DNA of 64,000 bases from Synechococcus sp. LTW-R. Lineage in GTDB: Bacteria; Cyanobacteriota; Cyanobacteriia; PCC-6307; Cyanobiaceae. This document shows positions 1 through 64,000 of this stretch, one piece after another; position 1 is the stretch's first letter, and the number at the start of each line of letters is the position of its first letter. Location of the stretch: positions 2,351,534 to 2,415,533 of the forward strand of contig NZ_CP059060.1 in assembly GCF_014217875.1 (NCBI RefSeq), read 5' to 3'. A program made the position numbers and the translations under genes. A model generated the notes under the pieces. It did not search any database and was not told the DNA's origin. It worked only from the letters and a program-made list of their open reading frames with translations.

Positions 1-573
1 TCGATCCGGTTGAGGGCATCGAGGGCTTCCCACCAGCGCTCCTGGGGGATCAGCCGGGCGGCCCGCTCCTTCTGAAACCGGTTGCGGCTCCAGTCTTCGC
101 GGAGTTGATCGCCCAGCGCTGTGCCCTGGGGGTTCTGGTCGGCATTGAGGCTCTTCAGGACCGCGATCGCCTGCTCCAGTTGACCGCGGCGATAGAGGCT
201 GAGGGCTTCGTTCTCCAGTTGCTTTTGCCAGGCCAGCAGGCGCTGCTGGTCCTCCGGCGTGCTGTTGCCGGAGTTGACCAGCAGGCGCTGGAGTTGCAGG
301 GCCTGGGCCCGCTGGTTGGCCTGCCAGAGCTGATCGGCTTTCAGCCGGCGGCAATGGCTGAGTTCCAGTGGCGCTTGGCCCCCCAGCCAGCGCAGGGCGG
401 AGAGCTGCTCGCCGTAGAGCAGGCAGTCATCCAATCGCCCGGCTTTGGAGGCCTGCTCGAGGCGAGCCGGAAGTTGTTTTTCCCACCAATAGGCCGCACC
501 GACCCCCGATGCCACCAAACCCAAGGTGAGCACCAGCCAAAAACGTGGAAGCCGGTGTCGGCGGAGGGCCAAG
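1..573 (-). CDS. Membrane-anchored protein of unknown function, truncated at window edge
   Basis: An open minus-strand frame enters from the left edge and has strong coding character. Near its N-terminus is one hydrophobic segment (about residues 12-30, WLVLTLGLVASGVGAAYWW), followed by a charged, Gln/Leu/Arg-rich, probably helical region (for example LQRLLVNSGN and RRGQLEQAIAVLKSL), which suggests a cytoplasmic or periplasmic helical domain. No enzyme motif is recognised. There is no ATG: the frame is closed by TAG a few codons upstream, so TTG at 573 is the only usual start, and it has no clear ribosome site. It lies about 80 bases downstream of the Hsp70-like gene on the same strand and is probably co-transcribed, so it may act with that chaperone. 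The C-terminus lies outside the window. Confidence 0.55.
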
Positions 574-652
574 TGGCGGGTCTGGAATCCGCTTCCGTTC
601 TATGCAGCCGCCCTCCGGCGATCACGCGGCCAGGGGCAGCGCCTGAGCCGGC

Positions 653-2209
653 CTAGCGAACAGCGCCCAGATCGATGGCGTCTTGGCGCATTTGGGTCTG
701 CAGATCCAAGGCCTCGACCTGCAGGTGAGCCGCCCCATCAATCCAAAAGCGCAGCTCGATGCGGTCCTCCCCGGGCTCGCCGGCGGGGCTCAGCGGAATC
801 TGGATGGGGGCCTGCGGCCAGGTCTGGACCCGGGCCTCTCCTGCCCGTTGGCGGCGCAGGACGGGCAGCCCATCCACAAAGACCACCTCGCTGCGCTCTT
901 CCGCCTGGGGTTCCCCGAGCACCAATTCCAGGGCTTGCTGATTGCTCTGGCTGCAGGAGAGGCGAATTACCAGGGGTTGCTCGATCGGCCAGCTCTGACC
1001 GGCCACGAAGAGCGGATGCCAGCGGTGTTCACCGCTGCGCTGATCCCAGCAACGCAGGGAGACCCCCTGGCTGAGGACGTCCTTGATGCGAACGCCGGGG
1101 GTGAGGCTCAAGGCCCCTAGGGCGACGGCTTCCACGGGACGGCTGTCCCGCAGGGGCGTGCCCGGGAGCCGTTGCTGAAGCCAGCCGCGAATCAAGGGGA
1201 TTTGAGCGCTTCCCCCCACCGGCAGGATCGCGTCGATGTCCTCGCTTTGAACGCCCGCGGCCCTGGCTCCGGCCAGCACGGTTTCCAGCAGTTCATCCAG
1301 CAAGCGCAGCAGCCCTTGCTCCAGCAGCAGTTGCTCGAAGCCGGCCCGCTGCAGGCGCAAGGGGATCGGGGTCGATGCTCCCGTGGAAGTCCAAAGGGCG
1401 AGGACTTCCTCCTGGGTGCTGAGCTCGCATTTGAGCCGCTCACAGACCTGCAGGAGTCCCCGTGGCGGATGGGGAAGATCCGGGCAGAGGTGCGCGGCGA
1501 TCCAGCGGTCTAAATCGCGTCCCCCGAGTGCCAAGCCGGCCTTACCCAGCACCTCGGCGGTGCGCATCGTTTGTTGGCTCCCGCTCAGGTTGCGGCCGCC
1601 AAAGCGCAGCAATTGGGCGATGGGGGCGGCGCGCCCTTCCCCACCGGGAAGGGCCACCAATGAGAGGTCCGTGGTTCCACCGCCGACATCGACGACCAGG
1701 ACGCGGCTTCCGGGGGGGAGGCCTGCGCCGATGGCGGCCGCGGTGGGTTCATCCACCAAGGCCACATCGGGGACATCCATGGCTTCGACGGCGTCCAGGA
1801 GCCATTGGCGGTAGCCCCGGTAGCCATCGATGGGGGCGGTCAGCACTAGCCGATCCGGGCTGACGCTCGCCGGGAGGTGCGACCAGATCTGCTCGAGCAG
1901 CAGGCGTCCGCTTTGCTCCGGGGTCAACCAGCTGTCGCTGCTCTCACGGCTGGGTTGGGCAATCAGCCGTTTGAAATCCCGCTGCAGTTGGGGGCCTTCG
2001 CGCTCCAGCAGGCCCCCTTCGACAACCTGGCGACCGATCAGGGGTTGATCGCTGTCCCGGTCCGCGAGCCAGATCAGACTCGGGATGGCCACCGGCTCGG
2101 CGCTGCTGAAGGGCGGCAGGGGCAGCAGCTGGGCCTCGGGATCATTGGCGCCTTGATGGGCCACCACCGTGGTGGTGCTGCCGAGGTCAATGGCGAGGGT
2201 GCCGGCCAT
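653..2209 (-). CDS. Hsp70-family (DnaK-like) protein, divergent and short
   Basis: A 518-residue protein with the actin/Hsp70 ATPase fold. Phosphate-1 motif IDLGSTTT is at residues 7-14, phosphate-2 motif DVGGGTTDLSL near 173-183 and adenosine motif PVGGSAQIP near 330. Housekeeping DnaK has about 640 residues and a long substrate-binding and lid region. Here only about 130 residues follow the ATPase domain, so the lid is missing or reduced. It is therefore an Hsp70-like accessory protein and not the main DnaK. Known family role: ATP-driven binding and release of client proteins; the client here is unknown. ATG at 2209. The downstream same-strand gene encodes a membrane-anchored helical protein, a possible partner. 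Confidence 0.85.
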   Translation of the reverse strand: MAGTLAIDLGSTTTVVAHQGANDPEAQLLPLPPFSSAEPVAIPSLIWLADRDSDQPLIGRQVVEGGLLEREGPQLQRDFKRLIAQPSRESSDSWLTPEQSGRLLLEQIWSHLPASVSPDRLVLTAPIDGYRGYRQWLLDAVEAMDVPDVALVDEPTAAAIGAGLPPGSRVLVVDVGGGTTDLSLVALPGGEGRAAPIAQLLRFGGRNLSGSQQTMRTAEVLGKAGLALGGRDLDRWIAAHLCPDLPHPPRGLLQVCERLKCELSTQEEVLALWTSTGASTPIPLRLQRAGFEQLLLEQGLLRLLDELLETVLAGARAAGVQSEDIDAILPVGGSAQIPLIRGWLQQRLPGTPLRDSRPVEAVALGALSLTPGVRIKDVLSQGVSLRCWDQRSGEHRWHPLFVAGQSWPIEQPLVIRLSCSQSNQQALELVLGEPQAEERSEVVFVDGLPVLRRQRAGEARVQTWPQAPIQIPLSPAGEPGEDRIELRFWIDGAAHLQVEALDLQTQMRQDAIDLGAVR

Positions 2210-2295
2210 TGGCCAAAGCTGAAGGGAAACTGCCGTCTAAGAGGGTGACGCAAAATCAGGCTTCATGGTGAGACAAGCGGGACTTGTCTTGGGTC

Positions 2296-2601
2296 ATGGA
2301 GCGGGTTGCTGTTGCCCTTTGGTCGTTCTATCGGGAAGACCCTGAGCAGGCGCGTCGCCTGGATCCGTTGCTGGCGGCCCGCCTGTCCCGGGGTTGGGGC
2401 TCCCTTCGGATCGAATGCAGGGATCTAGCCCACCGGGCCATGGTCTGCGGCGTGATCGATTTGCTGCGGCCCCCCTTGGAGGCGTTGCAGTTGGCCCGGG
2501 AGATTCGTCTAATGGTCGCCGGTGAGGAGCCAATGGTCTTCCCCGTCACCGTTCCCTTGCCCAGCAGTCTGCTGACCTACGATGAGTCGATCGGCGAATA
2601 G
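2296..2601 (+). CDS. Conserved cyanobacterial protein of unknown function
   Basis: About 101 residues from ATG 2296. A TTG four codons upstream is possible but less likely. It begins MERVAVALWSFYRED, contains a Leu/Arg-rich middle (IDLLRPPLEALQLAREI) and ends in an acidic tail. There is no signal peptide or membrane segment. It is followed after three bases by rpoZ and then a DUF1818 gene, all on the plus strand, which suggests one short transcript. I do not recognise a catalytic motif; the composition fits a small soluble helical protein. Confidence 0.7.
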   Translation: MERVAVALWSFYREDPEQARRLDPLLAARLSRGWGSLRIECRDLAHRAMVCGVIDLLRPPLEALQLAREIRLMVAGEEPMVFPVTVPLPSSLLTYDESIGE

Positions 2602-2604
2602 TGC

Positions 2605-2835
2605 ATGTATCTCGGCGTCAACGTCAGCCCCAAAGAGCTCGCGCAGCGCGCTGAGAATCTCGTTCGGCACTCCAGCAACCGCTACCTGACCACCGTTCGC
2701 ATCGCCTTCCGCGCCAAACAGCGTCGGTTTGATGATTTCGATGGTCTGCTGGAGGATTCGATGGTCAAGCCCGTTCAGCGCGCCATCATCGAGCTGAGCG
2801 ACGAGCAGGATCAGCCTGACCTGCTGCCTGGCTGA
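2605..2835 (+). CDS. rpoZ: DNA-directed RNA polymerase subunit omega
   Basis: 76 residues, the usual size of cyanobacterial omega. The core [20 protein letters not shown] followed by a basic segment ([13 protein letters not shown]) matches the cyanobacterial RpoZ pattern, as does the acidic C-terminal tail ([14 protein letters not shown]). Omega binds the beta-prime subunit, helps assemble core polymerase and in cyanobacteria influences sigma factor recruitment (family knowledge). ATG at 2605 lies three bases after the preceding stop, so translation is probably coupled. The DUF1818 gene follows 12 bases downstream. Confidence 0.9.
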
Positions 2836-2847
2836 GCTTCAAGATCC

Positions 2848-3234
2848 GTGCCCGTCGTGGCCGTGATTCAGCGTGAAGGAGAAGGGTGGCGGTTGGCTTG
2901 GGATGCCGGCCGTCACCCTTTTTCGGTCTTGATTGGCGGTGACGGTTGGGCCGCTGAGCTCAGTGAGGCTGAAGCCTTCGGCCTGCGCGATGGGCTGCGG
3001 GATTTGATCGATCAACACCGTCAGCTGATCGATCAGTTGATGGCCGAAGAAGCGATCGAGCTGGAGCTCGAGCGAGGGGGCTGGTGGATCTGCCTGGATG
3101 GTGATCGCCGGGGCTGGACCCTGCGGGTGATGCTCAGCCCTGAGCCAGGCCAGCGGGCGATTGAGGGCAGCTGGAGCCGTGGGGCCGCCGCCGGTTTCAG
3201 TGCGGCGCTTTCCCAGCTCCATGGCCAGCCGTGA
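2848..3234 (+). CDS. DUF1818 family protein
   Basis: 128 residues from a GTG start. The pattern EGWRLAWDAGRHPFSVLIGG near the N-terminus, then DGWAAELSEAEAF, a helical centre with repeated IDQ, and a C-terminal WWICLDGD plus LRVML beta region matches DUF1818, a small protein conserved in cyanobacteria. Function is unknown. It lies third in an apparent rpoZ transcript. Its last 38 bases overlap the end of the convergent oxidoreductase gene, so no terminator can lie between them. Confidence 0.8.
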   Translation: MPVVAVIQREGEGWRLAWDAGRHPFSVLIGGDGWAAELSEAEAFGLRDGLRDLIDQHRQLIDQLMAEEAIELELERGGWWICLDGDRRGWTLRVMLSPEPGQRAIEGSWSRGAAAGFSAALSQLHGQP

Positions 3235-4075
3235 GGGCATGCAGGGCGCAGTAATCGAGCCCATCCAGTCCGGCGTCGCTGGAGCGTTGCAGCAACTGCA
3301 GTAGCCCCTTCAGTCCTTCGCCATTGAGCCCCGCGGCTTGGGAGGCCTCGAGGAATAGCGCGAGGTCCTTGCGCAGGTGGGCCGTGGGGAAATTGGGGTT
3401 GGCGTAGTCCCCCTGGAGCTCCCGCTCCAATTTCTTGTCGAAGGTCGGGGCGTAGAGGGCGCTGCCCCGCAGGATCTCCATGAAGCTCTCGACGTCCACG
3501 CCGCTGCGCTGCACCAGATGCAGCGAGAGGCTGAAGGCGTGAGTGAGGCTCGCGATCAGTTGATTGAGGGCCAGCTTGCAGGCCATGGCGCTGCCGACTG
3601 GGCCGAGGTGCCGCGGGGCTTCGCTGAGCTGCTTGAGGAGGGGTTCGGCCGCGGCGAAAACCTCGGGCTCTCCTCCGGCCATCAGCTGCAGCCGACCGAC
3701 CAGTGCTTCCGGTTTGCTGCCCAGGACGGGGGCTTCGAGGTAGCGCCCGCCCCGTTCCGCCACCCCGGCGGCCAGGGCCTGGCTTTGCTCGGGAGCGATC
3801 GTGGCGATTTGAATGACGCCGCGCCCGGCGAGCTGCTGATCGAGCTCCCCCAGGAGCAGCGCTTCCGTGCTGGGCCCATCGCTGAGCACGGTGACCAACC
3901 AGTCCGCCTTCCCGGCTACCTCCTGGGCCGTGGGGGCCGTCCGGGCCCCGGCCTGGATCAAGGACTGGCAGCGCTTGGCGGTGCGGTTCCAGACCCAGAG
4001 CTCCTGCTCGCCCTCCAGCAGTCGACTGGCGATGGCTCCCCCCAGGAGGCCGGTTCCAAACAGGGCGATGGCCAT
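3197..4075 (-). CDS. NAD(P)-dependent oxidoreductase, 3-hydroxyisobutyrate dehydrogenase/glyoxylate reductase family
   Basis: 292 residues from ATG 4075. An upstream GC-rich extension to 4177 is open but lacks homology-like character, and the Rossmann motif falls at the expected place only with the shorter start (IALFGTGLLGGAIASRL, glycines 7, 9, 12). Typical order: N-terminal NADP-binding domain, a conserved substrate-loop region (LEAPVLGSKPEALVGRLQLM), then the all-helical C-terminal domain with the family lysine in MACKLALNQL (K167). The family reduces or oxidises beta-hydroxy acids or succinic semialdehyde/glyoxylate; the exact substrate cannot be read here. It runs convergently into the DUF1818 gene. 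Confidence 0.87.
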   Translation of the reverse strand: MAIALFGTGLLGGAIASRLLEGEQELWVWNRTAKRCQSLIQAGARTAPTAQEVAGKADWLVTVLSDGPSTEALLLGELDQQLAGRGVIQIATIAPEQSQALAAGVAERGGRYLEAPVLGSKPEALVGRLQLMAGGEPEVFAAAEPLLKQLSEAPRHLGPVGSAMACKLALNQLIASLTHAFSLSLHLVQRSGVDVESFMEILRGSALYAPTFDKKLERELQGDYANPNFPTAHLRKDLALFLEASQAAGLNGEGLKGLLQLLQRSSDAGLDGLDYCALHALTAGHGAGKAPH

Positions 4076-4432
4076 GGCGTTGGGGGTGAGATTGCTGATG
4101 AGATCATCGCTCTGATCAGGACTGCTGATCAGCGTTTTTCTCCCAGGGGAGCGCACGTCTTCCCCAGGGTTTTGCACCGTTTTTCCACAGCCCCAGCCCG
4201 AGAGCGGTCAGTGATAGCGGCGGGCTGGGGAGAACGGGACTGGAATCGGCAAGGCCTGTTGACAAGCCCTGAGGCCCCCCGCAGCGGCGCCCCCTGGTGC
4301 CCATGGACGGGGCTGCATCCCCTCTGCTGGCTGGTATCTAGGCCTGAGAACGGCTGGGAATGAGCCCGTCAGGGTGCTGTTGACCGTTCCCCCGCGTTGT
4401 GGGGAACTAGTCCCATCGACCGCAGGAACGGC
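4076..4432. other. Intergenic region between divergent genes
   Basis: This 357-base gap separates the oxidoreductase start (minus) from the DUF2811 start (plus), so promoters for both must lie here. One match to the cyanobacterial DnaA-box consensus (TTTTCCACA, 4181-4189) is present but isolated. I see no convincing small gene, hairpin terminator or RNA gene; GC-rich open frames across the gap lack coding character. Confidence 0.5.
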
Positions 4433-4660
4433 ATGGAAGCAACTGGAACGGTGAGCATGTGCGCTGAGGTTCCCGAGCCCCTGCTTCAGTCCATGCAGGG
4501 CTTCATCGAGGCCCACCCCAACTGGGACCAGTACCGCCTCTTCCAGGCCGCTCTGGCGGGGTTTCTGGTGCAGAACGGGGTGCAGACCCGCGAGATCACC
4601 CGTTGCTATCTCGCCAACCTCTTCCCGCAGCAATCGCGCTTCAGCGAGCCCCTCGCCTGA
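4433..4660 (+). CDS. DUF2811 family protein
   Basis: 75 residues from ATG 4433. The segment AEVPEPLLQSMQGFIEAHPN followed by WDQYRLFQAALAGFLVQNG and a final R-CYLANLF is the signature of DUF2811, a short helical protein confined to cyanobacteria. Function is unknown; the fold resembles small ribbon-helix-helix-like proteins by composition only. A longer start at 4397 adds 12 residues that are not family-like, so ATG 4433 is preferred. Its 3' end overlaps the convergent membrane-protein gene by 20 bases. Confidence 0.8.
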   Translation: MEATGTVSMCAEVPEPLLQSMQGFIEAHPNWDQYRLFQAALAGFLVQNGVQTREITRCYLANLFPQQSRFSEPLA

Positions 4661-5402
4661 TCAGGCGCCATTGGACGTAGCTGTTGGTCACGGTCGTAGC
4701 CATCAGACACAGGGCGGGCACGACCACCACGCAGGTGACCGACATACCTGAGCCATCCCAGAGCAGTTCGCTCAAGAGGCCCAAGGCGAAGGGGAGCACG
4801 GTGATGGCGAGCAGCATCCCCGCCAGGGCGATTAATCCAGGCCCCTGGTGCTCCAGCAGCACGAAGCCGGCGCGAAAGGCTTTCGTGGCCCCCAGCCCTT
4901 CAGCCACCACCAAGCAGGCGTTGAAGAGCTGGCTGAGGGCTAGCCCCCCTCCGAGGACCACACCCAGCACGAGGGGCAGGGGGGCCAGGGGCTGCGCCAC
5001 CAGCAGCAGAAACGACCAACTCAAAAAGCTCATCAGCACGATCAGGCTGAGGGCGGCGGTGAGGCGCAGGACTCCCCGGGTGAGGTGCCAGCTGCAGGCC
5101 CCGTGCCAGCGATAGAGGGAGTGGGCCTGGGGGACCCGCCCGCGGCTCAGGTCCAGCCCAGCCCGGGTGAGCCCATCGATTAGCCAGATCAGGCTGACGG
5201 CATAGAGGCTGACGCCCAGCCCGTACAGCAACACCCTGAGGACGGCGTTGCTGACGCCATCCCCCAGACCAAAGACGGTCCAACCGAGCAGGTGCAGGCC
5301 AAACAGGCTGGCCGTAAATCCCAGAACAACCCACGGGTGAGCCCTCAGCTGGCTGAGGCTGTCGAGCAGGGCTCGCCCCGGGTGGATCTGGGGTTGCTTC
5401 AA
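4641..5402 (-). CDS. Integral membrane protein of unknown function
   Basis: 253 residues with about six hydrophobic segments (for example WVVLGFTASLFGLHLLGW, VLLYGLGVSLYAVSLIWLI, LIALAGMLLAITVLPFALGL). There is no transporter or enzyme signature I can name. The N-terminus MKQPQIHPGRALLDSLSQLR is cytoplasm-like. TTG at 5402 overlaps the TGA stop of the upstream EVE gene (TTGA), a common arrangement for coupled translation, and no better start exists nearby. This type is sometimes annotated simply as hypothetical membrane protein in picocyanobacteria. Confidence 0.75.
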   Translation of the reverse strand: MKQPQIHPGRALLDSLSQLRAHPWVVLGFTASLFGLHLLGWTVFGLGDGVSNAVLRVLLYGLGVSLYAVSLIWLIDGLTRAGLDLSRGRVPQAHSLYRWHGACSWHLTRGVLRLTAALSLIVLMSFLSWSFLLLVAQPLAPLPLVLGVVLGGGLALSQLFNACLVVAEGLGATKAFRAGFVLLEHQGPGLIALAGMLLAITVLPFALGLLSELLWDGSGMSVTCVVVVPALCLMATTVTNSYVQWRLIRRGAR

Positions 5403-5863
5403 AGGGGACCGAGGAGGGCCAAGAGTCGCTCTGCGCTGGCCTCGGGGACCGGCAGGATCGAGAGGCGATTGCCTTGCCGGACGACGGGCAAGTCCTCAAC
5501 GCTGAACTGTTCCCGCAGGGCATCCAGGCTCAAGAGGGAACCAAACGTGCCGATGTACTTGAGCCGAACGCAGTCCCAGCGCGGTGCCTCCGGTTTGGAT
5601 TTGGGATCGAAGTATTTGTTCCCTGAATCGAACTGAGAGGGATCGGTGATCCCGGTTTCGATCACTTCCATCATCCCGACAATGCCCGGCGGTTTGGCAT
5701 TGGAGTGGTAGAAAAACGCCCGATCACCGATGGACATCGAGCGCATGAAATTGCGCGCTTGATAGTTGCGAATTCCATCCCAGAGGGTTGTACCCTCCTT
5801 CTGGAGATGCTGGATACCATAGACATCCGGCTCGCTCTTCATCAGCCAATAGTTCAACCTCAT
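5399..5863 (-). CDS. EVE domain-containing protein
   Basis: 154 residues covering almost exactly one EVE domain (PUA-like fold, related to human thymocyte nuclear protein 1). Recognisable blocks are YWLMKSEPDVYGI at the start, GTTLWDGIRNYQARNFMR, GDRAFFYHSN and GIVGMMEVI, in family order. EVE domains are thought to read modified bases in DNA or RNA (family knowledge). It is the first gene of a two-gene minus-strand unit with the membrane protein. It marks the left border of the AT-rich surface-protein island. Confidence 0.9.
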   Translation of the reverse strand: MRLNYWLMKSEPDVYGIQHLQKEGTTLWDGIRNYQARNFMRSMSIGDRAFFYHSNAKPPGIVGMMEVIETGITDPSQFDSGNKYFDPKSKPEAPRWDCVRLKYIGTFGSLLSLDALREQFSVEDLPVVRQGNRLSILPVPEASAERLLALLGPL

Positions 5864-6407
5864 CTCACCATGCGTATCAAGGACATCATATCAAGGACAT
5901 CAAGACAAGCGATGAATTTTTCATGTTCTATCTGATCATAGGCGAAAGTTTGATTCCTCACAAATTCTGCAAGCTATCAAATTGGAGCTGCTGCACTGGG
6001 TTCATGATCTGAGCCGCCTGACACACCTAAATGCTGGATGAGAAACCCCTGCAATTTAAATTGCTGGGCTATGAAATAGTATAGAGATTTGCGGATTAAT
6101 ATGTATGGGCAGCGTTGCTTTCGTTCAATAGAACTTTCATGTTGCCAACTCACCCCAACCAAATCTCTTTTATTGCTCTCGACCTGAGCCAGTCCCGATT
6201 TCAGCCCTCATCAAACCGCCTTGGAGTTTAAATTTATCTTGCATAGCAAATTATCGATAACCAATGCTGATTAATGGATTTGCAGCGCGACAGCCCTGCC
6301 TATGTGAGTGCAGATAACTTATGTTTTCCTCCTCGAGATCCTGATTTTGAGCGTATCAAGCACTCGATTTGATACCCTTCTCTAAGGTTTGATTTTATTG
6401 TAAATAC
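5864..6407. other. AT-rich intergenic region at left edge of island
   Basis: A 544-base gap between the EVE start and the giant-protein stop. Base composition switches here from GC-rich to AT-rich. An inverted repeat with 7-base arms (gtatcaa/ttgatac, 6354-6375) lies about 35 bases past the giant-protein stop but has no T-run. Short open frames on both strands show no coding character. The promoter of the EVE gene must lie near 5864-5950. No RNA gene was recognised. Confidence 0.5.
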
Positions 6408-9400
6408 TTACAGCATGGGCATACCCGTAATTGAATCAATACCAATCCTATTTGAACTTGTAGCAGTAATGACATCTTCAACTTGCTCATTTGTCAGGTC
6501 TGAATCAAGACCGAGCAAGAGTGCTGCGAGACCTGCAACGTGCGGAGTTGCCATTGAAGTGCCGCTCCAGACTTCATAGCTACTGTCCTTGTAAGAAGAA
6601 TAAATTTCTACCCCTGGAGCAGTTACGTAATTGATGGTTGTTTCACCTGCCTTATTGGACCAGCTAGCAAACTCTTTGTTTCGATCGATAGCCCCGACAG
6701 CTATTCCGTAATCACTCGCATAGGCTGCCGGCTTCAAAGGTGAATCGAAACCGTTATTTCCAGATCCCATAACAATCACAACATTCTGCTCATGTGCGTA
6801 CTTCACTGCACTAAATATTTCAGTAGAACCGCCCCCCGCGAGTGAGAGATTAATTACATCAGCTCCATGATCTGTGGCCCAACGTATACCCGAAGCAATA
6901 TCTGTGTTGATACCAGCTCCATTTTCATCAAGAACTCGTATTGGCATGATGAGTGAAGACGGTGCCACTCCCCAAACACCCTGTCCGTCATCAGCACCAG
7001 CAATTATTCCTGCAACGTGAGTTCCATGTCCATTTAAATCATCAGGACTGTCGTCCATATCTACAAAATCAAAACCTTCAACCAACCGTCCTGAGAATTC
7101 CGGATGATCTAGATCAACACCTGTATCAATCACCGCAACAACAATATCTTTTCCGCTGCTGCCGTTTAAATTCTCCGATCCAGCCCAGACGCTTGGAGCA
7201 CCCAAGAGGTCCAGATTCCAATGATTACCAGCTAGATTTGCTCTTGTATCAAGAGATATCCCAGTTAAAAACTCTGAAGCATACTCAGCGTTAACCGTAC
7301 CATATCCGTCTACTGTTGAAAAGTTGTCAACAATAGAAAATGATACTTGATTAGAATTACTCGCCGGATTAGCTTCTGCATCAGATAGCAAAGATATATC
7401 TTTTACCGCTAAGTTGTACGTGCCCGTGTAGCGATTGTCCCAGCTTCTGACTTCTATGTAGTAGTCGCCGGAATACTCTGCGGTATATGAGAATTGCGAG
7501 TCACGCAATTGGCCCAGCAAAATATCATCATTCTGCGATAGTAGTCGGCCATCTTCTGCGCGTAGATACAAATATGTGTCTTCACAAGTAATACCATTAC
7601 TCGAGAAATCATATGTATAGCCCTCCCGAAGTTGTACATTGAACCAATCCGAGTCTCCAAGAGACTCGAGATTGCCGTTGATGCTATTATCAACATTCAG
7701 ATTACGTGCAGAGTCTGGTGTCTGACCACTGTCGTCAATAACCGAACTGTACCCTATCTCATAATCACCAGTAAAACGATTTTCCCAGCTATTTGCCTCT
7801 AAATAGTATTCACCTGAATACAATGCACGATAAATAAACTTAGAATCACGCTCTCTTCCAAGTACAATGTCATCGTTACTTGCTATCCAAGCCCCATTCT
7901 TATCGTAGAGATACATATAAGGATCTTCCAGGGATAACCCATTCATCCAGAATTCGTAGCCATTCCCCTCTTCTAGATGGACTTTAAACCAGTCTTTGTC
8001 GTTTATGAATGAAAGTGAGCTATGATCTTTGCCTCCTTCTTCTAGGTATCTATCTGTTGATTTGGAGGCATTAATATCGTTTTCTAGAACAGAGTAAGAA
8101 ATGCTGTACTCACCTTCAAACATATCATCATGTGAACTTGCGGCAAAATAAACTACCTGGTCGGACTCTGCTTCAATTACTAGCCTAGAATCTTTCGTTG
8201 AGGTTGCCCAAGAATTATCGTTACTGGTGAGCACTTCTCCATCCTTATCAACCAAATAAAGATGTGGATCTTCTAGGCTTATTCCATTGAGTCTAATTTC
8301 ATATGATTTACCCGTAGACACCGCAAGCTTGAACATGTCACGGTCTCCATTCCAATCGATCCTCCCTTCTGCGTTATTCCTATAAGTTAAATCTATTGCA
8401 TCTTCAGGGAAATTAGTAATATCATCATCGATTGTGTCAATCAAAAGGCTATATTCGCCTACAAACGAGTCGTCAAACGATCCTATGTCAATAAAATACT
8501 CGTCCGTAATACTAGAGGTATAGTAAAGGCGGCTGTCGCGGACGACCCCAAGTTGAATATCGTCATTATATGAGATAAGCTGCCCTTGGCTATCTCTAAG
8601 TCGTAAATATGGATCCTCAAGTGTGATGCCGTTTAGGCTTATCTTATATGTCTGATTTTCGCTGAACTCAACTTTGTACCAATCACGATCCCCTAGATAA
8701 TCAAGCGTTCCTCTTAGCTCTGTCTCCACTTCAACAGGATTCTTTGTTGAAGCATTGTCCGGCACAATATCAGATGTTTCTTCAATGCTAAGCGCTAGCT
8801 TATATGTTGTACTAAGCCTTTTATCAATCAGCTCAACTGAAATAAAGTAGTCACCTGCGTTTAGTGCTCCTAGCCTCGCCTCTTCGTCTAAATCTTCATC
8901 ATTAAAAGTAAGAGTATTTATTTTTTCTTTATCTGCATCGAAAATAGTGACCTGTAGATCTGCGCTATATCCGCCCAGCCTAACAAGAACATCTCCAAAA
9001 GAATCTACTCGTATTTTGAAAAAATCAATAGTATCAAGTGGACCCAGATACTCTGTAACCTCTGAACCCTGTATTTCGAGTGCAAGACCATCACCATGTG
9101 TATTGCCAGCCTCATCCTTGTAGATATTTGACGGCCATGGCATAGCTAGGTTGCTATCTGTAAATATTACCTTTTCAAATCCAATCGCATTTATTCTACG
9201 CTCGGTTGAGTTGTTAACGATTAGGTTGTTAGCTTCGAAAGTGTAGTCTTCTAAAGAACCTTTGAGGACAAGGGTGTCATCGCCATCGCCTGCGTCTATC
9301 TTGTCTCCGTCTGCTGCATTAACCAAGTCATTTCCTGCACCTGTATTGATTGTCAAGTCTCCATTTGAAGTGATTGTATCCCCACCACGTGAGCCGTAGA

Positions 9401-12400
9401 CAGTATTAAATCCAAGAACAGATATGGAACTACTAGATCCCTCGGCTAAATTAACTATCGATAGTCGGCCCAACTTGTCATCATACACAATTGTACTATC
9501 CGTACTGCCTCTGAAGTCTATTATATTGTCGAATAAAATATTGCCGCTGATAGATTCTATGCCACCTATAAAGCGATCTGTATTAGTGCCGCCTTTGACG
9601 ATCTTCCAGTCCTTTGTAAGAGAAATAGACTGTTCAAACTCTCGATAGTCAATGGTGTCATAACCTTCCGTATTGAAGTAATCATCACTGCCGCCTGAAG
9701 CGGTGAATACGTCGTCCCATCTAGTGCCATAAAAGGACTCGCTAGCATCACTTCCATTGTGAGTAATTACTATCTTTCCATCTCGATTTATGTCCTGCTT
9801 GAAGAACTCTTCTTTCTTCTCAACTTCCTCAGCATCCAAAAATCCGGTTGAAGATATTGCTCTTCCGGACAAATCTACTGTTAATATTGCTACCTGCTCC
9901 CTCTCGGGATTACCAAAAAGAATGTCGTAATAATCGCCTTCAGCGGACATTTCAACGCCAAATGGCTGGTATAAAGCCAAACTGGCTTCGGAAATATTGC
10001 TTAACCGGACTTCGGGCGTGTTAATGTAGAAACCACTCGATCCATTGAGTAAACTTGATTCACCCATATTCTCAATGATTTCTAGATCTTCTGCTATGAC
10101 TCCATTCTTATTTAAATCTCGATTGAAGTACCCTTCGTAGTCTTCAATATCCTGATCATTTAGTATTGAGCTTGACCACATCCTTTCTCCATACTGATTG
10201 AACCTGTAAAGCAAGTTTTCTTCTAGATTGCTCCGCCATGCAACTAAGAAGTGGTCGTCATATGTGCTTTTTATCGCTGTAGTAGCCGTCCATCCTGCAG
10301 CTAGTGACTGAAGTGGTGAAATGTATTGCTGTCCCTGCCTTAGTTCTATTGAATCATTGATTACAAATCTATCATCTCCTGAGATATTTAAAGTGACGTC
10401 GCCGTTTATATCGACTTCCTTGCTCAGGACTTTATTTGTGCTGTAGAGCCTGAAAAGCTCGCTGGTTCCATTCAGATCTATATATGAAACCTGAGCAGAG
10501 ATTATGGAATCGACATCATTTTGAGAGAGAGAGTATGAGTTGGAGTTAGCGCCGTCAATGGGAGTGTTATTGCGTAACCACTGAATCGAGGGGGAATGAA
10601 TGCCAGAGGAAGGAATGCCGTCCTGATCAACGAGAGAGGAGAGGTCAATGGAGAGAGTTTGCCCCTCGACGGCATTGCCAAGAATGGAGATGTTGTGTTG
10701 TGGTGAGTCGTTTGAGTTTTGAACGACTAGAGGATCAGAGAAGAAGGAAGTTTGTCCACCGCGAGAGTCAGTGGAGATAACGTGAAGCCGCAGAGATGAA
10801 CCAACGAGTGATTGGTCATCAGGTATTTGGAAGGAGGAAGAATTAGCGGAGGAGATATTGTTCCATTGACCAGAGGAGGAGAGTCTTTGCCATTGGAAAG
10901 AGGGAGAGGCTGGTCCGTCCGGGTCAACGAGGTTAGAGAGGGAGGCAGAGAGTGTATTTCCTTCTAGAGGTTCGCCAGAGATGGCAAGAGAGGCAGTGGC
11001 TTGATGATCAAAATCAAGGACTGTAGATGGGTTTGATAGTGTGAAGGATTCGTTATTGCCGAAGTTATCTCGATAGGAGATCTGAGCAGAGATTATGGAA
11101 TCGACATCATTTTGAGAGAGAGAGTATGAGTTGGAGTTAGCGCCGTCAATGGGAGTGTTATTGCGTAACCACTGAATCGAGGGGGAATGAATGCCAGAGG
11201 AAGGAATGCCGTCCTGATCAACGAGAGAGGAGAGGTCAATGGAGAGAGTTTGCCCCTCGACGGCATTGCCAAGAATGGAGATGTTGTGTTGTGGTGAGTC
11301 GTTTGAGTTTTGAACGACTAGAGGATCAGAGAAGAAGGAAGTTTGTCCACCGCGAGAGTCAGTGGAGATAACGTGAAGCCGCAGAGATGAACCAACGAGT
11401 GATTGGTCATCAGGTATTTGGAAGGAGGAAGAATTAGCGGAGGAGATATTGTTCCATTGACCAGAGGAGGAGAGTCTTTGCCATTGGAAAGAGGGAGAGG
11501 CTGGTCCGTCCGGGTCAACGAGGTTAGAGAGGGAGGCAGAGAGTGTATTTCCTTCTAGAGGTTCGCCAGAGATGGCAAGAGAGGCAGTGGCTTGATGATC
11601 AAAATCAAGGACTGTAGATGGGTTTGATAGTGTGAAGGATTCGTTATTGCCGAAGTTATCTCGATAGGAGATCTGAGCAGAGATTATGGAATCGACATCA
11701 TTTTGAGAGAGAGAGTATGAGTTGGAGTTAGCGCCGTCAATGGGAGTGTTATTGCGTAACCACTGAATCGAGGGGGAATGAATGCCAGAGGAAGGAATGC
11801 CGTCCTGATCAACGAGAGAGGAGAGGTCAATGGAGAGAGTTTGCCCCTCGACGGCATTGCCAAGAATGGAGATGTTGTGTTGTGGTGAGTCGTTTGAGTT
11901 TTGAACGACTAGAGGATCAGAGAAGAAGGAAGTTTGTCCACCGCGAGAGTCAGTGGAGATAACGTGAAGCCGCAGAGATGAACCAACGAGTGATTGGTCA
12001 TCAGGTATTTGGAAGGAGGAAGAATTAGCGGAGGAGATATTGTTCCATTGACCAGAGGAGGAGAGTCTTTGCCATTGGAAAGAGGGAGAGGCTGGTCCGT
12101 CCGGGTCAACGAGGTTAGAGAGGGAGGCAGAGAGTGTATTTCCTTCTAGAGGTTCGCCAGAGATGGCAAGAGAGGCAGTGGCTTGATGATCAAAATCAAG
12201 GACTGTAGATGGGTTTGATAGTGTGAAGGATTCGTTATTGCCGAAGTTATCTCGATAGGAGATCTGAGCAGAGATTATGGAATCGACATCATTTTGAGAG
12301 AGAGAGTATGAGTTGGAGTTAGCGCCGTCAATGGGAGTGTTATTGCGTAACCACTGAATCGAGGGGGAATGAATGCCAGAGGAAGGAATGCCGTCCTGAT

Positions 12401-15400
12401 CAACGAGAGAGGAGAGGTCAATGGAGAGAGTTTGCCCCTCGACGGCATTGCCAAGAATGGAGATGTTGTGTTGTGGTGAGTCGTTTGAGTTTTGAACGAC
12501 TAGAGGATCAGAGAAGAAGGAAGTTTGTCCACCGCGAGAGTCAGTGGAGATAACGTGAAGCCGCAGAGATGAACCAACGAGTGATTGGTCATCAGGTATT
12601 TGGAAGGAGGAAGAATTAGCGGAGGAGATATTGTTCCATTGACCAGAGGAGGAGAGTCTTTGCCATTGGAAAGAGGGAGAGGCTGGTCCGTCCGGGTCAA
12701 CGAGGTTAGAGAGGGAGGCAGAGAGTGTATTTCCTTCTAGAGGTTCGCCAGAGATGGCAAGAGAGGCAGTGGCTTGATGATCAAAATCAAGGACTGTAGA
12801 TGGGTTTGATAGTGTGAAGGATTCGTTATTGCCGAAGTTATCTCGATAGGAGATCTGAGCAGAGATTATGGAATCGACATCATTTTGAGAGAGAGAGTAT
12901 GAGTTGGAGTTAGCGCCGTCAATGGGAGTGTTATTGCGTAACCACTGAATCGAGGGGGAATGAATGCCAGAGGAAGGAATGCCGTCCTGATCAACGAGAG
13001 AGGAGAGGTCAATGGAGAGAGTTTGCCCCTCGACGGCATTGCCAAGAATGGAGATGTTGTGTTGTGGTGAGTCGTTTGAGTTTTGAACGACTAGAGGATC
13101 AGAGAAGAAGGAAGTTTGTCCACCGCGAGAGTCAGTGGAGATAACGTGAAGCCGCAGAGATGAACCAACGAGTGATTGGTCATCAGGTATTTGGAAGGAG
13201 GAAGAATTAGCGGAGGAGATATTGTTCCATTGACCAGAGGAGGAGAGTCTTTGCCATTGGAAAGAGGGAGAGGCTGGTCCGTCCGGGTCAACGAGGTTAG
13301 AGAGGGAGGCAGAGAGTGTATTTCCTTCTAGAGGTTCGCCAGAGATGGCAAGAGAGGCAGTGGCTTGATGATCAAAATCAAGGACTGTAGATGGGTTTGA
13401 TAGTGTGAAGGATTCGTTATTGCCGAAGTTATCTCGATAGGAGATCTGAGCAGAGATTATGGAATCGACATCATTTTGAGAGAGAGAGTATGAGTTGGAG
13501 TTAGCGCCGTCAATGGGAGTGTTATTGCGTAACCACTGAATCGAGGGGGAATGAATGCCAGAGGAAGGAATGCCGTCCTGATCAACGAGAGAGGAGAGGT
13601 CAATGGAGAGAGTTTGCCCCTCGACGGCATTGCCAAGAATGGAGATGTTGTGTTGTGGTGAGTCGTTTGAGTTTTGAACGACTAGAGGATCAGAGAAGAA
13701 GGAAGTTTGTCCACCGCGAGAGTCAGTGGAGATAACGTGAAGCCGCAGAGATGAACCAACGAGTGATTGGTCATCAGGTATTTGGAAGGAGGAAGAATTA
13801 GCGGAGGAGATATTGTTCCATTGACCAGAGGAGGAGAGTCTTTGCCATTGGAAAGAGGGAGAGGCTGGTCCGTCCGGGTCAACGAGGTTAGAGAGGGAGG
13901 CAGAGAGTGTATTTCCTTCTAGAGGTTCGCCAGAGATGGCAAGAGAGGCAGTGGCTTGATGATCAAAATCAAGGACTGTAGATGGGTTTGATAGTGTGAA
14001 GGATTCGTTATTGCCGAAGTTATCTCGATAGGAGATCTGAGCAGAGATTATGGAATCGACATCATTTTGAGAGAGAGAGTATGAGTTGGAGTTAGCGCCG
14101 TCAATGGGAGTGTTATTGCGTAACCACTGAATCGAGGGGGAATGAATGCCAGAGGAAGGAATGCCGTCCTGATCAACGAGAGAGGAGAGGTCAATGGAGA
14201 GAGTTTGCCCCTCGACGGCATTGCCAAGAATGGAGATGTTGTGTTGTGGTGAGTCGTTTGAGTTTTGAACGACTAGAGGATCAGAGAAGAAGGAAGTTTG
14301 TCCACCGCGAGAGTCAGTGGAGATAACGTGAAGCCGCAGAGATGAACCAACGAGTGATTGGTCATCAGGTATTTGGAAGGAGGAAGAATTAGCGGAGGAG
14401 ATATTGTTCCATTGACCAGAGGAGGAGAGTCTTTGCCATTGGAAAGAGGGAGAGGCTGGTCCGTCCGGGTCAACGAGGTTAGAGAGGGAGGCAGAGAGTG
14501 TATTTCCTTCTAGAGGTTCGCCAGAGATGGCAAGAGAGGCAGTGGCTTGATGATCAAAATCAAGGACTGTAGATGGGTTTGATAGTGTGAAGGATTCGTT
14601 ATTGCCGAAGTTATCTCGATAGGAGATCTGAGCAGAGATTATGGAATCGACATCATTTTGAGAGAGAGAGTATGAGTTGGAGTTAGCGCCGTCAATGGGA
14701 GTGTTATTGCGTAACCACTGAATCGAGGGGGAATGAATGCCAGAGGAAGGAATGCCGTCCTGATCAACGAGAGAGGAGAGGTCAATGGAGAGAGTTTGCC
14801 CCTCGACGGCATTGCCAAGAATGGAGATGTTGTGTTGTGGTGAGTCGTTTGAGTTTTGAACGACTAGAGGATCAGAGAAGAAGGAAGTTTGTCCACCGCG
14901 AGAGTCAGTGGAGATAACGTGAAGCCGCAGAGATGAACCAACGAGTGATTGGTCATCAGGTATTTGGAAGGAGGAAGAATTAGCGGAGGAGATATTGTTC
15001 CATTGACCAGAGGAGGAGAGTCTTTGCCATTGGAAAGAGGGAGAGGCTGGTCCGTCCGGGTCAACGAGGTTAGAGAGGGAGGCAGAGAGTGTATTTCCTT
15101 CTAGAGGTTCGCCAGAGATGGCAAGAGAGGCAGTGGCTTGATGATCAAAATCAAGGACTGTAGATGGGTTTGATAGTGTGAAGGATTCGTTATTGCCGAA
15201 GTTATCTCGATAGGAGATCTGAGCAGAGATTATGGAATCGACATCATTTTGAGAGAGAGAGTATGAGTTGGAGTTAGCGCCGTCAATGGGAGTGTTATTG
15301 CGTAACCACTGAATCGAGGGGGAATGAATGCCAGAGGAAGGAATGCCGTCCTGATCAACGAGAGAGGAGAGGTCAATGGAGAGAGTTTGCCCCTCGACGG

Positions 15401-18400
15401 CATTGCCAAGAATGGAGATGTTGTGTTGTGGTGAGTCGTTTGAGTTTTGAACGACTAGAGGATCAGAGAAGAAGGAAGTTTGTCCACCGCGAGAGTCAGT
15501 GGAGATAACGTGAAGCCGCAGAGATGAACCAACGAGTGATTGGTCATCAGGTATTTGGAAGGAGGAAGAATTAGCGGAGGAGATATTGTTCCATTGACCA
15601 GAGGAGGAGAGTCTTTGCCATTGGAAAGAGGGAGAGGCTGGTCCGTCCGGGTCAACGAGGTTAGAGAGGGAGGCAGAGAGTGTATTTCCTTCTAGAGGTT
15701 CGCCAGAGATGGCAAGAGAGGCAGTGGCTTGATGATCCTGGATACGTTGTTGTGGTATCCGGCCATCTCCATCTAGATCTATGTTTAAACTGCTTTCAAT
15801 AGATTCTAGTACTGACCTGTCTGATATTTCTGTTGCGTTGATATTCGGATTTCCGAAAACTTCGCCATCCCTAATGTATGTGACAAGAAACGCCTCTTCC
15901 TGAATTGTGCTCTTGGTGGTGACTTCTTTGATTACGAGTGATCTGCCTTCTCTTACGAGGCTTCTTGTGGTTTCGAGATGTGCAATTTCCTCGAGGTGGC
16001 TTACGACGGCAGTGCTGTTTAGGCTTTCAATGTAAACGGTTCCGCGAACCGTTCCCTGAAATAGTCCATCAGCTTCCCATTGGCTGATGTCAGGAGAAGG
16101 TTCATCCGTCGACGCGGTTATATTGTCTCTTGTATCTGCAGTGGCTTGATGATCAAAATCAAGGACTGTAGATGGGTTTGATAGTGTGAAGGATTCGTTA
16201 TTGCCGAAGTTATCTCGATAGGAGATCTGAGCAGAGATTATGGAATCGACATCATTTTGAGAGAGAGAGTATGAGTTGGAGTTAGCGCCGTCAATGGGAG
16301 TGTTATTGCGTAACCACTGAATCGAGGGGGAATGAATGCCAGAGGAAGGAATGCCGTCCTGATCAACGAGAGAGGAGAGGTCAATGGAGAGAGTTTGCCC
16401 CTCGACGGCATTGCCAAGAATGGAGATGTTGTGTTGTGGTGAGTCGTTTGAGTTTTGAACGACTAGAGGATCAGAGAAGAAGGAAGTTTGTCCACCGCGA
16501 GAGTCAGTGGAGATAACGTGAAGCCGCAGAGATGAACCAACGAGTGATTGGTCATCAGGTATTTGGAAGGAGGAAGAATTAGCGGAGGAGATATTGTTCC
16601 ATTGACCAGAGGAGGAGAGTCTTTGCCATTGGAAAGAGGGAGAGGCTGGTCCGTCCGGGTCAACGAGGTTAGAGAGGGAGGCAGAGAGTGTATTTCCTTC
16701 TAGAGGTTCGCCAGAGATGGCAAGAGAGGCAGTGGCTTGATGATCAAAATCAAGGACTGTAGATGGGTTTGATAGTGTGAAGGATTCGTTATTGCCGAAG
16801 TTATCTCGATAGGAGATCTGAGCAGAGATTATGGAATCGACATCATTTTGAGAGAGAGAGTATGAGTTGGAGTTAGCGCCGTCAATGGGAGTGTTATTGC
16901 GTAACCACTGAATCGAGGGGGAATGAATGCCAGAGGAAGGAATGCCGTCCTGATCAACGAGAGAGGAGAGGTCAATGGAGAGAGTTTGCCCCTCGACGGC
17001 ATTGCCAAGAATGGAGATGTTGTGTTGTGGTGAGTCGTTTGAGTTTTGAACGACTAGAGGATCAGAGAAGAAGGAAGTTTGTCCACCGCGAGAGTCAGTG
17101 GAGATAACGTGAAGCCGCAGAGATGAACCAACGAGTGATTGGTCATCAGGTATTTGGAAGGAGGAAGAATTAGCGGAGGAGATATTGTTCCATTGACCAG
17201 AGGAGGAGAGTCTTTGCCATTGGAAAGAGGGAGAGGCTGGTCCGTCCGGGTCAACGAGGTTAGAGAGGGAGGCAGAGAGTGTATTTCCTTCTAGAGGTTC
17301 GCCAGAGATGGCAAGAGAGGCAGTGGCTTGATGATCAAAATCAAGGACTGTAGATGGGTTTGATAGTGTGAAGGATTCGTTATTGCCGAAGTTATCTCGA
17401 TAGGAGATCTGAGCAGAGATTATGGAATCGACATCATTTTGAGAGAGAGAGTATGAGTTGGAGTTAGCGCCGTCAATGGGAGTGTTATTGCGTAACCACT
17501 GAATCGAGGGGGAATGAATGCCAGAGGAAGGAATGCCGTCCTGATCAACGAGAGAGGAGAGGTCAATGGAGAGAGTTTGCCCCTCGACGGCATTGCCAAG
17601 AATGGAGATGTTGTGTTGTGGTGAGTCGTTTGAGTTTTGAACGACTAGAGGATCAGAGAAGAAGGAAGTTTGTCCACCGCGAGAGTCAGTGGAGATAACG
17701 TGAAGCCGCAGAGATGAACCAACGAGTGATTGGTCATCAGGTATTTGGAAGGAGGAAGAATTAGCGGAGGAGATATTGTTCCATTGACCAGAGGAGGAGA
17801 GTCTTTGCCATTGGAAAGAGGGAGAGGCTGGTCCGTCCGGGTCAACGAGGTTAGAGAGGGAGGCAGAGAGTGTATTTCCTTCTAGAGGTTCGCCAGAGAT
17901 GGCAAGAGAGGCAGTGGCTTGATGATCAAAATCAAGGACTGTAGATGGGTTTGATAGTGTGAAGGATTCGTTATTGCCGAAGTTATCTCGATAGGAGATC
18001 TGAGCAGAGATTATGGAATCGACATCATTTTGAGAGAGAGAGTATGAGTTGGAGTTAGCGCCGTCAATGGGAGTGTTATTGCGTAACCACTGAATCGAGG
18101 GGGAATGAATGCCAGAGGAAGGAATGCCGTCCTGATCAACGAGAGAGGAGAGGTCAATGGAGAGAGTTTGCCCCTCGACGGCATTGCCAAGAATGGAGAT
18201 GTTGTGTTGTGGTGAGTCGTTTGAGTTTTGAACGACTAGAGGATCAGAGAAGAAGGAAGTTTGTCCACCGCGAGAGTCAGTGGAGATAACGTGAAGCCGC
18301 AGAGATGAACCAACGAGTGATTGGTCATCAGGTATTTGGAAGGAGGAAGAATTAGCGGAGGAGATATTGTTCCATTGACCAGAGGAGGAGAGTCTTTGCC

Positions 18401-21400
18401 ATTGGAAAGAGGGAGAGGCTGGTCCGTCCGGGTCAACGAGGTTAGAGAGGGAGGCAGAGAGTGTATTTCCTTCTAGAGGTTCGCCAGAGATGGCAAGAGA
18501 GGCAGTGGCTTGATGATCAAAATCAAGGACTGTAGATGGGTTTGATAGTGTGAAGGATTCGTTATTGCCGAAGTTATCTCGATAGGAGATCTGAGCAGAG
18601 ATTATGGAATCGACATCATTTTGAGAGAGAGAGTATGAGTTGGAGTTAGCGCCGTCAATGGGAGTGTTATTGCGTAACCACTGAATCGAGGGGGAATGAA
18701 TGCCAGAGGAAGGAATGCCGTCCTGATCAACGAGAGAGGAGAGGTCAATGGAGAGAGTTTGCCCCTCGACGGCATTGCCAAGAATGGAGATGTTGTGTTG
18801 TGGTGAGTCGTTTGAGTTTTGAACGACTAGAGGATCAGAGAAGAAGGAAGTTTGTCCACCGCGAGAGTCAGTGGAGATAACGTGAAGCCGCAGAGATGAA
18901 CCAACGAGTGATTGGTCATCAGGTATTTGGAAGGAGGAAGAATTAGCGGAGGAGATATTGTTCCATTGACCAGAGGAGGAGAGTCTTTGCCATTGGAAAG
19001 AGGGAGAGGCTGGTCCGTCCGGGTCAACGAGGTTAGAGAGGGAGGCAGAGAGTGTATTTCCTTCTAGAGGTTCGCCAGAGATGGCAAGAGAGGCAGTGGC
19101 TTGATGATCAAAATCAAGGACTGTAGATGGGTTTGATAGTGTGAAGGATTCGTTATTGCCGAAGTTATCTCGATAGGAGATCTGAGCAGAGATTATGGAA
19201 TCGACATCATTTTGAGAGAGAGAGTATGAGTTGGAGTTAGCGCCGTCAATGGGAGTGTTATTGCGTAACCACTGAATCGAGGGGGAATGAATGCCAGAGG
19301 AAGGAATGCCGTCCTGATCAACGAGAGAGGAGAGGTCAATGGAGAGAGTTTGCCCCTCGACGGCATTGCCAAGAATGGAGATGTTGTGTTGTGGTGAGTC
19401 GTTTGAGTTTTGAACGACTAGAGGATCAGAGAAGAAGGAAGTTTGTCCACCGCGAGAGTCAGTGGAGATAACGTGAAGCCGCAGAGATGAACCAACGAGT
19501 GATTGGTCATCAGGTATTTGGAAGGAGGAAGAATTAGCGGAGGAGATATTGTTCCATTGACCAGAGGAGGAGAGTCTTTGCCATTGGAAAGAGGGAGAGG
19601 CTGGTCCGTCCGGGTCAACGAGGTTAGAGAGGGAGGCAGAGAGTGTATTTCCTTCTAGAGGTTCGCCAGAGATGGCAAGAGAGGCAGTGGCTTGATGATC
19701 CTGGATACGTTGTTGTGGTATCCGGCCATCTCCATCTAGATCTATGTTTAAACTGCTTTCAATAGATTCTAGTACTGACCTGTCTGATATTTCTGTTGCG
19801 TTGATATTCGGATTTCCGAAAACTTCGCCATCCCTAATGTATGTGACAAGAAACGCCTCTTCCTGAATTGTGCTCTTGGTGGTGACTTCTTTGATTACGA
19901 GTGATCTGCCTTCTCTTACGAGGCTTCTTGTGGTTTCGAGATGTGCAATTTCCTCGAGGTGGCTTACGACGGCAGTGCTGTTTAGGCTTTCAATGTAAAC
20001 GGTTCCGCGAACCGTTCCCTGAAATAGTCCATCAGCTTCCCATTGGCTGATGTCAGGAGAAGGTTCATCCGTCGACGCGGTTATATTGTCTCTTGTATCT
20101 GCAGTGGCTTGATGATCAAAATCAAGGACTGTAGATGGGTTTGATAGTGTGAAGGATTCGTTATTGCCGAAGTTATCTCGATAGGAGATCTGAGCAGAGA
20201 TTATGGAATCGACATCATTTTGAGAGAGAGAGTATGAGTTGGAGTTAGCGCCGTCAATGGGAGTGTTATTGCGTAACCACTGAATCGAGGGGGAATGAAT
20301 GCCAGAGGAAGGAATGCCGTCCTGATCAACGAGAGAGGAGAGGTCAATGGAGAGAGTTTGCCCCTCGACGGCATTGCCAAGAATGGAGATGTTGTGTTGT
20401 GGTGAGTCGTTTGAGTTTTGAACGACTAGAGGATCAGAGAAGAAGGAAGTTTGTCCACCGCGAGAGTCAGTGGAGATAACGTGAAGCCGCAGAGATGAAC
20501 CAACGAGTGATTGGTCATCAGGTATTTGGAAGGAGGAAGAATTAGCGGAGGAGATATTGTTCCATTGACCAGAGGAGGAGAGTCTTTGCCATTGGAAAGA
20601 GGGAGAGGCTGGTCCGTCCGGGTCAACGAGGTTAGAGAGGGAGGCAGAGAGTGTATTTCCTTCTAGAGGTTCGCCAGAGATGGCAAGAGAGGCAGTGGCT
20701 TGATGATCAAAATCAAGGACTGTAGATGGGTTTGATAGTGTGAAGGATTCGTTATTGCCGAAGTTATCTCGATAGGAGATCTGAGCAGAGATTATGGAAT
20801 CGACATCATTTTGAGAGAGAGAGTATGAGTTGGAGTTAGCGCCGTCAATGGGAGTGTTATTGCGTAACCACTGAATCGAGGGGGAATGAATGCCAGAGGA
20901 AGGAATGCCGTCCTGATCAACGAGAGAGGAGAGGTCAATGGAGAGAGTTTGCCCCTCGACGGCATTGCCAAGAATGGAGATGTTGTGTTGTGGTGAGTCG
21001 TTTGAGTTTTGAACGACTAGAGGATCAGAGAAGAAGGAAGTTTGTCCACCGCGAGAGTCAGTGGAGATAACGTGAAGCCGCAGAGATGAACCAACGAGTG
21101 ATTGGTCATCAGGTATTTGGAAGGAGGAAGAATTAGCGGAGGAGATATTGTTCCATTGACCAGAGGAGGAGAGTCTTTGCCATTGGAAAGAGGGAGAGGC
21201 TGGTCCGTCCGGGTCAACGAGGTTAGAGAGGGAGGCAGAGAGTGTATTTCCTTCTAGAGGTTCGCCAGAGATGGCAAGAGAGGCAGTGGCTTGATGATCA
21301 AAATCAAGGACTGTAGATGGGTTTGATAGTGTGAAGGATTCGTTATTGCCGAAGTTATCTCGATAGGAGATCTGAGCAGAGATTATGGAATCGACATCAT

Positions 21401-24400
21401 TTTGAGAGAGAGAGTATGAGTTGGAGTTAGCGCCGTCAATGGGAGTGTTATTGCGTAACCACTGAATCGAGGGGGAATGAATGCCAGAGGAAGGAATGCC
21501 GTCCTGATCAACGAGAGAGGAGAGGTCAATGGAGAGAGTTTGCCCCTCGACGGCATTGCCAAGAATGGAGATGTTGTGTTGTGGTGAGTCGTTTGAGTTT
21601 TGAACGACTAGAGGATCAGAGAAGAAGGAAGTTTGTCCACCGCGAGAGTCAGTGGAGATAACGTGAAGCCGCAGAGATGAACCAACGAGTGATTGGTCAT
21701 CAGGTATTTGGAAGGAGGAAGAATTAGCGGAGGAGATATTGTTCCATTGACCAGAGGAGGAGAGTCTTTGCCATTGGAAAGAGGGAGAGGCTGGTCCGTC
21801 CGGGTCAACGAGGTTAGAGAGGGAGGCAGAGAGTGTATTTCCTTCTAGAGGTTCGCCAGAGATGGCAAGAGAGGCAGTGGCTTGATGATCAAAATCAAGG
21901 ACTGTAGATGGGTTTGATAGTGTGAAGGATTCGTTATTGCCGAAGTTATCTCGATAGGAGATCTGAGCAGAGATTATGGAATCGACATCATTTTGAGAGA
22001 GAGAGTATGAGTTGGAGTTAGCGCCGTCAATGGGAGTGTTATTGCGTAACCACTGAATCGAGGGGGAATGAATGCCAGAGGAAGGAATGCCGTCCTGATC
22101 AACGAGAGAGGAGAGGTCAATGGAGAGAGTTTGCCCCTCGACGGCATTGCCAAGAATGGAGATGTTGTGTTGTGGTGAGTCGTTTGAGTTTTGAACGACT
22201 AGAGGATCAGAGAAGAAGGAAGTTTGTCCACCGCGAGAGTCAGTGGAGATAACGTGAAGCCGCAGAGATGAACCAACGAGTGATTGGTCATCAGGTATTT
22301 GGAAGGAGGAAGAATTAGCGGAGGAGATATTGTTCCATTGACCAGAGGAGGAGAGTCTTTGCCATTGGAAAGAGGGAGAGGCTGGTCCGTCCGGGTCAAC
22401 GAGGTTAGAGAGGGAGGCAGAGAGTGTATTTCCTTCTAGAGGTTCGCCAGAGATGGCAAGAGAGGCAGTGGCTTGATGATCAAAATCAAGGACTGTAGAT
22501 GGGTTTGATAGTGTGAAGGATTCGTTATTGCCGAAGTTATCTCGATAGGAGATCTGAGCAGAGATTATGGAATCGACATCATTTTGAGAGAGAGAGTATG
22601 AGTTGGAGTTAGCGCCGTCAATGGGAGTGTTATTGCGTAACCACTGAATCGAGGGGGAATGAATGCCAGAGGAAGGAATGCCGTCCTGATCAACGAGAGA
22701 GGAGAGGTCAATGGAGAGAGTTTGCCCCTCGACGGCATTGCCAAGAATGGAGATGTTGTGTTGTGGTGAGTCGTTTGAGTTTTGAACGACTAGAGGATCA
22801 GAGAAGAAGGAAGTTTGTCCACCGCGAGAGTCAGTGGAGATAACGTGAAGCCGCAGAGATGAACCAACGAGTGATTGGTCATCAGGTATTTGGAAGGAGG
22901 AAGAATTAGCGGAGGAGATATTGTTCCATTGACCAGAGGAGGAGAGTCTTTGCCATTGGAAAGAGGGAGAGGCTGGTCCGTCCGGGTCAACGAGGTTAGA
23001 GAGGGAGGCAGAGAGTGTATTTCCTTCTAGAGGTTCGCCAGAGATGGCAAGAGAGGCAGTGGCTTGATGATCAAAATCAAGGACTGTAGATGGGTTTGAT
23101 AGTGTGAAGGATTCGTTATTGCCGAAGTTATCTCGATAGGAGATCTGAGCAGAGATTATGGAATCGACATCATTTTGAGAGAGAGAGTATGAGTTGGAGT
23201 TAGCGCCGTCAATGGGAGTGTTATTGCGTAACCACTGAATCGAGGGGGAATGAATGCCAGAGGAAGGAATGCCGTCCTGATCAACGAGAGAGGAGAGGTC
23301 AATGGAGAGAGTTTGCCCCTCGACGGCATTGCCAAGAATGGAGATGTTGTGTTGTGGTGAGTCGTTTGAGTTTTGAACGACTAGAGGATCAGAGAAGAAG
23401 GAAGTTTGTCCACCGCGAGAGTCAGTGGAGATAACGTGAAGCCGCAGAGATGAACCAACGAGTGATTGGTCATCAGGTATTTGGAAGGAGGAAGAATTAG
23501 CGGAGGAGATATTGTTCCATTGACCAGAGGAGGAGAGTCTTTGCCATTGGAAAGAGGGAGAGGCTGGTCCGTCCGGGTCAACGAGGTTAGAGAGGGAGGC
23601 AGAGAGTGTATTTCCTTCTAGAGGTTCGCCAGAGATGGCAAGAGAGGCAGTGGCTTGATGATCAAAATCAAGGACTGTAGATGGGTTTGATAGTGTGAAG
23701 GATTCGTTATTGCCGAAGTTATCTCGATAGGAGATCTGAGCAGAGATTATGGAATCGACATCATTTTGAGAGAGAGAGTATGAGTTGGAGTTAGCGCCGT
23801 CAATGGGAGTGTTATTGCGTAACCACTGAATCGAGGGGGAATGAATGCCAGAGGAAGGAATGCCGTCCTGATCAACGAGAGAGGAGAGGTCAATGGAGAG
23901 AGTTTGCCCCTCGACGGCATTGCCAAGAATGGAGATGTTGTGTTGTGGTGAGTCGTTTGAGTTTTGAACGACTAGAGGATCAGAGAAGAAGGAAGTTTGT
24001 CCACCGCGAGAGTCAGTGGAGATAACGTGAAGCCGCAGAGATGAACCAACGAGTGATTGGTCATCAGGTATTTGGAAGGAGGAAGAATTAGCGGAGGAGA
24101 TATTGTTCCATTGACCAGAGGAGGAGAGTCTTTGCCATTGGAAAGAGGGAGAGGCTGGTCCGTCCGGGTCAACGAGGTTAGAGAGGGAGGCAGAGAGTGT
24201 ATTTCCTTCTAGAGGTTCGCCAGAGATGGCAAGAGAGGCAGTGGCTTGATGATCAAAAGCACCTATTTCATTATCCCCATTACTTAGGTAGCTAGTACCA
24301 AAGAAATCGTTCAATCTATTCCAGAAAGCTAATGGATGAATTTCATCCAGGCTGATATAACCATTTACTTTTCCATCTGTATTAAGTACCAAAATCTTAT

Positions 24401-25367
24401 GTCCTTCTTCCACTTGGCTCATGGGTAATTCCGCGTATTTATTTGCTGTCAGTACAAGGACTGTATTTGAATCGTAGTATCCAGCACCTATAATCTTCGA
24501 CGAGTCGGCTTCTCGCCCTCCCCATGTTATGTATCTTGTTTTGCTGTCTTCGCCACGCAAGTAATAATCATTTGTATTAATACCTACTTCAACCTTTATC
24601 CCATCCTGATTTAAAACTACATTCGTATTCTCTCCGATTTCTCCATCTTGATTTAAGTCTATATCGGAAGCAAACTCCCACTTGGCAATCTCATTACTTT
24701 CCAGGCTGAAACCTAGCTCTACCTTTTCGAGGACTGCATCAGTTCTGTCGCTTTTTATACTCGTTAAATAGTACGCCTCAGACTCAACCAACTCTCTCTC
24801 AACTGTCTCTATCTCTACTAATGATCTTCCGACTTTAGTCAGCTTCCGTGAATAAGTGTATTCATATTCCGCTGGTGTATACGATAATATCGTGGCTTCA
24901 ACGTCCGATGATGCATTTGCGCCGAGGACGATCTCTCTTTCTTTGAATATGGATGCTTTTAATTCAATACTTTCTGCGAAAAGACTCTTGTTCCAGAGTC
25001 TATAATGCTCCTCGTTTCTGCCTACATATGTATTGCCAAAGGTCTCAACTTGATTGTAAATATATACTGGCTTAGAGGTATGAAGCGTTAATTCGTCTTC
25101 CCCAACGACCCTGTATCGCACATGATTATCTTCATGCCTGGTCCCTAAAACCAAATCAAATCCTTCAACTCCTGTTGGAGCAAAAGCTGACAAATCCTTT
25201 GACTCTTCCCATACTATCTGATAACTTTCATCTACAATAGACTCTATAGCTGAGCTTGATGCTGATATTACCTCGCCGACTAGAGGTATATGATTACTGT
25301 AATGATCCGAGGGACTTCCAAGGCTGGATTCCCGCACATCTGCGTCCCAAAGCCTGTCAGGGCCCAT
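6408..25367 (-). CDS. Giant repeat surface protein with C-terminal subtilisin (S8) protease
   Basis: 6319 residues. Layout: 1-371 unique N-terminal region with a DLNQDGEIG calcium-loop motif and no signal peptide; 372-4983 repeat array (22 copies of a 197-residue double Ig-like unit plus two identical 139-residue linkers); about 4984-5230 a linker with further EF-hand-like loops (DLNKNGVIAED, DINRDGKIV); RTX-like GD-rich stretch (GAGNDLVNAADGDKIDAGDG) near 5370-5390; five PPC-like beta domains near 5400-5990; peptidase S8 at about 6060-6319. The triad is complete: D6081 in VIDTGVDLDHPEF, H6117 in NGHGTHVAG, S6271 in SGTSMATPHVAG, with oxyanion N6204. ATG 25367 has GGGGAG 11 bases upstream. 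RTX motifs and the lack of a signal peptide suggest type I secretion (inference). Likely a self-processing or surface-remodelling exoprotein. A TPR-glycosyltransferase gene lies 83 bases upstream on the same strand. Confidence 0.9.
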   Translation of the reverse strand: MGPDRLWDADVRESSLGSPSDHYSNHIPLVGEVISASSSAIESIVDESYQIVWEESKDLSAFAPTGVEGFDLVLGTRHEDNHVRYRVVGEDELTLHTSKPVYIYNQVETFGNTYVGRNEEHYRLWNKSLFAESIELKASIFKEREIVLGANASSDVEATILSYTPAEYEYTYSRKLTKVGRSLVEIETVERELVESEAYYLTSIKSDRTDAVLEKVELGFSLESNEIAKWEFASDIDLNQDGEIGENTNVVLNQDGIKVEVGINTNDYYLRGEDSKTRYITWGGREADSSKIIGAGYYDSNTVLVLTANKYAELPMSQVEEGHKILVLNTDGKVNGYISLDEIHPLAFWNRLNDFFGTSYLSNGDNEIGAFDHQATASLAISGEPLEGNTLSASLSNLVDPDGPASPSFQWQRLSSSGQWNNISSANSSSFQIPDDQSLVGSSLRLHVISTDSRGGQTSFFSDPLVVQNSNDSPQHNISILGNAVEGQTLSIDLSSLVDQDGIPSSGIHSPSIQWLRNNTPIDGANSNSYSLSQNDVDSIISAQISYRDNFGNNESFTLSNPSTVLDFDHQATASLAISGEPLEGNTLSASLSNLVDPDGPASPSFQWQRLSSSGQWNNISSANSSSFQIPDDQSLVGSSLRLHVISTDSRGGQTSFFSDPLVVQNSNDSPQHNISILGNAVEGQTLSIDLSSLVDQDGIPSSGIHSPSIQWLRNNTPIDGANSNSYSLSQNDVDSIISAQISYRDNFGNNESFTLSNPSTVLDFDHQATASLAISGEPLEGNTLSASLSNLVDPDGPASPSFQWQRLSSSGQWNNISSANSSSFQIPDDQSLVGSSLRLHVISTDSRGGQTSFFSDPLVVQNSNDSPQHNISILGNAVEGQTLSIDLSSLVDQDGIPSSGIHSPSIQWLRNNTPIDGANSNSYSLSQNDVDSIISAQISYRDNFGNNESFTLSNPSTVLDFDHQATASLAISGEPLEGNTLSASLSNLVDPDGPASPSFQWQRLSSSGQWNNISSANSSSFQIPDDQSLVGSSLRLHVISTDSRGGQTSFFSDPLVVQNSNDSPQHNISILGNAVEGQTLSIDLSSLVDQDGIPSSGIHSPSIQWLRNNTPIDGANSNSYSLSQNDVDSIISAQISYRDNFGNNESFTLSNPSTVLDFDHQATASLAISGEPLEGNTLSASLSNLVDPDGPASPSFQWQRLSSSGQWNNISSANSSSFQIPDDQSLVGSSLRLHVISTDSRGGQTSFFSDPLVVQNSNDSPQHNISILGNAVEGQTLSIDLSSLVDQDGIPSSGIHSPSIQWLRNNTPIDGANSNSYSLSQNDVDSIISAQISYRDNFGNNESFTLSNPSTVLDFDHQATASLAISGEPLEGNTLSASLSNLVDPDGPASPSFQWQRLSSSGQWNNISSANSSSFQIPDDQSLVGSSLRLHVISTDSRGGQTSFFSDPLVVQNSNDSPQHNISILGNAVEGQTLSIDLSSLVDQDGIPSSGIHSPSIQWLRNNTPIDGANSNSYSLSQNDVDSIISAQISYRDNFGNNESFTLSNPSTVLDFDHQATASLAISGEPLEGNTLSASLSNLVDPDGPASPSFQWQRLSSSGQWNNISSANSSSFQIPDDQSLVGSSLRLHVISTDSRGGQTSFFSDPLVVQNSNDSPQHNISILGNAVEGQTLSIDLSSLVDQDGIPSSGIHSPSIQWLRNNTPIDGANSNSYSLSQNDVDSIISAQISYRDNFGNNESFTLSNPSTVLDFDHQATADTRDNITASTDEPSPDISQWEADGLFQGTVRGTVYIESLNSTAVVSHLEEIAHLETTRSLVREGRSLVIKEVTTKSTIQEEAFLVTYIRDGEVFGNPNINATEISDRSVLESIESSLNIDLDGDGRIPQQRIQDHQATASLAISGEPLEGNTLSASLSNLVDPDGPASPSFQWQRLSSSGQWNNISSANSSSFQIPDDQSLVGSSLRLHVISTDSRGGQTSFFSDPLVVQNSNDSPQHNISILGNAVEGQTLSIDLSSLVDQDGIPSSGIHSPSIQWLRNNTPIDGANSNSYSLSQNDVDSIISAQISYRDNFGNNESFTLSNPSTVLDFDHQATASLAISGEPLEGNTLSASLSNLVDPDGPASPSFQWQRLSSSGQWNNISSANSSSFQIPDDQSLVGSSLRLHVISTDSRGGQTSFFSDPLVVQNSNDSPQHNISILGNAVEGQTLSIDLSSLVDQDGIPSSGIHSPSIQWLRNNTPIDGANSNSYSLSQNDVDSIISAQISYRDNFGNNESFTLSNPSTVLDFDHQATASLAISGEPLEGNTLSASLSNLVDPDGPASPSFQWQRLSSSGQWNNISSANSSSFQIPDDQSLVGSSLRLHVISTDSRGGQTSFFSDPLVVQNSNDSPQHNISILGNAVEGQTLSIDLSSLVDQDGIPSSGIHSPSIQWLRNNTPIDGANSNSYSLSQNDVDSIISAQISYRDNFGNNESFTLSNPSTVLDFDHQATASLAISGEPLEGNTLSASLSNLVDPDGPASPSFQWQRLSSSGQWNNISSANSSSFQIPDDQSLVGSSLRLHVISTDSRGGQTSFFSDPLVVQNSNDSPQHNISILGNAVEGQTLSIDLSSLVDQDGIPSSGIHSPSIQWLRNNTPIDGANSNSYSLSQNDVDSIISAQISYRDNFGNNESFTLSNPSTVLDFDHQATASLAISGEPLEGNTLSASLSNLVDPDGPASPSFQWQRLSSSGQWNNISSANSSSFQIPDDQSLVGSSLRLHVISTDSRGGQTSFFSDPLVVQNSNDSPQHNISILGNAVEGQTLSIDLSSLVDQDGIPSSGIHSPSIQWLRNNTPIDGANSNSYSLSQNDVDSIISAQISYRDNFGNNESFTLSNPSTVLDFDHQATASLAISGEPLEGNTLSASLSNLVDPDGPASPSFQWQRLSSSGQWNNISSANSSSFQIPDDQSLVGSSLRLHVISTDSRGGQTSFFSDPLVVQNSNDSPQHNISILGNAVEGQTLSIDLSSLVDQDGIPSSGIHSPSIQWLRNNTPIDGANSNSYSLSQNDVDSIISAQISYRDNFGNNESFTLSNPSTVLDFDHQATADTRDNITASTDEPSPDISQWEADGLFQGTVRGTVYIESLNSTAVVSHLEEIAHLETTRSLVREGRSLVIKEVTTKSTIQEEAFLVTYIRDGEVFGNPNINATEISDRSVLESIESSLNIDLDGDGRIPQQRIQDHQATASLAISGEPLEGNTLSASLSNLVDPDGPASPSFQWQRLSSSGQWNNISSANSSSFQIPDDQSLVGSSLRLHVISTDSRGGQTSFFSDPLVVQNSNDSPQHNISILGNAVEGQTLSIDLSSLVDQDGIPSSGIHSPSIQWLRNNTPIDGANSNSYSLSQNDVDSIISAQISYRDNFGNNESFTLSNPSTVLDFDHQATASLAISGEPLEGNTLSASLSNLVDPDGPASPSFQWQRLSSSGQWNNISSANSSSFQIPDDQSLVGSSLRLHVISTDSRGGQTSFFSDPLVVQNSNDSPQHNISILGNAVEGQTLSIDLSSLVDQDGIPSSGIHSPSIQWLRNNTPIDGANSNSYSLSQNDVDSIISAQISYRDNFGNNESFTLSNPSTVLDFDHQATASLAISGEPLEGNTLSASLSNLVDPDGPASPSFQWQRLSSSGQWNNISSANSSSFQIPDDQSLVGSSLRLHVISTDSRGGQTSFFSDPLVVQNSNDSPQHNISILGNAVEGQTLSIDLSSLVDQDGIPSSGIHSPSIQWLRNNTPIDGANSNSYSLSQNDVDSIISAQISYRDNFGNNESFTLSNPSTVLDFDHQATASLAISGEPLEGNTLSASLSNLVDPDGPASPSFQWQRLSSSGQWNNISSANSSSFQIPDDQSLVGSSLRLHVISTDSRGGQTSFFSDPLVVQNSNDSPQHNISILGNAVEGQTLSIDLSSLVDQDGIPSSGIHSPSIQWLRNNTPIDGANSNSYSLSQNDVDSIISAQISYRDNFGNNESFTLSNPSTVLDFDHQATASLAISGEPLEGNTLSASLSNLVDPDGPASPSFQWQRLSSSGQWNNISSANSSSFQIPDDQSLVGSSLRLHVISTDSRGGQTSFFSDPLVVQNSNDSPQHNISILGNAVEGQTLSIDLSSLVDQDGIPSSGIHSPSIQWLRNNTPIDGANSNSYSLSQNDVDSIISAQISYRDNFGNNESFTLSNPSTVLDFDHQATASLAISGEPLEGNTLSASLSNLVDPDGPASPSFQWQRLSSSGQWNNISSANSSSFQIPDDQSLVGSSLRLHVISTDSRGGQTSFFSDPLVVQNSNDSPQHNISILGNAVEGQTLSIDLSSLVDQDGIPSSGIHSPSIQWLRNNTPIDGANSNSYSLSQNDVDSIISAQISYRDNFGNNESFTLSNPSTVLDFDHQATASLAISGEPLEGNTLSASLSNLVDPDGPASPSFQWQRLSSSGQWNNISSANSSSFQIPDDQSLVGSSLRLHVISTDSRGGQTSFFSDPLVVQNSNDSPQHNISILGNAVEGQTLSIDLSSLVDQDGIPSSGIHSPSIQWLRNNTPIDGANSNSYSLSQNDVDSIISAQISYRDNFGNNESFTLSNPSTVLDFDHQATASLAISGEPLEGNTLSASLSNLVDPDGPASPSFQWQRLSSSGQWNNISSANSSSFQIPDDQSLVGSSLRLHVISTDSRGGQTSFFSDPLVVQNSNDSPQHNISILGNAVEGQTLSIDLSSLVDQDGIPSSGIHSPSIQWLRNNTPIDGANSNSYSLSQNDVDSIISAQISYRDNFGNNESFTLSNPSTVLDFDHQATASLAISGEPLEGNTLSASLSNLVDPDGPASPSFQWQRLSSSGQWNNISSANSSSFQIPDDQSLVGSSLRLHVISTDSRGGQTSFFSDPLVVQNSNDSPQHNISILGNAVEGQTLSIDLSSLVDQDGIPSSGIHSPSIQWLRNNTPIDGANSNSYSLSQNDVDSIISAQVSYIDLNGTSELFRLYSTNKVLSKEVDINGDVTLNISGDDRFVINDSIELRQGQQYISPLQSLAAGWTATTAIKSTYDDHFLVAWRSNLEENLLYRFNQYGERMWSSSILNDQDIEDYEGYFNRDLNKNGVIAEDLEIIENMGESSLLNGSSGFYINTPEVRLSNISEASLALYQPFGVEMSAEGDYYDILFGNPEREQVAILTVDLSGRAISSTGFLDAEEVEKKEEFFKQDINRDGKIVITHNGSDASESFYGTRWDDVFTASGGSDDYFNTEGYDTIDYREFEQSISLTKDWKIVKGGTNTDRFIGGIESISGNILFDNIIDFRGSTDSTIVYDDKLGRLSIVNLAEGSSSSISVLGFNTVYGSRGGDTITSNGDLTINTGAGNDLVNAADGDKIDAGDGDDTLVLKGSLEDYTFEANNLIVNNSTERRINAIGFEKVIFTDSNLAMPWPSNIYKDEAGNTHGDGLALEIQGSEVTEYLGPLDTIDFFKIRVDSFGDVLVRLGGYSADLQVTIFDADKEKINTLTFNDEDLDEEARLGALNAGDYFISVELIDKRLSTTYKLALSIEETSDIVPDNASTKNPVEVETELRGTLDYLGDRDWYKVEFSENQTYKISLNGITLEDPYLRLRDSQGQLISYNDDIQLGVVRDSRLYYTSSITDEYFIDIGSFDDSFVGEYSLLIDTIDDDITNFPEDAIDLTYRNNAEGRIDWNGDRDMFKLAVSTGKSYEIRLNGISLEDPHLYLVDKDGEVLTSNDNSWATSTKDSRLVIEAESDQVVYFAASSHDDMFEGEYSISYSVLENDINASKSTDRYLEEGGKDHSSLSFINDKDWFKVHLEEGNGYEFWMNGLSLEDPYMYLYDKNGAWIASNDDIVLGRERDSKFIYRALYSGEYYLEANSWENRFTGDYEIGYSSVIDDSGQTPDSARNLNVDNSINGNLESLGDSDWFNVQLREGYTYDFSSNGITCEDTYLYLRAEDGRLLSQNDDILLGQLRDSQFSYTAEYSGDYYIEVRSWDNRYTGTYNLAVKDISLLSDAEANPASNSNQVSFSIVDNFSTVDGYGTVNAEYASEFLTGISLDTRANLAGNHWNLDLLGAPSVWAGSENLNGSSGKDIVVAVIDTGVDLDHPEFSGRLVEGFDFVDMDDSPDDLNGHGTHVAGIIAGADDGQGVWGVAPSSLIMPIRVLDENGAGINTDIASGIRWATDHGADVINLSLAGGGSTEIFSAVKYAHEQNVVIVMGSGNNGFDSPLKPAAYASDYGIAVGAIDRNKEFASWSNKAGETTINYVTAPGVEIYSSYKDSSYEVWSGTSMATPHVAGLAALLLGLDSDLTNEQVEDVITATSSNRIGIDSITGMPML
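15738..16154 (-). repeat. Linker copy 2 (139 residues) inside repeat array
   Basis: This is the second copy of the segment at 19701-20117, offset by exactly 3963 bases, with six Ig units between the two. The encoded residues are identical. Together with the six units it defines a duplicated higher-order block, which points to recent unequal recombination of several kilobases rather than single-unit slippage. Confidence 0.9.
19701..20117 (-). repeat. Linker copy 1 (139 residues) inside repeat array
   Basis: This segment begins like an Ig unit (DHQATA) but then departs (DTRDNITASTDEPSPDIS) and encodes a distinct domain. It contains QGTVRGTVYIESLNS and LETTRSLVREGRSLVIKEV and ends with an EF-hand-like loop (DLDGDGRIP). 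It resembles part of the N-terminal region of the same protein (KLTKVGRSLVEIETVER; DLNQDGEIG), so it looks like a transplanted copy of that module. A second, apparently identical copy lies at 15738-16154. Confidence 0.9.
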
Positions 25368-25450
25368 CGCTAGTACTTCTCCCCAACCACAGCGTATATC
25401 ATCATAGCCAACTCGTCAACAGAGTTGTGTTGCTCTCGGCTTTAAAGCCA

Positions 25451-26977
25451 TTACTGCAGCGCTTTAATCTTTTTTTCGCATATAGCCCAATCATTCTGAC
25501 GGATTAATGTCACCGATTTATACCAAAGCATTCTACGATGCGTTGCGATATCCAAATCTTCAATATATCGCCAACCTGGTGGACTTGCCGCAAGCACCAA
25601 GCATTCTTTGCCAAGGGCACCAGCTATATGGGCCACAGTCTGCTCACACGTAATAATTAAATCTAGATTTTCTATTAGTGCGGTTAATTCTTCTATATCT
25701 TCACCAAGTTTCTCGAATACCTTGATATCTACATTGTAGCAGCTATTTGCTGCATTGATCTGATCTCTGTCTGGTCTATGTTGCAACGAAATCCATTCTA
25801 CATTTAATCCTTTGCCTAAGATCTTCCACTCTATAAGCGGAACTGATCGCTTCTCAATAGCATCTCTCCCAACTCCTCCCCGCCATCCTATTCCCACTCT
25901 TAAGCATTTTGAGTTTGCTAACTTCCTCGCCCACTTTTTCTTTTCAACCTCATCGCATGTTAGATAGGAGGATCTTTGTGCTATGTCCTCTTTAGTAGTG
26001 TAATAAACACCAGCAAGGCTTGCTAGCCTCATGAAAACGTCATATTCCTTATATCTATTGTCGTTTACCCTGGTTTCAATGATGAGGCCTGGTATGCATC
26101 GCTTGAAAACGCTTGCCAGCCTTTTATCAGCATAAACCACATGCCTTAGAGAATCTTTTACAACCTTAGCCAAAAGAGGCATAAACATTATTGCATCTCC
26201 AATCCCCTCATCAGTTATTATTGCAACACTTTTGCCTCTGATTTCATCTCCTGGATGCCAATTACATCTTAGCCAATCTAAGTTCCATGTTCTAGGACGA
26301 TTCTCAAACTCACGCCAACCTTCCTCGAATCTCCCACTCCGCAGTAAACTTAGAGAAAGATTAAGACGTACATTATGTGCATCATTCTTTTTCAACGCTT
26401 GTTTATACCAAAATATTGCTTCACCATCTAATCCCAAGTTTTGATAGCAATTTGCGACCGAAAAGTAAGCCGCTCCCCATTCCGGTCTCTTTATAACTAT
26501 CTCAAGCAATCTATCTATGGCCTCTCTGTATTTCTTCTTTTTGATAAGTGATAAACTATAGTTGAACTGAACTATCTCATCCTCTTTCTTTAATAATGCT
26601 AATTCTCTTAGAGCCTTTTCTGCCTTATCGACATCTCCTATCTCTTGTTCCACCAATGAGTAGTACATTATAGATAAATGCTGTTGGCTTTCTGTCAGTC
26701 CATGTGAGTTATACTTCTCATGCGCATCATCTAGGGTTCTTACAGCATCAAGCCAATTCTGCCTATTTATATAGCAAGCAACCTCATTCATCCTTATTGT
26801 GAAGCTATCTACCGAATCCTTGATGCTTGATTGCACGAATGCAATGCATTTCTCAAACTCTCTGCTGTTTACAAGTCTACAACTTATTTGTTCGGCAGCT
26901 TTTATACGATCTTCCATCGAAGCCTCATCGCCGGTCCAGTCTCTCATTATGCTGTTTATTTGACCAGCATACCTCAC
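25451..26977 (-). CDS. TPR protein with C-terminal heptosyltransferase-like glycosyltransferase domain
   Basis: 508 residues from a GTG start; internal ATGs at residues 11 and 21 are alternatives. TPR helices span roughly residues 70-225 (for example AAYFSVANCYQNLGLDGEAI). A GT9/GT-B-like domain follows from about 245, with TDEGIGDAIMFMPLL near 255-269, VGIGWRGG near 358 and EQTVAHIAGALGKE near 444-457. This architecture is known in enzymes that glycosylate surface proteins or assemble surface polysaccharide; donor and acceptor are unknown. It is a paralog of the protein at 44393-45847. Its stop is 83 bases from the giant-protein start, so the two are probably one transcript. It diverges from the GT41-like gene with almost no gap. 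Confidence 0.85.
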   Translation of the reverse strand: MRYAGQINSIMRDWTGDEASMEDRIKAAEQISCRLVNSREFEKCIAFVQSSIKDSVDSFTIRMNEVACYINRQNWLDAVRTLDDAHEKYNSHGLTESQQHLSIMYYSLVEQEIGDVDKAEKALRELALLKKEDEIVQFNYSLSLIKKKKYREAIDRLLEIVIKRPEWGAAYFSVANCYQNLGLDGEAIFWYKQALKKNDAHNVRLNLSLSLLRSGRFEEGWREFENRPRTWNLDWLRCNWHPGDEIRGKSVAIITDEGIGDAIMFMPLLAKVVKDSLRHVVYADKRLASVFKRCIPGLIIETRVNDNRYKEYDVFMRLASLAGVYYTTKEDIAQRSSYLTCDEVEKKKWARKLANSKCLRVGIGWRGGVGRDAIEKRSVPLIEWKILGKGLNVEWISLQHRPDRDQINAANSCYNVDIKVFEKLGEDIEELTALIENLDLIITCEQTVAHIAGALGKECLVLAASPPGWRYIEDLDIATHRRMLWYKSVTLIRQNDWAICEKKIKALQ

Positions 26978-26984
26978 TTTGTTG

Positions 26985-29273
26985 ATGCCACCTGATCAAA
27001 ACCTATTTCACGAAGCCCTGTCCCATCATTTGAGTGGTCAGTTTTCCTTCGCTGAAGATAAATATCGTAAATACATAGAAAACTGCGATAGCCTTACAGT
27101 TGCTTGCACAAACTTGGCCGCCTTACTCATAAAAAAAGGGCAGCATCACGAAGCTTCTCTATTCTTAGACCGTGCACTTCTGTACAACCCTGCATATCCG
27201 GAGGCTTTGTCTAACCAGGGTTATCTCAATCTGCTTTCCTCAAACTACGAGCAAGCAGTAGAATTTCTAACCCGCTCTCTTTATTATAAACCTCATCTCC
27301 AAGAATCTCTTCATCACCTGTATACCATTTATACTCGAACGGATTGTCTTCAATCCTTATTGCCTTACCTTGAGCGTGCACTCTCATCATCCTTTGATCC
27401 TGATATTCTTTTACTTCATGCTCAAGTTCTCTATACCATCGAAGGCCCTGAAAGGGCATTACAAGTGTTTAATGAAAGCTTGGAAAAGTCAATACATGAA
27501 CTACTCCCATCTATATACTCTCGCTTAGGCTACTTCCACTTATCCTTTACGCGTGACTATAATCGTGCCTTATATTGCTTTGATTATTCGATTACACACT
27601 CAGCCACTCCAGAAGAGGCCGACTTAGTCAATAAGGGTGAGTGCTTACGACTGCTCTTGCAATTGCCTGAGTGTATCAAGTGGATTAATAAGTGTCTCCA
27701 TGTTCATCCTCGATCGGTTTCTCTCATTAACCTTAAAGCTGCTGTCAATCGTCAAGCAGGCGATAATAATTCAGCTTTAACACTCTTCAATCTTGCTTTA
27801 AAACTTGATTCAACTAATACTCAAATCCTTATCAATAAGGCACTATGCCTGTGCGACCTTGGAGATATACCCCAAGCTCTCTCTACCTTGATTCTCACAC
27901 GTAAGATTGACCCCCAAAATGCATTCTGCTTACAAGCTTTAGGAGAAATCTACTTTAAGAATGCACAGCCTGTTTACGCACTTCAGAGCTTTTTACAATC
28001 CATATACTTCAATCCACGTTCTTTTGATGCCTGGGACTCTATCCTTTACTTCCTTAGCTTTACTCGCGTCGCATCTACCTTGGAACGTTCTAAGCTAGTC
28101 GATTCTTATCATGCTGCCTTATCAACTTTGCCAAGCTGTTCATTCAATAGTCCTTCTTCTTGCGAAAATAGGCCCTTACGTGTCGGTATCCTCAGCGCTG
28201 AGATTGGTAATCACGCAGTCTCCTTCTTCCTCGAATCACTTCTCTTAAGTTCTAACCCTGATAAAACTCTCTTTTTTGTTTTTCCCACACGAGACAGATC
28301 CCACGAAAAGGCATGGTCTACAATTAAAGACAGTGTATATGCATTCGTTCCGATTTATAATATTGATGATAATGCCGCACACCGACTCATACTTGACTTT
28401 GAATTGGATGTGGTTATTGATACATCCCACCATATGTCGTTCAATAGACAACTACTTCTTTATCGTAGGCTTGCACCTGTTCAGGCCCATTACATTGGAG
28501 TGCATGGTTCTACCTATTTACCCACAATTGACTATTTTATTGGCGATAATATTATTACGCCAGAGGAGTTCCAATGCGAATTCTCTGAGAGGCTGGTCAA
28601 TCTCTCTAGGACTTGGGTTTCCTTTACTCCACCCCCACGTTTACCCCTGATAAACGATGCTCAGCTCTCTAATATTCGTTTCGGCTGCTTTAATAACTTT
28701 ATGAAGATAACTCCAGAGACCATTGAGTTGTGGTCGTCTGTCCTAAGAGCTTTTCCTGGAACCTCTCTGCTTCTCAAGAGTTCTCTCCCTCGCGAGACTG
28801 ATGACTCCAGGAAGTCCGATATAATCGCTTCTCTCTCTCAAGCTGGGGTCGACCCATCAAGAGTCGAATTTGCACCATACCAAGACTCCTGGATGTCTCA
28901 TATGAACCTTTATAACTCTATCGACATTTCACTGGATACATTGCCGCTGACCAGCGGTACAACCGCCTTTGACTCTCTATTGATGGGCGTTCCACTTGTT
29001 GCATTCAGTTCACCCTGGATCGGTGGTCGCCTCTCTCATTCCATTATGAATGGTTTAGGACGTCTTGATCTTGTTGCATTCTCAACAAACGAGTATCTCG
29101 CTATTGTTGGCAATCTCACGGAGCATATCAATAAAAAAGCCTATTCTAGGTCGCAAATGCGACGACAATTCTTAGATTCTGAACTGTGCAACTCATTCTC
29201 CCTCTATGAATCTTTTGTCAGCACTCTTAAACGACTGCACAGTGAAGCACTGTCGTCTTATTCGAATACCTAA
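26985..29273 (+). CDS. TPR protein with GT41 (O-GlcNAc transferase/SPINDLY-like) domain
   Basis: 762 residues from ATG 26985; two TTG codons just upstream are in frame. TPR repeats fill about residues 1-370 (PAYPEALSNQGYLNLLSSNY and similar). The catalytic half, from about 395, has the OGT signature EIGNHAVSFFL with the His that aligns with the conserved active-site His (H410), FGCFNNFMKITPE with the conserved Lys (K574), and LDTLPLTSGTTAFDSLLMG near 650, which in OGT contacts the nucleotide sugar. GT41 enzymes transfer a sugar to Ser/Thr or Asn of proteins (family knowledge). It starts a plus-strand series: methyltransferase, small secreted protein, YadA-like adhesin. The Ser/Thr-rich adhesin or giant protein are plausible targets (inference). 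Confidence 0.88.
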   Translation: MPPDQNLFHEALSHHLSGQFSFAEDKYRKYIENCDSLTVACTNLAALLIKKGQHHEASLFLDRALLYNPAYPEALSNQGYLNLLSSNYEQAVEFLTRSLYYKPHLQESLHHLYTIYTRTDCLQSLLPYLERALSSSFDPDILLLHAQVLYTIEGPERALQVFNESLEKSIHELLPSIYSRLGYFHLSFTRDYNRALYCFDYSITHSATPEEADLVNKGECLRLLLQLPECIKWINKCLHVHPRSVSLINLKAAVNRQAGDNNSALTLFNLALKLDSTNTQILINKALCLCDLGDIPQALSTLILTRKIDPQNAFCLQALGEIYFKNAQPVYALQSFLQSIYFNPRSFDAWDSILYFLSFTRVASTLERSKLVDSYHAALSTLPSCSFNSPSSCENRPLRVGILSAEIGNHAVSFFLESLLLSSNPDKTLFFVFPTRDRSHEKAWSTIKDSVYAFVPIYNIDDNAAHRLILDFELDVVIDTSHHMSFNRQLLLYRRLAPVQAHYIGVHGSTYLPTIDYFIGDNIITPEEFQCEFSERLVNLSRTWVSFTPPPRLPLINDAQLSNIRFGCFNNFMKITPETIELWSSVLRAFPGTSLLLKSSLPRETDDSRKSDIIASLSQAGVDPSRVEFAPYQDSWMSHMNLYNSIDISLDTLPLTSGTTAFDSLLMGVPLVAFSSPWIGGRLSHSIMNGLGRLDLVAFSTNEYLAIVGNLTEHINKKAYSRSQMRRQFLDSELCNSFSLYESFVSTLKRLHSEALSSYSNT

Positions 29274-29275
29274 AA

Positions 29276-29818
29276 ATGACTAAACTCCATCTTGGTTGCG
29301 GTTCAAAGTTCATCCCTGGTTATGTACATATAGACTCAACGCACTATCGACATCTTGACTTCTGCGCTGATGTCTCACATCTTCCGATGATTCCCGACCG
29401 ATCGGTTGATCTTATTTATGCTTGTCATGTTCTTGAGCATTTTGACCGTAGATCCTTCCCTAATGTTCTGCGAGAGTGGTTTTCCAAGCTTAAGGATGGA
29501 GGAATTCTTCGTTTGTCGGTACCTAATTTTGAATCAATTGTTCAAGTTTACATCTCTGAAGGTTTCCAAGATGGGCTCAGCGGCCTAATTGGTCTGCTTG
29601 TTGGTGGTCAGCGTGATGCCTCTGATTTTCACAAAATGATCTTTGACTACAACTTGCTCTCTTCCTCACTTCTCGAAACTGGTTTTTCTCACTGTCGACT
29701 TTGGGATTGGCGGTCCACGGATCACTCATGCGTTGACGATTATTCTCAGGCCTATTTGCCTCATTTAGACAAAATCGACGGTCGTCTCATGAGCTTGAAT
29801 GTTGAAGCAGTAAAGTGA
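29276..29818 (+). CDS. SAM-dependent methyltransferase (class I)
   Basis: 180 residues. Motif I is LHLGCGSKFIPGYVHID at residues 4-20, followed by the acidic strand ending DVSHLP and DRSVDLIYACHVLEH, then GGILRLSVPNFESIV. This is the small predicted methyltransferase type common in polysaccharide and surface-glycan clusters, often acting on sugars or carrier-linked intermediates (family knowledge). It starts two bases after the GT41 stop, so the two are translationally linked. The substrate cannot be inferred further. Confidence 0.87.
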   Translation: MTKLHLGCGSKFIPGYVHIDSTHYRHLDFCADVSHLPMIPDRSVDLIYACHVLEHFDRRSFPNVLREWFSKLKDGGILRLSVPNFESIVQVYISEGFQDGLSGLIGLLVGGQRDASDFHKMIFDYNLLSSSLLETGFSHCRLWDWRSTDHSCVDDYSQAYLPHLDKIDGRLMSLNVEAVK

Positions 29819-29836
29819 CCCACAACCCACGCGTCA

Positions 29837-30205
29837 TTGATTTCTGTGCTTGCTCTAGCTGCCTTTTTGGCCACCAGCCCCTTATCTCTTTCATCGCCTT
29901 CGCTTTATCAAGGCGCTGGTCACCTTCTTTCACAGCAACCGGCTTCATCCCCAAAGTCTCGACAAACCTTCAAGGAATCGTTTATTAAGGGAGTTTCAGA
30001 TTCGTGCACCGAATCTCCCAATTCTGATATCCCGGAGAGGAAACGTCCTATTTACTGCCCTTGCTACGCAAATATCTTTTCAAAATATACTGAATCTGAA
30101 TTAAAAGCCATCAACAGTATTGCAATCGAGTCTGATCGCTCTCGTGCCATCTTGAGACTCATGATAGAGCCAGATAGACGCGTGTGCACTCGTCGCATCG
30201 AGTAG
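29837..30205 (+). CDS. Small secreted protein of unknown function
   Basis: 122 residues from a TTG start (29837); the upstream frame is closed by the methyltransferase stop. The N-terminus ISVLALAAFLATSPLSLSS is a signal-peptide-like hydrophobic stretch. The mature part is basic and contains a Cys pair (YCPCYANIFSKYTESELKAI) plus two further Cys, giving a possible disulfide-bonded domain. No family was recognised. It sits between the methyltransferase and the YadA-like adhesin genes. Small secreted helpers next to trimeric autotransporters are known in other bacteria, so an export or assembly role is a hypothesis only. Confidence 0.6.
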   Translation: MISVLALAAFLATSPLSLSSPSLYQGAGHLLSQQPASSPKSRQTFKESFIKGVSDSCTESPNSDIPERKRPIYCPCYANIFSKYTESELKAINSIAIESDRSRAILRLMIEPDRRVCTRRIE

Positions 30206-30276
30206 TCCAGCGAGACTAGTGGCATATCTTTTGCTGTGACACTTCCTCGCTTGGCTGCTGCATATCGGGGTTTTTC

Positions 30277-31722
30277 TTGGCTACTCTTCGCGGGATTTGC
30301 CAGCTTCTTGTGCAGCCTCGTAAGCAACCGAACGGCCGTAAGGGAATTGCTTTCAACCTTCTGCTGAGGGTCTCTCTCATCGGCACCAGCGGTTCGCCTA
30401 CGAGTCGCTCGTCACGACGCTCATCGCCGATTAACAGAGCTTTAGGTCTGTTCGTCGCGCTTTTGTCTATAGGCAAGCTTTTGACGCCGATGGCCGCATT
30501 TGCGGCGGCCATCGAAGTCGATAACGGCGCTGGCGGTACCACCAACGCAGAAACAAGCACCCGCACTGCTGGGGAAGTACCAGTTGGCGCACTGAATCTC
30601 GGTACTTCTCGTGGAGACCCAGACGTCTCTGGTCTCACAACTATTACGGGAGCTACCGCTGGTGTCGTCGCAATCGGTGACGCTCAGACAACTGCGAACA
30701 CCTCTGGTGCCATTGCTATTGGTTTTGACGCAACCGCTGTATCAGTTGACGCACTAGCCGTTGGCTCTAGCGCTAAGGCCACCGGTATTGCTGGTGCTGC
30801 CTTTGGTAATGACTCGTCCGCTTCCACAAACGCGGTCGCTGTCGGTACTAGTTCAACTGCTCAGGCTGATGGTGCTGTCGCTGTTGGTCAAGATGCACTA
30901 GCAGCTAGCGAAAACGCTATTGCCGTTGGTAACAGCGCACAAGCCACTGACGACAACGCGACAGCGATTGGCGCCCTGTCCAGTGCCACCACCAACGCAG
31001 TGGCAGCTGGTGTGAGCGCCAGAGCACTAGGTGCACAAGCAGTTGCGGTTGGTGATGACTCCGTCGCCACCACCCAGTCGATCGCAACAGGTGCCAGTGC
31101 CCGAGCCAACGGTGCAACAACAGTTGCGGTTGGTTATGACGCGAATGCAGTGACGCTGAACGGCATCGCCGTTGGTAACAGCGCACAAGCCACGGACGAA
31201 AACGCGACAGCGATTGGCGCCCTGTCCAGTGCCACCACCAACGCAGTGGCAGCTGGTGTGAGCGCCTCAGCAACAGGTGCACAAGCGGTTGCGGTTGGTG
31301 ATGACTCCGTCGCCACCACCCAGTCGATCGCAACAGGTGCCAGTGCCCGAGCCAACGGTGCAACAACAGTTGCGGTTGGTTATGACGCGAATGCAGTGAC
31401 GCTGAACGGCATCGCCGTTGGTAACAGCGCACAAGCGACGGACGACAACGCCACAGCGATCGGTGCCCTGTCCAGTGCCACCACCAACGCAGTGGCAGCT
31501 GGTGTGAGCGCCTCAGCAACAGGTGCATCAGCGGTTGCGATTGGTGATGACTCCGTCGCCACCACCGGACGGCAGTGTCAGCGGTCCGGTACTAAGCGCC
31601 ACAGCAACAGGTGCATGCAGCAGTTGTCGGTTGGTGTGACTCCGTCGCCACCACCCAGTCGATCGCTACAGTGCCAGTGCCCGAGCCAACGGTGCAACAA
31701 ACAGTTACGTTTGGTTTTATGA
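30277..31722 (+). CDS. YadA-like adhesin, N-terminal piece
   Basis: 481 codons in one frame; roughly the first 430 are sensible. It contains the leader, signal segment and mature start (AAIEVDNGAGGTTNAET), then irregular early head repeats (AIAIGFDATAVSVDALAVGS) that grade into the regular 82-residue supra-repeat from about 30905. The last about 50 codons (after 31566) are out-of-frame garbage produced by a locally degraded repeat copy. The start is TTG with GGGG six bases upstream; no ATG or GTG exists between the preceding stop (30217) and this codon. Confidence 0.7.
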   Translation: MATLRGICQLLVQPRKQPNGRKGIAFNLLLRVSLIGTSGSPTSRSSRRSSPINRALGLFVALLSIGKLLTPMAAFAAAIEVDNGAGGTTNAETSTRTAGEVPVGALNLGTSRGDPDVSGLTTITGATAGVVAIGDAQTTANTSGAIAIGFDATAVSVDALAVGSSAKATGIAGAAFGNDSSASTNAVAVGTSSTAQADGAVAVGQDALAASENAIAVGNSAQATDDNATAIGALSSATTNAVAAGVSARALGAQAVAVGDDSVATTQSIATGASARANGATTVAVGYDANAVTLNGIAVGNSAQATDENATAIGALSSATTNAVAAGVSASATGAQAVAVGDDSVATTQSIATGASARANGATTVAVGYDANAVTLNGIAVGNSAQATDDNATAIGALSSATTNAVAAGVSASATGASAVAIGDDSVATTGRQCQRSGTKRHSNRCMQQLSVGVTPSPPPSRSLQCQCPSQRCNKQLRLVL

Positions 31723-34700
31723 ACGCGATGCAGTTGAACGCTGAACGGCATCGCCGTTGGTAACAGCGCACAAGCGACGGACGAAAACGCGACAGCGATT
31801 GGCGCCCTGTCCAGTGCCACCACCAACGCAGTGGCAGCTGGTGTGAGCGCCTCGGCAACAGGTGCATCAGCGGTTGCGATTGGTGATGACTCCGTCGCCA
31901 CCACCGAAGCAGTGGCAGTCGGTATTACGCACCGCACAGGTTCACAGCGGTTGCGGTTGGTGATGACTCCGTCGCCACCACCCAGTCGATCGCAACAGGT
32001 GCCAGTGCCCGAGCCAACGGTGCAACAACAGTTGCGGTTGGTTATGACGCGAATGCAGTGACGCTGAACGGCATCGCCGTTGGTAACAGCGCACAAGCCA
32101 CGGACGACAACGCGACAGCGATTGGCGCCCTGTCCAGTGCCACCACCAACGCAGTGGCAGCTGGTGTGAGCGCCTCAGCAACAGGTGCATCAGCGGTTGC
32201 GGTTGGTGATGACTCCGTCGCCACCACCCAGTCGATCGCAACAGGTGCCAGTGCCCGAGCCAACGGTGCAACAACAGTTGCGGTTGGTTATGACGCGAAT
32301 GCAGTGACGCTCAACGGCATCGCCGTTGGTAACAGCGCACAAGCCACGGACGAAAACGCCACAGCGATCGGTGCCCTGTCCAGTGCCACCACCAACGCAG
32401 TGGCAGCTGGTGTGAGCGCCTCAGCAACAGGTGCATCAGCGGTTGCGATTGGTGATGACTCCGTCGCCACCACCGAAGCAGTGGCAGTCGGTATTAGCGC
32501 CACAGCAACAGGTGCATCAGCGGTTGCGGTTGGTGATGACTCCGTCGCCACCACCCAGTCGATCGCAACAGGTGCCAGTGCCCGAGCCAACGGTGCAACA
32601 ACAGTTGCGGTTGGTTATGACGCGAATGCAGTGACGCTGAACGGCATCGCCGTTGGTAACAGCGCACAAGCGACGGACGAAAACGCCACAGCGATTGGCG
32701 CCCTGTCCAGTGCCACCACCAACGCAGTGGCAGCTGGTGTGAGCGCCACAGCAACAGGTGCACAAGCAGTTGCGGTTGGTGATGACTCCGTCGCCACCAC
32801 CCAGTCGATCGCAACAGGTGCCAGTGCCCGAGCCAACGGTGCAACAACAGTTGCGGTTGGTTATGACGCGAATGCAGTGACGCTCAACGGCATCGCCGTT
32901 GGTAACAGCGCACAAGCCACTGACGAAAACGCGACAGCGATCGGCGCCCTGTCCAGTGCCACCACCAACGCAGTGGCAGCTGGTGTGAGCGCCTCAGCAA
33001 CAGGTGCATCAGCGGTTGCGGTTGGTGATGACTCCGTCGCCACCACCCAGTCGATCGCAACAGGTGCCAGTGCCCGAGCCAACGGTGCAACAACAGTTGC
33101 GGTTGGTTATGACGCGAATGCAGTGACGCTGAACGGCATCGCCGTTGGTAACAGCGCACAAGCCACTGACGAAAACGCGACAGCGATCGGCGCCCTGTCC
33201 AGTGCCACCACCAACGCAGTGGCAGCTGGTGTGAGTGCTCAAGCAACGGGTACATCAGCGGTTGCGATTGGTGATGACACCAGAGCCACCGACAACGCAG
33301 TGGCAGTCGGTATTAGCGCCAACGCAACAGCTGCACAAGCAGTTGCGGTTGGTGATGACTCCGTCGCCACCACCCAGTCGATCGCAACAGGTGCCAGTGC
33401 CCGAGCCAACGGTGCAACAACAGTTGCGGTTGGTTATGACGCGAATGCAGTGACGCTGAACGGCATCGCCGTTGGTAACAGCGCACAAGCCACGGACGAA
33501 AACGCGACAGCGATCGGCGCCCTGTCCAGTGCCACCACCAACGCAGTGGCAGCTGGTGTGAGCGCCAGAGCACTAGGTGCATCAGCGGTTGCGATTGGTG
33601 ATGACTCCGTCGCCACCACCCAGTCGATCGCAACAGGTGCCAGTGCCCGAGCCAACGGTGCAACAACAGTTGCGGTTGGTTATGACGCGAATGCAGTGAC
33701 GCTCAACGGCATCGCCGTTGGTAACAGCGCACAAGCCACGGACGACAACGCGACAGCGATTGGCGCCCTGTCCAGTGCCACCACCAACGCAGTGGCAGCT
33801 GGTGTGAGCGCCAGAGCACTAGGTGCATCAGCGGTTGCGATTGGTGATGACTCCGTCGCCACCACCCAGTCGATCGCAACAGGTGCCAGTGCCCGAGCCA
33901 ACGGTGCAACAACAGTTGCGGTTGGTTATGACGCGAATGCAGTGACGCTGAACGGCATCGCCGTTGGTAACAGCGCACAAGCCACGGACGAAAACGCGAC
34001 AGCGATTGGCGCCCTGTCCAGTGCCACCACCAACGCAGTGGCAGCTGGTGTGAGCGCCTCAGCAACAGGTGCATCAGCGGTTGCGGTTGGTGATGACTCC
34101 GTCGCCACCACCCAGTCGATCGCAACAGGTGCCAGTGCCCGAGCCAACGGTGCAACAACAGTTGCGGTTGGTTATGACGCGAATGCAGTGACGCTCAACG
34201 GCATCGCCGTTGGTAACAGCGCACAAGCCACGGACGAAAACGCCACAGCGATCGGTGCCCTGTCCAGTGCCACCACCAACGCAGTGGCAGCTGGTGTGAG
34301 CGCCTCAGCAACAGGTGCATCAGCGGTAGCGATTGGTTGATGACTCCCGTCGCCACCACCGAGCAGTGCAGTCGTATCGGCGCCCACAGCACCAGGTGCC
34401 TCAGCGTTGGCGGTTTGTGATGACTCCCGTCCGCCACCACCAGTCGATCGCAACAGGTGCCAGTGCCGAGCCAACGGTGCCAACAACAGTTGCCGGTTTG
34501 GTTTATGCGCGAATGCAGTGACGCTGAACGGCATCGCCGTTGGTAATAGCGCACAAGCGACGGACGAAAACGCCACAGCGATTGGCGCCCTGTCCAGTGC
34601 CACCACCAACGCAGTGGCAGCTGGTGTGAGCGCCACAGCAACAGGTGCACAAGCAGTTGCGGTTGGTGATGACTCCGTCGCCACCACCCAGTCGATCGCA

Positions 34701-37700
34701 ACAGGTGCCAGTGCCCGAGCCAACGGTGCAACAACAGTTGCGGTTGGTTATGACGCGAATGCAGTGACGCTCACGGCATCGCCAGTTGGTAAACAGCGCA
34801 AAGCGGACGGCGAAACGCGACTAGCGATCGCGCCGCCTGTCCAGTGCCACCACCAACGCAGTGGCAGCTGGTGTGAGCGCCTCAGCAACAGGTGCATCAG
34901 CGGTTGCGGTTGGTGATGACTCCGTCGCCACCACCCAGTCGATCGCAACAGGTGCCAGTGCCCGAGCCAACGGTGCAACAACAGTTGCGGTTGGTTATGA
35001 CGCGAATGCAGTGACGCTGAACGGCATCGCCGTTGGTAACAGCGCACAAGCCACTGACGAAAACGCGACAGCGATGCGGGCGCCCTGTCCGTGCCACACC
35101 AATTAAAACCAATCAAAGAAAAAAGAGTGGTTTAGAGTAAATGGGAGTGCAAAAGAGGAAGTTAGTCACTAAATTGAAACGGAATGAAAGAAAGGCGAAG
35201 AGAAGAAGGAAAATGAAAAAAGATAAGGCGAGAAAAAACGAAAGGAGGAAGAAAAGAGGGGGTGAGACCAAATGGAACGAGGGGGGGCAAAAAAAAACCA
35301 CATAAAGAGGGGGGGGGGAGGTAAGAAAAAAGGAAGGGGGGGGAGGAGGGGCGAAACGGAATGAAGGCAGGGGGACGGGGGGGGAAGAAAAAGAGAAAAA
35401 AGAACAAGGGATGGGGGGGGAGGGGGGGGGGAAAAAAAGGAAATGAGGAGGACAAAAAAGAGATGGGTAAGGAATAGGCAAAAGAATGACAGAAAAAACA
35501 AGAAAAAAGTAAGAAAGGGAAGGGGGGGAGGGGAAGAAAATAAGAAAGAAGAAGGGAGAGGGGGGGAAAAAACAAGGGAGGACAGAAAGGGGAGAAGAAG
35601 GAAGATGGGGGGGGAATGGGGGAAGAAAACACAAGGACAGGGAAAGAAGAAGGAGAGCAGGACAAGGGAGGGCGAGAAAAAAATAAAAGTAGGAAAGAGG
35701 GAGAGAGAAGAGAGAGGAGACGCGGAGGAAAGGGGAAAGAAAACAGGGGGGGAGGAGTAGGGGAAAGGGGGGGGGGGGGGGCAGAGAGAAAAAAAAGGAA
35801 AGGGGGAAAAAAAGCGAGGGACAGGGAGGAGAAAGGCAAGTAAAGAGAAGGGGAGGACGAAAAGGGGAGAGAGGAGGAGGAAAGGCAATAACAGAAGGGG
35901 GGGGGAGGGAAAAGAAAATAGGAGGGGGGGGGGGGGGAAGGGGAGGAGAGGGGGGGGGGGGAAGAGGAGGGGGGGGAGGAAAGAGAAAGAAAGAAACGGG
36001 GGGGGGGGGGACGAAGAAGAAGGAGCGCAGACACAAAGGGGGAAAAGAAAGAAGGAAAAAAGACAGGAGAAGAAGGAGAGAAAGTAGGGGCGAGGGAAGA
36101 GAAAGAGAACCGACAAAGAACAAAGAGTAGGGGAAAGGAGGAGAAAAGAGAAAGAAACAAGAAAAGGGGGGGAAGACAAAACAAGGGGGGGGGGAAAGGG
36201 AGAGGAAAGAAGGAGGAGAGAAAGAGAAACAATAAAAAGACCAAAAATAAAAGAACAAGGGAAACAAAGTACGAAAGGAGAGGGAGAAGAGCGGGAGGGG
36301 AAGAAGTAAAGAAGAGAATGGAGGACAACGAAAGAAAGGTCAAGGTGAGAACGAAGAAAAAAGAACAAGAAGGCAAAAAAAAAGAAGGGGGACCCGAAAG
36401 AAAAAAGGAGAGACTAAAGAACAAGAGAGGGAAAGGACACGAGACGAGCAGGGAATAGAGAAGGTGAAAAGGAGGAAAAAAAAATAAACGGGGGGGGGGA
36501 AAGAAACAGAGACGGCGCGACAAGGAAAAAGTTACCACAGACAAAAGGAGGGACAGGTAGAAATGAGAAAGGAGGGATAAAAAGAGGGGGAGGAAGGGGA
36601 AAGAGGGGAAAAAGAGGGCAAAAGTACAAGGAGAGGGCGGAGGAAAAGGAGAGAGGGAAAGGGGCAGGAGGGGGAGGGAAAGAGTAAAACGCGAGGGAGG
36701 GAGGAAAGGGGGAGAAGACAAGGGAGAAGGAGGGAGGAAAAAAAGCGGAACGGGGGGAAGGGGGACGGGGAGGGAGGGAAAAAGAAGGGGGGAGATGGGG
36801 AAGGGAAAGAGACGGGGCAGAAAAGAAGAGGAAGAACAACAGGGAGATGTATAAGGCAAGAGAGGAGGTAGGGCGAAAAAAAAGAGGGGGGGGGAAGAGA
36901 ACAAAGGAAAGAGAAAGTGGGGGCCGGGGGAGGAACGGAAAGGGGGAGAGTCAAGAGCAAAGCGTTCAATTGAATTTACATGGAAAAATCAAAATAAAAA
37001 GAGGCTTGCACCTAGAAGGAAAACAAGAGCAAAACAGAAAAGAGAATAGATGACTCAACGGGGAAACGAGGAACGAAAGACCAACAAAAGGGGAAAAAGA
37101 AGGGCAACAACGGGAACGAAGACATCGCGGCCGGAAGGAAAGAGATGTCTATAGAAGAGCAAGAAGAAAGATAAGAGAGAAGCAGACGGAGGGCGGAATA
37201 CGAACAAGGAATAAAGGAAGTATTGAGCGGATGGAGGGGGATAGGGAACAATGTGGCCAAGCGCAGGAAGAAAAATAAAAAGGTAAGTATACCAGGGTAC
37301 TCGCTAGTTATCAAGGGTAATTAAATAAAGCAAGAATCACAAAAAAATAGAAAACAAAGTTAAGAATGGTAACGAACTGAAAGTCAATAGGACCAAAAAG
37401 AAACAGGTAGAAACAAGTTAAGAAAATGACAAGAAAGCGGAGAAAGAACTCCTGAGAGCAGGAATGGGTAGATAAAGCAAAGGGGCAACATGGGACAACA
37501 ACAAACAAAATAAAACGTAAACAGCGAAAGCGGACCGGAACTAAAAGAGAAAGAAGTACAATTAAGAACAGACTAAAGCACCACAAACAAAGGAAAGGGC
37601 GACAAAGTGAAAAGTCGCGAAGAACGTAGCAAGAGCAATAACAGTGAGAGAAGAGGCTGTAACCAACAAAACAGCAGAAGGGAGGGGAAGAAAAAAGGGA

Positions 37701-40700
37701 GGAGAAATGTAAGAGCACAGAAAAACATATAAGACGCAGAGGGTAAGAAGAAAAATACGAGGGAAAAGACGCACAAGAGAGGAAACAGAAAGAAAGGAAA
37801 AGCCGTAGTAAGAAAGGGGAAAAAGAGCGGCAGAAAAAAAGAGGCGGGAAGAGCGAAAGGGAGCGAACAAAACGGATCGGAGTGCGCAAAAGATGGAGGG
37901 AACGAAGAGAGTGGAAAAGAGAAAAGCTATTCAGTGGAAGCGCCCGAGGGCATAGGATACAGAGACAAGAAAAGAACGGACGCACGAGACAAAATAAGAG
38001 AGGGAAGGACAAAAAGGGGGGGGAGAGAGAAGAAAGAAAGGAGGGGGGCCAACCACGACCTAATAAATAAAGAACAGGGGAGGAAAAAAAAGGAGACAAA
38101 AAAGAGAGCAAAGGGATAAAAGGTAGGAGAAAGAGACAGTGCGAGAGAGAGAGGAGGGAGAAAACAGAGACGTGTAAGAGGGGAAAAAAGGGATGAAAAC
38201 AAAGGAATAAAGGACATGACAGCAGTCGCGTGGCAGCTGGTGTGAGTGCTCAAGCAACGGGTACATCAGCGGTTGCGATTGGTGATGACACCAGAGCCAC
38301 CGACAACGCAGTGGCAGTCGGTATTAGCGCCAACGCAACAGCTGCACAAGCAGTTGCGGTTGGTGATGACTCCGTCGCCACCACCCAGTCGATCGCACAG
38401 TTGCCAGTGGCCCGGCCAACGGTGCAACACAGTCGGTTGGTTTTTTTCTGACGCGAATGCAGTGACGCTGAACGGCATCGCCGTTGGTAACAGCGCACAA
38501 GCGACGGACGAAAACGCGACAGCGATCGGCGCCCTGTCCAGTGCCACCACCAACGCAGTGGCAGCTGGTGTGAGCGCCTCGGCAACAGGTGCACAAGCGG
38601 TTGCGGTTGGTGATGACTCCGTCGCCACCACCCAGTCGATCGCAACAGGTGCCAGTGCCCGAGCCAACGGTGCAACAACAGTTGCGGTTGGTTATGACGC
38701 GAATGCAGTGACGCTCAACGGCATCGCGGTTGGTAACAGCGCACAAGCCACTGACGAAAACGCCACAGCGATCGGCGCCCTGTCCAGTGCCACCACCAAC
38801 GCAGTGGCAGCTGGTGTGAGCGCCAGAGCACTAGGTGCATCAGCGGTTGCGGTTGGTGATGACTCCGTCGCCACCACCCAGTCGATCGCAACAGGTGCCA
38901 GTGCCCGAGCCAACGGTGCAACAACAGTTGCGGTTGGTTATGACGCGAATGCAGTGACGCTGAACGGCATCGCCGTTGGTAACAGCGCACAAGCCACGGA
39001 CGACAACGCGACAGCGATTGGCGCCCTGTCCAGTGCCACCACCAACGCAGTGGCAGCTGGTGTGAGCGCCTCAGCAACAGGTGCATCAGCGGTTGCGGTT
39101 GGTGATGACTCCGTCGCCACCACCCAGTCGATCGCAACAGGTGCCAGTGCCCGAGCCAACGGTGCAACAACAGTTGCGGTTGGTTATGACTCGAATGCGT
39201 GACGCTGACGGCATCGCGTTTTAACAGCGACAAGCCACGGACGAAAAAACGCCCCAGCGTCGGGGCGCCCTGTCCAGTGCCACCACCAACGCAGTGGCAG
39301 CTGGTGTGAGTGCTCAAGCAACGGGTACATCAGCGGTTGCGATTGGTGATGACACCAGAGCCACCGACAACGCAGTGGCAGTCGGTATTAGCGCCAACGC
39401 AACAGCTGCACAAGCAGTTGCGGTTGGTGATGACTCCGTCGCCACCACCCAGTCGATCGCAACAGGTGCCAGTGCCCGAGCCAACGGTGCAACAACAGTT
39501 GCGGTTGGTTATGACGCGAATGCAGTGACGCTCAACGGCATCGCCGTTGGTAACAGCGCACAAGCCACTGACGAAAACGCGACAGCGATCGGCGCCCTGT
39601 CCAGTGCCACCACCAACGCAGTGGCAGCTGGTGTGAGCGCCTCAGCAACAGGTGCATCAGCGGTTGCGGTTGGTGATGACTCCGTCGCCACCACCCAGTC
39701 GATCGCAACAGGTGCCAGTGCCCGAGCCAACGGTGCAACAACAGTTGCGGTTGGTTATGACGCGAATGCAGTGACGCTCAACGGCATCGCCGTTGGTAAC
39801 AGCGCACAAGCCACGGACGAAAACGCCACAGCGATCGGCGCCCTGTCCAGTGCCACCACCAACGCAGTGGCAGCTGGTGTGAGTGCTCAAGCAACGGGTA
39901 CATCAGCGGTTGCGATTGGTGATGACACCAGAGCCACCGACAACGCAGTGGCAGTCGGTATTAGCGCCAACGCAACAGCTGCACAAGCAGTTGCGGTTGG
40001 TGATGACTCCGTCGCCACCACCCAGTCGATCGCAACAGGTGCCAGTGCCCGAGCCAACGGTGCAACAACAGTTGCGGTTGGTTATGACGCGAATGCAGTG
40101 ACGCTGAACGGCATCGCCGTTGGTAACAGCGCACAAGCCACGGACGAAAACGCGACAGCGATCGGCGCCCTGTCCAGTGCCACCACCAACGCAGTGGCAG
40201 CTGGTGTGAGCGCCTCAGCAACAGGTGCATCAGCGGTTGCGGTTGGTGATGACTCCGTCGCCACCACCCAGTCGATCGCAACAGGTGCCAGTGCCCGAGC
40301 AACGGGCCAAACCAGTTTGCGGTTGGTTATGACGCGAATGCAGTGACGCTCAACGGCATCGCGGTTGGTAACAGCGCACAAGCCACTGACGAAAACGCCA
40401 CAGCGATCGGCGCCCTGTCCAGTGCCACCACCAACGCAGTGGCAGCTGGTGTGAGCGCCTCGGCAACAGGTGCACAAGCGGTTGCGGTTGGTGATGACTC
40501 CGTCGCCACCACCCAGTCGATCGCAACAGGTGCCAGTGCCCGAGCCAACGGTGCAACAACAGTTGCGGTTGGTTATGACGCGAATGCAGTGACGCTCAAC
40601 GGCATCGCCGTTGGTAACAGCGCACAAGCGACGGACGAAAACGCGACAGCGATCGGCGCCCTGTCCAGTGCCACCACCAACGCAGTGGCAGCTGGTGTGA

Positions 40701-43648
40701 GTGCTCAAGCAACGGGTACATCAGCGGTTGCGATTGGTGATGACACCAGAGCCACCGACAACGCAGTGGCAGTCGGTATTAGCGCCAACGCAACAGCTGC
40801 ACAAGCAGTTGCGGTTGGTGATGACTCCGTCGCCACCACCCAGTCGATCGCAACAGGTGCCAGTGCCCGAGCCAACGGTGCAACAACAGTTGCGGTTGGT
40901 TATGACGCGAATGCAGTGACGCTGAACGGCATCGCCGTTGGTAACAGCGCACAAGCCACTGACGAAAACGCCACAGCGATCGGCGCCCTGTCCAGTGCCA
41001 CCACCAACGCAGTGGCAGCTGGTGTGAGCGCCTCAGCAACAGGTGCATCAGCGGTTGCGATTGGTGATGACTCCGTGGCCACCACCCAATCGGTCGCAAC
41101 AGGTGCCAGTGCCCGAGCCAACGGTGCAACAACAGTTGCGATTGGTTATGACGCGAATGCAGTGACGCTGAACGGCATCGCCGTTGGTAACAGCGCACAA
41201 GCGACTGATGATCAAGCGATCGCAATCGGCGCCAAATCGACAGCTACCACCAACGCCGTTGCTACTGGTCCGAGCGCAGAGGCTTCTGGTGTCAATGCTG
41301 TTGCGATCGGTCTTGATGCCACCGCAGTGACGCTCAATGGCATCGCCGTTGGTAACAGCGCACAAGCCACTGATGAAGAGGCAATCGCGGTTGGCAACCT
41401 TTCCTCGGCTACTACAAGTTCAGTTGCCATGGGTAACCAGGCGGTAGCAAATGGTTCCAGCTCGGTCTCTATTGGTAAATTCACCACAGCATCGACCACT
41501 GATGCTGTTGCTATTGGATCCAGTGCTATTGCATCTGGTGTCCAGTCAATTGCTCAAGGTCGTGATTCTGGAGCTGCCGGATCTAACGCATCGTCCATTG
41601 GTACCAACTCACGTGCGGCAAACGCCAACAGCATTGCTTTTGGTACTAGCGCCAGATCTAATGCTGTTCGAGCGGTCGCGGTAGGTACTGAGTCTTCCGC
41701 CTCCAAAGCTGACGCAGTTGCGGTTGGCTCTAGCACTGAGGCAGCTGGCGTAAGTTCTGTCGCTGTTGGTCTCGATGCAACAGCCTCCACAATCAACGCG
41801 ATCGCCGTTGGTAACAGCGCACAAGCGACTGATGATCAAGCGATCGCAATCGGCGCCAAATCGACAGCTACCACCAACGCCGTTGCTACTGGTCCGAGCG
41901 CAGAAGCTTCTGGTGTCAATGCTGTTGCGATCGGTCTTGATGCCACCGCAGTGACGCTCAATGGCATCGCCGTTGGTAACAGCGCACAAGCCACTGATGA
42001 AGAGGCAATCGCGGTTGGCAACCTGTCTACGGCAACTACAAGTTCGATTGCTATGGGCAATCAATCTGTTGCCAACGCCTCCAGTTCACTGGCAGTTGGT
42101 CGTCAGGCTCAAGCAACGGGTATCAATTCGATTGCCCAAGGCGTCTCTGCGTCTGCTTCTGGCCTCCGCTCCACTGCCATAGGTCAGACATCTGGTGCAG
42201 ACAGCACTGATTCGACTGCAGTTGGTACTAACGCCCAAGCTTCAGCCACTGGAGCTACCGCGATTGCAACCAACTCAGCCGCCCAGGGTCGTAACTCGAT
42301 TGCTGTTGGTACATCCGCACGTGCAGTCACTTCTTCTGACGTGGCCGTCGGCACTAATTCAGTTGCTGACAGTCAGCAGGGGCCATTCGCTGCAACGGCA
42401 GTTGGTCGAGGAGCTCAAGCCCGAGGTCAAGGAACAATTGCTATTGGTGAAGGAGCCCAAGCAATCAACCAAGGCGGAACATCTGCAGGTGGTGCAGTAG
42501 CAATCGGTTCACGGTCGCAAGCTCTCGGTGAGGACTCCTCCGCGTTCGGTCTCGAAGCTGACGCGCTTGGAGCACGATCCACAGCTCTTGGTACTCAGTC
42601 ATCTGCTACGGCACTTAATTCAACCGCTCTTGGTGCTGGAGCAAGGGCTGATTACTTTGGATCCACCGCAATTGGTGCCGGAGCTGCTACCTGGAGATCT
42701 AATCAGGTTGTAATTGGAACACAGAGCTCCAATTACGCACTTCCTGGTCTCGCACCTGGTGGTAATTATGTTGGCAAAGCCAATCAGAATCCTTCGATTA
42801 ACGGCACAAGGATTCTCACCACTGATGCAAACGGCGTTCTTGGTACAGGCTTTGACCCTGACTTTGTTGAAAGCTCAATTCAGCAGCTGGGCCAGGGCAT
42901 CAAATCTCAAGTTGCTATGTCTGCAGCCTTGAGTGCAGTACCCACCTACGTCCCCAGTGACGATGAGTTCGCTCGATGTGGAATTGGTGCAGGTGGCGCT
43001 TCCAGTGTTGGTGCAGCATCACTTGGCTGTGCTATCAAGATTGGCAACCGTGCCTCACTTAACGGTGCTGTTGCTATCTCTAACAACACCGATTACGGAT
43101 ATGGAACACTTAGCGGAACTGTCGGTCGTGTCGGCCTCACATTCCCGCTGGGCGTTATTCACAAGAAGGCAACCCCTGCTTCAGTAGATGATCAGGCAAT
43201 TGCGGCTCTTGTGACTCAACGTGATGCTCAGATTACTTCTCTTAATGAGCAGATTTCTGATCTCACTGATCAAATTGAAGCCCTCACATCAAAGGCTTCT
43301 TCTGAACAGCCCAATGAACAGACTGATCAACTTATACAGGTTCTACGTGAACAAATTTCTGAGCTTGAGTCTCAGCTGTCTGATTACTCTGATCTTGCCG
43401 CTGCTAACCAGGAGCTCAACGATAAGCTTGCTCAACTTCAAGCACAGATTTCTGCCCTTGAAGCTGCAGCATCAGCACCTCCTTCCTCTCAGATCTCTGA
43501 TTTGGAAGATCGCTTGAATCGTCAAGACGAACTTATTCAGAAGCTTCTTAATCGCTTAGAAGCCTCTAATGCGTCCCCATCTATTCAATCCTCGCTTCCA
43601 CCATCAGATGCTTCTATAGTTGCTGTTCCAGTCAAACCTGTCTTCTAA
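30277..43648 (+). CDS. YadA-like trimeric autotransporter adhesin, frame broken in this sequence
   Basis: One very large gene read in pieces through all three frames. Order: TTG start and positively charged leader; hydrophobic signal (GLFVALLSIGKLLTPMAAFA, about residues 57-76); a long head of 13-14-residue YadA repeats (AVAVGxxAxAT pattern) arranged mostly as 246-bp supra-repeats; a non-repetitive head tail; a YadA-anchor-like segment; and a C-terminal coiled coil. The reading frame shifts near 31566-31740, 31925-31950, 34335-34510, 34770-34845, 38390-38455, 39190-39270 and 40300-40320, and is interrupted by the purine block 35105-38222. All breaks coincide with locally garbled repeat copies, so the real gene is probably intact and about 10 kb or longer. 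A hairpin terminator follows the stop. Known YadA proteins are trimeric outer-membrane adhesins. Confidence 0.75.
32058..34340 (+). CDS. YadA-like adhesin, central head-repeat piece
   Basis: About 760 codons of uninterrupted head repeat with no start of its own: the apparent GTG is simply the Val of the repeat (VTLNGIAVGNSAQATDEN). The 82-residue unit is six YadA 13-14-mers. Variant units insert an extra 28-residue pair (TEAVAVGISATATGASAVAV) or the QATGTSAVAIGDDTRATDN version. The frame ends at a garbled stretch from 34327. It should be read as the continuation of the gene beginning at 30277, not as a separate gene. Confidence 0.7.
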   Translation: MTLNGIAVGNSAQATDDNATAIGALSSATTNAVAAGVSASATGASAVAVGDDSVATTQSIATGASARANGATTVAVGYDANAVTLNGIAVGNSAQATDENATAIGALSSATTNAVAAGVSASATGASAVAIGDDSVATTEAVAVGISATATGASAVAVGDDSVATTQSIATGASARANGATTVAVGYDANAVTLNGIAVGNSAQATDENATAIGALSSATTNAVAAGVSATATGAQAVAVGDDSVATTQSIATGASARANGATTVAVGYDANAVTLNGIAVGNSAQATDENATAIGALSSATTNAVAAGVSASATGASAVAVGDDSVATTQSIATGASARANGATTVAVGYDANAVTLNGIAVGNSAQATDENATAIGALSSATTNAVAAGVSAQATGTSAVAIGDDTRATDNAVAVGISANATAAQAVAVGDDSVATTQSIATGASARANGATTVAVGYDANAVTLNGIAVGNSAQATDENATAIGALSSATTNAVAAGVSARALGASAVAIGDDSVATTQSIATGASARANGATTVAVGYDANAVTLNGIAVGNSAQATDDNATAIGALSSATTNAVAAGVSARALGASAVAIGDDSVATTQSIATGASARANGATTVAVGYDANAVTLNGIAVGNSAQATDENATAIGALSSATTNAVAAGVSASATGASAVAVGDDSVATTQSIATGASARANGATTVAVGYDANAVTLNGIAVGNSAQATDENATAIGALSSATTNAVAAGVSASATGASAVAIG
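35105..38222. other. About 3.1-kb extreme purine-rich low-complexity block
   Basis: On the + strand 35280-36800 is almost entirely G and A, with G-runs up to about 15 bases. Pyrimidines become somewhat more frequent after about 36960. There are no recognisable genes. Long minus-strand open frames (Phe/Pro/Ser/Leu only) exist because a pyrimidine-only strand cannot contain a stop codon. Immediately outside, the adhesin repeat is garbled (35075-35102 and 38225-38235). The left part stops in the repeat at the codons for SSATT and the right part resumes at NAVAAG, so the repeat is continuous if the block is removed. Most likely an assembly or base-calling artefact; a true polypurine tract is the alternative. 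Confidence 0.7.
38455..39200 (+). CDS. YadA-like adhesin, head-repeat piece after the purine block
   Basis: This stretch resumes the same 246-bp head repeat (DANAVTLNGIAVGNSAQAT) in a different frame from the copy before the purine block. An extra in-frame piece at 38230-38395 precedes it, separated by a garbled 60-base stretch. It ends at another garbled stretch (39190-39270) where several single bases are missing relative to neighbouring copies. No independent start exists. Confidence 0.6.
39294..40346 (+). CDS. YadA-like adhesin, further head-repeat piece
   Basis: 350 codons of head repeat, including two copies of the longer variant with QATGTSAVAIGDDTRATDN and ISANATAAQAVAVGDD. The repeats are intact until about 40300, where a short deletion-like change (cgagcaacgggccaaacca in place of cgagccaacggtgcaacaa) shifts the frame into that of the C-terminal piece. 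This is again part of the single adhesin gene. Confidence 0.6.
   Translation: MAAGVSAQATGTSAVAIGDDTRATDNAVAVGISANATAAQAVAVGDDSVATTQSIATGASARANGATTVAVGYDANAVTLNGIAVGNSAQATDENATAIGALSSATTNAVAAGVSASATGASAVAVGDDSVATTQSIATGASARANGATTVAVGYDANAVTLNGIAVGNSAQATDENATAIGALSSATTNAVAAGVSAQATGTSAVAIGDDTRATDNAVAVGISANATAAQAVAVGDDSVATTQSIATGASARANGATTVAVGYDANAVTLNGIAVGNSAQATDENATAIGALSSATTNAVAAGVSASATGASAVAVGDDSVATTQSIATGASARATGQTSLRLVMTRMQ
40343..43648 (+). CDS. YadA-like adhesin, C-terminal piece with anchor-like domain and coiled coil
   Basis: 1101 codons. Regular supra-repeats run to about 41210 and are followed by diversified head repeats (TEAAGVSSVAVGLDATAST and others), including a second-order duplication of a block with DDQAIAIGAKSTATTNAVAT, to about 42710. 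Next comes a segment resembling the YadA translocator: helix QQLGQGIKSQVAMSAALSAV (about residues 849-868), then strands GAASLGCAIKIGNRASLNGA and GTLSGTVGRVGLTFPLG. Unlike classical YadA, which ends there, about 165 residues follow, mostly heptad-like coiled coil (ITSLNEQISDLTDQIEAL), ending KPVF. The Cys pair in the anchor-like segment is unusual. A strong terminator lies just downstream. Confidence 0.75.
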   Translation: MTLNGIAVGNSAQATDENATAIGALSSATTNAVAAGVSASATGAQAVAVGDDSVATTQSIATGASARANGATTVAVGYDANAVTLNGIAVGNSAQATDENATAIGALSSATTNAVAAGVSAQATGTSAVAIGDDTRATDNAVAVGISANATAAQAVAVGDDSVATTQSIATGASARANGATTVAVGYDANAVTLNGIAVGNSAQATDENATAIGALSSATTNAVAAGVSASATGASAVAIGDDSVATTQSVATGASARANGATTVAIGYDANAVTLNGIAVGNSAQATDDQAIAIGAKSTATTNAVATGPSAEASGVNAVAIGLDATAVTLNGIAVGNSAQATDEEAIAVGNLSSATTSSVAMGNQAVANGSSSVSIGKFTTASTTDAVAIGSSAIASGVQSIAQGRDSGAAGSNASSIGTNSRAANANSIAFGTSARSNAVRAVAVGTESSASKADAVAVGSSTEAAGVSSVAVGLDATASTINAIAVGNSAQATDDQAIAIGAKSTATTNAVATGPSAEASGVNAVAIGLDATAVTLNGIAVGNSAQATDEEAIAVGNLSTATTSSIAMGNQSVANASSSLAVGRQAQATGINSIAQGVSASASGLRSTAIGQTSGADSTDSTAVGTNAQASATGATAIATNSAAQGRNSIAVGTSARAVTSSDVAVGTNSVADSQQGPFAATAVGRGAQARGQGTIAIGEGAQAINQGGTSAGGAVAIGSRSQALGEDSSAFGLEADALGARSTALGTQSSATALNSTALGAGARADYFGSTAIGAGAATWRSNQVVIGTQSSNYALPGLAPGGNYVGKANQNPSINGTRILTTDANGVLGTGFDPDFVESSIQQLGQGIKSQVAMSAALSAVPTYVPSDDEFARCGIGAGGASSVGAASLGCAIKIGNRASLNGAVAISNNTDYGYGTLSGTVGRVGLTFPLGVIHKKATPASVDDQAIAALVTQRDAQITSLNEQISDLTDQIEALTSKASSEQPNEQTDQLIQVLREQISELESQLSDYSDLAAANQELNDKLAQLQAQISALEAAASAPPSSQISDLEDRLNRQDELIQKLLNRLEASNASPSIQSSLPPSDASIVAVPVKPVF

Positions 43649-43657
43649 CGACACTCA

Positions 43658-43688
43658 AAAGCCCGATCTAAGATCGGGCTTTTTTTTT
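43658..43688 (+). terminator. Intrinsic terminator after the adhesin gene
   Basis: A perfect stem, agcccgatct (43660-43669) with agatcgggct (43671-43680), is followed by eight T's. It sits 10 bases after the adhesin stop. Its T-run abuts the ATG of the next gene directly, so that gene is either expressed by read-through or from an internal promoter without a normal leader. Confidence 0.9.
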
Positions 43689-44423
43689 ATGCGTTCACTC
43701 CTCACATTCATTCCCTGCCTTCTCTGCCTTCAGTCTCCTGTTTTTGCCGCGTGTTTTGACACCCTCTCTCGACCATCTGCTTCGAATTATCAACCAATCC
43801 CAATCTGCCCTGTCACAGAGATCCACAACTGCTTCGCCGCTCCACCCCTTGTTCTCATATTTGATTTCATACCATCTCCTGTCAATGCACTTCCTGCTTC
43901 ATCACTCACACCATCACAACTTTCTGCGAGACTAAGAGATCTGGTACAAAGAAATATCGATAACAACACAATCCTCAAGTACGTCTGTCGCGCACTTCCC
44001 CTAAAGCCTTTTGACTTGCACGACTGCTTTAGTTCTTCAGATTCCAGGACACCACTCTATTCATCTCTTCCATTCTTTGCATCTGGCCTCCTCTTCCCCT
44101 CTCGGTCTAAATTCCCTTATTATCACAAATACCGACCTGCCAGTCTCCCAGGATACTTTGCAGAATATAATTGTCACCCTCAAAAACAAGACCAGATCCA
44201 GTTGAGGCAGTATCACTGGGGGCCTACTCAGAAAGAATATATCAAGGACGAAGTTCCGGTGATCTCTAACTACTCTGGAACATCCACGCTTGTATTGAAA
44301 ATATCTACTTTCTCAACTTCAAGTTTCCTGCAAAAGAAATCCAGAAAAACCATGGGCTTCTCGATTGACCCAAGTGCACCGCAAATTCTCTATCAGAACC
44401 TAGTGCCAGATCGTTTAAGATAG
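43689..44423 (+). CDS. Secreted Cys-containing protein of unknown function
   Basis: 244 residues from ATG 43689. The N-terminus MRSLLTFIPCLLCLQSPVFA is a clear signal peptide, with cleavage likely after VFA. The mature protein is rich in Ser, Pro, Phe and Tyr with scattered Cys (ACFDTL, PICPV, HNCFAA, YVCRAL, HDCFSS, YNCHP), suggesting several disulfides in the periplasm or outside the cell. No family was recognised. There is no Shine-Dalgarno site: eight T's of the terminator precede the ATG. A TTG at 43620 in the same frame starts inside the adhesin gene but would give a non-signal-like extension. The end overlaps the convergent glycosyltransferase gene by 31 bases. Confidence 0.65.
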   Translation: MRSLLTFIPCLLCLQSPVFAACFDTLSRPSASNYQPIPICPVTEIHNCFAAPPLVLIFDFIPSPVNALPASSLTPSQLSARLRDLVQRNIDNNTILKYVCRALPLKPFDLHDCFSSSDSRTPLYSSLPFFASGLLFPSRSKFPYYHKYRPASLPGYFAEYNCHPQKQDQIQLRQYHWGPTQKEYIKDEVPVISNYSGTSTLVLKISTFSTSSFLQKKSRKTMGFSIDPSAPQILYQNLVPDRLR

Positions 44424-45847
44424 TCAGTATTATATTGCTCCGACTTTTCATCCCTCAGTTGCTTTAGTCTCCTTCGTATCGCTTCAATTTCTTTATCCCA
44501 ACTTCCAAAGCAATCTTGCCTTATAATTTCAACGCTTTCCCACCAGGCCATTCTGTTCCCTGAGGTTCCATACCTCCACTCGGGGACTTTGGGTACAAGC
44601 GCCAGTGTCTTTTTGCCCATAGCTCCCCCAAAGTGAACCGCAGTTTGTTGGACCGTAACCACCACATCCACTCTCTCAACCTGTTCGCAGAAAACTTCCA
44701 TATCGTTCTTTTCATTAAACTCGCATGATATCTGTATACCGAGATTCTCATGTGCTTTCTCGATCTCGAGTCGAGTCTCACCATATTGTAAATTAACCCA
44801 ATCTATCCCTTGCTCTTTTAGCAATGGGTAAAACGCTTCAAGACTTAGACTTCTACGCTCTTTCGTCCTTAACTCACCGCCTCCCCTCCATGCTATTCCA
44901 ACACAAAGACGTGATGTACGGGTATTGTTAAATCTCGAGCTCTCTCTTGCGACTACATACGGTTTCACTGGCTTTATGCTTTTCCCTTTTGTGTTTCTAC
45001 AGATATAGCCTAGGCTCGCAATCCCAAGGATCGCTTGACAAGCTCCTATTTCTTCCGCTTCTAGTCTGCTAGTAGCACGAATCCCTTTTAGTGACCTCTT
45101 CAGTATGGGTTCAAGTCTCCTATCGCATAACAATGTTATTGACTTGCACTCTTTCTTTATCTCTTGAAGTAAACCTGCAAACATTATTACATCGCCATAG
45201 CCCTGCTCAACCATCACAAGCACGTCCTTTCCCCTTAGGCTTTCACCTGGTTTCCAGGTTGGTTCAATCCCTGTGATTCTGGATATACCCGGTCGCTGCT
45301 CATATATCTTCCAACCTTCCCTATATCGCCCCCTTCGGAGGAGTGTATAAGCAATATTTGTGCGAGCTTGTTCACCCTCTGGCAAATACTCTATCGCCTT
45401 AAGATAGTATTCTTCGGCAATATCGCGTCTGCCGGCATCTTCAAGGGCAAGCGCAATATTATTCATTGAGGGTCCATGCTTCGGGTTGAGTCTAAGCGCA
45501 TCTTCGTAATATCCTATTGCTTCTGTGGTATTCATTGTTTCTCTCTCGAGATTCGCTAAGTTGTAGTAAAGTCCAACTCTTTTGTATCCCGTCTCAACAG
45601 CTCTTTTGTATGCAGCTATTGCGCCTTCGGTGTCATTCAGTTCCGCTCTTGCAAAGCCGCAGTAAAACAGAGCCTCACCAGCGATATCTGTTTCATGTTC
45701 CTCTAAAGCAGTTGCGAACAGAAGCTCGCCGCTTATTAATGCATCCATGTAGTTTCTGTCTTGTATGAAGGCCTCTATCTCCCTTAGGTACTTATCAAAT
45801 TCCTTCTTTTTTCTCGATCTTTTATCTGTTCCATGTCTTTTTGACAT
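44393..45847 (-). CDS. TPR protein with heptosyltransferase-like glycosyltransferase domain (paralog)
   Basis: 484 residues from ATG 45847, chosen because GGAGGAGG lies five bases upstream; the frame is open to 45886. TPR repeats cover about 25-180 (VGLYYNLANLERETMNTTEA, GPSMNNIALALEDAGRRDIA). The GT domain has MVEQGYGDVIMFAGLL near 210, VGIAWRGGGE near 315 and VQQTAVHFGGAMGKKTL near 396-412. It shares this architecture and all three motifs with 25451-26977. The N-terminus is strongly basic (KRHGTDKRSRKKK). It is the last gene of a minus-strand trio after a sulfotransferase-like and an acyltransferase gene, one base after the latter's stop. Confidence 0.85.
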   Translation of the reverse strand: MSKRHGTDKRSRKKKEFDKYLREIEAFIQDRNYMDALISGELLFATALEEHETDIAGEALFYCGFARAELNDTEGAIAAYKRAVETGYKRVGLYYNLANLERETMNTTEAIGYYEDALRLNPKHGPSMNNIALALEDAGRRDIAEEYYLKAIEYLPEGEQARTNIAYTLLRRGRYREGWKIYEQRPGISRITGIEPTWKPGESLRGKDVLVMVEQGYGDVIMFAGLLQEIKKECKSITLLCDRRLEPILKRSLKGIRATSRLEAEEIGACQAILGIASLGYICRNTKGKSIKPVKPYVVARESSRFNNTRTSRLCVGIAWRGGGELRTKERRSLSLEAFYPLLKEQGIDWVNLQYGETRLEIEKAHENLGIQISCEFNEKNDMEVFCEQVERVDVVVTVQQTAVHFGGAMGKKTLALVPKVPEWRYGTSGNRMAWWESVEIIRQDCFGSWDKEIEAIRRRLKQLRDEKSEQYNTDYLKRSGTRF

Positions 45848-45848
45848 G

Positions 45849-46373
45849 CTACCTCCTCCGCTTCTCAGTGCATGATGCTCCTCCATATGCGACCCACCCT
45901 GCGCCGATGCTTCTTGTCACAATGCTTCCTGATCCAATTATTGCGCCATTCCCGATCACGACACCTGGATGAATAATCGAATTCATTCCAATGAGAACAT
46001 CTTTGCCTATATGAATCATTTCGCTTGATGGTTCCTGAAAACGCATCGGTTTTTCTGTCGACATCCCGTGGCTTGTTCCGCATATCGTGACCCCCGCCGC
46101 GATCATTGTGTTATCACCGATTGTTAGCCCACTCCTCACCTCGTATATCTTGACGCCTGGTCCAAACGAGACGTCTTTGCCTGACTTTATTCTGCCCGAC
46201 GACGTCCTAAATATCACTCCAGGGTAGAACGTATTTCTTTCACCTACATCGATTGATCCGTTCAATCCGGTGCAAAATATGCATCCTGGTTCTATATGAG
46301 ACGATGATGGCAGCTTGATCTTCGGGCCTTCAATTATTGTCGTCTCGTGTATGAAAGGAAAATCTCTACTCAT
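45849..46373 (-). CDS. Left-handed beta-helix (hexapeptide repeat) acyltransferase
   Basis: 174 residues of imperfect hexapeptide repeats (IGDNTMIAAGVTICGTSHG, IGKDVLIGMNSIIHPGVVIG, NGAIIGSGSIVT), with the HG pair and the loop between coils typical of sugar O- or N-acetyltransferases of the CysE/LacA/NodL class. Such trimers transfer acetyl from acetyl-CoA to sugars (family knowledge). The ATG overlaps the stop of the sulfotransferase-like gene (ATGA) and the TPR-glycosyltransferase gene follows after one base, so all three are probably translated together and act on the same surface glycan. Confidence 0.85.
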   Translation of the reverse strand: MSRDFPFIHETTIIEGPKIKLPSSSHIEPGCIFCTGLNGSIDVGERNTFYPGVIFRTSSGRIKSGKDVSFGPGVKIYEVRSGLTIGDNTMIAAGVTICGTSHGMSTEKPMRFQEPSSEMIHIGKDVLIGMNSIIHPGVVIGNGAIIGSGSIVTRSIGAGWVAYGGASCTEKRRR

Positions 46374-47131
46374 ATCGCAGCTGCATAAATGCGCGCATCA
46401 TCCTCGAACAGGGCTTGTGCAATCTCGTACAATTCAGCATCCATTATCGCAGATGCGAACTTATTGTCACTAACGAAATTTTCAATTGAATCAAGCTTCT
46501 TGTCCTTCAGCTCTTTCTTTGAGTCTAGTTCTCTTATATTCGGCACCATGCTCTCGCCGTTCTGTATTGTTTCCATTTGCACTCCCCTTTCTCCTAGCCA
46601 CCAAGCAAGTTTATCTAGGCTACCTTCCTTGAAAATATTTGTGTATGACTCTGGCTTGAAGATCAAGCATGTTTCCTGTGGACACCACCAGTGGCTTGCT
46701 ACTGAAAGGTCCTTCCTGCTTGCCAACATTCTTGCTAGTTCCATCATGCTCAGACTATCCCATTGCCTTCCTGTCATTTGATTCCATGTATCAGCGCAGC
46801 CATCTCTATTGCTCTTGAGATGAGCGGGAATCATTGCCAATCTTTTCGCTGGATGCTGAATAACTGCAAAACTATTGCACCTATATTTGTACAGTTCTTT
46901 TAATTCGATTGCGAATATGTGATCGTTTTGTTGGAGCGCTTGATCTTGTCCTGCAATCTCAAATCCATTCTCTCTGAACAGTGCGCGTCGTATTTGATTG
47001 CAACTTGCCCCCGGTACTCTTGAATACATAATCTTTTTCTCCCAAAAGCCAAGGGAGTGCAGCCTTGAGAATTCCAGCCATTCGTTCCTGAGTGAGTGGG
47101 AGCCGGACTCGTTGAATCTCACATTTATCAT
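46370..47131 (-). CDS. Sulfotransferase-family-like protein
   Basis: 253 residues. KKIMYSRVPGASCNQIRRAL near residues 32-51 resembles the 5'-phosphosulfate-binding start of Golgi-type sulfotransferases (normally K-x-RVPKTGSTS). FAVIQHPAKRLAMIPAHLKS near 89-108 resembles the 3'-phosphate-binding block (RHPxxRLxSxY). DTWNQMTGRQWDSLSMMELA fits the central region. The expected lysine/threonine pair of the first motif is altered (PGASCN), so activity is uncertain. ATG 47131 has AGGA upstream. It is the first gene of the trio with an acyltransferase and a TPR-glycosyltransferase, and the last island gene before psbC. Confidence 0.6.
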   Translation of the reverse strand: MINVRFNESGSHSLRNEWLEFSRLHSLGFWEKKIMYSRVPGASCNQIRRALFRENGFEIAGQDQALQQNDHIFAIELKELYKYRCNSFAVIQHPAKRLAMIPAHLKSNRDGCADTWNQMTGRQWDSLSMMELARMLASRKDLSVASHWWCPQETCLIFKPESYTNIFKEGSLDKLAWWLGERGVQMETIQNGESMVPNIRELDSKKELKDKKLDSIENFVSDNKFASAIMDAELYEIAQALFEDDARIYAAAI

Positions 47132-47254
47132 TTATTTATCCTACCAGAACCTTGGCCACATATCTTTTGTCTGGATTCCAGATTGCAATTTTTTCATCTT
47201 CCTGCTTCGACCTACCCCTTTTGCTACTTCTTTTGCTCCCCTTATTCGTCCAAT

Positions 47255-47282
47255 AAAAAGCCCTCGCCATTCGGCGAGGGCT
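47255..47282 (-). terminator. Intrinsic terminator of psbD-psbC
   Basis: Read on the minus strand, agccctcgcc (47273-47282) pairs perfectly with ggcgagggct (47259-47268) across a four-base loop and is followed by a T-run (47255-47259). It lies about 20 bases past the psbC stop. It also marks the right boundary of the AT-rich island. Confidence 0.9.
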
Positions 47283-47304
47283 GTAGGACGATCGCTGAGA
47301 TGAA

Positions 47305-48693
47305 TCAGTCGAGGTCAGGCATGGCCAGGGTCGGCTCGGCCTTACGGTCGATGCCCTTCTCGAAGCCAGCAGCAGCAGCGCGGGCGCGGCCGGCGTGCCA
47401 GAGGTGACCCACCAGGAAGAAGAAGGCGAGAACGAACTGAGTCGCAGCCAACCACTGACGGAGGTTCACGAAGTTCACTGAGTTGGGCTCGGTGATGATG
47501 CCGCCCACGGAGTTCAGAGACGCGTTGGGGGCGTGGGTCATGTACTCAGCCGCGCGGCGCACTTGCCAGGGCTGAATGTCGTTCTGGAGCTTGTCGAGGC
47601 TCAGGCCGTTGGGGCCACGCAGGGGCTCCAGCCAAGGACCACGGAAGTCCCAGAACCGCATGGTCTCACCACCAAAGATGATCTCGCCGGTGGGGGAGCG
47701 CATCAGGTACTTACCCAGACCGGTGGGACCCATCGCGGAGCCGATGTTGGCGCCGAGGCGTTGGTCACGCACCAGGAAGGTGAAGCTCTGGGCCTGGGAG
47801 GCTTCGGCGTTGGTGGGGCCGTAGAACTCCGAGGGATAGGCGGTGTTGTTGAACCAGATGTAGGCCGAAGCGATGAAGCTCATGAAGCTCAAAGCGCCAA
47901 GGCTGTAGCTCAGGTAGGCCTCACCGTTCCAGATGAAGGCGCGACGTACCCAGCCGAAGGGTTTGGTGACCACGTGCCAGATGCCACCGAAGATCAGGGT
48001 CAGACCCAGCCAGATGTGGCCACCGATGATGTCCTCCATGGAGTTCACACCGATGATCCAGCCCTCGCCGCCAAAAGGTGCGCGGAAGAGGTAGCCGAAG
48101 ATCACACCGGGATCGAGGGTCGGGTTGGTAATCAGGCGAACGTCGCCACCACCAGGTGCCCAGGTGTCGTAGACGCCGCCGAAGAACATGGCCTTGAAGA
48201 CCAGCAGCAGGGCGCCAACGCCGAGAAGAATCAGGTGATAACCAATGATGTTGGTCATCTGGTTCTTATCCCGCCAATCCTGGGAGAAGAACGAAGAGTA
48301 GTTCTCGAGGATTTCGGGACCACGCAGGGCGTGGTAGAGGCCGCCGAGGCCGAGCACGGCGGAGCTGATCAGGTGCAGAACACCAACGACGAAGAAGGGA
48401 TAGACATCCACAACTTCACCGCCAGGACCCACGCCGTAGCCGAGGGTCGCGACGTGGGGGAACAGGATCAGGCCCTGCTCGTACATGGGCTTGTCGAAGG
48501 TGAAGTGGCTCACCTCGAACAGCATCATGGCGCCAGCCCAGAAGACCATCAGGCCTGCGTGAGCGACGTGGGCGCCGAGAAGGCGACCGGAGAGGTTGAT
48601 CAGACGGGCGTTACCCGACCACCAGGCGTAGCCGGTGGAGTCGAGGTCCTTCCCGCCGATCCCGGAGAGAGAAGGATTAGAGAGCGTTACCAC
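47305..48693 (-). CDS. psbC: Photosystem II chlorophyll-binding protein CP43
   Basis: 462 residues, the normal CP43 length. Recognisable are [19 protein letters not shown] at the N-terminus, [20 protein letters not shown] (first membrane helix with chlorophyll-ligand His) and the large lumenal loop ending [20 protein letters not shown], where the Glu and Arg help bind the Mn4CaO5 cluster. CP43 is an inner antenna of photosystem II in the thylakoid. The start is GTG at 48693, inside psbD, giving the classic 17-base psbD-psbC overlap. A strong terminator follows. Confidence 0.98.
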
Positions 48694-49732
48694 GGGGCAG
48701 AACCTCTTCAGGGAAGACGAAGTTTTCGTGCGGTTGGTCCGCGGGGGCCATCCAGGCGCGCAGGCCTTCGTTCAGAAGAATGTTCTTCGTGTAGAAGGTC
48801 TCGAACTCGGGGTCCTCAGCAGCGCGGATTTCCTGCGACACGAAGTCGTAGGCACGCAGGTTGAGGGCCAGGCCAATGATGCCGATGGAGCTGGTCCAGA
48901 GGCCCATGACGGGCACGAACAGCATGAAGAAGTGCAGCCAGCGCTTGTTGGAGAACGCGATCCCGAAGATCTGGCTCCAGAAGCGGTTGGCGGTGACCAT
49001 CGAATAGGTCTCTTCTTCCTGAGTGGGCTCGAACGCCTTGAAGGTGTTGGCCTGCTCGCTGTCTTCAAACAGGGTGTTCTCCACGGTGGCGCCGTGGATG
49101 GCACACAGCAGTGCCCCGCCGAGGATGCCGGCCACGCCCATCATGTGGAAGGGGTTCAGGGTCCAGTTGTGGAAGCCCTGGAGGAACAGCAGGAAGCGGA
49201 AGATCGCTGCCACGCCGAAGCTCGGAGCGAAGAACCAGCTGCTCTGGCCGAGGGGGTACATCAGGAAAACGCTGACGAACACCGCAATCGGGCCGGAGAA
49301 GGCGATGGCGTTGTACGGACGGATGCCGACCAGACGGGCAATCTCGAACTGACGCAGCATGAAGCCGATCAGGGAGAAGGCGCCGTGCAGGGCCACGAAG
49401 GTCCAGAGACCGCCGAGCTGGCACCAGCGCACGAAGTCGCCCTGGGCTTCTGGGCCCCAGAGCAGAAGGAGAGAGTGGCCCATGGCATCAGCCGGGCTGC
49501 TCACCGCAGCGGTGAGGAAGTTGCAGCCCTCCAGATAGGAGCTGGCAATGCCGTGGGTGTACCAGGAGGTGACAAAGGTGGTGCCGGTCAGCCAGCCACC
49601 CAGTGCCAAATAGGCAGTGGGGAACAGGAGCAGACCCGACCACCCGACAAAAACGAAGCGGTCGCGCTTGAGCCAGTCATCGAGGACGTCGAACCATCCC
49701 CGCTGCGGCGCGCGCCCTACAGCGATCGTCAT
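48677..49732 (-). CDS. psbD: Photosystem II D2 protein
   Basis: 351 residues from ATG 49732 ([20 protein letters not shown]). The upstream frame to 49777 is not D2 sequence. Family blocks present: [59 protein letters not shown] and the C-terminus [13 protein letters not shown]2 pairs with D1 to carry the reaction-centre pigments, QA and non-haem iron in the thylakoid membrane. It is co-transcribed with psbC, which it overlaps. Regulation must lie in the 157-base gap shared with divergent ycf4. Confidence 0.98.
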
Positions 49733-49756
49733 GGGTGGGAAAACCGCGAGCTGTGG

Positions 49757-49775
49757 GTTACCGGGCGATGGTAAC
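49757..49775 (-). promoter_or_regulatory. Inverted repeat in the psbD leader
   Basis: Six-base arms gttacc (49757-49762) and ggtaac (49770-49775) flank a seven-base spacer, 25 bases upstream of the psbD ATG. It could be an operator or a small 5'-UTR hairpin. There is no direct evidence for either, and a chance palindrome is possible. Confidence 0.25.
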
Positions 49776-49889
49776 AACGTTCATTCGCGCTGCGAGAGGG
49801 GTTTTGACGGGCTGACACGGCACGTCACCATTGCGTTTTTGGGTATATGTGCCTACCGCTCTCTCAGACGGGTGCGTGGGGGAGCGAAG

Positions 49890-50483
49890 ATGGCAAGCCC
49901 TCGGTTCCTGCCCTCCATGGCATCGGCCCCCGCCGCCAAGGCTGCCCCGTCCTCTGATCTGCTCGAGCAGGCCGTGGTGGGCTCCCGCCGTCTCTCCAAT
50001 GTCTTGGTGGCCGCTGTGGTGAGCACCGGGGGCTTGGGCTTCCTCCTGACGAGTGCCTCCAGCTACCTGGGCAAGGATCTGCTCCCGATCGGCCACCCCG
50101 CCTCCCTCACCTGGGTGCCCCAGGGTTTAGTCATGGGCCTCTATGGCATCGCAGCGGCGCTGCTCTCTACCTATCTCTGGGCCGTGATCGCCATTGATGT
50201 GGGCGCCGGCAGCAACAGCTTCAATAAAAAGAGCGGAAAGCTCACGGTCACCCGCCGCGGCTTCCGGGAGTTGATCAGCGTGACCACCCCACTGAGTGAG
50301 ATCCAGGCGGTCAAGATCGACGTCCGCGATGGCCTGAATCCCCGTCGTCGCTTGGCCCTGCGTGTTCAAGGTCGCCGTGATCTGCCCTTGACCACGGTTG
50401 GTGAGCCCATGCCCCTGGCGGATCTCGAGCGCGGTGGCGCCGAACTGGCTCGCTTCCTTGGCGTTCCCTTGGAAGGGGTCTGA
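49890..50483 (+). CDS. ycf4: Photosystem I assembly protein Ycf4
   Basis: 197 residues from ATG 49890, which has GGGGGAG seven bases upstream; an internal ATG at 49917 would give 188, also in the family range. Two membrane helices lie near the N-terminus ([20 protein letters not shown] and [20 protein letters not shown]), followed by a soluble domain with [20 protein letters not shown] and [20 protein letters not shown], typical of Ycf4. It assists assembly of PSI subunits in the thylakoid. It is divergent from psbD and followed three bases later by a cyclophilin gene. Confidence 0.95.
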
Positions 50484-50486
50484 GCC

Positions 50487-51188
50487 ATGGTGCGCTCCCT
50501 ACTTCTCGCTCTGCTCTTGGTGCTGAGCCCCATGGGGCTGGTGGCCTGCGCGGCTCCCACGACCAGCGCCGATGTCGGCTGCGGCACCTCCGGCGTCCCT
50601 TGCTTGCAGGGCAAGGCCCTCGTGGAACTCAAGACCAGCAAGGGCGTCGTTGAACTGAGCCTCGATGGCGCCGAAGCGCCCCTGACGGCGGGCAACTTCG
50701 TCGATCTGGTTCGCCGTGGCACCTACGACGGCACCGTCTTCCACCGGGTCGTCAAAGAGCCGATCCCCTTTGTGGTGCAGGGCGGAGACCCCCAGAGCTC
50801 CCAGCCGGACACCCCGGTGTCGGCCTTGGGCACTGGCAGCTTCATCGATCCTTCGAGCGGTCAACCGCGTTTCGTCCCGCTGGAGCTGCTCTTTGACGGC
50901 GAATCCAGCCCCCGCTACGGCGAGGTCGTGACCAGCCCGACCCAGCAGCAGCGCCTGAAGCTCTCCCACGAGCGGGGTTCCCTGGCGATGGCCCGCTCCA
51001 GTGACCCCAATTCAGCGAGTGCGCAGTTCTACATCGCCCTGCGCACCCTGCCGGAACTCGACGGCCGGTATGCGGTCTTTGGCCGCGTGACCAAGGGGAT
51101 GGACGTCGTCGATCAGATCAACCAGGGGGACAAGTTGATCAGCGCCAGAGTCCTTGAAGGGGGAACGCTGGTGCGGGACCCCAATTAG
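50487..51188 (+). CDS. Peptidyl-prolyl cis-trans isomerase, cyclophilin type, lipoprotein
   Basis: 233 residues with a lipoprotein signal ([19 protein letters not shown]; lipobox Cys at residue 21), so it is exported and lipid-anchored. The cyclophilin fold follows: [40 protein letters not shown] with the usual [31 protein letters not shown] and [17 protein letters not shown]. These enzymes speed prolyl isomerisation during folding. It follows ycf4 after three bases and is probably co-transcribed. Its stop overlaps that of convergent ilvH. Confidence 0.92.
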
Positions 51189-51715
51189 GCCGGGACCCGC
51201 TTGTCCAGGCTGGTGACCTTCAGATAGGCCGTATTCACTCCGGAGGCGCGCTCCAGAGCGATGCGGCCCGTGCGGGCGATTTCCATAATCCCGTAGCCCT
51301 CGAGCACGTTTGTGATCGCGACGAGCTTGCCGGGGTCGCCCACGACCTCGATGACGAGGGCGCTGTCGGCGACGTCGACGACCTTGGCGCGGAAGACCTG
51401 GACGAGATCCAGGATTGCTGCACGGTTCTCGGGGGGTGCCGAGACCTTGATCAGCATCAGTTCCCGCTCCACCGAAGGAATCGGCGTGAGGTCGGTCACC
51501 GCCAGGACGTTCACCAGCTTGTCGAGCTGTTTGGTGAGCTGCTCCAGGGTTTGCGCGTCACCGTCCACCACCATGGTGAGCCGAGATTTGCCGCGGTTCT
51601 CGGCGGGGCCGACCGCGAGGCTTTCGATGTTGAAGCCGCGACGGGCAAATAGACCAGCGATGCGGCTGAGTGCACCGGATTCGTCTTCCACCAGCACCGA
51701 GAGGGTGTGCTTCAT
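51185..51715 (-). CDS. ilvH: Acetolactate synthase small (regulatory) subunit
   Basis: 176 residues, the usual size. The N-terminal ACT domain [20 protein letters not shown] then [20 protein letters not shown] is diagnostic, as is the C-terminal part ([32 protein letters not shown]). The subunit activates the catalytic subunit IlvB and confers valine feedback inhibition in branched-chain amino acid synthesis. It overlaps the upstream alpha/beta hydrolase stop by four bases (ATGA) and converges with the cyclophilin gene. Confidence 0.96.
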
Positions 51716-52695
51716 GCCCAGGGCTGTTCGTGTGGCTGACCGCTACCCAAGTTACGTGCCAGCCAGGTGATCACCACGCTGTTGAACAACTCCGGCCGCT
51801 CGTCATGGGGGCAGTGGCCCAGCTCCTGAAGCAGTTCCAGCTGCAAATCGCCCTTGTGGGGGTGCAGTTGCCGGCTGATCTGGGGCGGGACCAGGCGGTC
51901 CTGGCTGCCCCACAGCACCAGGAGCGGCTGCTGCATGCGCTGCAGCAGGCGCGCGGCGGTCGCCTCCCGGGGCCTGAGGGCCATGCCGATGCTCATCGCC
52001 CGTAAGGCCTGGGCCGCCTGGGGGCGCAGGGCGGGCCGAGCGATCAGGCGCCGCAGTTCGCCATCGACCGCCCCCTGGTCCTGATAGGCGCTGCGCAATC
52101 CCAGATCCAGCAGCGGCGTGCGGGCGATCAAGGGCACCAGCAGCTCCAGCGGCAGGATCCGGCAGAGCAGGACCACCACGCGGCGTTTCCAGGTGCGGCG
52201 CCAACGGGCCCGCCGCCGCCGGATGGGCAGCAGCAGCGTTGGATCCGGTAGAGGCGCAGCGACCACGCCCTGCACCCAGCTGGGGAAGAAGACCGCACAG
52301 GTCACGGCCACGAGGCTGCCCAGGGAATTGCCTACCAGCACCGCCGGGCCTTGGACGATCTGCTCGAGGAAGCCCTGGAGCTGCCGGGCCCAGAGCCGGT
52401 TGTCGAGCGGGCGATGGCGCCGGTGCGGCGGTTGGCTGGAGTCGCCAAAGCCGACGAGGTCCAGGGCGTACACGCACCAGCCGGCCTCAGCGAGCGCGGC
52501 GGCGTTGCGGCGCCAGTGACCGCTGGCCGCGCCGAAGCCATGGAGGAGCACCAGGGCCGGTGCCGTTCGCTCGCCGATGACACGCCAGTGGCAGGCATGG
52601 CCCTGCCAGTGCCAGGTCCCGTGCTCTCCCCAGTGCACCCCCGCAGAGGCAGGCTGGAGGTCGAATCGCGGTGGCGCAGTCACAGTGGCCGACAC
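51712..52695 (-). CDS. Alpha/beta hydrolase
   Basis: 327 residues. [20 protein letters not shown] supplies the oxyanion-loop HGFG. The nucleophile elbow is GNSLGS (S124). The acid is in [12 protein letters not shown] and the catalytic His in [12 protein letters not shown] near the end, so the triad is complete. The cap region is Arg-rich and hydrophobic ([20 protein letters not shown]). This resembles the cyanobacterial hydrolases related to plant pheophytinase-type enzymes, but the substrate is not determinable. Translation is coupled to ilvH. The start at 52695 overlaps the divergent Trm1-like gene start. Confidence 0.88.
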
Positions 52696-53827
52696 GGCTA
52701 GCCCAGCTCACTATTGCGAAGGAGCGGCGCAACTGCTGCTGGGACCTGGCTTTTTTCGGCCGCAATCCCGTCCCTCCCGGGATGCCGGGGTGCTGCTGAC
52801 CCGTTGGCTGACGCGGGAGCGCCCTGGGCGGGTCCTCGATGTGATGGCGGGCTGCGGGATCCGGGCCCTGCGCTACGGCCTCGAGGGCCGGGCCCAGGAG
52901 GTGTGGGCGAACGATGCCGACGTCGATCGCTTGCCTCTGCTGCAGCAGAACCTGCAGCCCCTGCAGGAACGTCGCTTGGAGCTCAGTGCGCGAACGGCGC
53001 AGCACCTGCTGGCTGACTGCTTGATGCAGCAGCGGCGGTTTGATCTGCTCGATCTCGATGCCTTTGGCTGCCCGACGGCCCTGGTGCCGCTGGCTCTGGA
53101 GGCCCTGGAATTCGGTGGTGTTCTCTACCTGGCCAGCACCGATGGCCGCTCCCCCACCGGCCATGACCGCCCGGCGGCGATCCGCTCCCTGGGGGCCGCC
53201 GCCCGGGCCCACCCCTCCAGCTGGGAGTTGGCCCTGCGCCTGCAGCTCGCCGTGGTGTCCAAGGCGGCCTGGGCGATGGGTCGCGGGATTCGGCCCCTCT
53301 TCTCCTTTAGTGAGGGCCGGACCTTCCGGACGGCGATTCAATTGCGGCGTCGTCCCGAGCCGCAGGAGGAGGAGCAGCTCGGGCTGTGGGCCTACTGCCA
53401 TCGCTGCGCCGAGCACTCCCAACAAAGCCTGCTGCGCCTCCGGCGCTGGCCGGCCTGTGGCTGCGGCGATGACCCAGCGGCACCCCTGGCGATTTCAGGA
53501 CCCCTCTGGCTGGGCCCCCTTCAGGACCCGCAGGTCTTGGGGGAGCTGTTGCAGGACGCCCAGGCACTGCCCAAGGAAAGCGTGGCGCCAGCGAGCCGGC
53601 GGCTGCTGGAGGGACTGCGGGCGGATGACGGGCTGCCGGTCTCCTGTTGGCCCGTCGATGCCCTGGCCAAACGCCTCGGCGGCGGGCCGCCTCGCTTGGA
53701 TGCGCTGATCGACTGTCTGCGGGCCGAAGGCTTTGCGGCCCAGCGCTCCGGGGTGATGTCTGCTCAGTTCCGCTGCAATGCGCCCTTCTCGCGCGTGGTG
53801 GAGCTGGCTTCTGCGCTAAATAGGTAG
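52685..53827 (+). CDS. trm1: tRNA (guanine26-N2)-dimethyltransferase-like protein (Trm1 family)
   Basis: 380 residues from GTG 52685; the frame is open further upstream inside the divergent hydrolase gene, but homology-like sequence begins at YCEGAAQLLLGPGFFRP. The SAM site is RVLDVMAGCGIRALRYGLEG. The family motif usually written DPFG appears as DLLDLDAFGCP (Pro replaced by Ala). A Cys cluster (YCHRCAEH... PACGCGDD) could bind zinc. A C-terminal winged-helix-like end (DALIDCLRAEGFAAQRSGVM) is present. Trm1 enzymes dimethylate G26 (and G27 in a bacterial version) of tRNA. petM follows 18 bases later. Confidence 0.88.
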   Translation: MADTASPAHYCEGAAQLLLGPGFFRPQSRPSRDAGVLLTRWLTRERPGRVLDVMAGCGIRALRYGLEGRAQEVWANDADVDRLPLLQQNLQPLQERRLELSARTAQHLLADCLMQQRRFDLLDLDAFGCPTALVPLALEALEFGGVLYLASTDGRSPTGHDRPAAIRSLGAAARAHPSSWELALRLQLAVVSKAAWAMGRGIRPLFSFSEGRTFRTAIQLRRRPEPQEEEQLGLWAYCHRCAEHSQQSLLRLRRWPACGCGDDPAAPLAISGPLWLGPLQDPQVLGELLQDAQALPKESVAPASRRLLEGLRADDGLPVSCWPVDALAKRLGGGPPRLDALIDCLRAEGFAAQRSGVMSAQFRCNAPFSRVVELASALNR

Positions 53828-53845
53828 CCGTTACGGCTTGGGTTC

Positions 53846-53947
53846 ATGGCCTCGGAAATCTTCGGCACCGCAGCGCTGTTCTGGATTCTGATTCCCCTGG
53901 GTCTGGTGGGTGGCGCCCTGCTGCTGAAGCTTCAAGGCGACAACTGA
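53846..53947 (+). CDS. petM: Cytochrome b6f complex subunit PetM (subunit VII)
   Basis: 33 residues, a single membrane helix: [20 protein letters not shown] followed by [13 protein letters not shown]. This matches PetM closely in length and in the [24 protein letters not shown] pattern. PetM is a small stabilising subunit of the cytochrome b6f complex in the thylakoid. It lies 18 bases after the Trm1-like gene and about 60 bases before ycf39, all on the same strand. Confidence 0.95.
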
Positions 53948-54008
53948 TCCCCAAATCGCGGGCCGGATCGGCTCGCCTTTAGGCTCGCTCCTCTCTTGAG
54001 TCAGCCCG

Positions 54009-54971
54009 ATGCAGGTCCTGGTGATCGGTGGAACCGGAACCCTGGGTCGCCAGATCGCACGTCAGGCCTTGGATGCCGGCCATCAGGTCCGCTGCATGGT
54101 TCGCTCGCCGCGCAAGGCAGCGTTCCTGCAGGAGTGGGGTTGTGAGCTGACCCGCGGCGATCTGCTCGAGCCCGACAGCCTCGACTACGCCCTGGAGGGC
54201 CAAGAGGCCGTCATCGACGCAGCCACCGCCCGCGCGACGGATCCCGGCAGCGTCTACGACACCGACTGGACCGGAAAGCTGAATCTCCTGAACGCCTGTG
54301 AGCGGGCTGGGGTCAAGCGTTTCGTCTTCCTGTCACTGCTCGGCGCGGAGAAGCATCGCGATGTCCCCTTGATGGACATCAAGCACTGCACCGAGCAGGC
54401 GCTGATCGACTCCGACTTCGATTACACGATCCTGCGGGGTGTGGCCTTCATGCAGGGCCTGATCAGTCAGATCGCGATCCCGGTTCTCGAAAGTCAGACG
54501 GTTTGGGTGAGCGGCACGCCGACGCCGATCGCCTACATGAACACCCAGGACCTGGCCCGCTTTGCTGTGGCGGCCCTGAGCCGGGCTGAAACCAGCCGCA
54601 AGGCGTTCCCGGTGGTGGGGAACCGTGCTTGGAGCACCGGTGAGATCACCCAGATGTGTGAGAAATACACCTCCAAGAGCGCTCGCGTGATCCGAGTGCA
54701 GCCCTTCCTGCTGCGTCTGATGCAGAGCATCAGCGCCTTCTTTGAGCCGTCGGTGAACGTCGCGGAACGTCTGGCCTTCGACAAGGTGATGGGCGGCGGC
54801 GAACCCCTTTCGGCACCGATGGAGGAGAGCTATGCCGCCTTTGGCCTCGATCCGGCGGAGACCACCGACATGGAGGCGTATCTGAAGGAGTACTACGACA
54901 CGATCCTCAAGCGCCTGCGGGACATGGAGGCGGACCTGGACAAGGACGCCAAGAAGAAACTGCCCTTCTGA
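54009..54971 (+). CDS. ycf39: Ycf39-type NAD(P)-binding photosystem II assembly factor
   Basis: 320 residues of the atypical short-chain dehydrogenase class. Nucleotide motif VLVIGGTGTLGRQIARQALD is at residues 3-22; then GHQVRCMVRSPRKAAFLQEW, KRFVFLSLLGAEKH and DSDFDYTILRGVAFMQGLIS. All are characteristic of Ycf39, the homolog of plant HCF244, which acts with Hlip proteins in delivering chlorophyll to D1 during PSII assembly (family knowledge). Its place beside petM and near psbDC and ycf4 fits a photosynthesis neighbourhood. Confidence 0.93.
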   Translation: MQVLVIGGTGTLGRQIARQALDAGHQVRCMVRSPRKAAFLQEWGCELTRGDLLEPDSLDYALEGQEAVIDAATARATDPGSVYDTDWTGKLNLLNACERAGVKRFVFLSLLGAEKHRDVPLMDIKHCTEQALIDSDFDYTILRGVAFMQGLISQIAIPVLESQTVWVSGTPTPIAYMNTQDLARFAVAALSRAETSRKAFPVVGNRAWSTGEITQMCEKYTSKSARVIRVQPFLLRLMQSISAFFEPSVNVAERLAFDKVMGGGEPLSAPMEESYAAFGLDPAETTDMEAYLKEYYDTILKRLRDMEADLDKDAKKKLPF

Positions 54972-55027
54972 CCCCTGGCAGGCGAACTGGTTCGCTTGTA
55001 CTATTGAATCGGTTTTGAGGTGATTCG

Positions 55028-55243
55028 GTGGCCATTGCTCAGATCAAAAACCTGCAGCGCCGTCTCGGTTTGCTTGAGCAAGAGGCCGTCGAAGAAGTGA
55101 GCCGCGCCTGCGGTAACGACCTCTGGCAGACCGTCGGCTTCGATGTCGTCGACAGCATGGAAGACGCCGATCGCCGCGCCCGCGCGAACTACTACTACGG
55201 GCAGCTCCAGGTGGTGCGTGAGCTGAAGGACGTCATCGGCTAG
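55028..55243 (+). CDS. Small conserved cyanobacterial protein of unknown function
   Basis: 71 residues from GTG 55028, with GAGGTGA 7-13 bases upstream. The sequence is acidic and helical with no membrane segment: QRRLGLLEQEAVEEVSRACG, then SMEDADRRARANYYYGQLQV. No catalytic motif. It lies 56 bases after ycf39 on the same strand and converges with the LysR gene. Confidence 0.7.
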   Translation: MAIAQIKNLQRRLGLLEQEAVEEVSRACGNDLWQTVGFDVVDSMEDADRRARANYYYGQLQVVRELKDVIG

Positions 55244-55261
55244 GGATATCAGCGCTCCTGT

Positions 55262-56140
55262 CTAGAAGCAGAGCGTCAGATCCTCGTGCTCGGCTGCTTT
55301 ACGGGCGACGCGCTCTTTGAGGCAAGCAAGAAGACTCTGGATTCTGTCTTCGCCAGCGAGGTCTCTCCTGACAACCAGGCTCTCGCCGCTGATCAAGTTG
55401 AGGTTGTAGTCAATTGGGGTGAGATCGTTCATGACCTCCAGTCCCAAGCAGGTCGCATAGCCAAGGGTGACTTCATCCTTGGTCCGTCCTTCCCAGTGCT
55501 CTTCTTGGTAGCGCTTCATTCGTGCTTCCGTTGACCAAAGGCCTTGCGAGCGAAGAATGGCTTCGGTCTTGGGAAACCAGCCCTCGGGTAACGCCAGGGA
55601 CGGGAAGGCTTCTAAGTCTTGCTGTGAAAGATTGCTTTTTCCGACAAGGGGGTGATTCTGATTCGCCACAAGCTTGACGGGTGTGTGGCAAAGGTCGATC
55701 ACATAAAAGTCGGGGTCATCGATCTCTGGAAGATCGGGTTGATAGCTTCCGATCCATGCATCGATAACGCGGTCTTTCAACAAAGAGAGCGGTCGATTCA
55801 TCCCAAAGTGGTTCCAGACCCCGTTCTCCCAGCCTTCGGGGGCGGGCTGGGCCAGTGTTGGTCCCGCCCAGAATGTGGCTTCGAGTCGCAGGTTTTCGCT
55901 CTCGTTTCTGAATCTGTAGAGCTGATGAACTTTGCGTTCGAGATTGAGAAGCGTTGTATCGCCTTTGATTGACCACTCGCTGAGTGGGTCTCTGAAAAGC
56001 TTGATTCCAAAAAGTTTTTGTGTCTCGGTGTTTCTCCTCGAGACGGTGCTCTGCGCGACGAATAGCCTTTGTGCGGCCTCTTCTCCGGATCTCAACCAGA
56101 TTTGAAGGTCAAAGGCATTTAAGTCTTCAACCGTGATCAA
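55262..56140 (-). CDS. LysR-family transcriptional regulator (atypical)
   Basis: 292 residues. The N-terminal helix-turn-helix resembles LysR: MITVEDLNAFDLQIWLRSGE, AAQRLFVAQSTVSRRNTETQ, LFGIKLFRD. The rest fits a periplasmic-binding-like effector domain (VIDAWIGSYQPDLPEIDDPD, LVANQNHPLVGKSNLSQQDL, ALPEGWFPKTEAILRSQG). Spacing differs somewhat from classical LysR (for example RRNTETQKLFG in place of a standard recognition helix), so DNA sites may be unusual. Base composition is a little AT-richer than neighbouring genes. Targets are unknown; regulators of this family often control a divergent neighbour, but none is close here. Confidence 0.8.
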   Translation of the reverse strand: MITVEDLNAFDLQIWLRSGEEAAQRLFVAQSTVSRRNTETQKLFGIKLFRDPLSEWSIKGDTTLLNLERKVHQLYRFRNESENLRLEATFWAGPTLAQPAPEGWENGVWNHFGMNRPLSLLKDRVIDAWIGSYQPDLPEIDDPDFYVIDLCHTPVKLVANQNHPLVGKSNLSQQDLEAFPSLALPEGWFPKTEAILRSQGLWSTEARMKRYQEEHWEGRTKDEVTLGYATCLGLEVMNDLTPIDYNLNLISGESLVVRRDLAGEDRIQSLLACLKERVARKAAEHEDLTLCF

Positions 56141-56337
56141 GGCTTTGGTCTTGTTTTTTTATTTCTACCCTCAAGAGGCTCGGAATGCAAGGGTTGGCAT
56201 CTGGTATGCGTTTATTGCATAAATATCTACTCCATGTGTTGATTGCGCTCCTTGCGGTGTTCGATTGCTCGGTCTTTTGTGTTTTTGGGTTTGCTTCCTT
56301 GAATTGAGTCAATAGGAATCAAGTCTTTTGACTGTCG

Positions 56338-56820
56338 CTAGGCCGTCAGGGCCCGGATCGGCACGCCGCAGGAATAGAGGTGCCCCGGCACCAGGGCTAC
56401 CAGAGCCAGTTCGCCGTCCTCATGGCAGGCCTTGCTCTTGGTGACAAAGGCAGCTGCGTCGTTGGCTCCCCAGACCAGTTCGCCCTTGGCCTCTTCCCGG
56501 TACTCCTCCCAGAGTTCAGCGAATTCCTCGCCGTCGGCTCCGTTGAGCAGGAACTGAATGGCGTTCTCGGGGCCGACCTCTTCGTGGAGCACGAAGAGCT
56601 GTTGGATCAGCGGGTGATCGACGGTGCGGGAGATGCGCAGCACGGACCCGATCGTGCCGATCGCACTCTCATGGACCCGGGTTGGCGCCTTTCGGGCATC
56701 GATGACGGCCACGGGCAGGGCCAAGGACCAGCTGGCTTGGGTTTCTGCTTTGCGCGCAATGTCTGCGAGCTCGTCGCGCACGCTCTCCACCAGAGCCTGG
56801 ATCCCGCTGTCCTTCGCCAT
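56338..56820 (-). CDS. Conserved picocyanobacterial protein of unknown function (paralog A)
   Basis: 160 residues, soluble and acidic. Order of blocks: SLALPVAVIDARKAPTRVHE, AIGTIGSVLRISRTVDHPLI, QFLLNGADGEEFAELWEEYR, ELVWGANDAAAFVTKSKACH and LALVALVPGHLYSCGVPIRA. The same block order recurs in the protein at 58393-58899, so the two are paralogs about 1.6 kb apart. The VIDARKA and AAFV(T/A)KS motifs are shared. No known domain was recognised. It lies 17 bases downstream of the DUF2808 gene on the same strand. Confidence 0.7.
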   Translation of the reverse strand: MAKDSGIQALVESVRDELADIARKAETQASWSLALPVAVIDARKAPTRVHESAIGTIGSVLRISRTVDHPLIQQLFVLHEEVGPENAIQFLLNGADGEEFAELWEEYREEAKGELVWGANDAAAFVTKSKACHEDGELALVALVPGHLYSCGVPIRALTA

Positions 56821-56837
56821 GGCAGCAGTGTCTCCTA

Positions 56838-57383
56838 TTAACGATCCCAGCCATCCAGGATTTCCATCCGCGCGAACCCGAGCGGAGCAGCCGAAGGGTT
56901 CGGTCCTGCCGGAAGCGCCTCGACCGCAAACAGATAGAGGTCGTTCAGAGAGGGATTGTTGGGCGGCCGCAGAACCACGGTCAGTGTCGAACCTGGAGGT
57001 GGTGGATCGGGAAAATCCACACGCATGCTGCGTTTTTGCTCATGGAACTGGGCTTCGACTGGAATGGCCTCGCCTTCTTGGCGCGGGCGGCCGAAGAACG
57101 CGCTGGTTTCCTTGGGATCGATCCAGAAGGTTTGATCGCTCCCTGAGGTTTGGGTGATCACCAGGCCCCCGAGATGGACACCCGCGTTCTCGGCCAGCGC
57201 GACCGTGAAGTTGTACTCGGGGCCGCCGGCATCGACGTACCAGTCGTAGTTGGTGAACTCCACCCGCCAGGGGGGCTGGGTGAAAAAGCTCTGACCGTTG
57301 AGTTCGAGCGTCCAGCCTGGGCTGGAAGTCAGGACGCTCAATAAGCCGATCCTCAGCCAACGGCTCAGCTTGAGTGCGGCCAT
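56838..57383 (-). CDS. DUF2808 family exported protein
   Basis: 181 residues from ATG 57383 (MAALKLSRWLRIGLLSVLTS, a signal peptide). An upstream GC-rich extension to 57485 is not coding-like. The mature part is beta-rich with the DUF2808 pattern: PPWRVEFTNYDWYVDAGGPE, YNFTVALAENAGVHLGGLVI, RPRQEGEAIPVEAQF and DFPDPPPPGSTLTVVLRPPN, ending in LFAVEALPAGPNPSAAPLGF. DUF2808 proteins are periplasmic or surface proteins of unknown role found in cyanobacteria. A 58-residue gene starts the unit seven bases upstream. Confidence 0.8.
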   Translation of the reverse strand: MAALKLSRWLRIGLLSVLTSSPGWTLELNGQSFFTQPPWRVEFTNYDWYVDAGGPEYNFTVALAENAGVHLGGLVITQTSGSDQTFWIDPKETSAFFGRPRQEGEAIPVEAQFHEQKRSMRVDFPDPPPPGSTLTVVLRPPNNPSLNDLYLFAVEALPAGPNPSAAPLGFARMEILDGWDR

Positions 57384-57390
57384 CGCTGGC

Positions 57391-57567
57391 TTACGCGGCG
57401 AGATCCTTCTGCTGTTGCTGGCGCAGGCGAAGGGCCACAAGCTTCTCCTTTTCGCGGAGGGCCTCCAGTTGCTCGCTTGAGACACGCGGGTTATGGACCT
57501 CCCAATCCCGATCTGCCGCCAGAGCGGCGTCTCCTGGGCCTGCGCTGTTGGAAACGCTGTGTTCCAT
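57391..57567 (-). CDS. Small protein of unknown function, 58 residues
   Basis: ATG 57567 to TAA 57391. Translation: MEHSVSNSAGPGDAALAADR, then DWEVHNPRVSSEQLEALREK, then a helical Lys/Leu/Arg/Gln-rich tail (LVALRLRQQQQKDLAA). It is soluble, with a strongly amphipathic C-terminal helix. The stop lies seven bases before the DUF2808 start, so co-translation is likely. It is too short for most gene finders. Confidence 0.55.
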   Translation of the reverse strand: MEHSVSNSAGPGDAALAADRDWEVHNPRVSSEQLEALREKEKLVALRLRQQQQKDLAA

Positions 57568-57714
57568 GGTCTGGCGCTGCGGCTTCGTCTACTCCAGCAC
57601 TCTCACGGCATCGCCGGATCAGGTCTTAATGCTTGTGTAAGGCCCGGTATTTCTGCTCTGGACGCCGTTCTTCCACTCGTCGTAGGAAAAGAGCCACAGC
57701 CAGAGGAGGAGACC

Positions 57715-57885
57715 ATGGCTGATCAACGCAACCTCGAATCAGGCAGCTGCGAACGCCGGACCTGCTTGAAATGGCAGCCCTCTGGGGAGCTCTCCGAGCA
57801 TGACTTCGCGAATCTGATGGAGCTCCTGCTTGTGGCAGACCAGGAGCTCCACGCTGACGATCACTGTGATCTGAAGAGCGCTTGA
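57715..57885 (+). CDS. Small protein of unknown function, 56 residues
   Basis: ATG 57715 is preceded by a strong ribosome site (AGGAGGAG, seven bases upstream), the best support for this start. The protein MADQRNLESGSCERRTCLKW is followed by QPSGELSEHDFANLMELLLV and an acidic tail with a last Cys. It has three Cys and no membrane segment. The stop overlaps within a few bases with the convergent small gene at 57886. Confidence 0.6.
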   Translation: MADQRNLESGSCERRTCLKWQPSGELSEHDFANLMELLLVADQELHADDHCDLKSA

Positions 57886-58050
57886 TCAGCGCAGGGCAAC
57901 GGGTTGCTGCTGCTCGCTGGCGCGGGCCAGGTCTTCGCTGAGGACCAGGAGCGCCATGCCCATCAGGGCGAGGGCAGTGCCGCGGTCTTCCGTGCTGCAG
58001 TTCTCGATGAGCCGGGCCGTTTCGAGGTGTTGGCTCCAACTCAGCTGCAT
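57886..58050 (-). CDS. Small protein of unknown function, 54 residues
   Basis: ATG 58050 to TGA 57886. It reads MQLSWSQHLETARLIENCST, then EDRGTALALMGMALLVLSED, then LARASEQQQPVALR. The whole chain looks helical, with a hydrophobic centre too short and too polar for a confident membrane span. The frame is closed by TGA three codons upstream, so ATG 58050 is the natural start. Longer GC-rich open frames overlapping here lack protein-like composition. Confidence 0.5.
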   Translation of the reverse strand: MQLSWSQHLETARLIENCSTEDRGTALALMGMALLVLSEDLARASEQQQPVALR

Positions 58051-58210
58051 GCGGGTGCATCAGGCGTGACTTGACTATCAATGCAGCGAGGACGCCTGCG
58101 TGGCTCTGATTACAACCTGAAACACTGACAATCCAGCGGCTCGGTAGTTCTGGTTACGTCTTTCCTGGTTCAGGCTGATACGTTTCGATTGCTCATCGGT
58201 TGAAGGCACG

Positions 58211-58396
58211 ATGTCCAACTCGATTGAACTCACCGTTGGCCAACAGTTTGAAATGGAGCGGTTCAATCGCGCTTTGGATGCCACAACGGATCCAGATCAA
58301 TTGCGCAGCCTGGCGAAGCAGTTGATGCAGGCTTGGCAGACGCAGAAAGCAGCGACGAAGTGGGTTGTTGAGCAGCAGAGCGGCCGCTGCGACTAA
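58211..58396 (+). CDS. NblA-like small protein
   Basis: 61 residues: MSNSIELTVGQQFEMERFNR, then ALDATTDPDQLRSLAKQLMQ, then AWQTQKAATKWVVEQQSG. The pattern L-[ST]-x-QQF-x-x-x-x-F at the start, a central DxDQLRxLAKQL helix and a basic/aromatic end resemble NblA/Ycf18, the two-helix adaptor that targets phycobilisomes for Clp degradation on nutrient starvation (family knowledge). Length fits (55-65). The similarity was judged by eye only, and the C-terminal phycobilisome-binding residues are not clearly conserved, so a generic small helical protein remains possible. Confidence 0.6.
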   Translation: MSNSIELTVGQQFEMERFNRALDATTDPDQLRSLAKQLMQAWQTQKAATKWVVEQQSGRCD

Positions 58397-58899
58397 GACA
58401 GCCAGTCGAGGGGAAGCGAAAAGGTCAGGACCCCGTGGGTGTTGGCCGTTGGCCCGGGGGTGACCGCAACGCAGGCCAGCTCTCGATCGTTCCAGGCCTC
58501 CCGTGATTTCGCCACAAAGGCTGCAGAATCACCGACGGACCACACCGCGTGTCCCTTTTCTTCGCGCTCTTCTCTATAGCGCTCGTAGATCTCCGTGAAG
58601 GCTTCTGCCTCAGAACTATCGAGAAATTCCGATAACGCCAGCTCGGGGTCGCTCTCTCGAGCACGCTTCAGGAAGGACTGAAGCAAGGGGCTATCTAGGG
58701 CGCTGCTGGCGACCAGGACCGAATTAATCGTTCCCACGTGGGTGGTCACCACCTGAGGGGCTGCGTTGCGGGCATCGATCACCGCACAAATGGTGGAGAG
58801 GGACCACTCCCGCTCGGCCTTGACCAGGTTGGCCGGTGCGCGCAGCAGCTGACGCACGTCGCCGACGAGATTTTTGACGAACTGCTCGGAATCCCCCAT
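58393..58899 (-). CDS. Conserved picocyanobacterial protein of unknown function (paralog B)
   Basis: 168 residues with the same block order as 56338-56820: SLSTICAVIDARNAAPQVVT, VGTINSVLVASSALDSPLLQ, LSEFLDSSEAEAFTEIYERY, HAVWSVGDSAAFVAKSREAW and a hydrophobic strand ACVAVTPGPTANTHGV. It is soluble and acidic; no known fold was recognised. It overlaps the end of the convergent NblA-like gene by four bases. Identity to paralog A is clearly partial, so the duplication is old. Confidence 0.7.
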   Translation of the reverse strand: MGDSEQFVKNLVGDVRQLLRAPANLVKAEREWSLSTICAVIDARNAAPQVVTTHVGTINSVLVASSALDSPLLQSFLKRARESDPELALSEFLDSSEAEAFTEIYERYREEREEKGHAVWSVGDSAAFVAKSREAWNDRELACVAVTPGPTANTHGVLTFSLPLDWLS

Positions 58900-58987
58900 C
58901 GCCCCATCTCCCCTTTGGCAGACCGTAGCGATTGCGGAGCTTGGATGAAGCGACTAGGACTGCTGGGCGCAGCCTGGATCCCGGCGG

Positions 58988-59236
58988 ATGCTGGTTTTGA
59001 ACATCACCAACGCCTCCAAGGTCGTGGCGGCCAAGACGAATCGCTTCTTTGAAGCGCTCACACCCGACCGTCTCGATCAGAAGCTGGTCGAGGAGCAGGT
59101 GATGAAGGGGCTGATCGAGCAGCTCAGGGCCGAGGGCATCGAGGCCGAGGTGGCCCTCGTCGATGGCCTCGAGTTCGGCAGCAAGGGGGTCTTGGTCACC
59201 GAGCGCCTGCGCACCAAGCACCGCGAACGCATCTAG
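58988..59236 (+). CDS. Small conserved protein of unknown function
   Basis: 82 residues from ATG 58988: MLVLNITNASKVVAAKTNRF, FEALTPDRLDQKLVEEQVMK, then GLIEQLRAEGIEAEVALVDG and a basic end. The beta-alpha pattern suggests a small mixed fold; there is no membrane segment. It occurs alone on the plus strand, and its stop overlaps the convergent membrane-protein gene at 59233 (shared ctag). Confidence 0.65.
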   Translation: MLVLNITNASKVVAAKTNRFFEALTPDRLDQKLVEEQVMKGLIEQLRAEGIEAEVALVDGLEFGSKGVLVTERLRTKHRERI

Positions 59237-59571
59237 CGCCGCTGGCGCCACTGCCAGAAGGCTCGGATCAGCTTCCGGTGGGGTGGGGTGACATCCACCA
59301 TCGGCCGCGGGGCGGCCTGTCGATAGAGGGTCTCAAAGAACGGCTCCAGCGGCGTCCCCTGGCAGGGGTTGCGCTGTTGTGCCGCGACCGTCTGTTCGGC
59401 CTCCTTGCGCAGCCGCCGCAGGGTCGGGATCAGCATCAGGCTGACCACTAGCGCCATCAGCAGCAGGTAGGGCAGCAGGCTGGCCAGCCAGATCGTGGCC
59501 ACCACGGCAGCAGCACCCTGCAGCAGGACCGTGATCCAGCGGGGTCGTGTGCGGCCAGGCAGCTGTTTCAC
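59233..59571 (-). CDS. Small membrane protein of unknown function
   Basis: 112 residues from GTG 59571; the frame stays open to 59634, but that part overlaps the preceding small gene. A hydrophobic hairpin ITVLLQGAAAVVATIWLASL and LPYLLLMALVVSLMLIPTLR gives one or two membrane spans, followed by a charged tail (RLRKEAEQTVAAQQR) and CQGTPLEPFFETLYRQA. It is the third gene in a tightly packed minus-strand trio of small membrane proteins (59885 to 59233), starting five bases after the preceding stop. Confidence 0.6.
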   Translation of the reverse strand: MKQLPGRTRPRWITVLLQGAAAVVATIWLASLLPYLLLMALVVSLMLIPTLRRLRKEAEQTVAAQQRNPCQGTPLEPFFETLYRQAAPRPMVDVTPPHRKLIRAFWQWRQRR

Positions 59572-59576
59572 AGGCG

Positions 59577-59756
59577 TTAGTCCTTGAGCACCGCGTGGAA
59601 GTCGCAGACCTTGCTCAGGCTCTCCTCGCCGCAAAAGTCAATGGTGTTCCTCGAGCGCTGCAGCCGCAGCTGGGAGGAGAGCAATCCGCTGCCCAGGAGT
59701 AGGACCCAGAAGCTGAGGACCGCTGCTGTTCGAAGCAGATCCCCGGCGCTCCTCAA
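59577..59756 (-). CDS. Small single-span membrane protein, 59 residues
   Basis: TTG 59756 to TAA 59577. It reads LRSAGDLLRTAAVLSFWVLL LGSGLLSSQLRL with one membrane helix near the N-terminus, then a polar tail with two Cys (DFCGEE, VCDFHAVLKD). The preceding gene's TAA lies two codons upstream of the TTG and the next gene begins five bases after the stop, a spacing that argues for a real coupled gene despite the weak start codon. Confidence 0.5.
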   Translation of the reverse strand: MRSAGDLLRTAAVLSFWVLLLGSGLLSSQLRLQRSRNTIDFCGEESLSKVCDFHAVLKD

Positions 59757-59759
59757 GAC

Positions 59760-59885
59760 TTAGCTGCTCCCGGCATGGCCCTTGTGCTCGAGCACAACGG
59801 CAACTTCTCGGATTAACTCTCGCACTCCATAGAGAGCCAGAGCGCTCACAATGCCTGCAACCAGTAGGGGCACGGCGTAGTCCAT
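59760..59885 (-). CDS. Small membrane protein, 41 residues
   Basis: ATG 59885 to TAA 59760: MDYAVPLLVAGIVSALALYG, then VRELIREVAVVLEHKGHAGS S. It has one N-terminal hydrophobic helix and an amphipathic basic/acidic second helix. It does not match PsbM, PetN, PsaM or Ycf12 as I know them. It begins a close-packed minus-strand trio of small membrane proteins. Confidence 0.5.
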   Translation of the reverse strand: MDYAVPLLVAGIVSALALYGVRELIREVAVVLEHKGHAGSS

Positions 59886-59909
59886 GGGGAATCGCGCGTT
59901 TCCCCTGTC

Positions 59910-60593
59910 TTATCTCCGGAACTTGGTTTTGGCGACGCCCCCCTTCCCCCAGCCTCCAGCGCGGCCCGACTTCCCGCCCCCCGCGCGGCCGCCCCGGCCC
60001 GATTGCAGCAGGGATTGAAGCCGGTGCTGTTCCTCGTCATCGACAGGCCGCCATTCGCCCGGCGCCAGTCCGTCCAGGTTGAGGGGCGGGCCACCATCCA
60101 TCAGGTCGATGGCCACCCGCAGCAGCCGCAGGGTGGGGAGCCCGACGGCCGCGGTCATTCGCCGCACTTGACGGTTGCGGCCCTCCCGCAGCTCCAGCTC
60201 CAGCCAGCTCGTGGGGATGCTCTGGCGCACGCGAATGGGTGGATCTCGCTCGGGCCAGCCCGGGTCATCGATCGCACGGGCTTGTGCGGGCAGGGTGCGT
60301 TGTCCCTGAATCACCAGCCCAGTGCGCAGGCTGCCTAAGGCCTCCTCGCTGGGGAGGCCTTCCACCTGGCTCCAGTAAAGGCGCCAATGCCCCCAGGCGG
60401 GGTCGGTCAGCCTCTGTTGCAGTCGCCCGTTGCTGGTCAGCAGGAGCAGGCCTTCGCTGTCCGCATCCAGCCGGCCCGCGGCGTAAACCCCGGGAACATC
60501 GATGTGATCGGACAGGCAGCCCCAGCGGCTCCCCTCTTCAGGGGTGAACTGACTGAGGACGCCGTAGGGCTTGTGAAAGAGAAGGGTCGTCAG
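59910..60593 (-). CDS. Pseudouridine synthase, RsuA/RluB/RluE family
   Basis: About 227 residues. LLFHKPYGVLSQFTPEEGSR opens the catalytic domain; the catalytic-Asp motif is GRLDADSEGLLLLTSNGRLQ; later blocks are YWSQVEGLPSEEALGSLRTG and WLELELREGRNRQVRRMTAA, all typical of the RluE-like branch that modifies uridine in 23S rRNA. A Gly/Arg/Lys-rich tail (GRGGRAGGGKSGRAGG) follows. There is no S4 domain. The frame is closed by TGA eight codons before LLFHKP and contains no ATG, GTG or TTG in between, so translation seems to begin at CTG 60593. Recognised from catalytic residues; the start is uncertain. Confidence 0.85.
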   Translation of the reverse strand: MTTLLFHKPYGVLSQFTPEEGSRWGCLSDHIDVPGVYAAGRLDADSEGLLLLTSNGRLQQRLTDPAWGHWRLYWSQVEGLPSEEALGSLRTGLVIQGQRTLPAQARAIDDPGWPERDPPIRVRQSIPTSWLELELREGRNRQVRRMTAAVGLPTLRLLRVAIDLMDGGPPLNLDGLAPGEWRPVDDEEQHRLQSLLQSGRGGRAGGGKSGRAGGWGKGGVAKTKFRR

Positions 60594-60613
60594 AAGCCGG
60601 CGCGCTGCTCAGC

Positions 60614-60745
60614 TCAGGAAGCCTGGCGAGCCTTCCAGAGATTCACAACCCCAATCGAGATCATCAGCAGTCCGATGTCCATCGAAACGGGGGGGAGAAC
60701 CATGCCGGCTGCCACAACAATCGTGAACGGCGACCCTAGCGACAC
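60614..60745 (-). CDS. Small hydrophobic protein, 43 residues
   Basis: GTG 60745 to TGA 60614 (first codon after a TAG): VSLGSPFTIVVAAGMVLPPV, then SMDIGLLMISIGVVNLWKAR QAS. It has two short hydrophobic stretches with a basic end; a shorter start at an internal ATG (29 residues) is possible. It resembles the size class of small thylakoid or cytochrome-complex subunits, but no specific one was recognised. It is divergent from infA, 43 bases away. Confidence 0.4.
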   Translation of the reverse strand: MSLGSPFTIVVAAGMVLPPVSMDIGLLMISIGVVNLWKARQAS

Positions 60746-60788
60746 CTAAGCTGTGGAGAGCACTTGGGTTGGCCACTAGCAGCAGCGC

Positions 60789-61055
60789 ATGATTGAGACC
60801 TCCGGCGTCATCGAGAAGGAACAGGGCAACGGGTTCTACCTGGTCACCCTCGAGCAGCCCGCTGGCCACCAATGCCTCTGCCGCGCCGCCGGCAAGCTGA
60901 CCAAGTTCCGCATCAAATTGCTCGCAGGCGACAAGGTGCTGGTGGAGATCAGCCCCTATGACCTCAGCCGTGGCCGCATCACCTACCGCGAGCGCAATGC
61001 CAATGCCGGCCCCCGTCCGGGCGGCAACCGTCCCGGTGGTCCCCGCCGCCGCTGA
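60789..61055 (+). CDS. infA: Translation initiation factor IF-1
   Basis: 88 residues. The S1/OB-fold sequence SGVIEKEQGNGFYLVTLEQP, then GKLTKFRIKLLAGDKVLVEI and SPYDLSRGRITYRER, is unmistakable IF-1. The C-terminus is extended by a Gly/Pro/Arg tail (GPRPGGNRPGGPRRR) beyond the usual about 72 residues. IF-1 binds the 30S A site during initiation. The ATG is preceded by a purine-rich stretch, and a strong terminator follows the stop. Confidence 0.95.
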   Translation: MIETSGVIEKEQGNGFYLVTLEQPAGHQCLCRAAGKLTKFRIKLLAGDKVLVEISPYDLSRGRITYRERNANAGPRPGGNRPGGPRRR

Positions 61056-61065
61056 TCAGCCCTCA

Positions 61066-61094
61066 ACCCCTGGCCCAGCGGCCAGGGGTTTTTT
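61066..61094 (+). terminator. Intrinsic terminator after infA
   Basis: A 10-bp perfect stem (acccctggcc 61066-61075 with ggccaggggt 61080-61089) has a four-base loop and six T's. It is 11 bases past the infA stop, between convergent infA and the NTRC gene. Confidence 0.9.
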
Positions 61095-61108
61095 GTGCGC
61101 TCTGCCCC

Positions 61109-62479
61109 CTAGAGCAGGCCTTCGATCGCGGCTTTGAACTCGCTGCGCTGCTTCACCCCGCGGAACTGTTGCTTGAGCTCCTTGTTCAGGAAGATCTGAA
61201 CGGTGGGAGTGCCGCTGACCCCGGCCTGCTGGGCGATCTCCTGTTCCGCCTCGATGTCGATCTCGATGCCCTGGGCTTGCCCCCCCAGTTCATCCAGTAC
61301 GCGCTTGAGCTGCGGCTTGAGCACGTGGCAGGGGCCGCAGGTGGGTGAGGTGTAGACGACCACCAGGGGCTTGGTGCTGTCGTGATACAGCTTCCTCAGG
61401 GCAAAACTTCCCTTCTGCCAGAGGGCATCTGGGCTGAAGTTCGCCTCATCGCTCACGGCGGTGCGCTTGGTTTCGCCCACCTCCGCCGGATCGACGGGCT
61501 CATGGCTGACGGTGACCGCGAGATCCTTCTCGGTGAGCCAACGTTCCGCGGCGAGCGCGGCTTGGCAACCGCTTCCGGCGGCCGTGATGCCCTGGCGCCA
61601 CTCCGCGTCGGCCACGTCACCAGAGGCGTAGACGCCCTCGACACTCGTCTCGGGACGTCCGGGTTCGGTGATCAGGTAGCCCTTGGCATCGGTGCTCAGC
61701 TGGTCGCGCACCAGCCGAGTGTTGGGGGTGTGGCCGATGGCATAGAACATCCCCCGCACGGCTAGCTCTTCGCTGGGGCCGCCGCTGGTGTCCTTGAGCT
61801 GGATCGCCTCCAGCCAGTCCCCGCCACTGCAATCCGCCACCTGACGGTTCCAGTGGACCTGGATCTTGGCGTTGGCGAGCACCCGATCCGCCATGGCCTT
61901 GCTGGCCCGAAGCTTGTCGCTGCGCACGATCAGGTGGACGCGGCTGGCGTATTTGGTCAGATAGACCGCCTCCTCGCAGGCGGAGTCCCCGCCGCCGACG
62001 ACCGCCAGCTCCACATCCCGGAACTGCGGAGTGGCGCCATCACAGATCGCGCAGGCGCTGATCCCGGCGTTCCAGAAGCGCTGCTCGCTGGGGAGGCCCA
62101 GGCGATTGGCGCTGGCCCCCGTGGCCAGGATCACGGCGTGGGCCTGGATGGTCTGCCCGTCGGCCTGAATCCGGAACGGCCGCTGGGAGAGGTCGATGGC
62201 GTCGGCATCGGCTTCCACCAACCGGGTGCCCCAGCGCACCGCCTGGGCCTTGATCCGGTCCATCAGCTCGGGGCCGAGGATCCCATCGGGGAAGCCCGGA
62301 AAGTTCTCGACGTGGGTGGTGGTCATCAGCTGACCGCCAGGGATTCCGCCGTCTTGAAAGCCTGTGATCACAACCGGGCTGAGGTTGGCCCGGGCGGCGT
62401 AGATCGCGGCGGTGTAACCGGCTGGACCGGAGCCCACGATGACGAGGTTTTCAACCGATCCGGGCGCGCCAGCGGCCAT
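61109..62479 (-). CDS. trxB: NADPH thioredoxin reductase with fused thioredoxin domain (NTRC)
   Basis: 456 residues. The FAD site VIVGSGPAGYTAAIYAARAN starts near residue 13; the redox disulfide is CAIC (143-146); the NADPH site is VVGGGDSACEEAVYLTKYAS; the second FAD motif is GVYASGDVADAEWRQGITAA. A C-terminal thioredoxin domain follows from about 355, with active site TSPTCGPCHVLK (Cys 379 and 382). The fusion is the chloroplast/cyanobacterial NTRC, which uses NADPH to reduce 2-Cys peroxiredoxins and other targets. All redox cysteines are present. It is convergent with infA. Confidence 0.96.
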   Translation of the reverse strand: MAAGAPGSVENLVIVGSGPAGYTAAIYAARANLSPVVITGFQDGGIPGGQLMTTTHVENFPGFPDGILGPELMDRIKAQAVRWGTRLVEADADAIDLSQRPFRIQADGQTIQAHAVILATGASANRLGLPSEQRFWNAGISACAICDGATPQFRDVELAVVGGGDSACEEAVYLTKYASRVHLIVRSDKLRASKAMADRVLANAKIQVHWNRQVADCSGGDWLEAIQLKDTSGGPSEELAVRGMFYAIGHTPNTRLVRDQLSTDAKGYLITEPGRPETSVEGVYASGDVADAEWRQGITAAGSGCQAALAAERWLTEKDLAVTVSHEPVDPAEVGETKRTAVSDEANFSPDALWQKGSFALRKLYHDSTKPLVVVYTSPTCGPCHVLKPQLKRVLDELGGQAQGIEIDIEAEQEIAQQAGVSGTPTVQIFLNKELKQQFRGVKQRSEFKAAIEGLL

Positions 62480-62606
62480 GACCTAAAGCGGAATGACTTC
62501 GCTTTAGTCTAAGGATCAACCCCTGGCCCATTGGGGTGAGCGGACGGGGCGGTTGCCCGAATCCCCTAGGTCAGAGGGAATAAAGGGACAGCGCTAAAGA
62601 TTCTCT

Positions 62607-62852
62607 TTAGATTTCAAGCAGGCCGTCGGATTCGCTGTTGGTTTCGTTCTCGGAGCGCGTCTTGAAGTTGGGGACCATCAAGACCTGGTCCAGGATCAGT
62701 TCGGGTTGGTCATCAGCGCAGAGGATCCATTCCCGGAACTCCTCTGTCAGGGCATAGCTGTCTTCGTAGAGCTCGCGATCATCCAGGCAAGCAATGCGTG
62801 TAACAGCCCAGTTGGTTGCAACTGTGATGCGCCGTTGGATTGAACCGTGCAT
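62607..62852 (-). CDS. Small protein of unknown function
   Basis: 81 residues from ATG 62852 (MHGSIQRRITVATNWAVTRI), then ACLDDRELYEDSYALTEEFR, EWILCADDQPELILDQVLMV and an acidic tail. The frame stays open to 63020 inside the helicase gene, but that part looks non-coding. It is soluble, with two Cys and no recognised family. It lies about 100 bases downstream of the helicase on the same strand. Confidence 0.55.
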   Translation of the reverse strand: MHGSIQRRITVATNWAVTRIACLDDRELYEDSYALTEEFREWILCADDQPELILDQVLMVPNFKTRSENETNSESDGLLEI

Positions 62853-62949
62853 GGTTCTCCGTGCGGTTGAGACCACGTTGGCGGTTGGAATGCCGCTTCC
62901 CGGGGTTGATTTGCACAAATTCGCATTCAGTGCCGAATAATTGATGTAG

Positions 62950-64000
62950 TCATTGATGCAATAGAAAGTCAGGCAGGCGCGGTCCCCGCACGCGGATGAC
63001 CCCTCCGGCCCCATCTTCAACGGCCTGCAGCGGCAAGGTCGCGCCGCGCAGTTGCCCGCTGGGCTCCTCGGCGGCTTCGTTGGTCTTGGGCCGCAGCACG
63101 TAGGGCTCGCTGAGGGACCAGGTGCGGGCGTACTGCATCAGCAGTGGATCCGCCGGTGCAAACACGTAGGAGGGATGCCTCGGCACGGTTTCGGCGCTGG
63201 CCCGCTCCCCGTTCATACGCACGGCCCGGGTGATGGCCTGCACAAAACGGGTGCGGGTCACCACGGTGGTTAGGTAGGCCACCACCCGCAGCCTGGGGGC
63301 GTCGAACCCCTCGGCGCACATATCGATGCTGACTAGCCAGTCCGAGTCCCCGGCCTTGAAGCGTTCCATGCGCTCAGCGGCCTCGGGATCCTGCGAATGG
63401 ACCAGCTGAACCCGGTCCCCCTCCTCCTCCAGTAGGCCGCAGATCCTGCGGGCGTGGGCGATGTCACGGGCCACCACCAGGCCGCCCGCTTCCGGGTGTT
63501 CCCGTCGCACGGCCTCCAGCCGTTTTCGGGCGTTCAGCAGCAGGCGCAGGGCGATGCTGCTGCTGTCCCCCAGACGGATCGCCCGCCGCAGGTTCCGGGC
63601 CCGCCAGCTCTCCCGTTCTTCCTGGGAGAGGGGTGAGCGTTCGGTGTCGCCGGAGTCCCCCTGGCGGCCGTGGTCCACCCAGCCGTCTTGAAACCGGAAT
63701 TCCAGGGGGCGCACATCCCCGGCCTGGATCAATTCCCGGGGCTCCACGCTGAGGTCAGGGGCGATCTGCTCCACCCACTCCTGGCCGTCGTGGACCTGAA
63801 TCCGCCGGGCCGCGCAGAAGCCCAGGTTGTCGGCGCGAAAGGGGGTCCCGGTGAGCCCTAGGCGCAGCTGGGCGCGTTCGCTGAGGCGGCTGAAGGCGTA
63901 TCCCCAGGCGGTGGCCTCCGGTTCCTCGGGGTCGACCCCGAGGTGGTGCACCTCATCGGCGATGGCCAGCCAGGGACCCCAGCCCCACTCGCGCAGCTGC
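62950..64000 (-). CDS. Superfamily II DEAD/DEAH-type helicase, N-terminus outside window
   Basis: The frame runs off the right edge. Visible: motif II as IADEVHHLG (DEVH), motif III-like GLTGTPFRADNLG, and the RecA-2 domain with GLVVARDIAHARRICGLLEE, DWLVSIDMCAEGFDAPRLRV (motif V) and TRTRFVQAITRAVRMNGERA (motif VI, QAITRAVR). This is the UvrB/type III restriction ResR-like branch of SF2 helicases, in cyanobacteria usually a stand-alone DNA or RNA helicase. Motif I lies beyond the window. The C-terminal about 60 residues are a simple tail. Confidence 0.88.
   Translation of the reverse strand, partial: QLREWGWGPWLAIADEVHHLGVDPEEPEATAWGYAFSRLSERAQLRLGLTGTPFRADNLGFCAARRIQVHDGQEWVEQIAPDLSVEPRELIQAGDVRPLEFRFQDGWVDHGRQGDSGDTERSPLSQEERESWRARNLRRAIRLGDSSSIALRLLLNARKRLEAVRREHPEAGGLVVARDIAHARRICGLLEEEGDRVQLVHSQDPEAAERMERFKAGDSDWLVSIDMCAEGFDAPRLRVVAYLTTVVTRTRFVQAITRAVRMNGERASAETVPRHPSYVFAPADPLLMQYARTWSLSEPYVLRPKTNEAAEEPSGQLRGATLPLQAVEDGAGGVIRVRGPRLPDFLLHQ

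Follow-up and report, generated by a model that had tools for sequence, protein, structure and literature searches.

A strain-specific island of predicted giant surface proteins and TPR-fused glycosyltransferases beside psbDC in Synechococcus sp. LTW-R

The stretch of DNA analysed here (the window; 64,000 nucleotides) is the final 64 kb of the single 2,415,533-base contig of Synechococcus sp. LTW-R, and positions are those of the window unless a contig is named. Between an EVE-domain gene (5399..5863, minus strand) and psbC and psbD (47305..49777, minus strand), the computed G+C content falls to 48.8%, compared with 65.4% and 63.7% for the DNA on either side, which bears out the AT-rich island that an earlier note had proposed from the sequence. 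The island holds three gene groups: GT9a and a giant exoprotein gene on the minus strand; GT41, a methyltransferase, and an adhesin on the plus strand; and, next to psbC and again on the minus strand, an ST-like gene, an acyltransferase, and GT9b. The mix of surface proteins and modifying enzymes described in the earlier note stands for the giant protein, a trimeric autotransporter adhesin (TAA), GT41, two TPR-GT9 proteins, the methyltransferase, and the acyltransferase; its sulfotransferase is unconfirmed. The scan of the larger island ORFs turned up no gene for a polymerase, a flippase, or sugar-nucleotide synthesis.

The giant exoprotein (6319 aa; 6408..25367, minus strand) has a unique N-terminus, repeats, PPC domains, and a C-terminal subtilase (S8) domain; a Pfam scan found no autotransporter domain in it. 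Its repeat array (10993-24237) consists of 21 copies of a 591-bp unit encoding 197 aa with an Ig-like character, identical at all 591 positions, together with two identical 417-bp inserts, and the repeats are 25% Ser+Thr. Such identical copies point either to a very recent expansion or to a copy number set by the assembler. As the earlier note had it, a TPR glycosyltransferase lies directly upstream: GT9a (508 aa; 25451..26977, minus strand), a TPR protein homologous to GT9b, lies 83 bp from the giant gene in the same orientation, and a shared transcript is therefore favoured.

GT41 (764 aa; 26979..29273, plus strand), a TPR protein with a SPINDLY/OGT-type glycosyltransferase domain, is followed by a SAM methyltransferase (Methyltransf_11; 180 aa; 29276..29818, plus strand) and then by the adhesin, in a row on one strand with gaps of 2 bp and 458 bp, the arrangement given in the earlier note. 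The family assignment of GT41 held when it was searched: PF13844 scored 97.4 bits against a cut-off of 25, several TPR models were above cut-off N-terminal to the glycosyltransferase domain, the match to SPINDLY had an E value of 6e-57, and the nearest solved structures were Arabidopsis SPINDLY and bacterial and human OGT. The GNH and FNxxxxKI motifs are retained in the alignment, and the score against the NCBIfam model of the NGT family, NF049992 (15.4 bits), fell far below its cut-off of 1000. A search of genome contigs with the window GT41 gave five loci at 25-28% identity, all from uncultured Veillonellaceae/Selenomonadales and several from rumen. The closest relatives of the window GT41 (genomes G004 and G014) have no adjoining TAA in the stretches read; in the same-genus genome G024 (contig C4), a GT41 and a methyltransferase adjoin an ORF that spans 2248 aa or more and carries Ig and RCC1 domains. 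This is one of several TPR-GT41 loci in the genus with genes for exported proteins nearby (L098, L100, and L101); the others have a pilin-like gene (G004) or genes for an RTX protein and an ABC exporter (G024 contig C23).

The adhesin (30277..43648, plus strand) carries YadA heads (PF05658, E value of 5.5e-93), a putative membrane anchor at about 42,900-43,200, and a coiled-coil-like C-terminus. The YadA membrane anchor family PF03895 gave no match in the window adhesin itself, yet the adhesin can be aligned at its C-terminus with eight relatives, and two of these (L215 and L218) do match PF03895. In these nine C-termini (window 43200-43648 with L213, L215, L218, L219, L224, L227, L228, and L230), two Cys in the anchor region are common to all; a coiled coil is also apparent after the anchor, where it would face the periplasm. 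Ser and Thr together make up 23-24% of two adhesin pieces, and judging from composition, the Ser/Thr richness of these pieces and of the giant repeats would allow O-glycosylation. The adhesin is not one intact frame; its YadA-like pieces lie in differing frames, probably through assembly error. Within its repeat array is a purine-rich tract (about 35,150-38,150, no strand assigned) of 71-95% A+G, with G runs of up to 15 and frame breaks on both sides. Aligned to a clean adhesin repeat, the tract scored 15-22, within the range of 60 shuffles, as against 142-300 at its edges, so that the test for a degraded version of that repeat was negative; it is a probable assembly artefact, and we infer that it is failed-quality sequence placed in an unresolved repeat. 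Downstream, orf267 (43620..44423, plus strand) matches no Pfam family and overlaps the ends of both neighbours.

The third group is a tight operon adjoining psbC, composed of an ST-like gene (253 aa, no family assigned; 46370..47131), a hexapeptide-repeat acyltransferase gene (174 aa; 45849..46373) that it overlaps by 4 bp, and GT9b (497 aa; 44393..45886), all on the minus strand. The structure model of GT9b, a TPR protein, confidently predicts a GT-B fold of the GT9 type, with matches that include TibC, an autotransporter heptosyltransferase. PF01075 found no match at an E value of 0.01 in either GT9a or GT9b; some distant relatives do carry it. The GT9-like label that the earlier note gave to these TPR glycosyltransferases is thus supported by the predicted fold of GT9b and not by the Pfam family. 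The hexapeptide gene came closest to sugar and polysaccharide O-acetyltransferases, with all scores far below cut-off. For the ST-like protein, no Pfam sulfotransferase model matched in five aligned members, and hhalign gave a motif-level similarity only (E value of 0.06), so the label of sulfotransferase is not upheld; no fold match was obtained either, from a predicted model that was poor and hence uninformative. Among 271 family genomes with a completeness of 90% or more, the ST-like gene was found in the window's own and in no other. Relatives of GT9b (74%; P0003) and of the ST-like protein (71%; P0123) share the same contig tally (6 contigs, the longest of 1,404,521 bp), which suggests that the cassette is probably present in another sequenced strain outside the genomes searched.

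The earlier note had suggested comparing the locus, as a unit, across Synechococcus genomes. It was not found in any other genome searched: the N-terminal 370 aa of the giant protein are matched in 1 of 400 family genomes, again the window's own, and together with the ST-like search this rules out a conserved unit among the genomes searched. In five relatives (G013, G014, G015, G020, and G023), the EVE gene lies beside murD, 103-134 kb from psbC, and the interval is filled by conserved core genes, with no island genes found there. In the window genome, murD is at G000 C1:65713-67080 and cobQ at 191784-193259 (66 kb and 192 kb into the contig), so that the cobQ-to-murD block, which fills the psbC-EVE interval in those relatives, is here on the other side of psbDC and the island sits at the junction; with maf, cobQ, and murD all elsewhere in the genome, the island now ends at EVE. 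Its psbC edge borders a site at which several relatives carry autotransporter genes. In G083 and G005, both of the window's genus, a locus pairing the adhesin with a fused enzyme (described below) lies between psbC and maf; G341 has an adhesin without the fusion, flanked by psbC on one side and by a weak match to maf on the other; in G106 an adhesin adjoins maf at a contig end; and G013, G005, and G020 have autotransporter ORFs of another kind at the psbC-maf site. This placement was seen for 2 of 10 fusion-adhesin pairs, the other eight lying elsewhere or on contigs where the site was not seen. The window TAA ends 3.7 kb from psbC; given the autotransporters of these relatives, the island begins at a site that several of them use for such genes.

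Counting the window's own, 128 of the 400 family genomes have TPR-GT9 relatives. At 20 single-contig TPR-GT9 loci, compared with 20 control stretches from the same genomes, an ORF of at least 2000 aa was found once (controls, 0 of 20) and an ORF of at least 1500 aa once (controls, 1 of 20). This spread, and the near absence of giant ORFs, rules out dedicated GT9-giant systems as a general rule; by the refuting condition of the earlier note, that of enzymes conserved where giants are missing, the GT9 family as such is not a dedicated one. The link drawn in the earlier note between the GT9 enzymes and the giant protein accordingly gained no comparative support, the family being conserved in genomes that lack such proteins.

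The pairing of adhesin and GT41 fared better. The C-terminal 249 residues of the adhesin are matched in 48 of 400 family genomes, its own included, and we covered 32 of the best 33 places outside the window (G189 C15 was left out). In a first set, 12 of the best 16, a GT41 ORF of about 1100 aa lay close by in 9 of 12 places. None of the 20 control stretches, taken from different genomes apart from G062, had one; of the remaining three adhesin places, two were without a GT41 and one stops at a contig edge. In a second set, made up of the 4 left from the best 16 and 16 of the next 17, none of 20 places had the enzyme, several being cut by contig ends, so that it was present at 9 of the 32 adhesin loci in all. 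All seven of these ORFs that were scanned proved to be fusions of Sulfotransfer_2 (PF03567), TPRs, and GT41; identity to the first of eight aligned is 62-89%, and the gene is transcribed divergently from the adhesin, no more than 2.2 kb away.

A search with the enzyme gave matches in 13 of 400 family genomes. The full fusion is present in 11 of them, and in 10 of those 11, from six genera, it adjoins a divergent YadA-head adhesin ORF (the contig of G264 reaches no further than the adhesin start, and G156 has the adhesin split over two ORFs). The eleventh, G227, has a TAA 10 kb off. The matches in G291 and G067 are without an aligned sulfotransferase part; no adhesin was found within 34 kb of the match in G291, and a YadA-head ORF lies 1.6 kb from that in G067. 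A 319-aa protein without an assigned family accompanies the fusion in all 10 pairs, and a second Sulfotransfer_2-like gene in 7 of 10. UDP-galactopyranose mutase genes stand beside it in two, G311 (L217:4186-5337) and G296 (L221:4998-6113), where galactofuranose may be the sugar involved. A DDD motif in the 319-aa protein (L217:5316-6272, alignment A4) would fit a GT-A glycosyltransferase. Among the matches listed, a protein search gave 98 fusion-family clusters at E values of 3e-296 or below, 92 of them with both Pfam domains; the few source names resemble "TPR repeat containing Spindly family protein." The window genome (G000) has no match to the fusion, and its GT41 aligns to the fusion profile at 23% identity (hhalign, E value of 9e-10); it is therefore at best an analogue of the fusion and would be a replacement by a distant relative. 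The GT41-adhesin link proposed in the earlier note is thus supported by ten other picocyanobacteria that pair a TAA with a TPR-GT41, but it does not extend to the 23 of 32 adhesin loci without one.

On balance, we consider it somewhat probable that the TPR-fused glycosyltransferases of the island glycosylate the adhesin and the giant protein in the cytoplasm before export. Glycosylation of autotransporter passengers in the cytoplasm prior to export is established for NGT and BAHT enzymes, according to the consulted portion of PMC8151025. The TPR arm of GT41 would bind the unfolded, Ser/Thr-rich passenger of the adhesin and attach a sugar to it, and the methyltransferase encoded next door may cap that sugar; export of the adhesin through Sec and BAM, and its trimerisation, would follow. 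The giant protein, whose decoration in this strain is plausible only, would be treated likewise by GT9a, and the operon of acyltransferase and GT9b might modify the glycan or a cell-surface polysaccharide. A broader proposal, which we put forward tentatively and hold to be rather doubtful, is that picocyanobacteria have a dedicated adhesin-decorating machine in which a fusion of sulfotransferase, TPRs, and a SPINDLY-type enzyme acts with a divergently encoded giant TAA, located beside psbC in two of ten cases, to build a sulfated glycoprotein coat, and that the window strain swapped the fusion for separate TPR-GT41 and TPR-GT9 enzymes and added a second giant protein.

The evidence can be divided differently, in a manner that overlaps with our best explanation and that we rate only just short of an even chance: GT41, with the methyltransferase, would alone serve the adhesin, and GT9a, GT9b, the acyltransferase, and the ST-like protein would serve other acceptors, gathered at a hotspot with no purpose in common. 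GT41 with a TAA is the only pairing seen to recur, GT9b stands with the acyltransferase and ST-like genes in an operon of its own, the relatives of GT9b and the ST-like protein share a contig tally as if travelling together, and G013, G005, and G020 place other kinds of autotransporter at the psbC-maf site; the closeness of GT9a to the giant gene, which follows it after 83 bp in the same orientation, speaks against such a division. It is unlikely, in our judgement, that the transferases belong to a lipopolysaccharide or exopolysaccharide island that merely neighbours the surface proteins, even if such mixed islands are ordinary in picocyanobacteria. Glycosyltransferases and glycoside hydrolases predominate among those genes of marine Synechococcus islands that have a known function, and these islands have giant ORFs too (PMC2441476, consulted portion), TPR-GT9 relatives occur across 128 of 400 genomes and not near giant ORFs, and the hexapeptide gene, at scores far below cut-off, leans toward sugar and polysaccharide O-acetyltransferases. 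TPR arms are, however, present in three island transferases, a trait of OGT and SPY, which modify proteins, the scanned ORFs (small ones aside) include none of the polymerase, flippase, or sugar-nucleotide genes, and a TAA adjoins a TPR-GT41 in ten other genomes.

We also considered whether the locus is in part an artefact of assembly, its repeat arrays, broken adhesin, and EVE-psbC adjacency arising from misjoined repeats. The purine-rich tract and frame breaks of the adhesin, the 21 repeat copies without a difference over 591 bp, and the location of cobQ (192 kb along the contig) and murD (66 kb) rather than between psbC and EVE would all fit. The two outer junctions, psbC to the ST-like gene and the giant gene to EVE, nevertheless lie outside the repeats (gaps of 173 and 544 bp), and the shared contig tally of the GT9b and ST-like relatives suggests that this part is real; we regard an artefact of this kind as improbable. 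Enzymes of the HMW1C type we take to belong to the GT41 family. Returning to glycosylation before export, one close known parallel is Knh of Kingella, a YadA-like trimeric autotransporter glycosylated in the cytoplasm by an HMW1C-type N-glycosyltransferase (PMC9592894 and PMC8151025, in the portions consulted). As there, the window pairs a GT41-family enzyme with a YadA-type trimeric autotransporter; unlike HMW1C, the window enzyme resembles SPINDLY and OGT, with TPRs, and is not of the NGT type. The BAHT enzymes TibC and Aah, which form a dodecameric ring with iron, heptosylate the autotransporters TibA and AIDA-I (PMC8151025, in part, and titles of the TibC entries). The window GT9 enzymes differ from these in their N-terminal TPR arm, and the neighbour of GT9a differs from TibA and AIDA-I in being a subtilase-tipped, Ig-repeat protein with no autotransporter domain found. 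With the fusion locus of its relatives, found at the psbC-maf site in two genomes, the window shares a TAA of the same family and a TPR-GT41; it departs from them in that its GT41 has a gene to itself, oriented like the adhesin gene, and that a sulfotransferase could not be recognised.

Giant surface proteins on variable islands are also known from marine Synechococcus, in SwmA, SwmB, and the giant-ORF islands, and swmA lies in the same island as a glycosyltransferase (PMC2441476, PMC4949707, and PMC7522525, each in part); TAA, TPR-GT41, and GT9-TPR are not named in the consulted portions of these three papers. The statement in the earlier note that no equivalent had been described is therefore too strong, given Knh with HMW1C (PMC9592894) and the Synechococcus islands of giant ORFs and glycosyltransferases (PMC2441476), as far as the parts consulted go. 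Among the open-licence PMC papers listed, no title or abstract opening dealt with this pairing of adhesin and glycosyltransferase in cyanobacteria or with the sulfotransferase-TPR-GT41 fusion. The best reading is that glycosylated autotransporters are a known kind and that what is new here is the lineage, plus the fused enzyme in relatives, with a chemistry that we infer. The window island is a strain-specific variant of a glycosylated-autotransporter system, with a second giant protein.

The surface proteins of picocyanobacteria decide their encounters with grazers, phages, and particles, and to our knowledge, few systems that decorate these proteins have been described. The gene pair recurring in six genera offers targets for knock-out, an enzyme joining sulfotransferase and glycosyltransferase would, unusually, allow a single protein to make a sulfated glycoprotein, and a variable genome site beside psbC is tied to one class of surface protein. 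Outside the window, one further ORF of 610 aa (L095:15565-17397) has 43% G+C within G+C-rich DNA and is a possible acquired gene.
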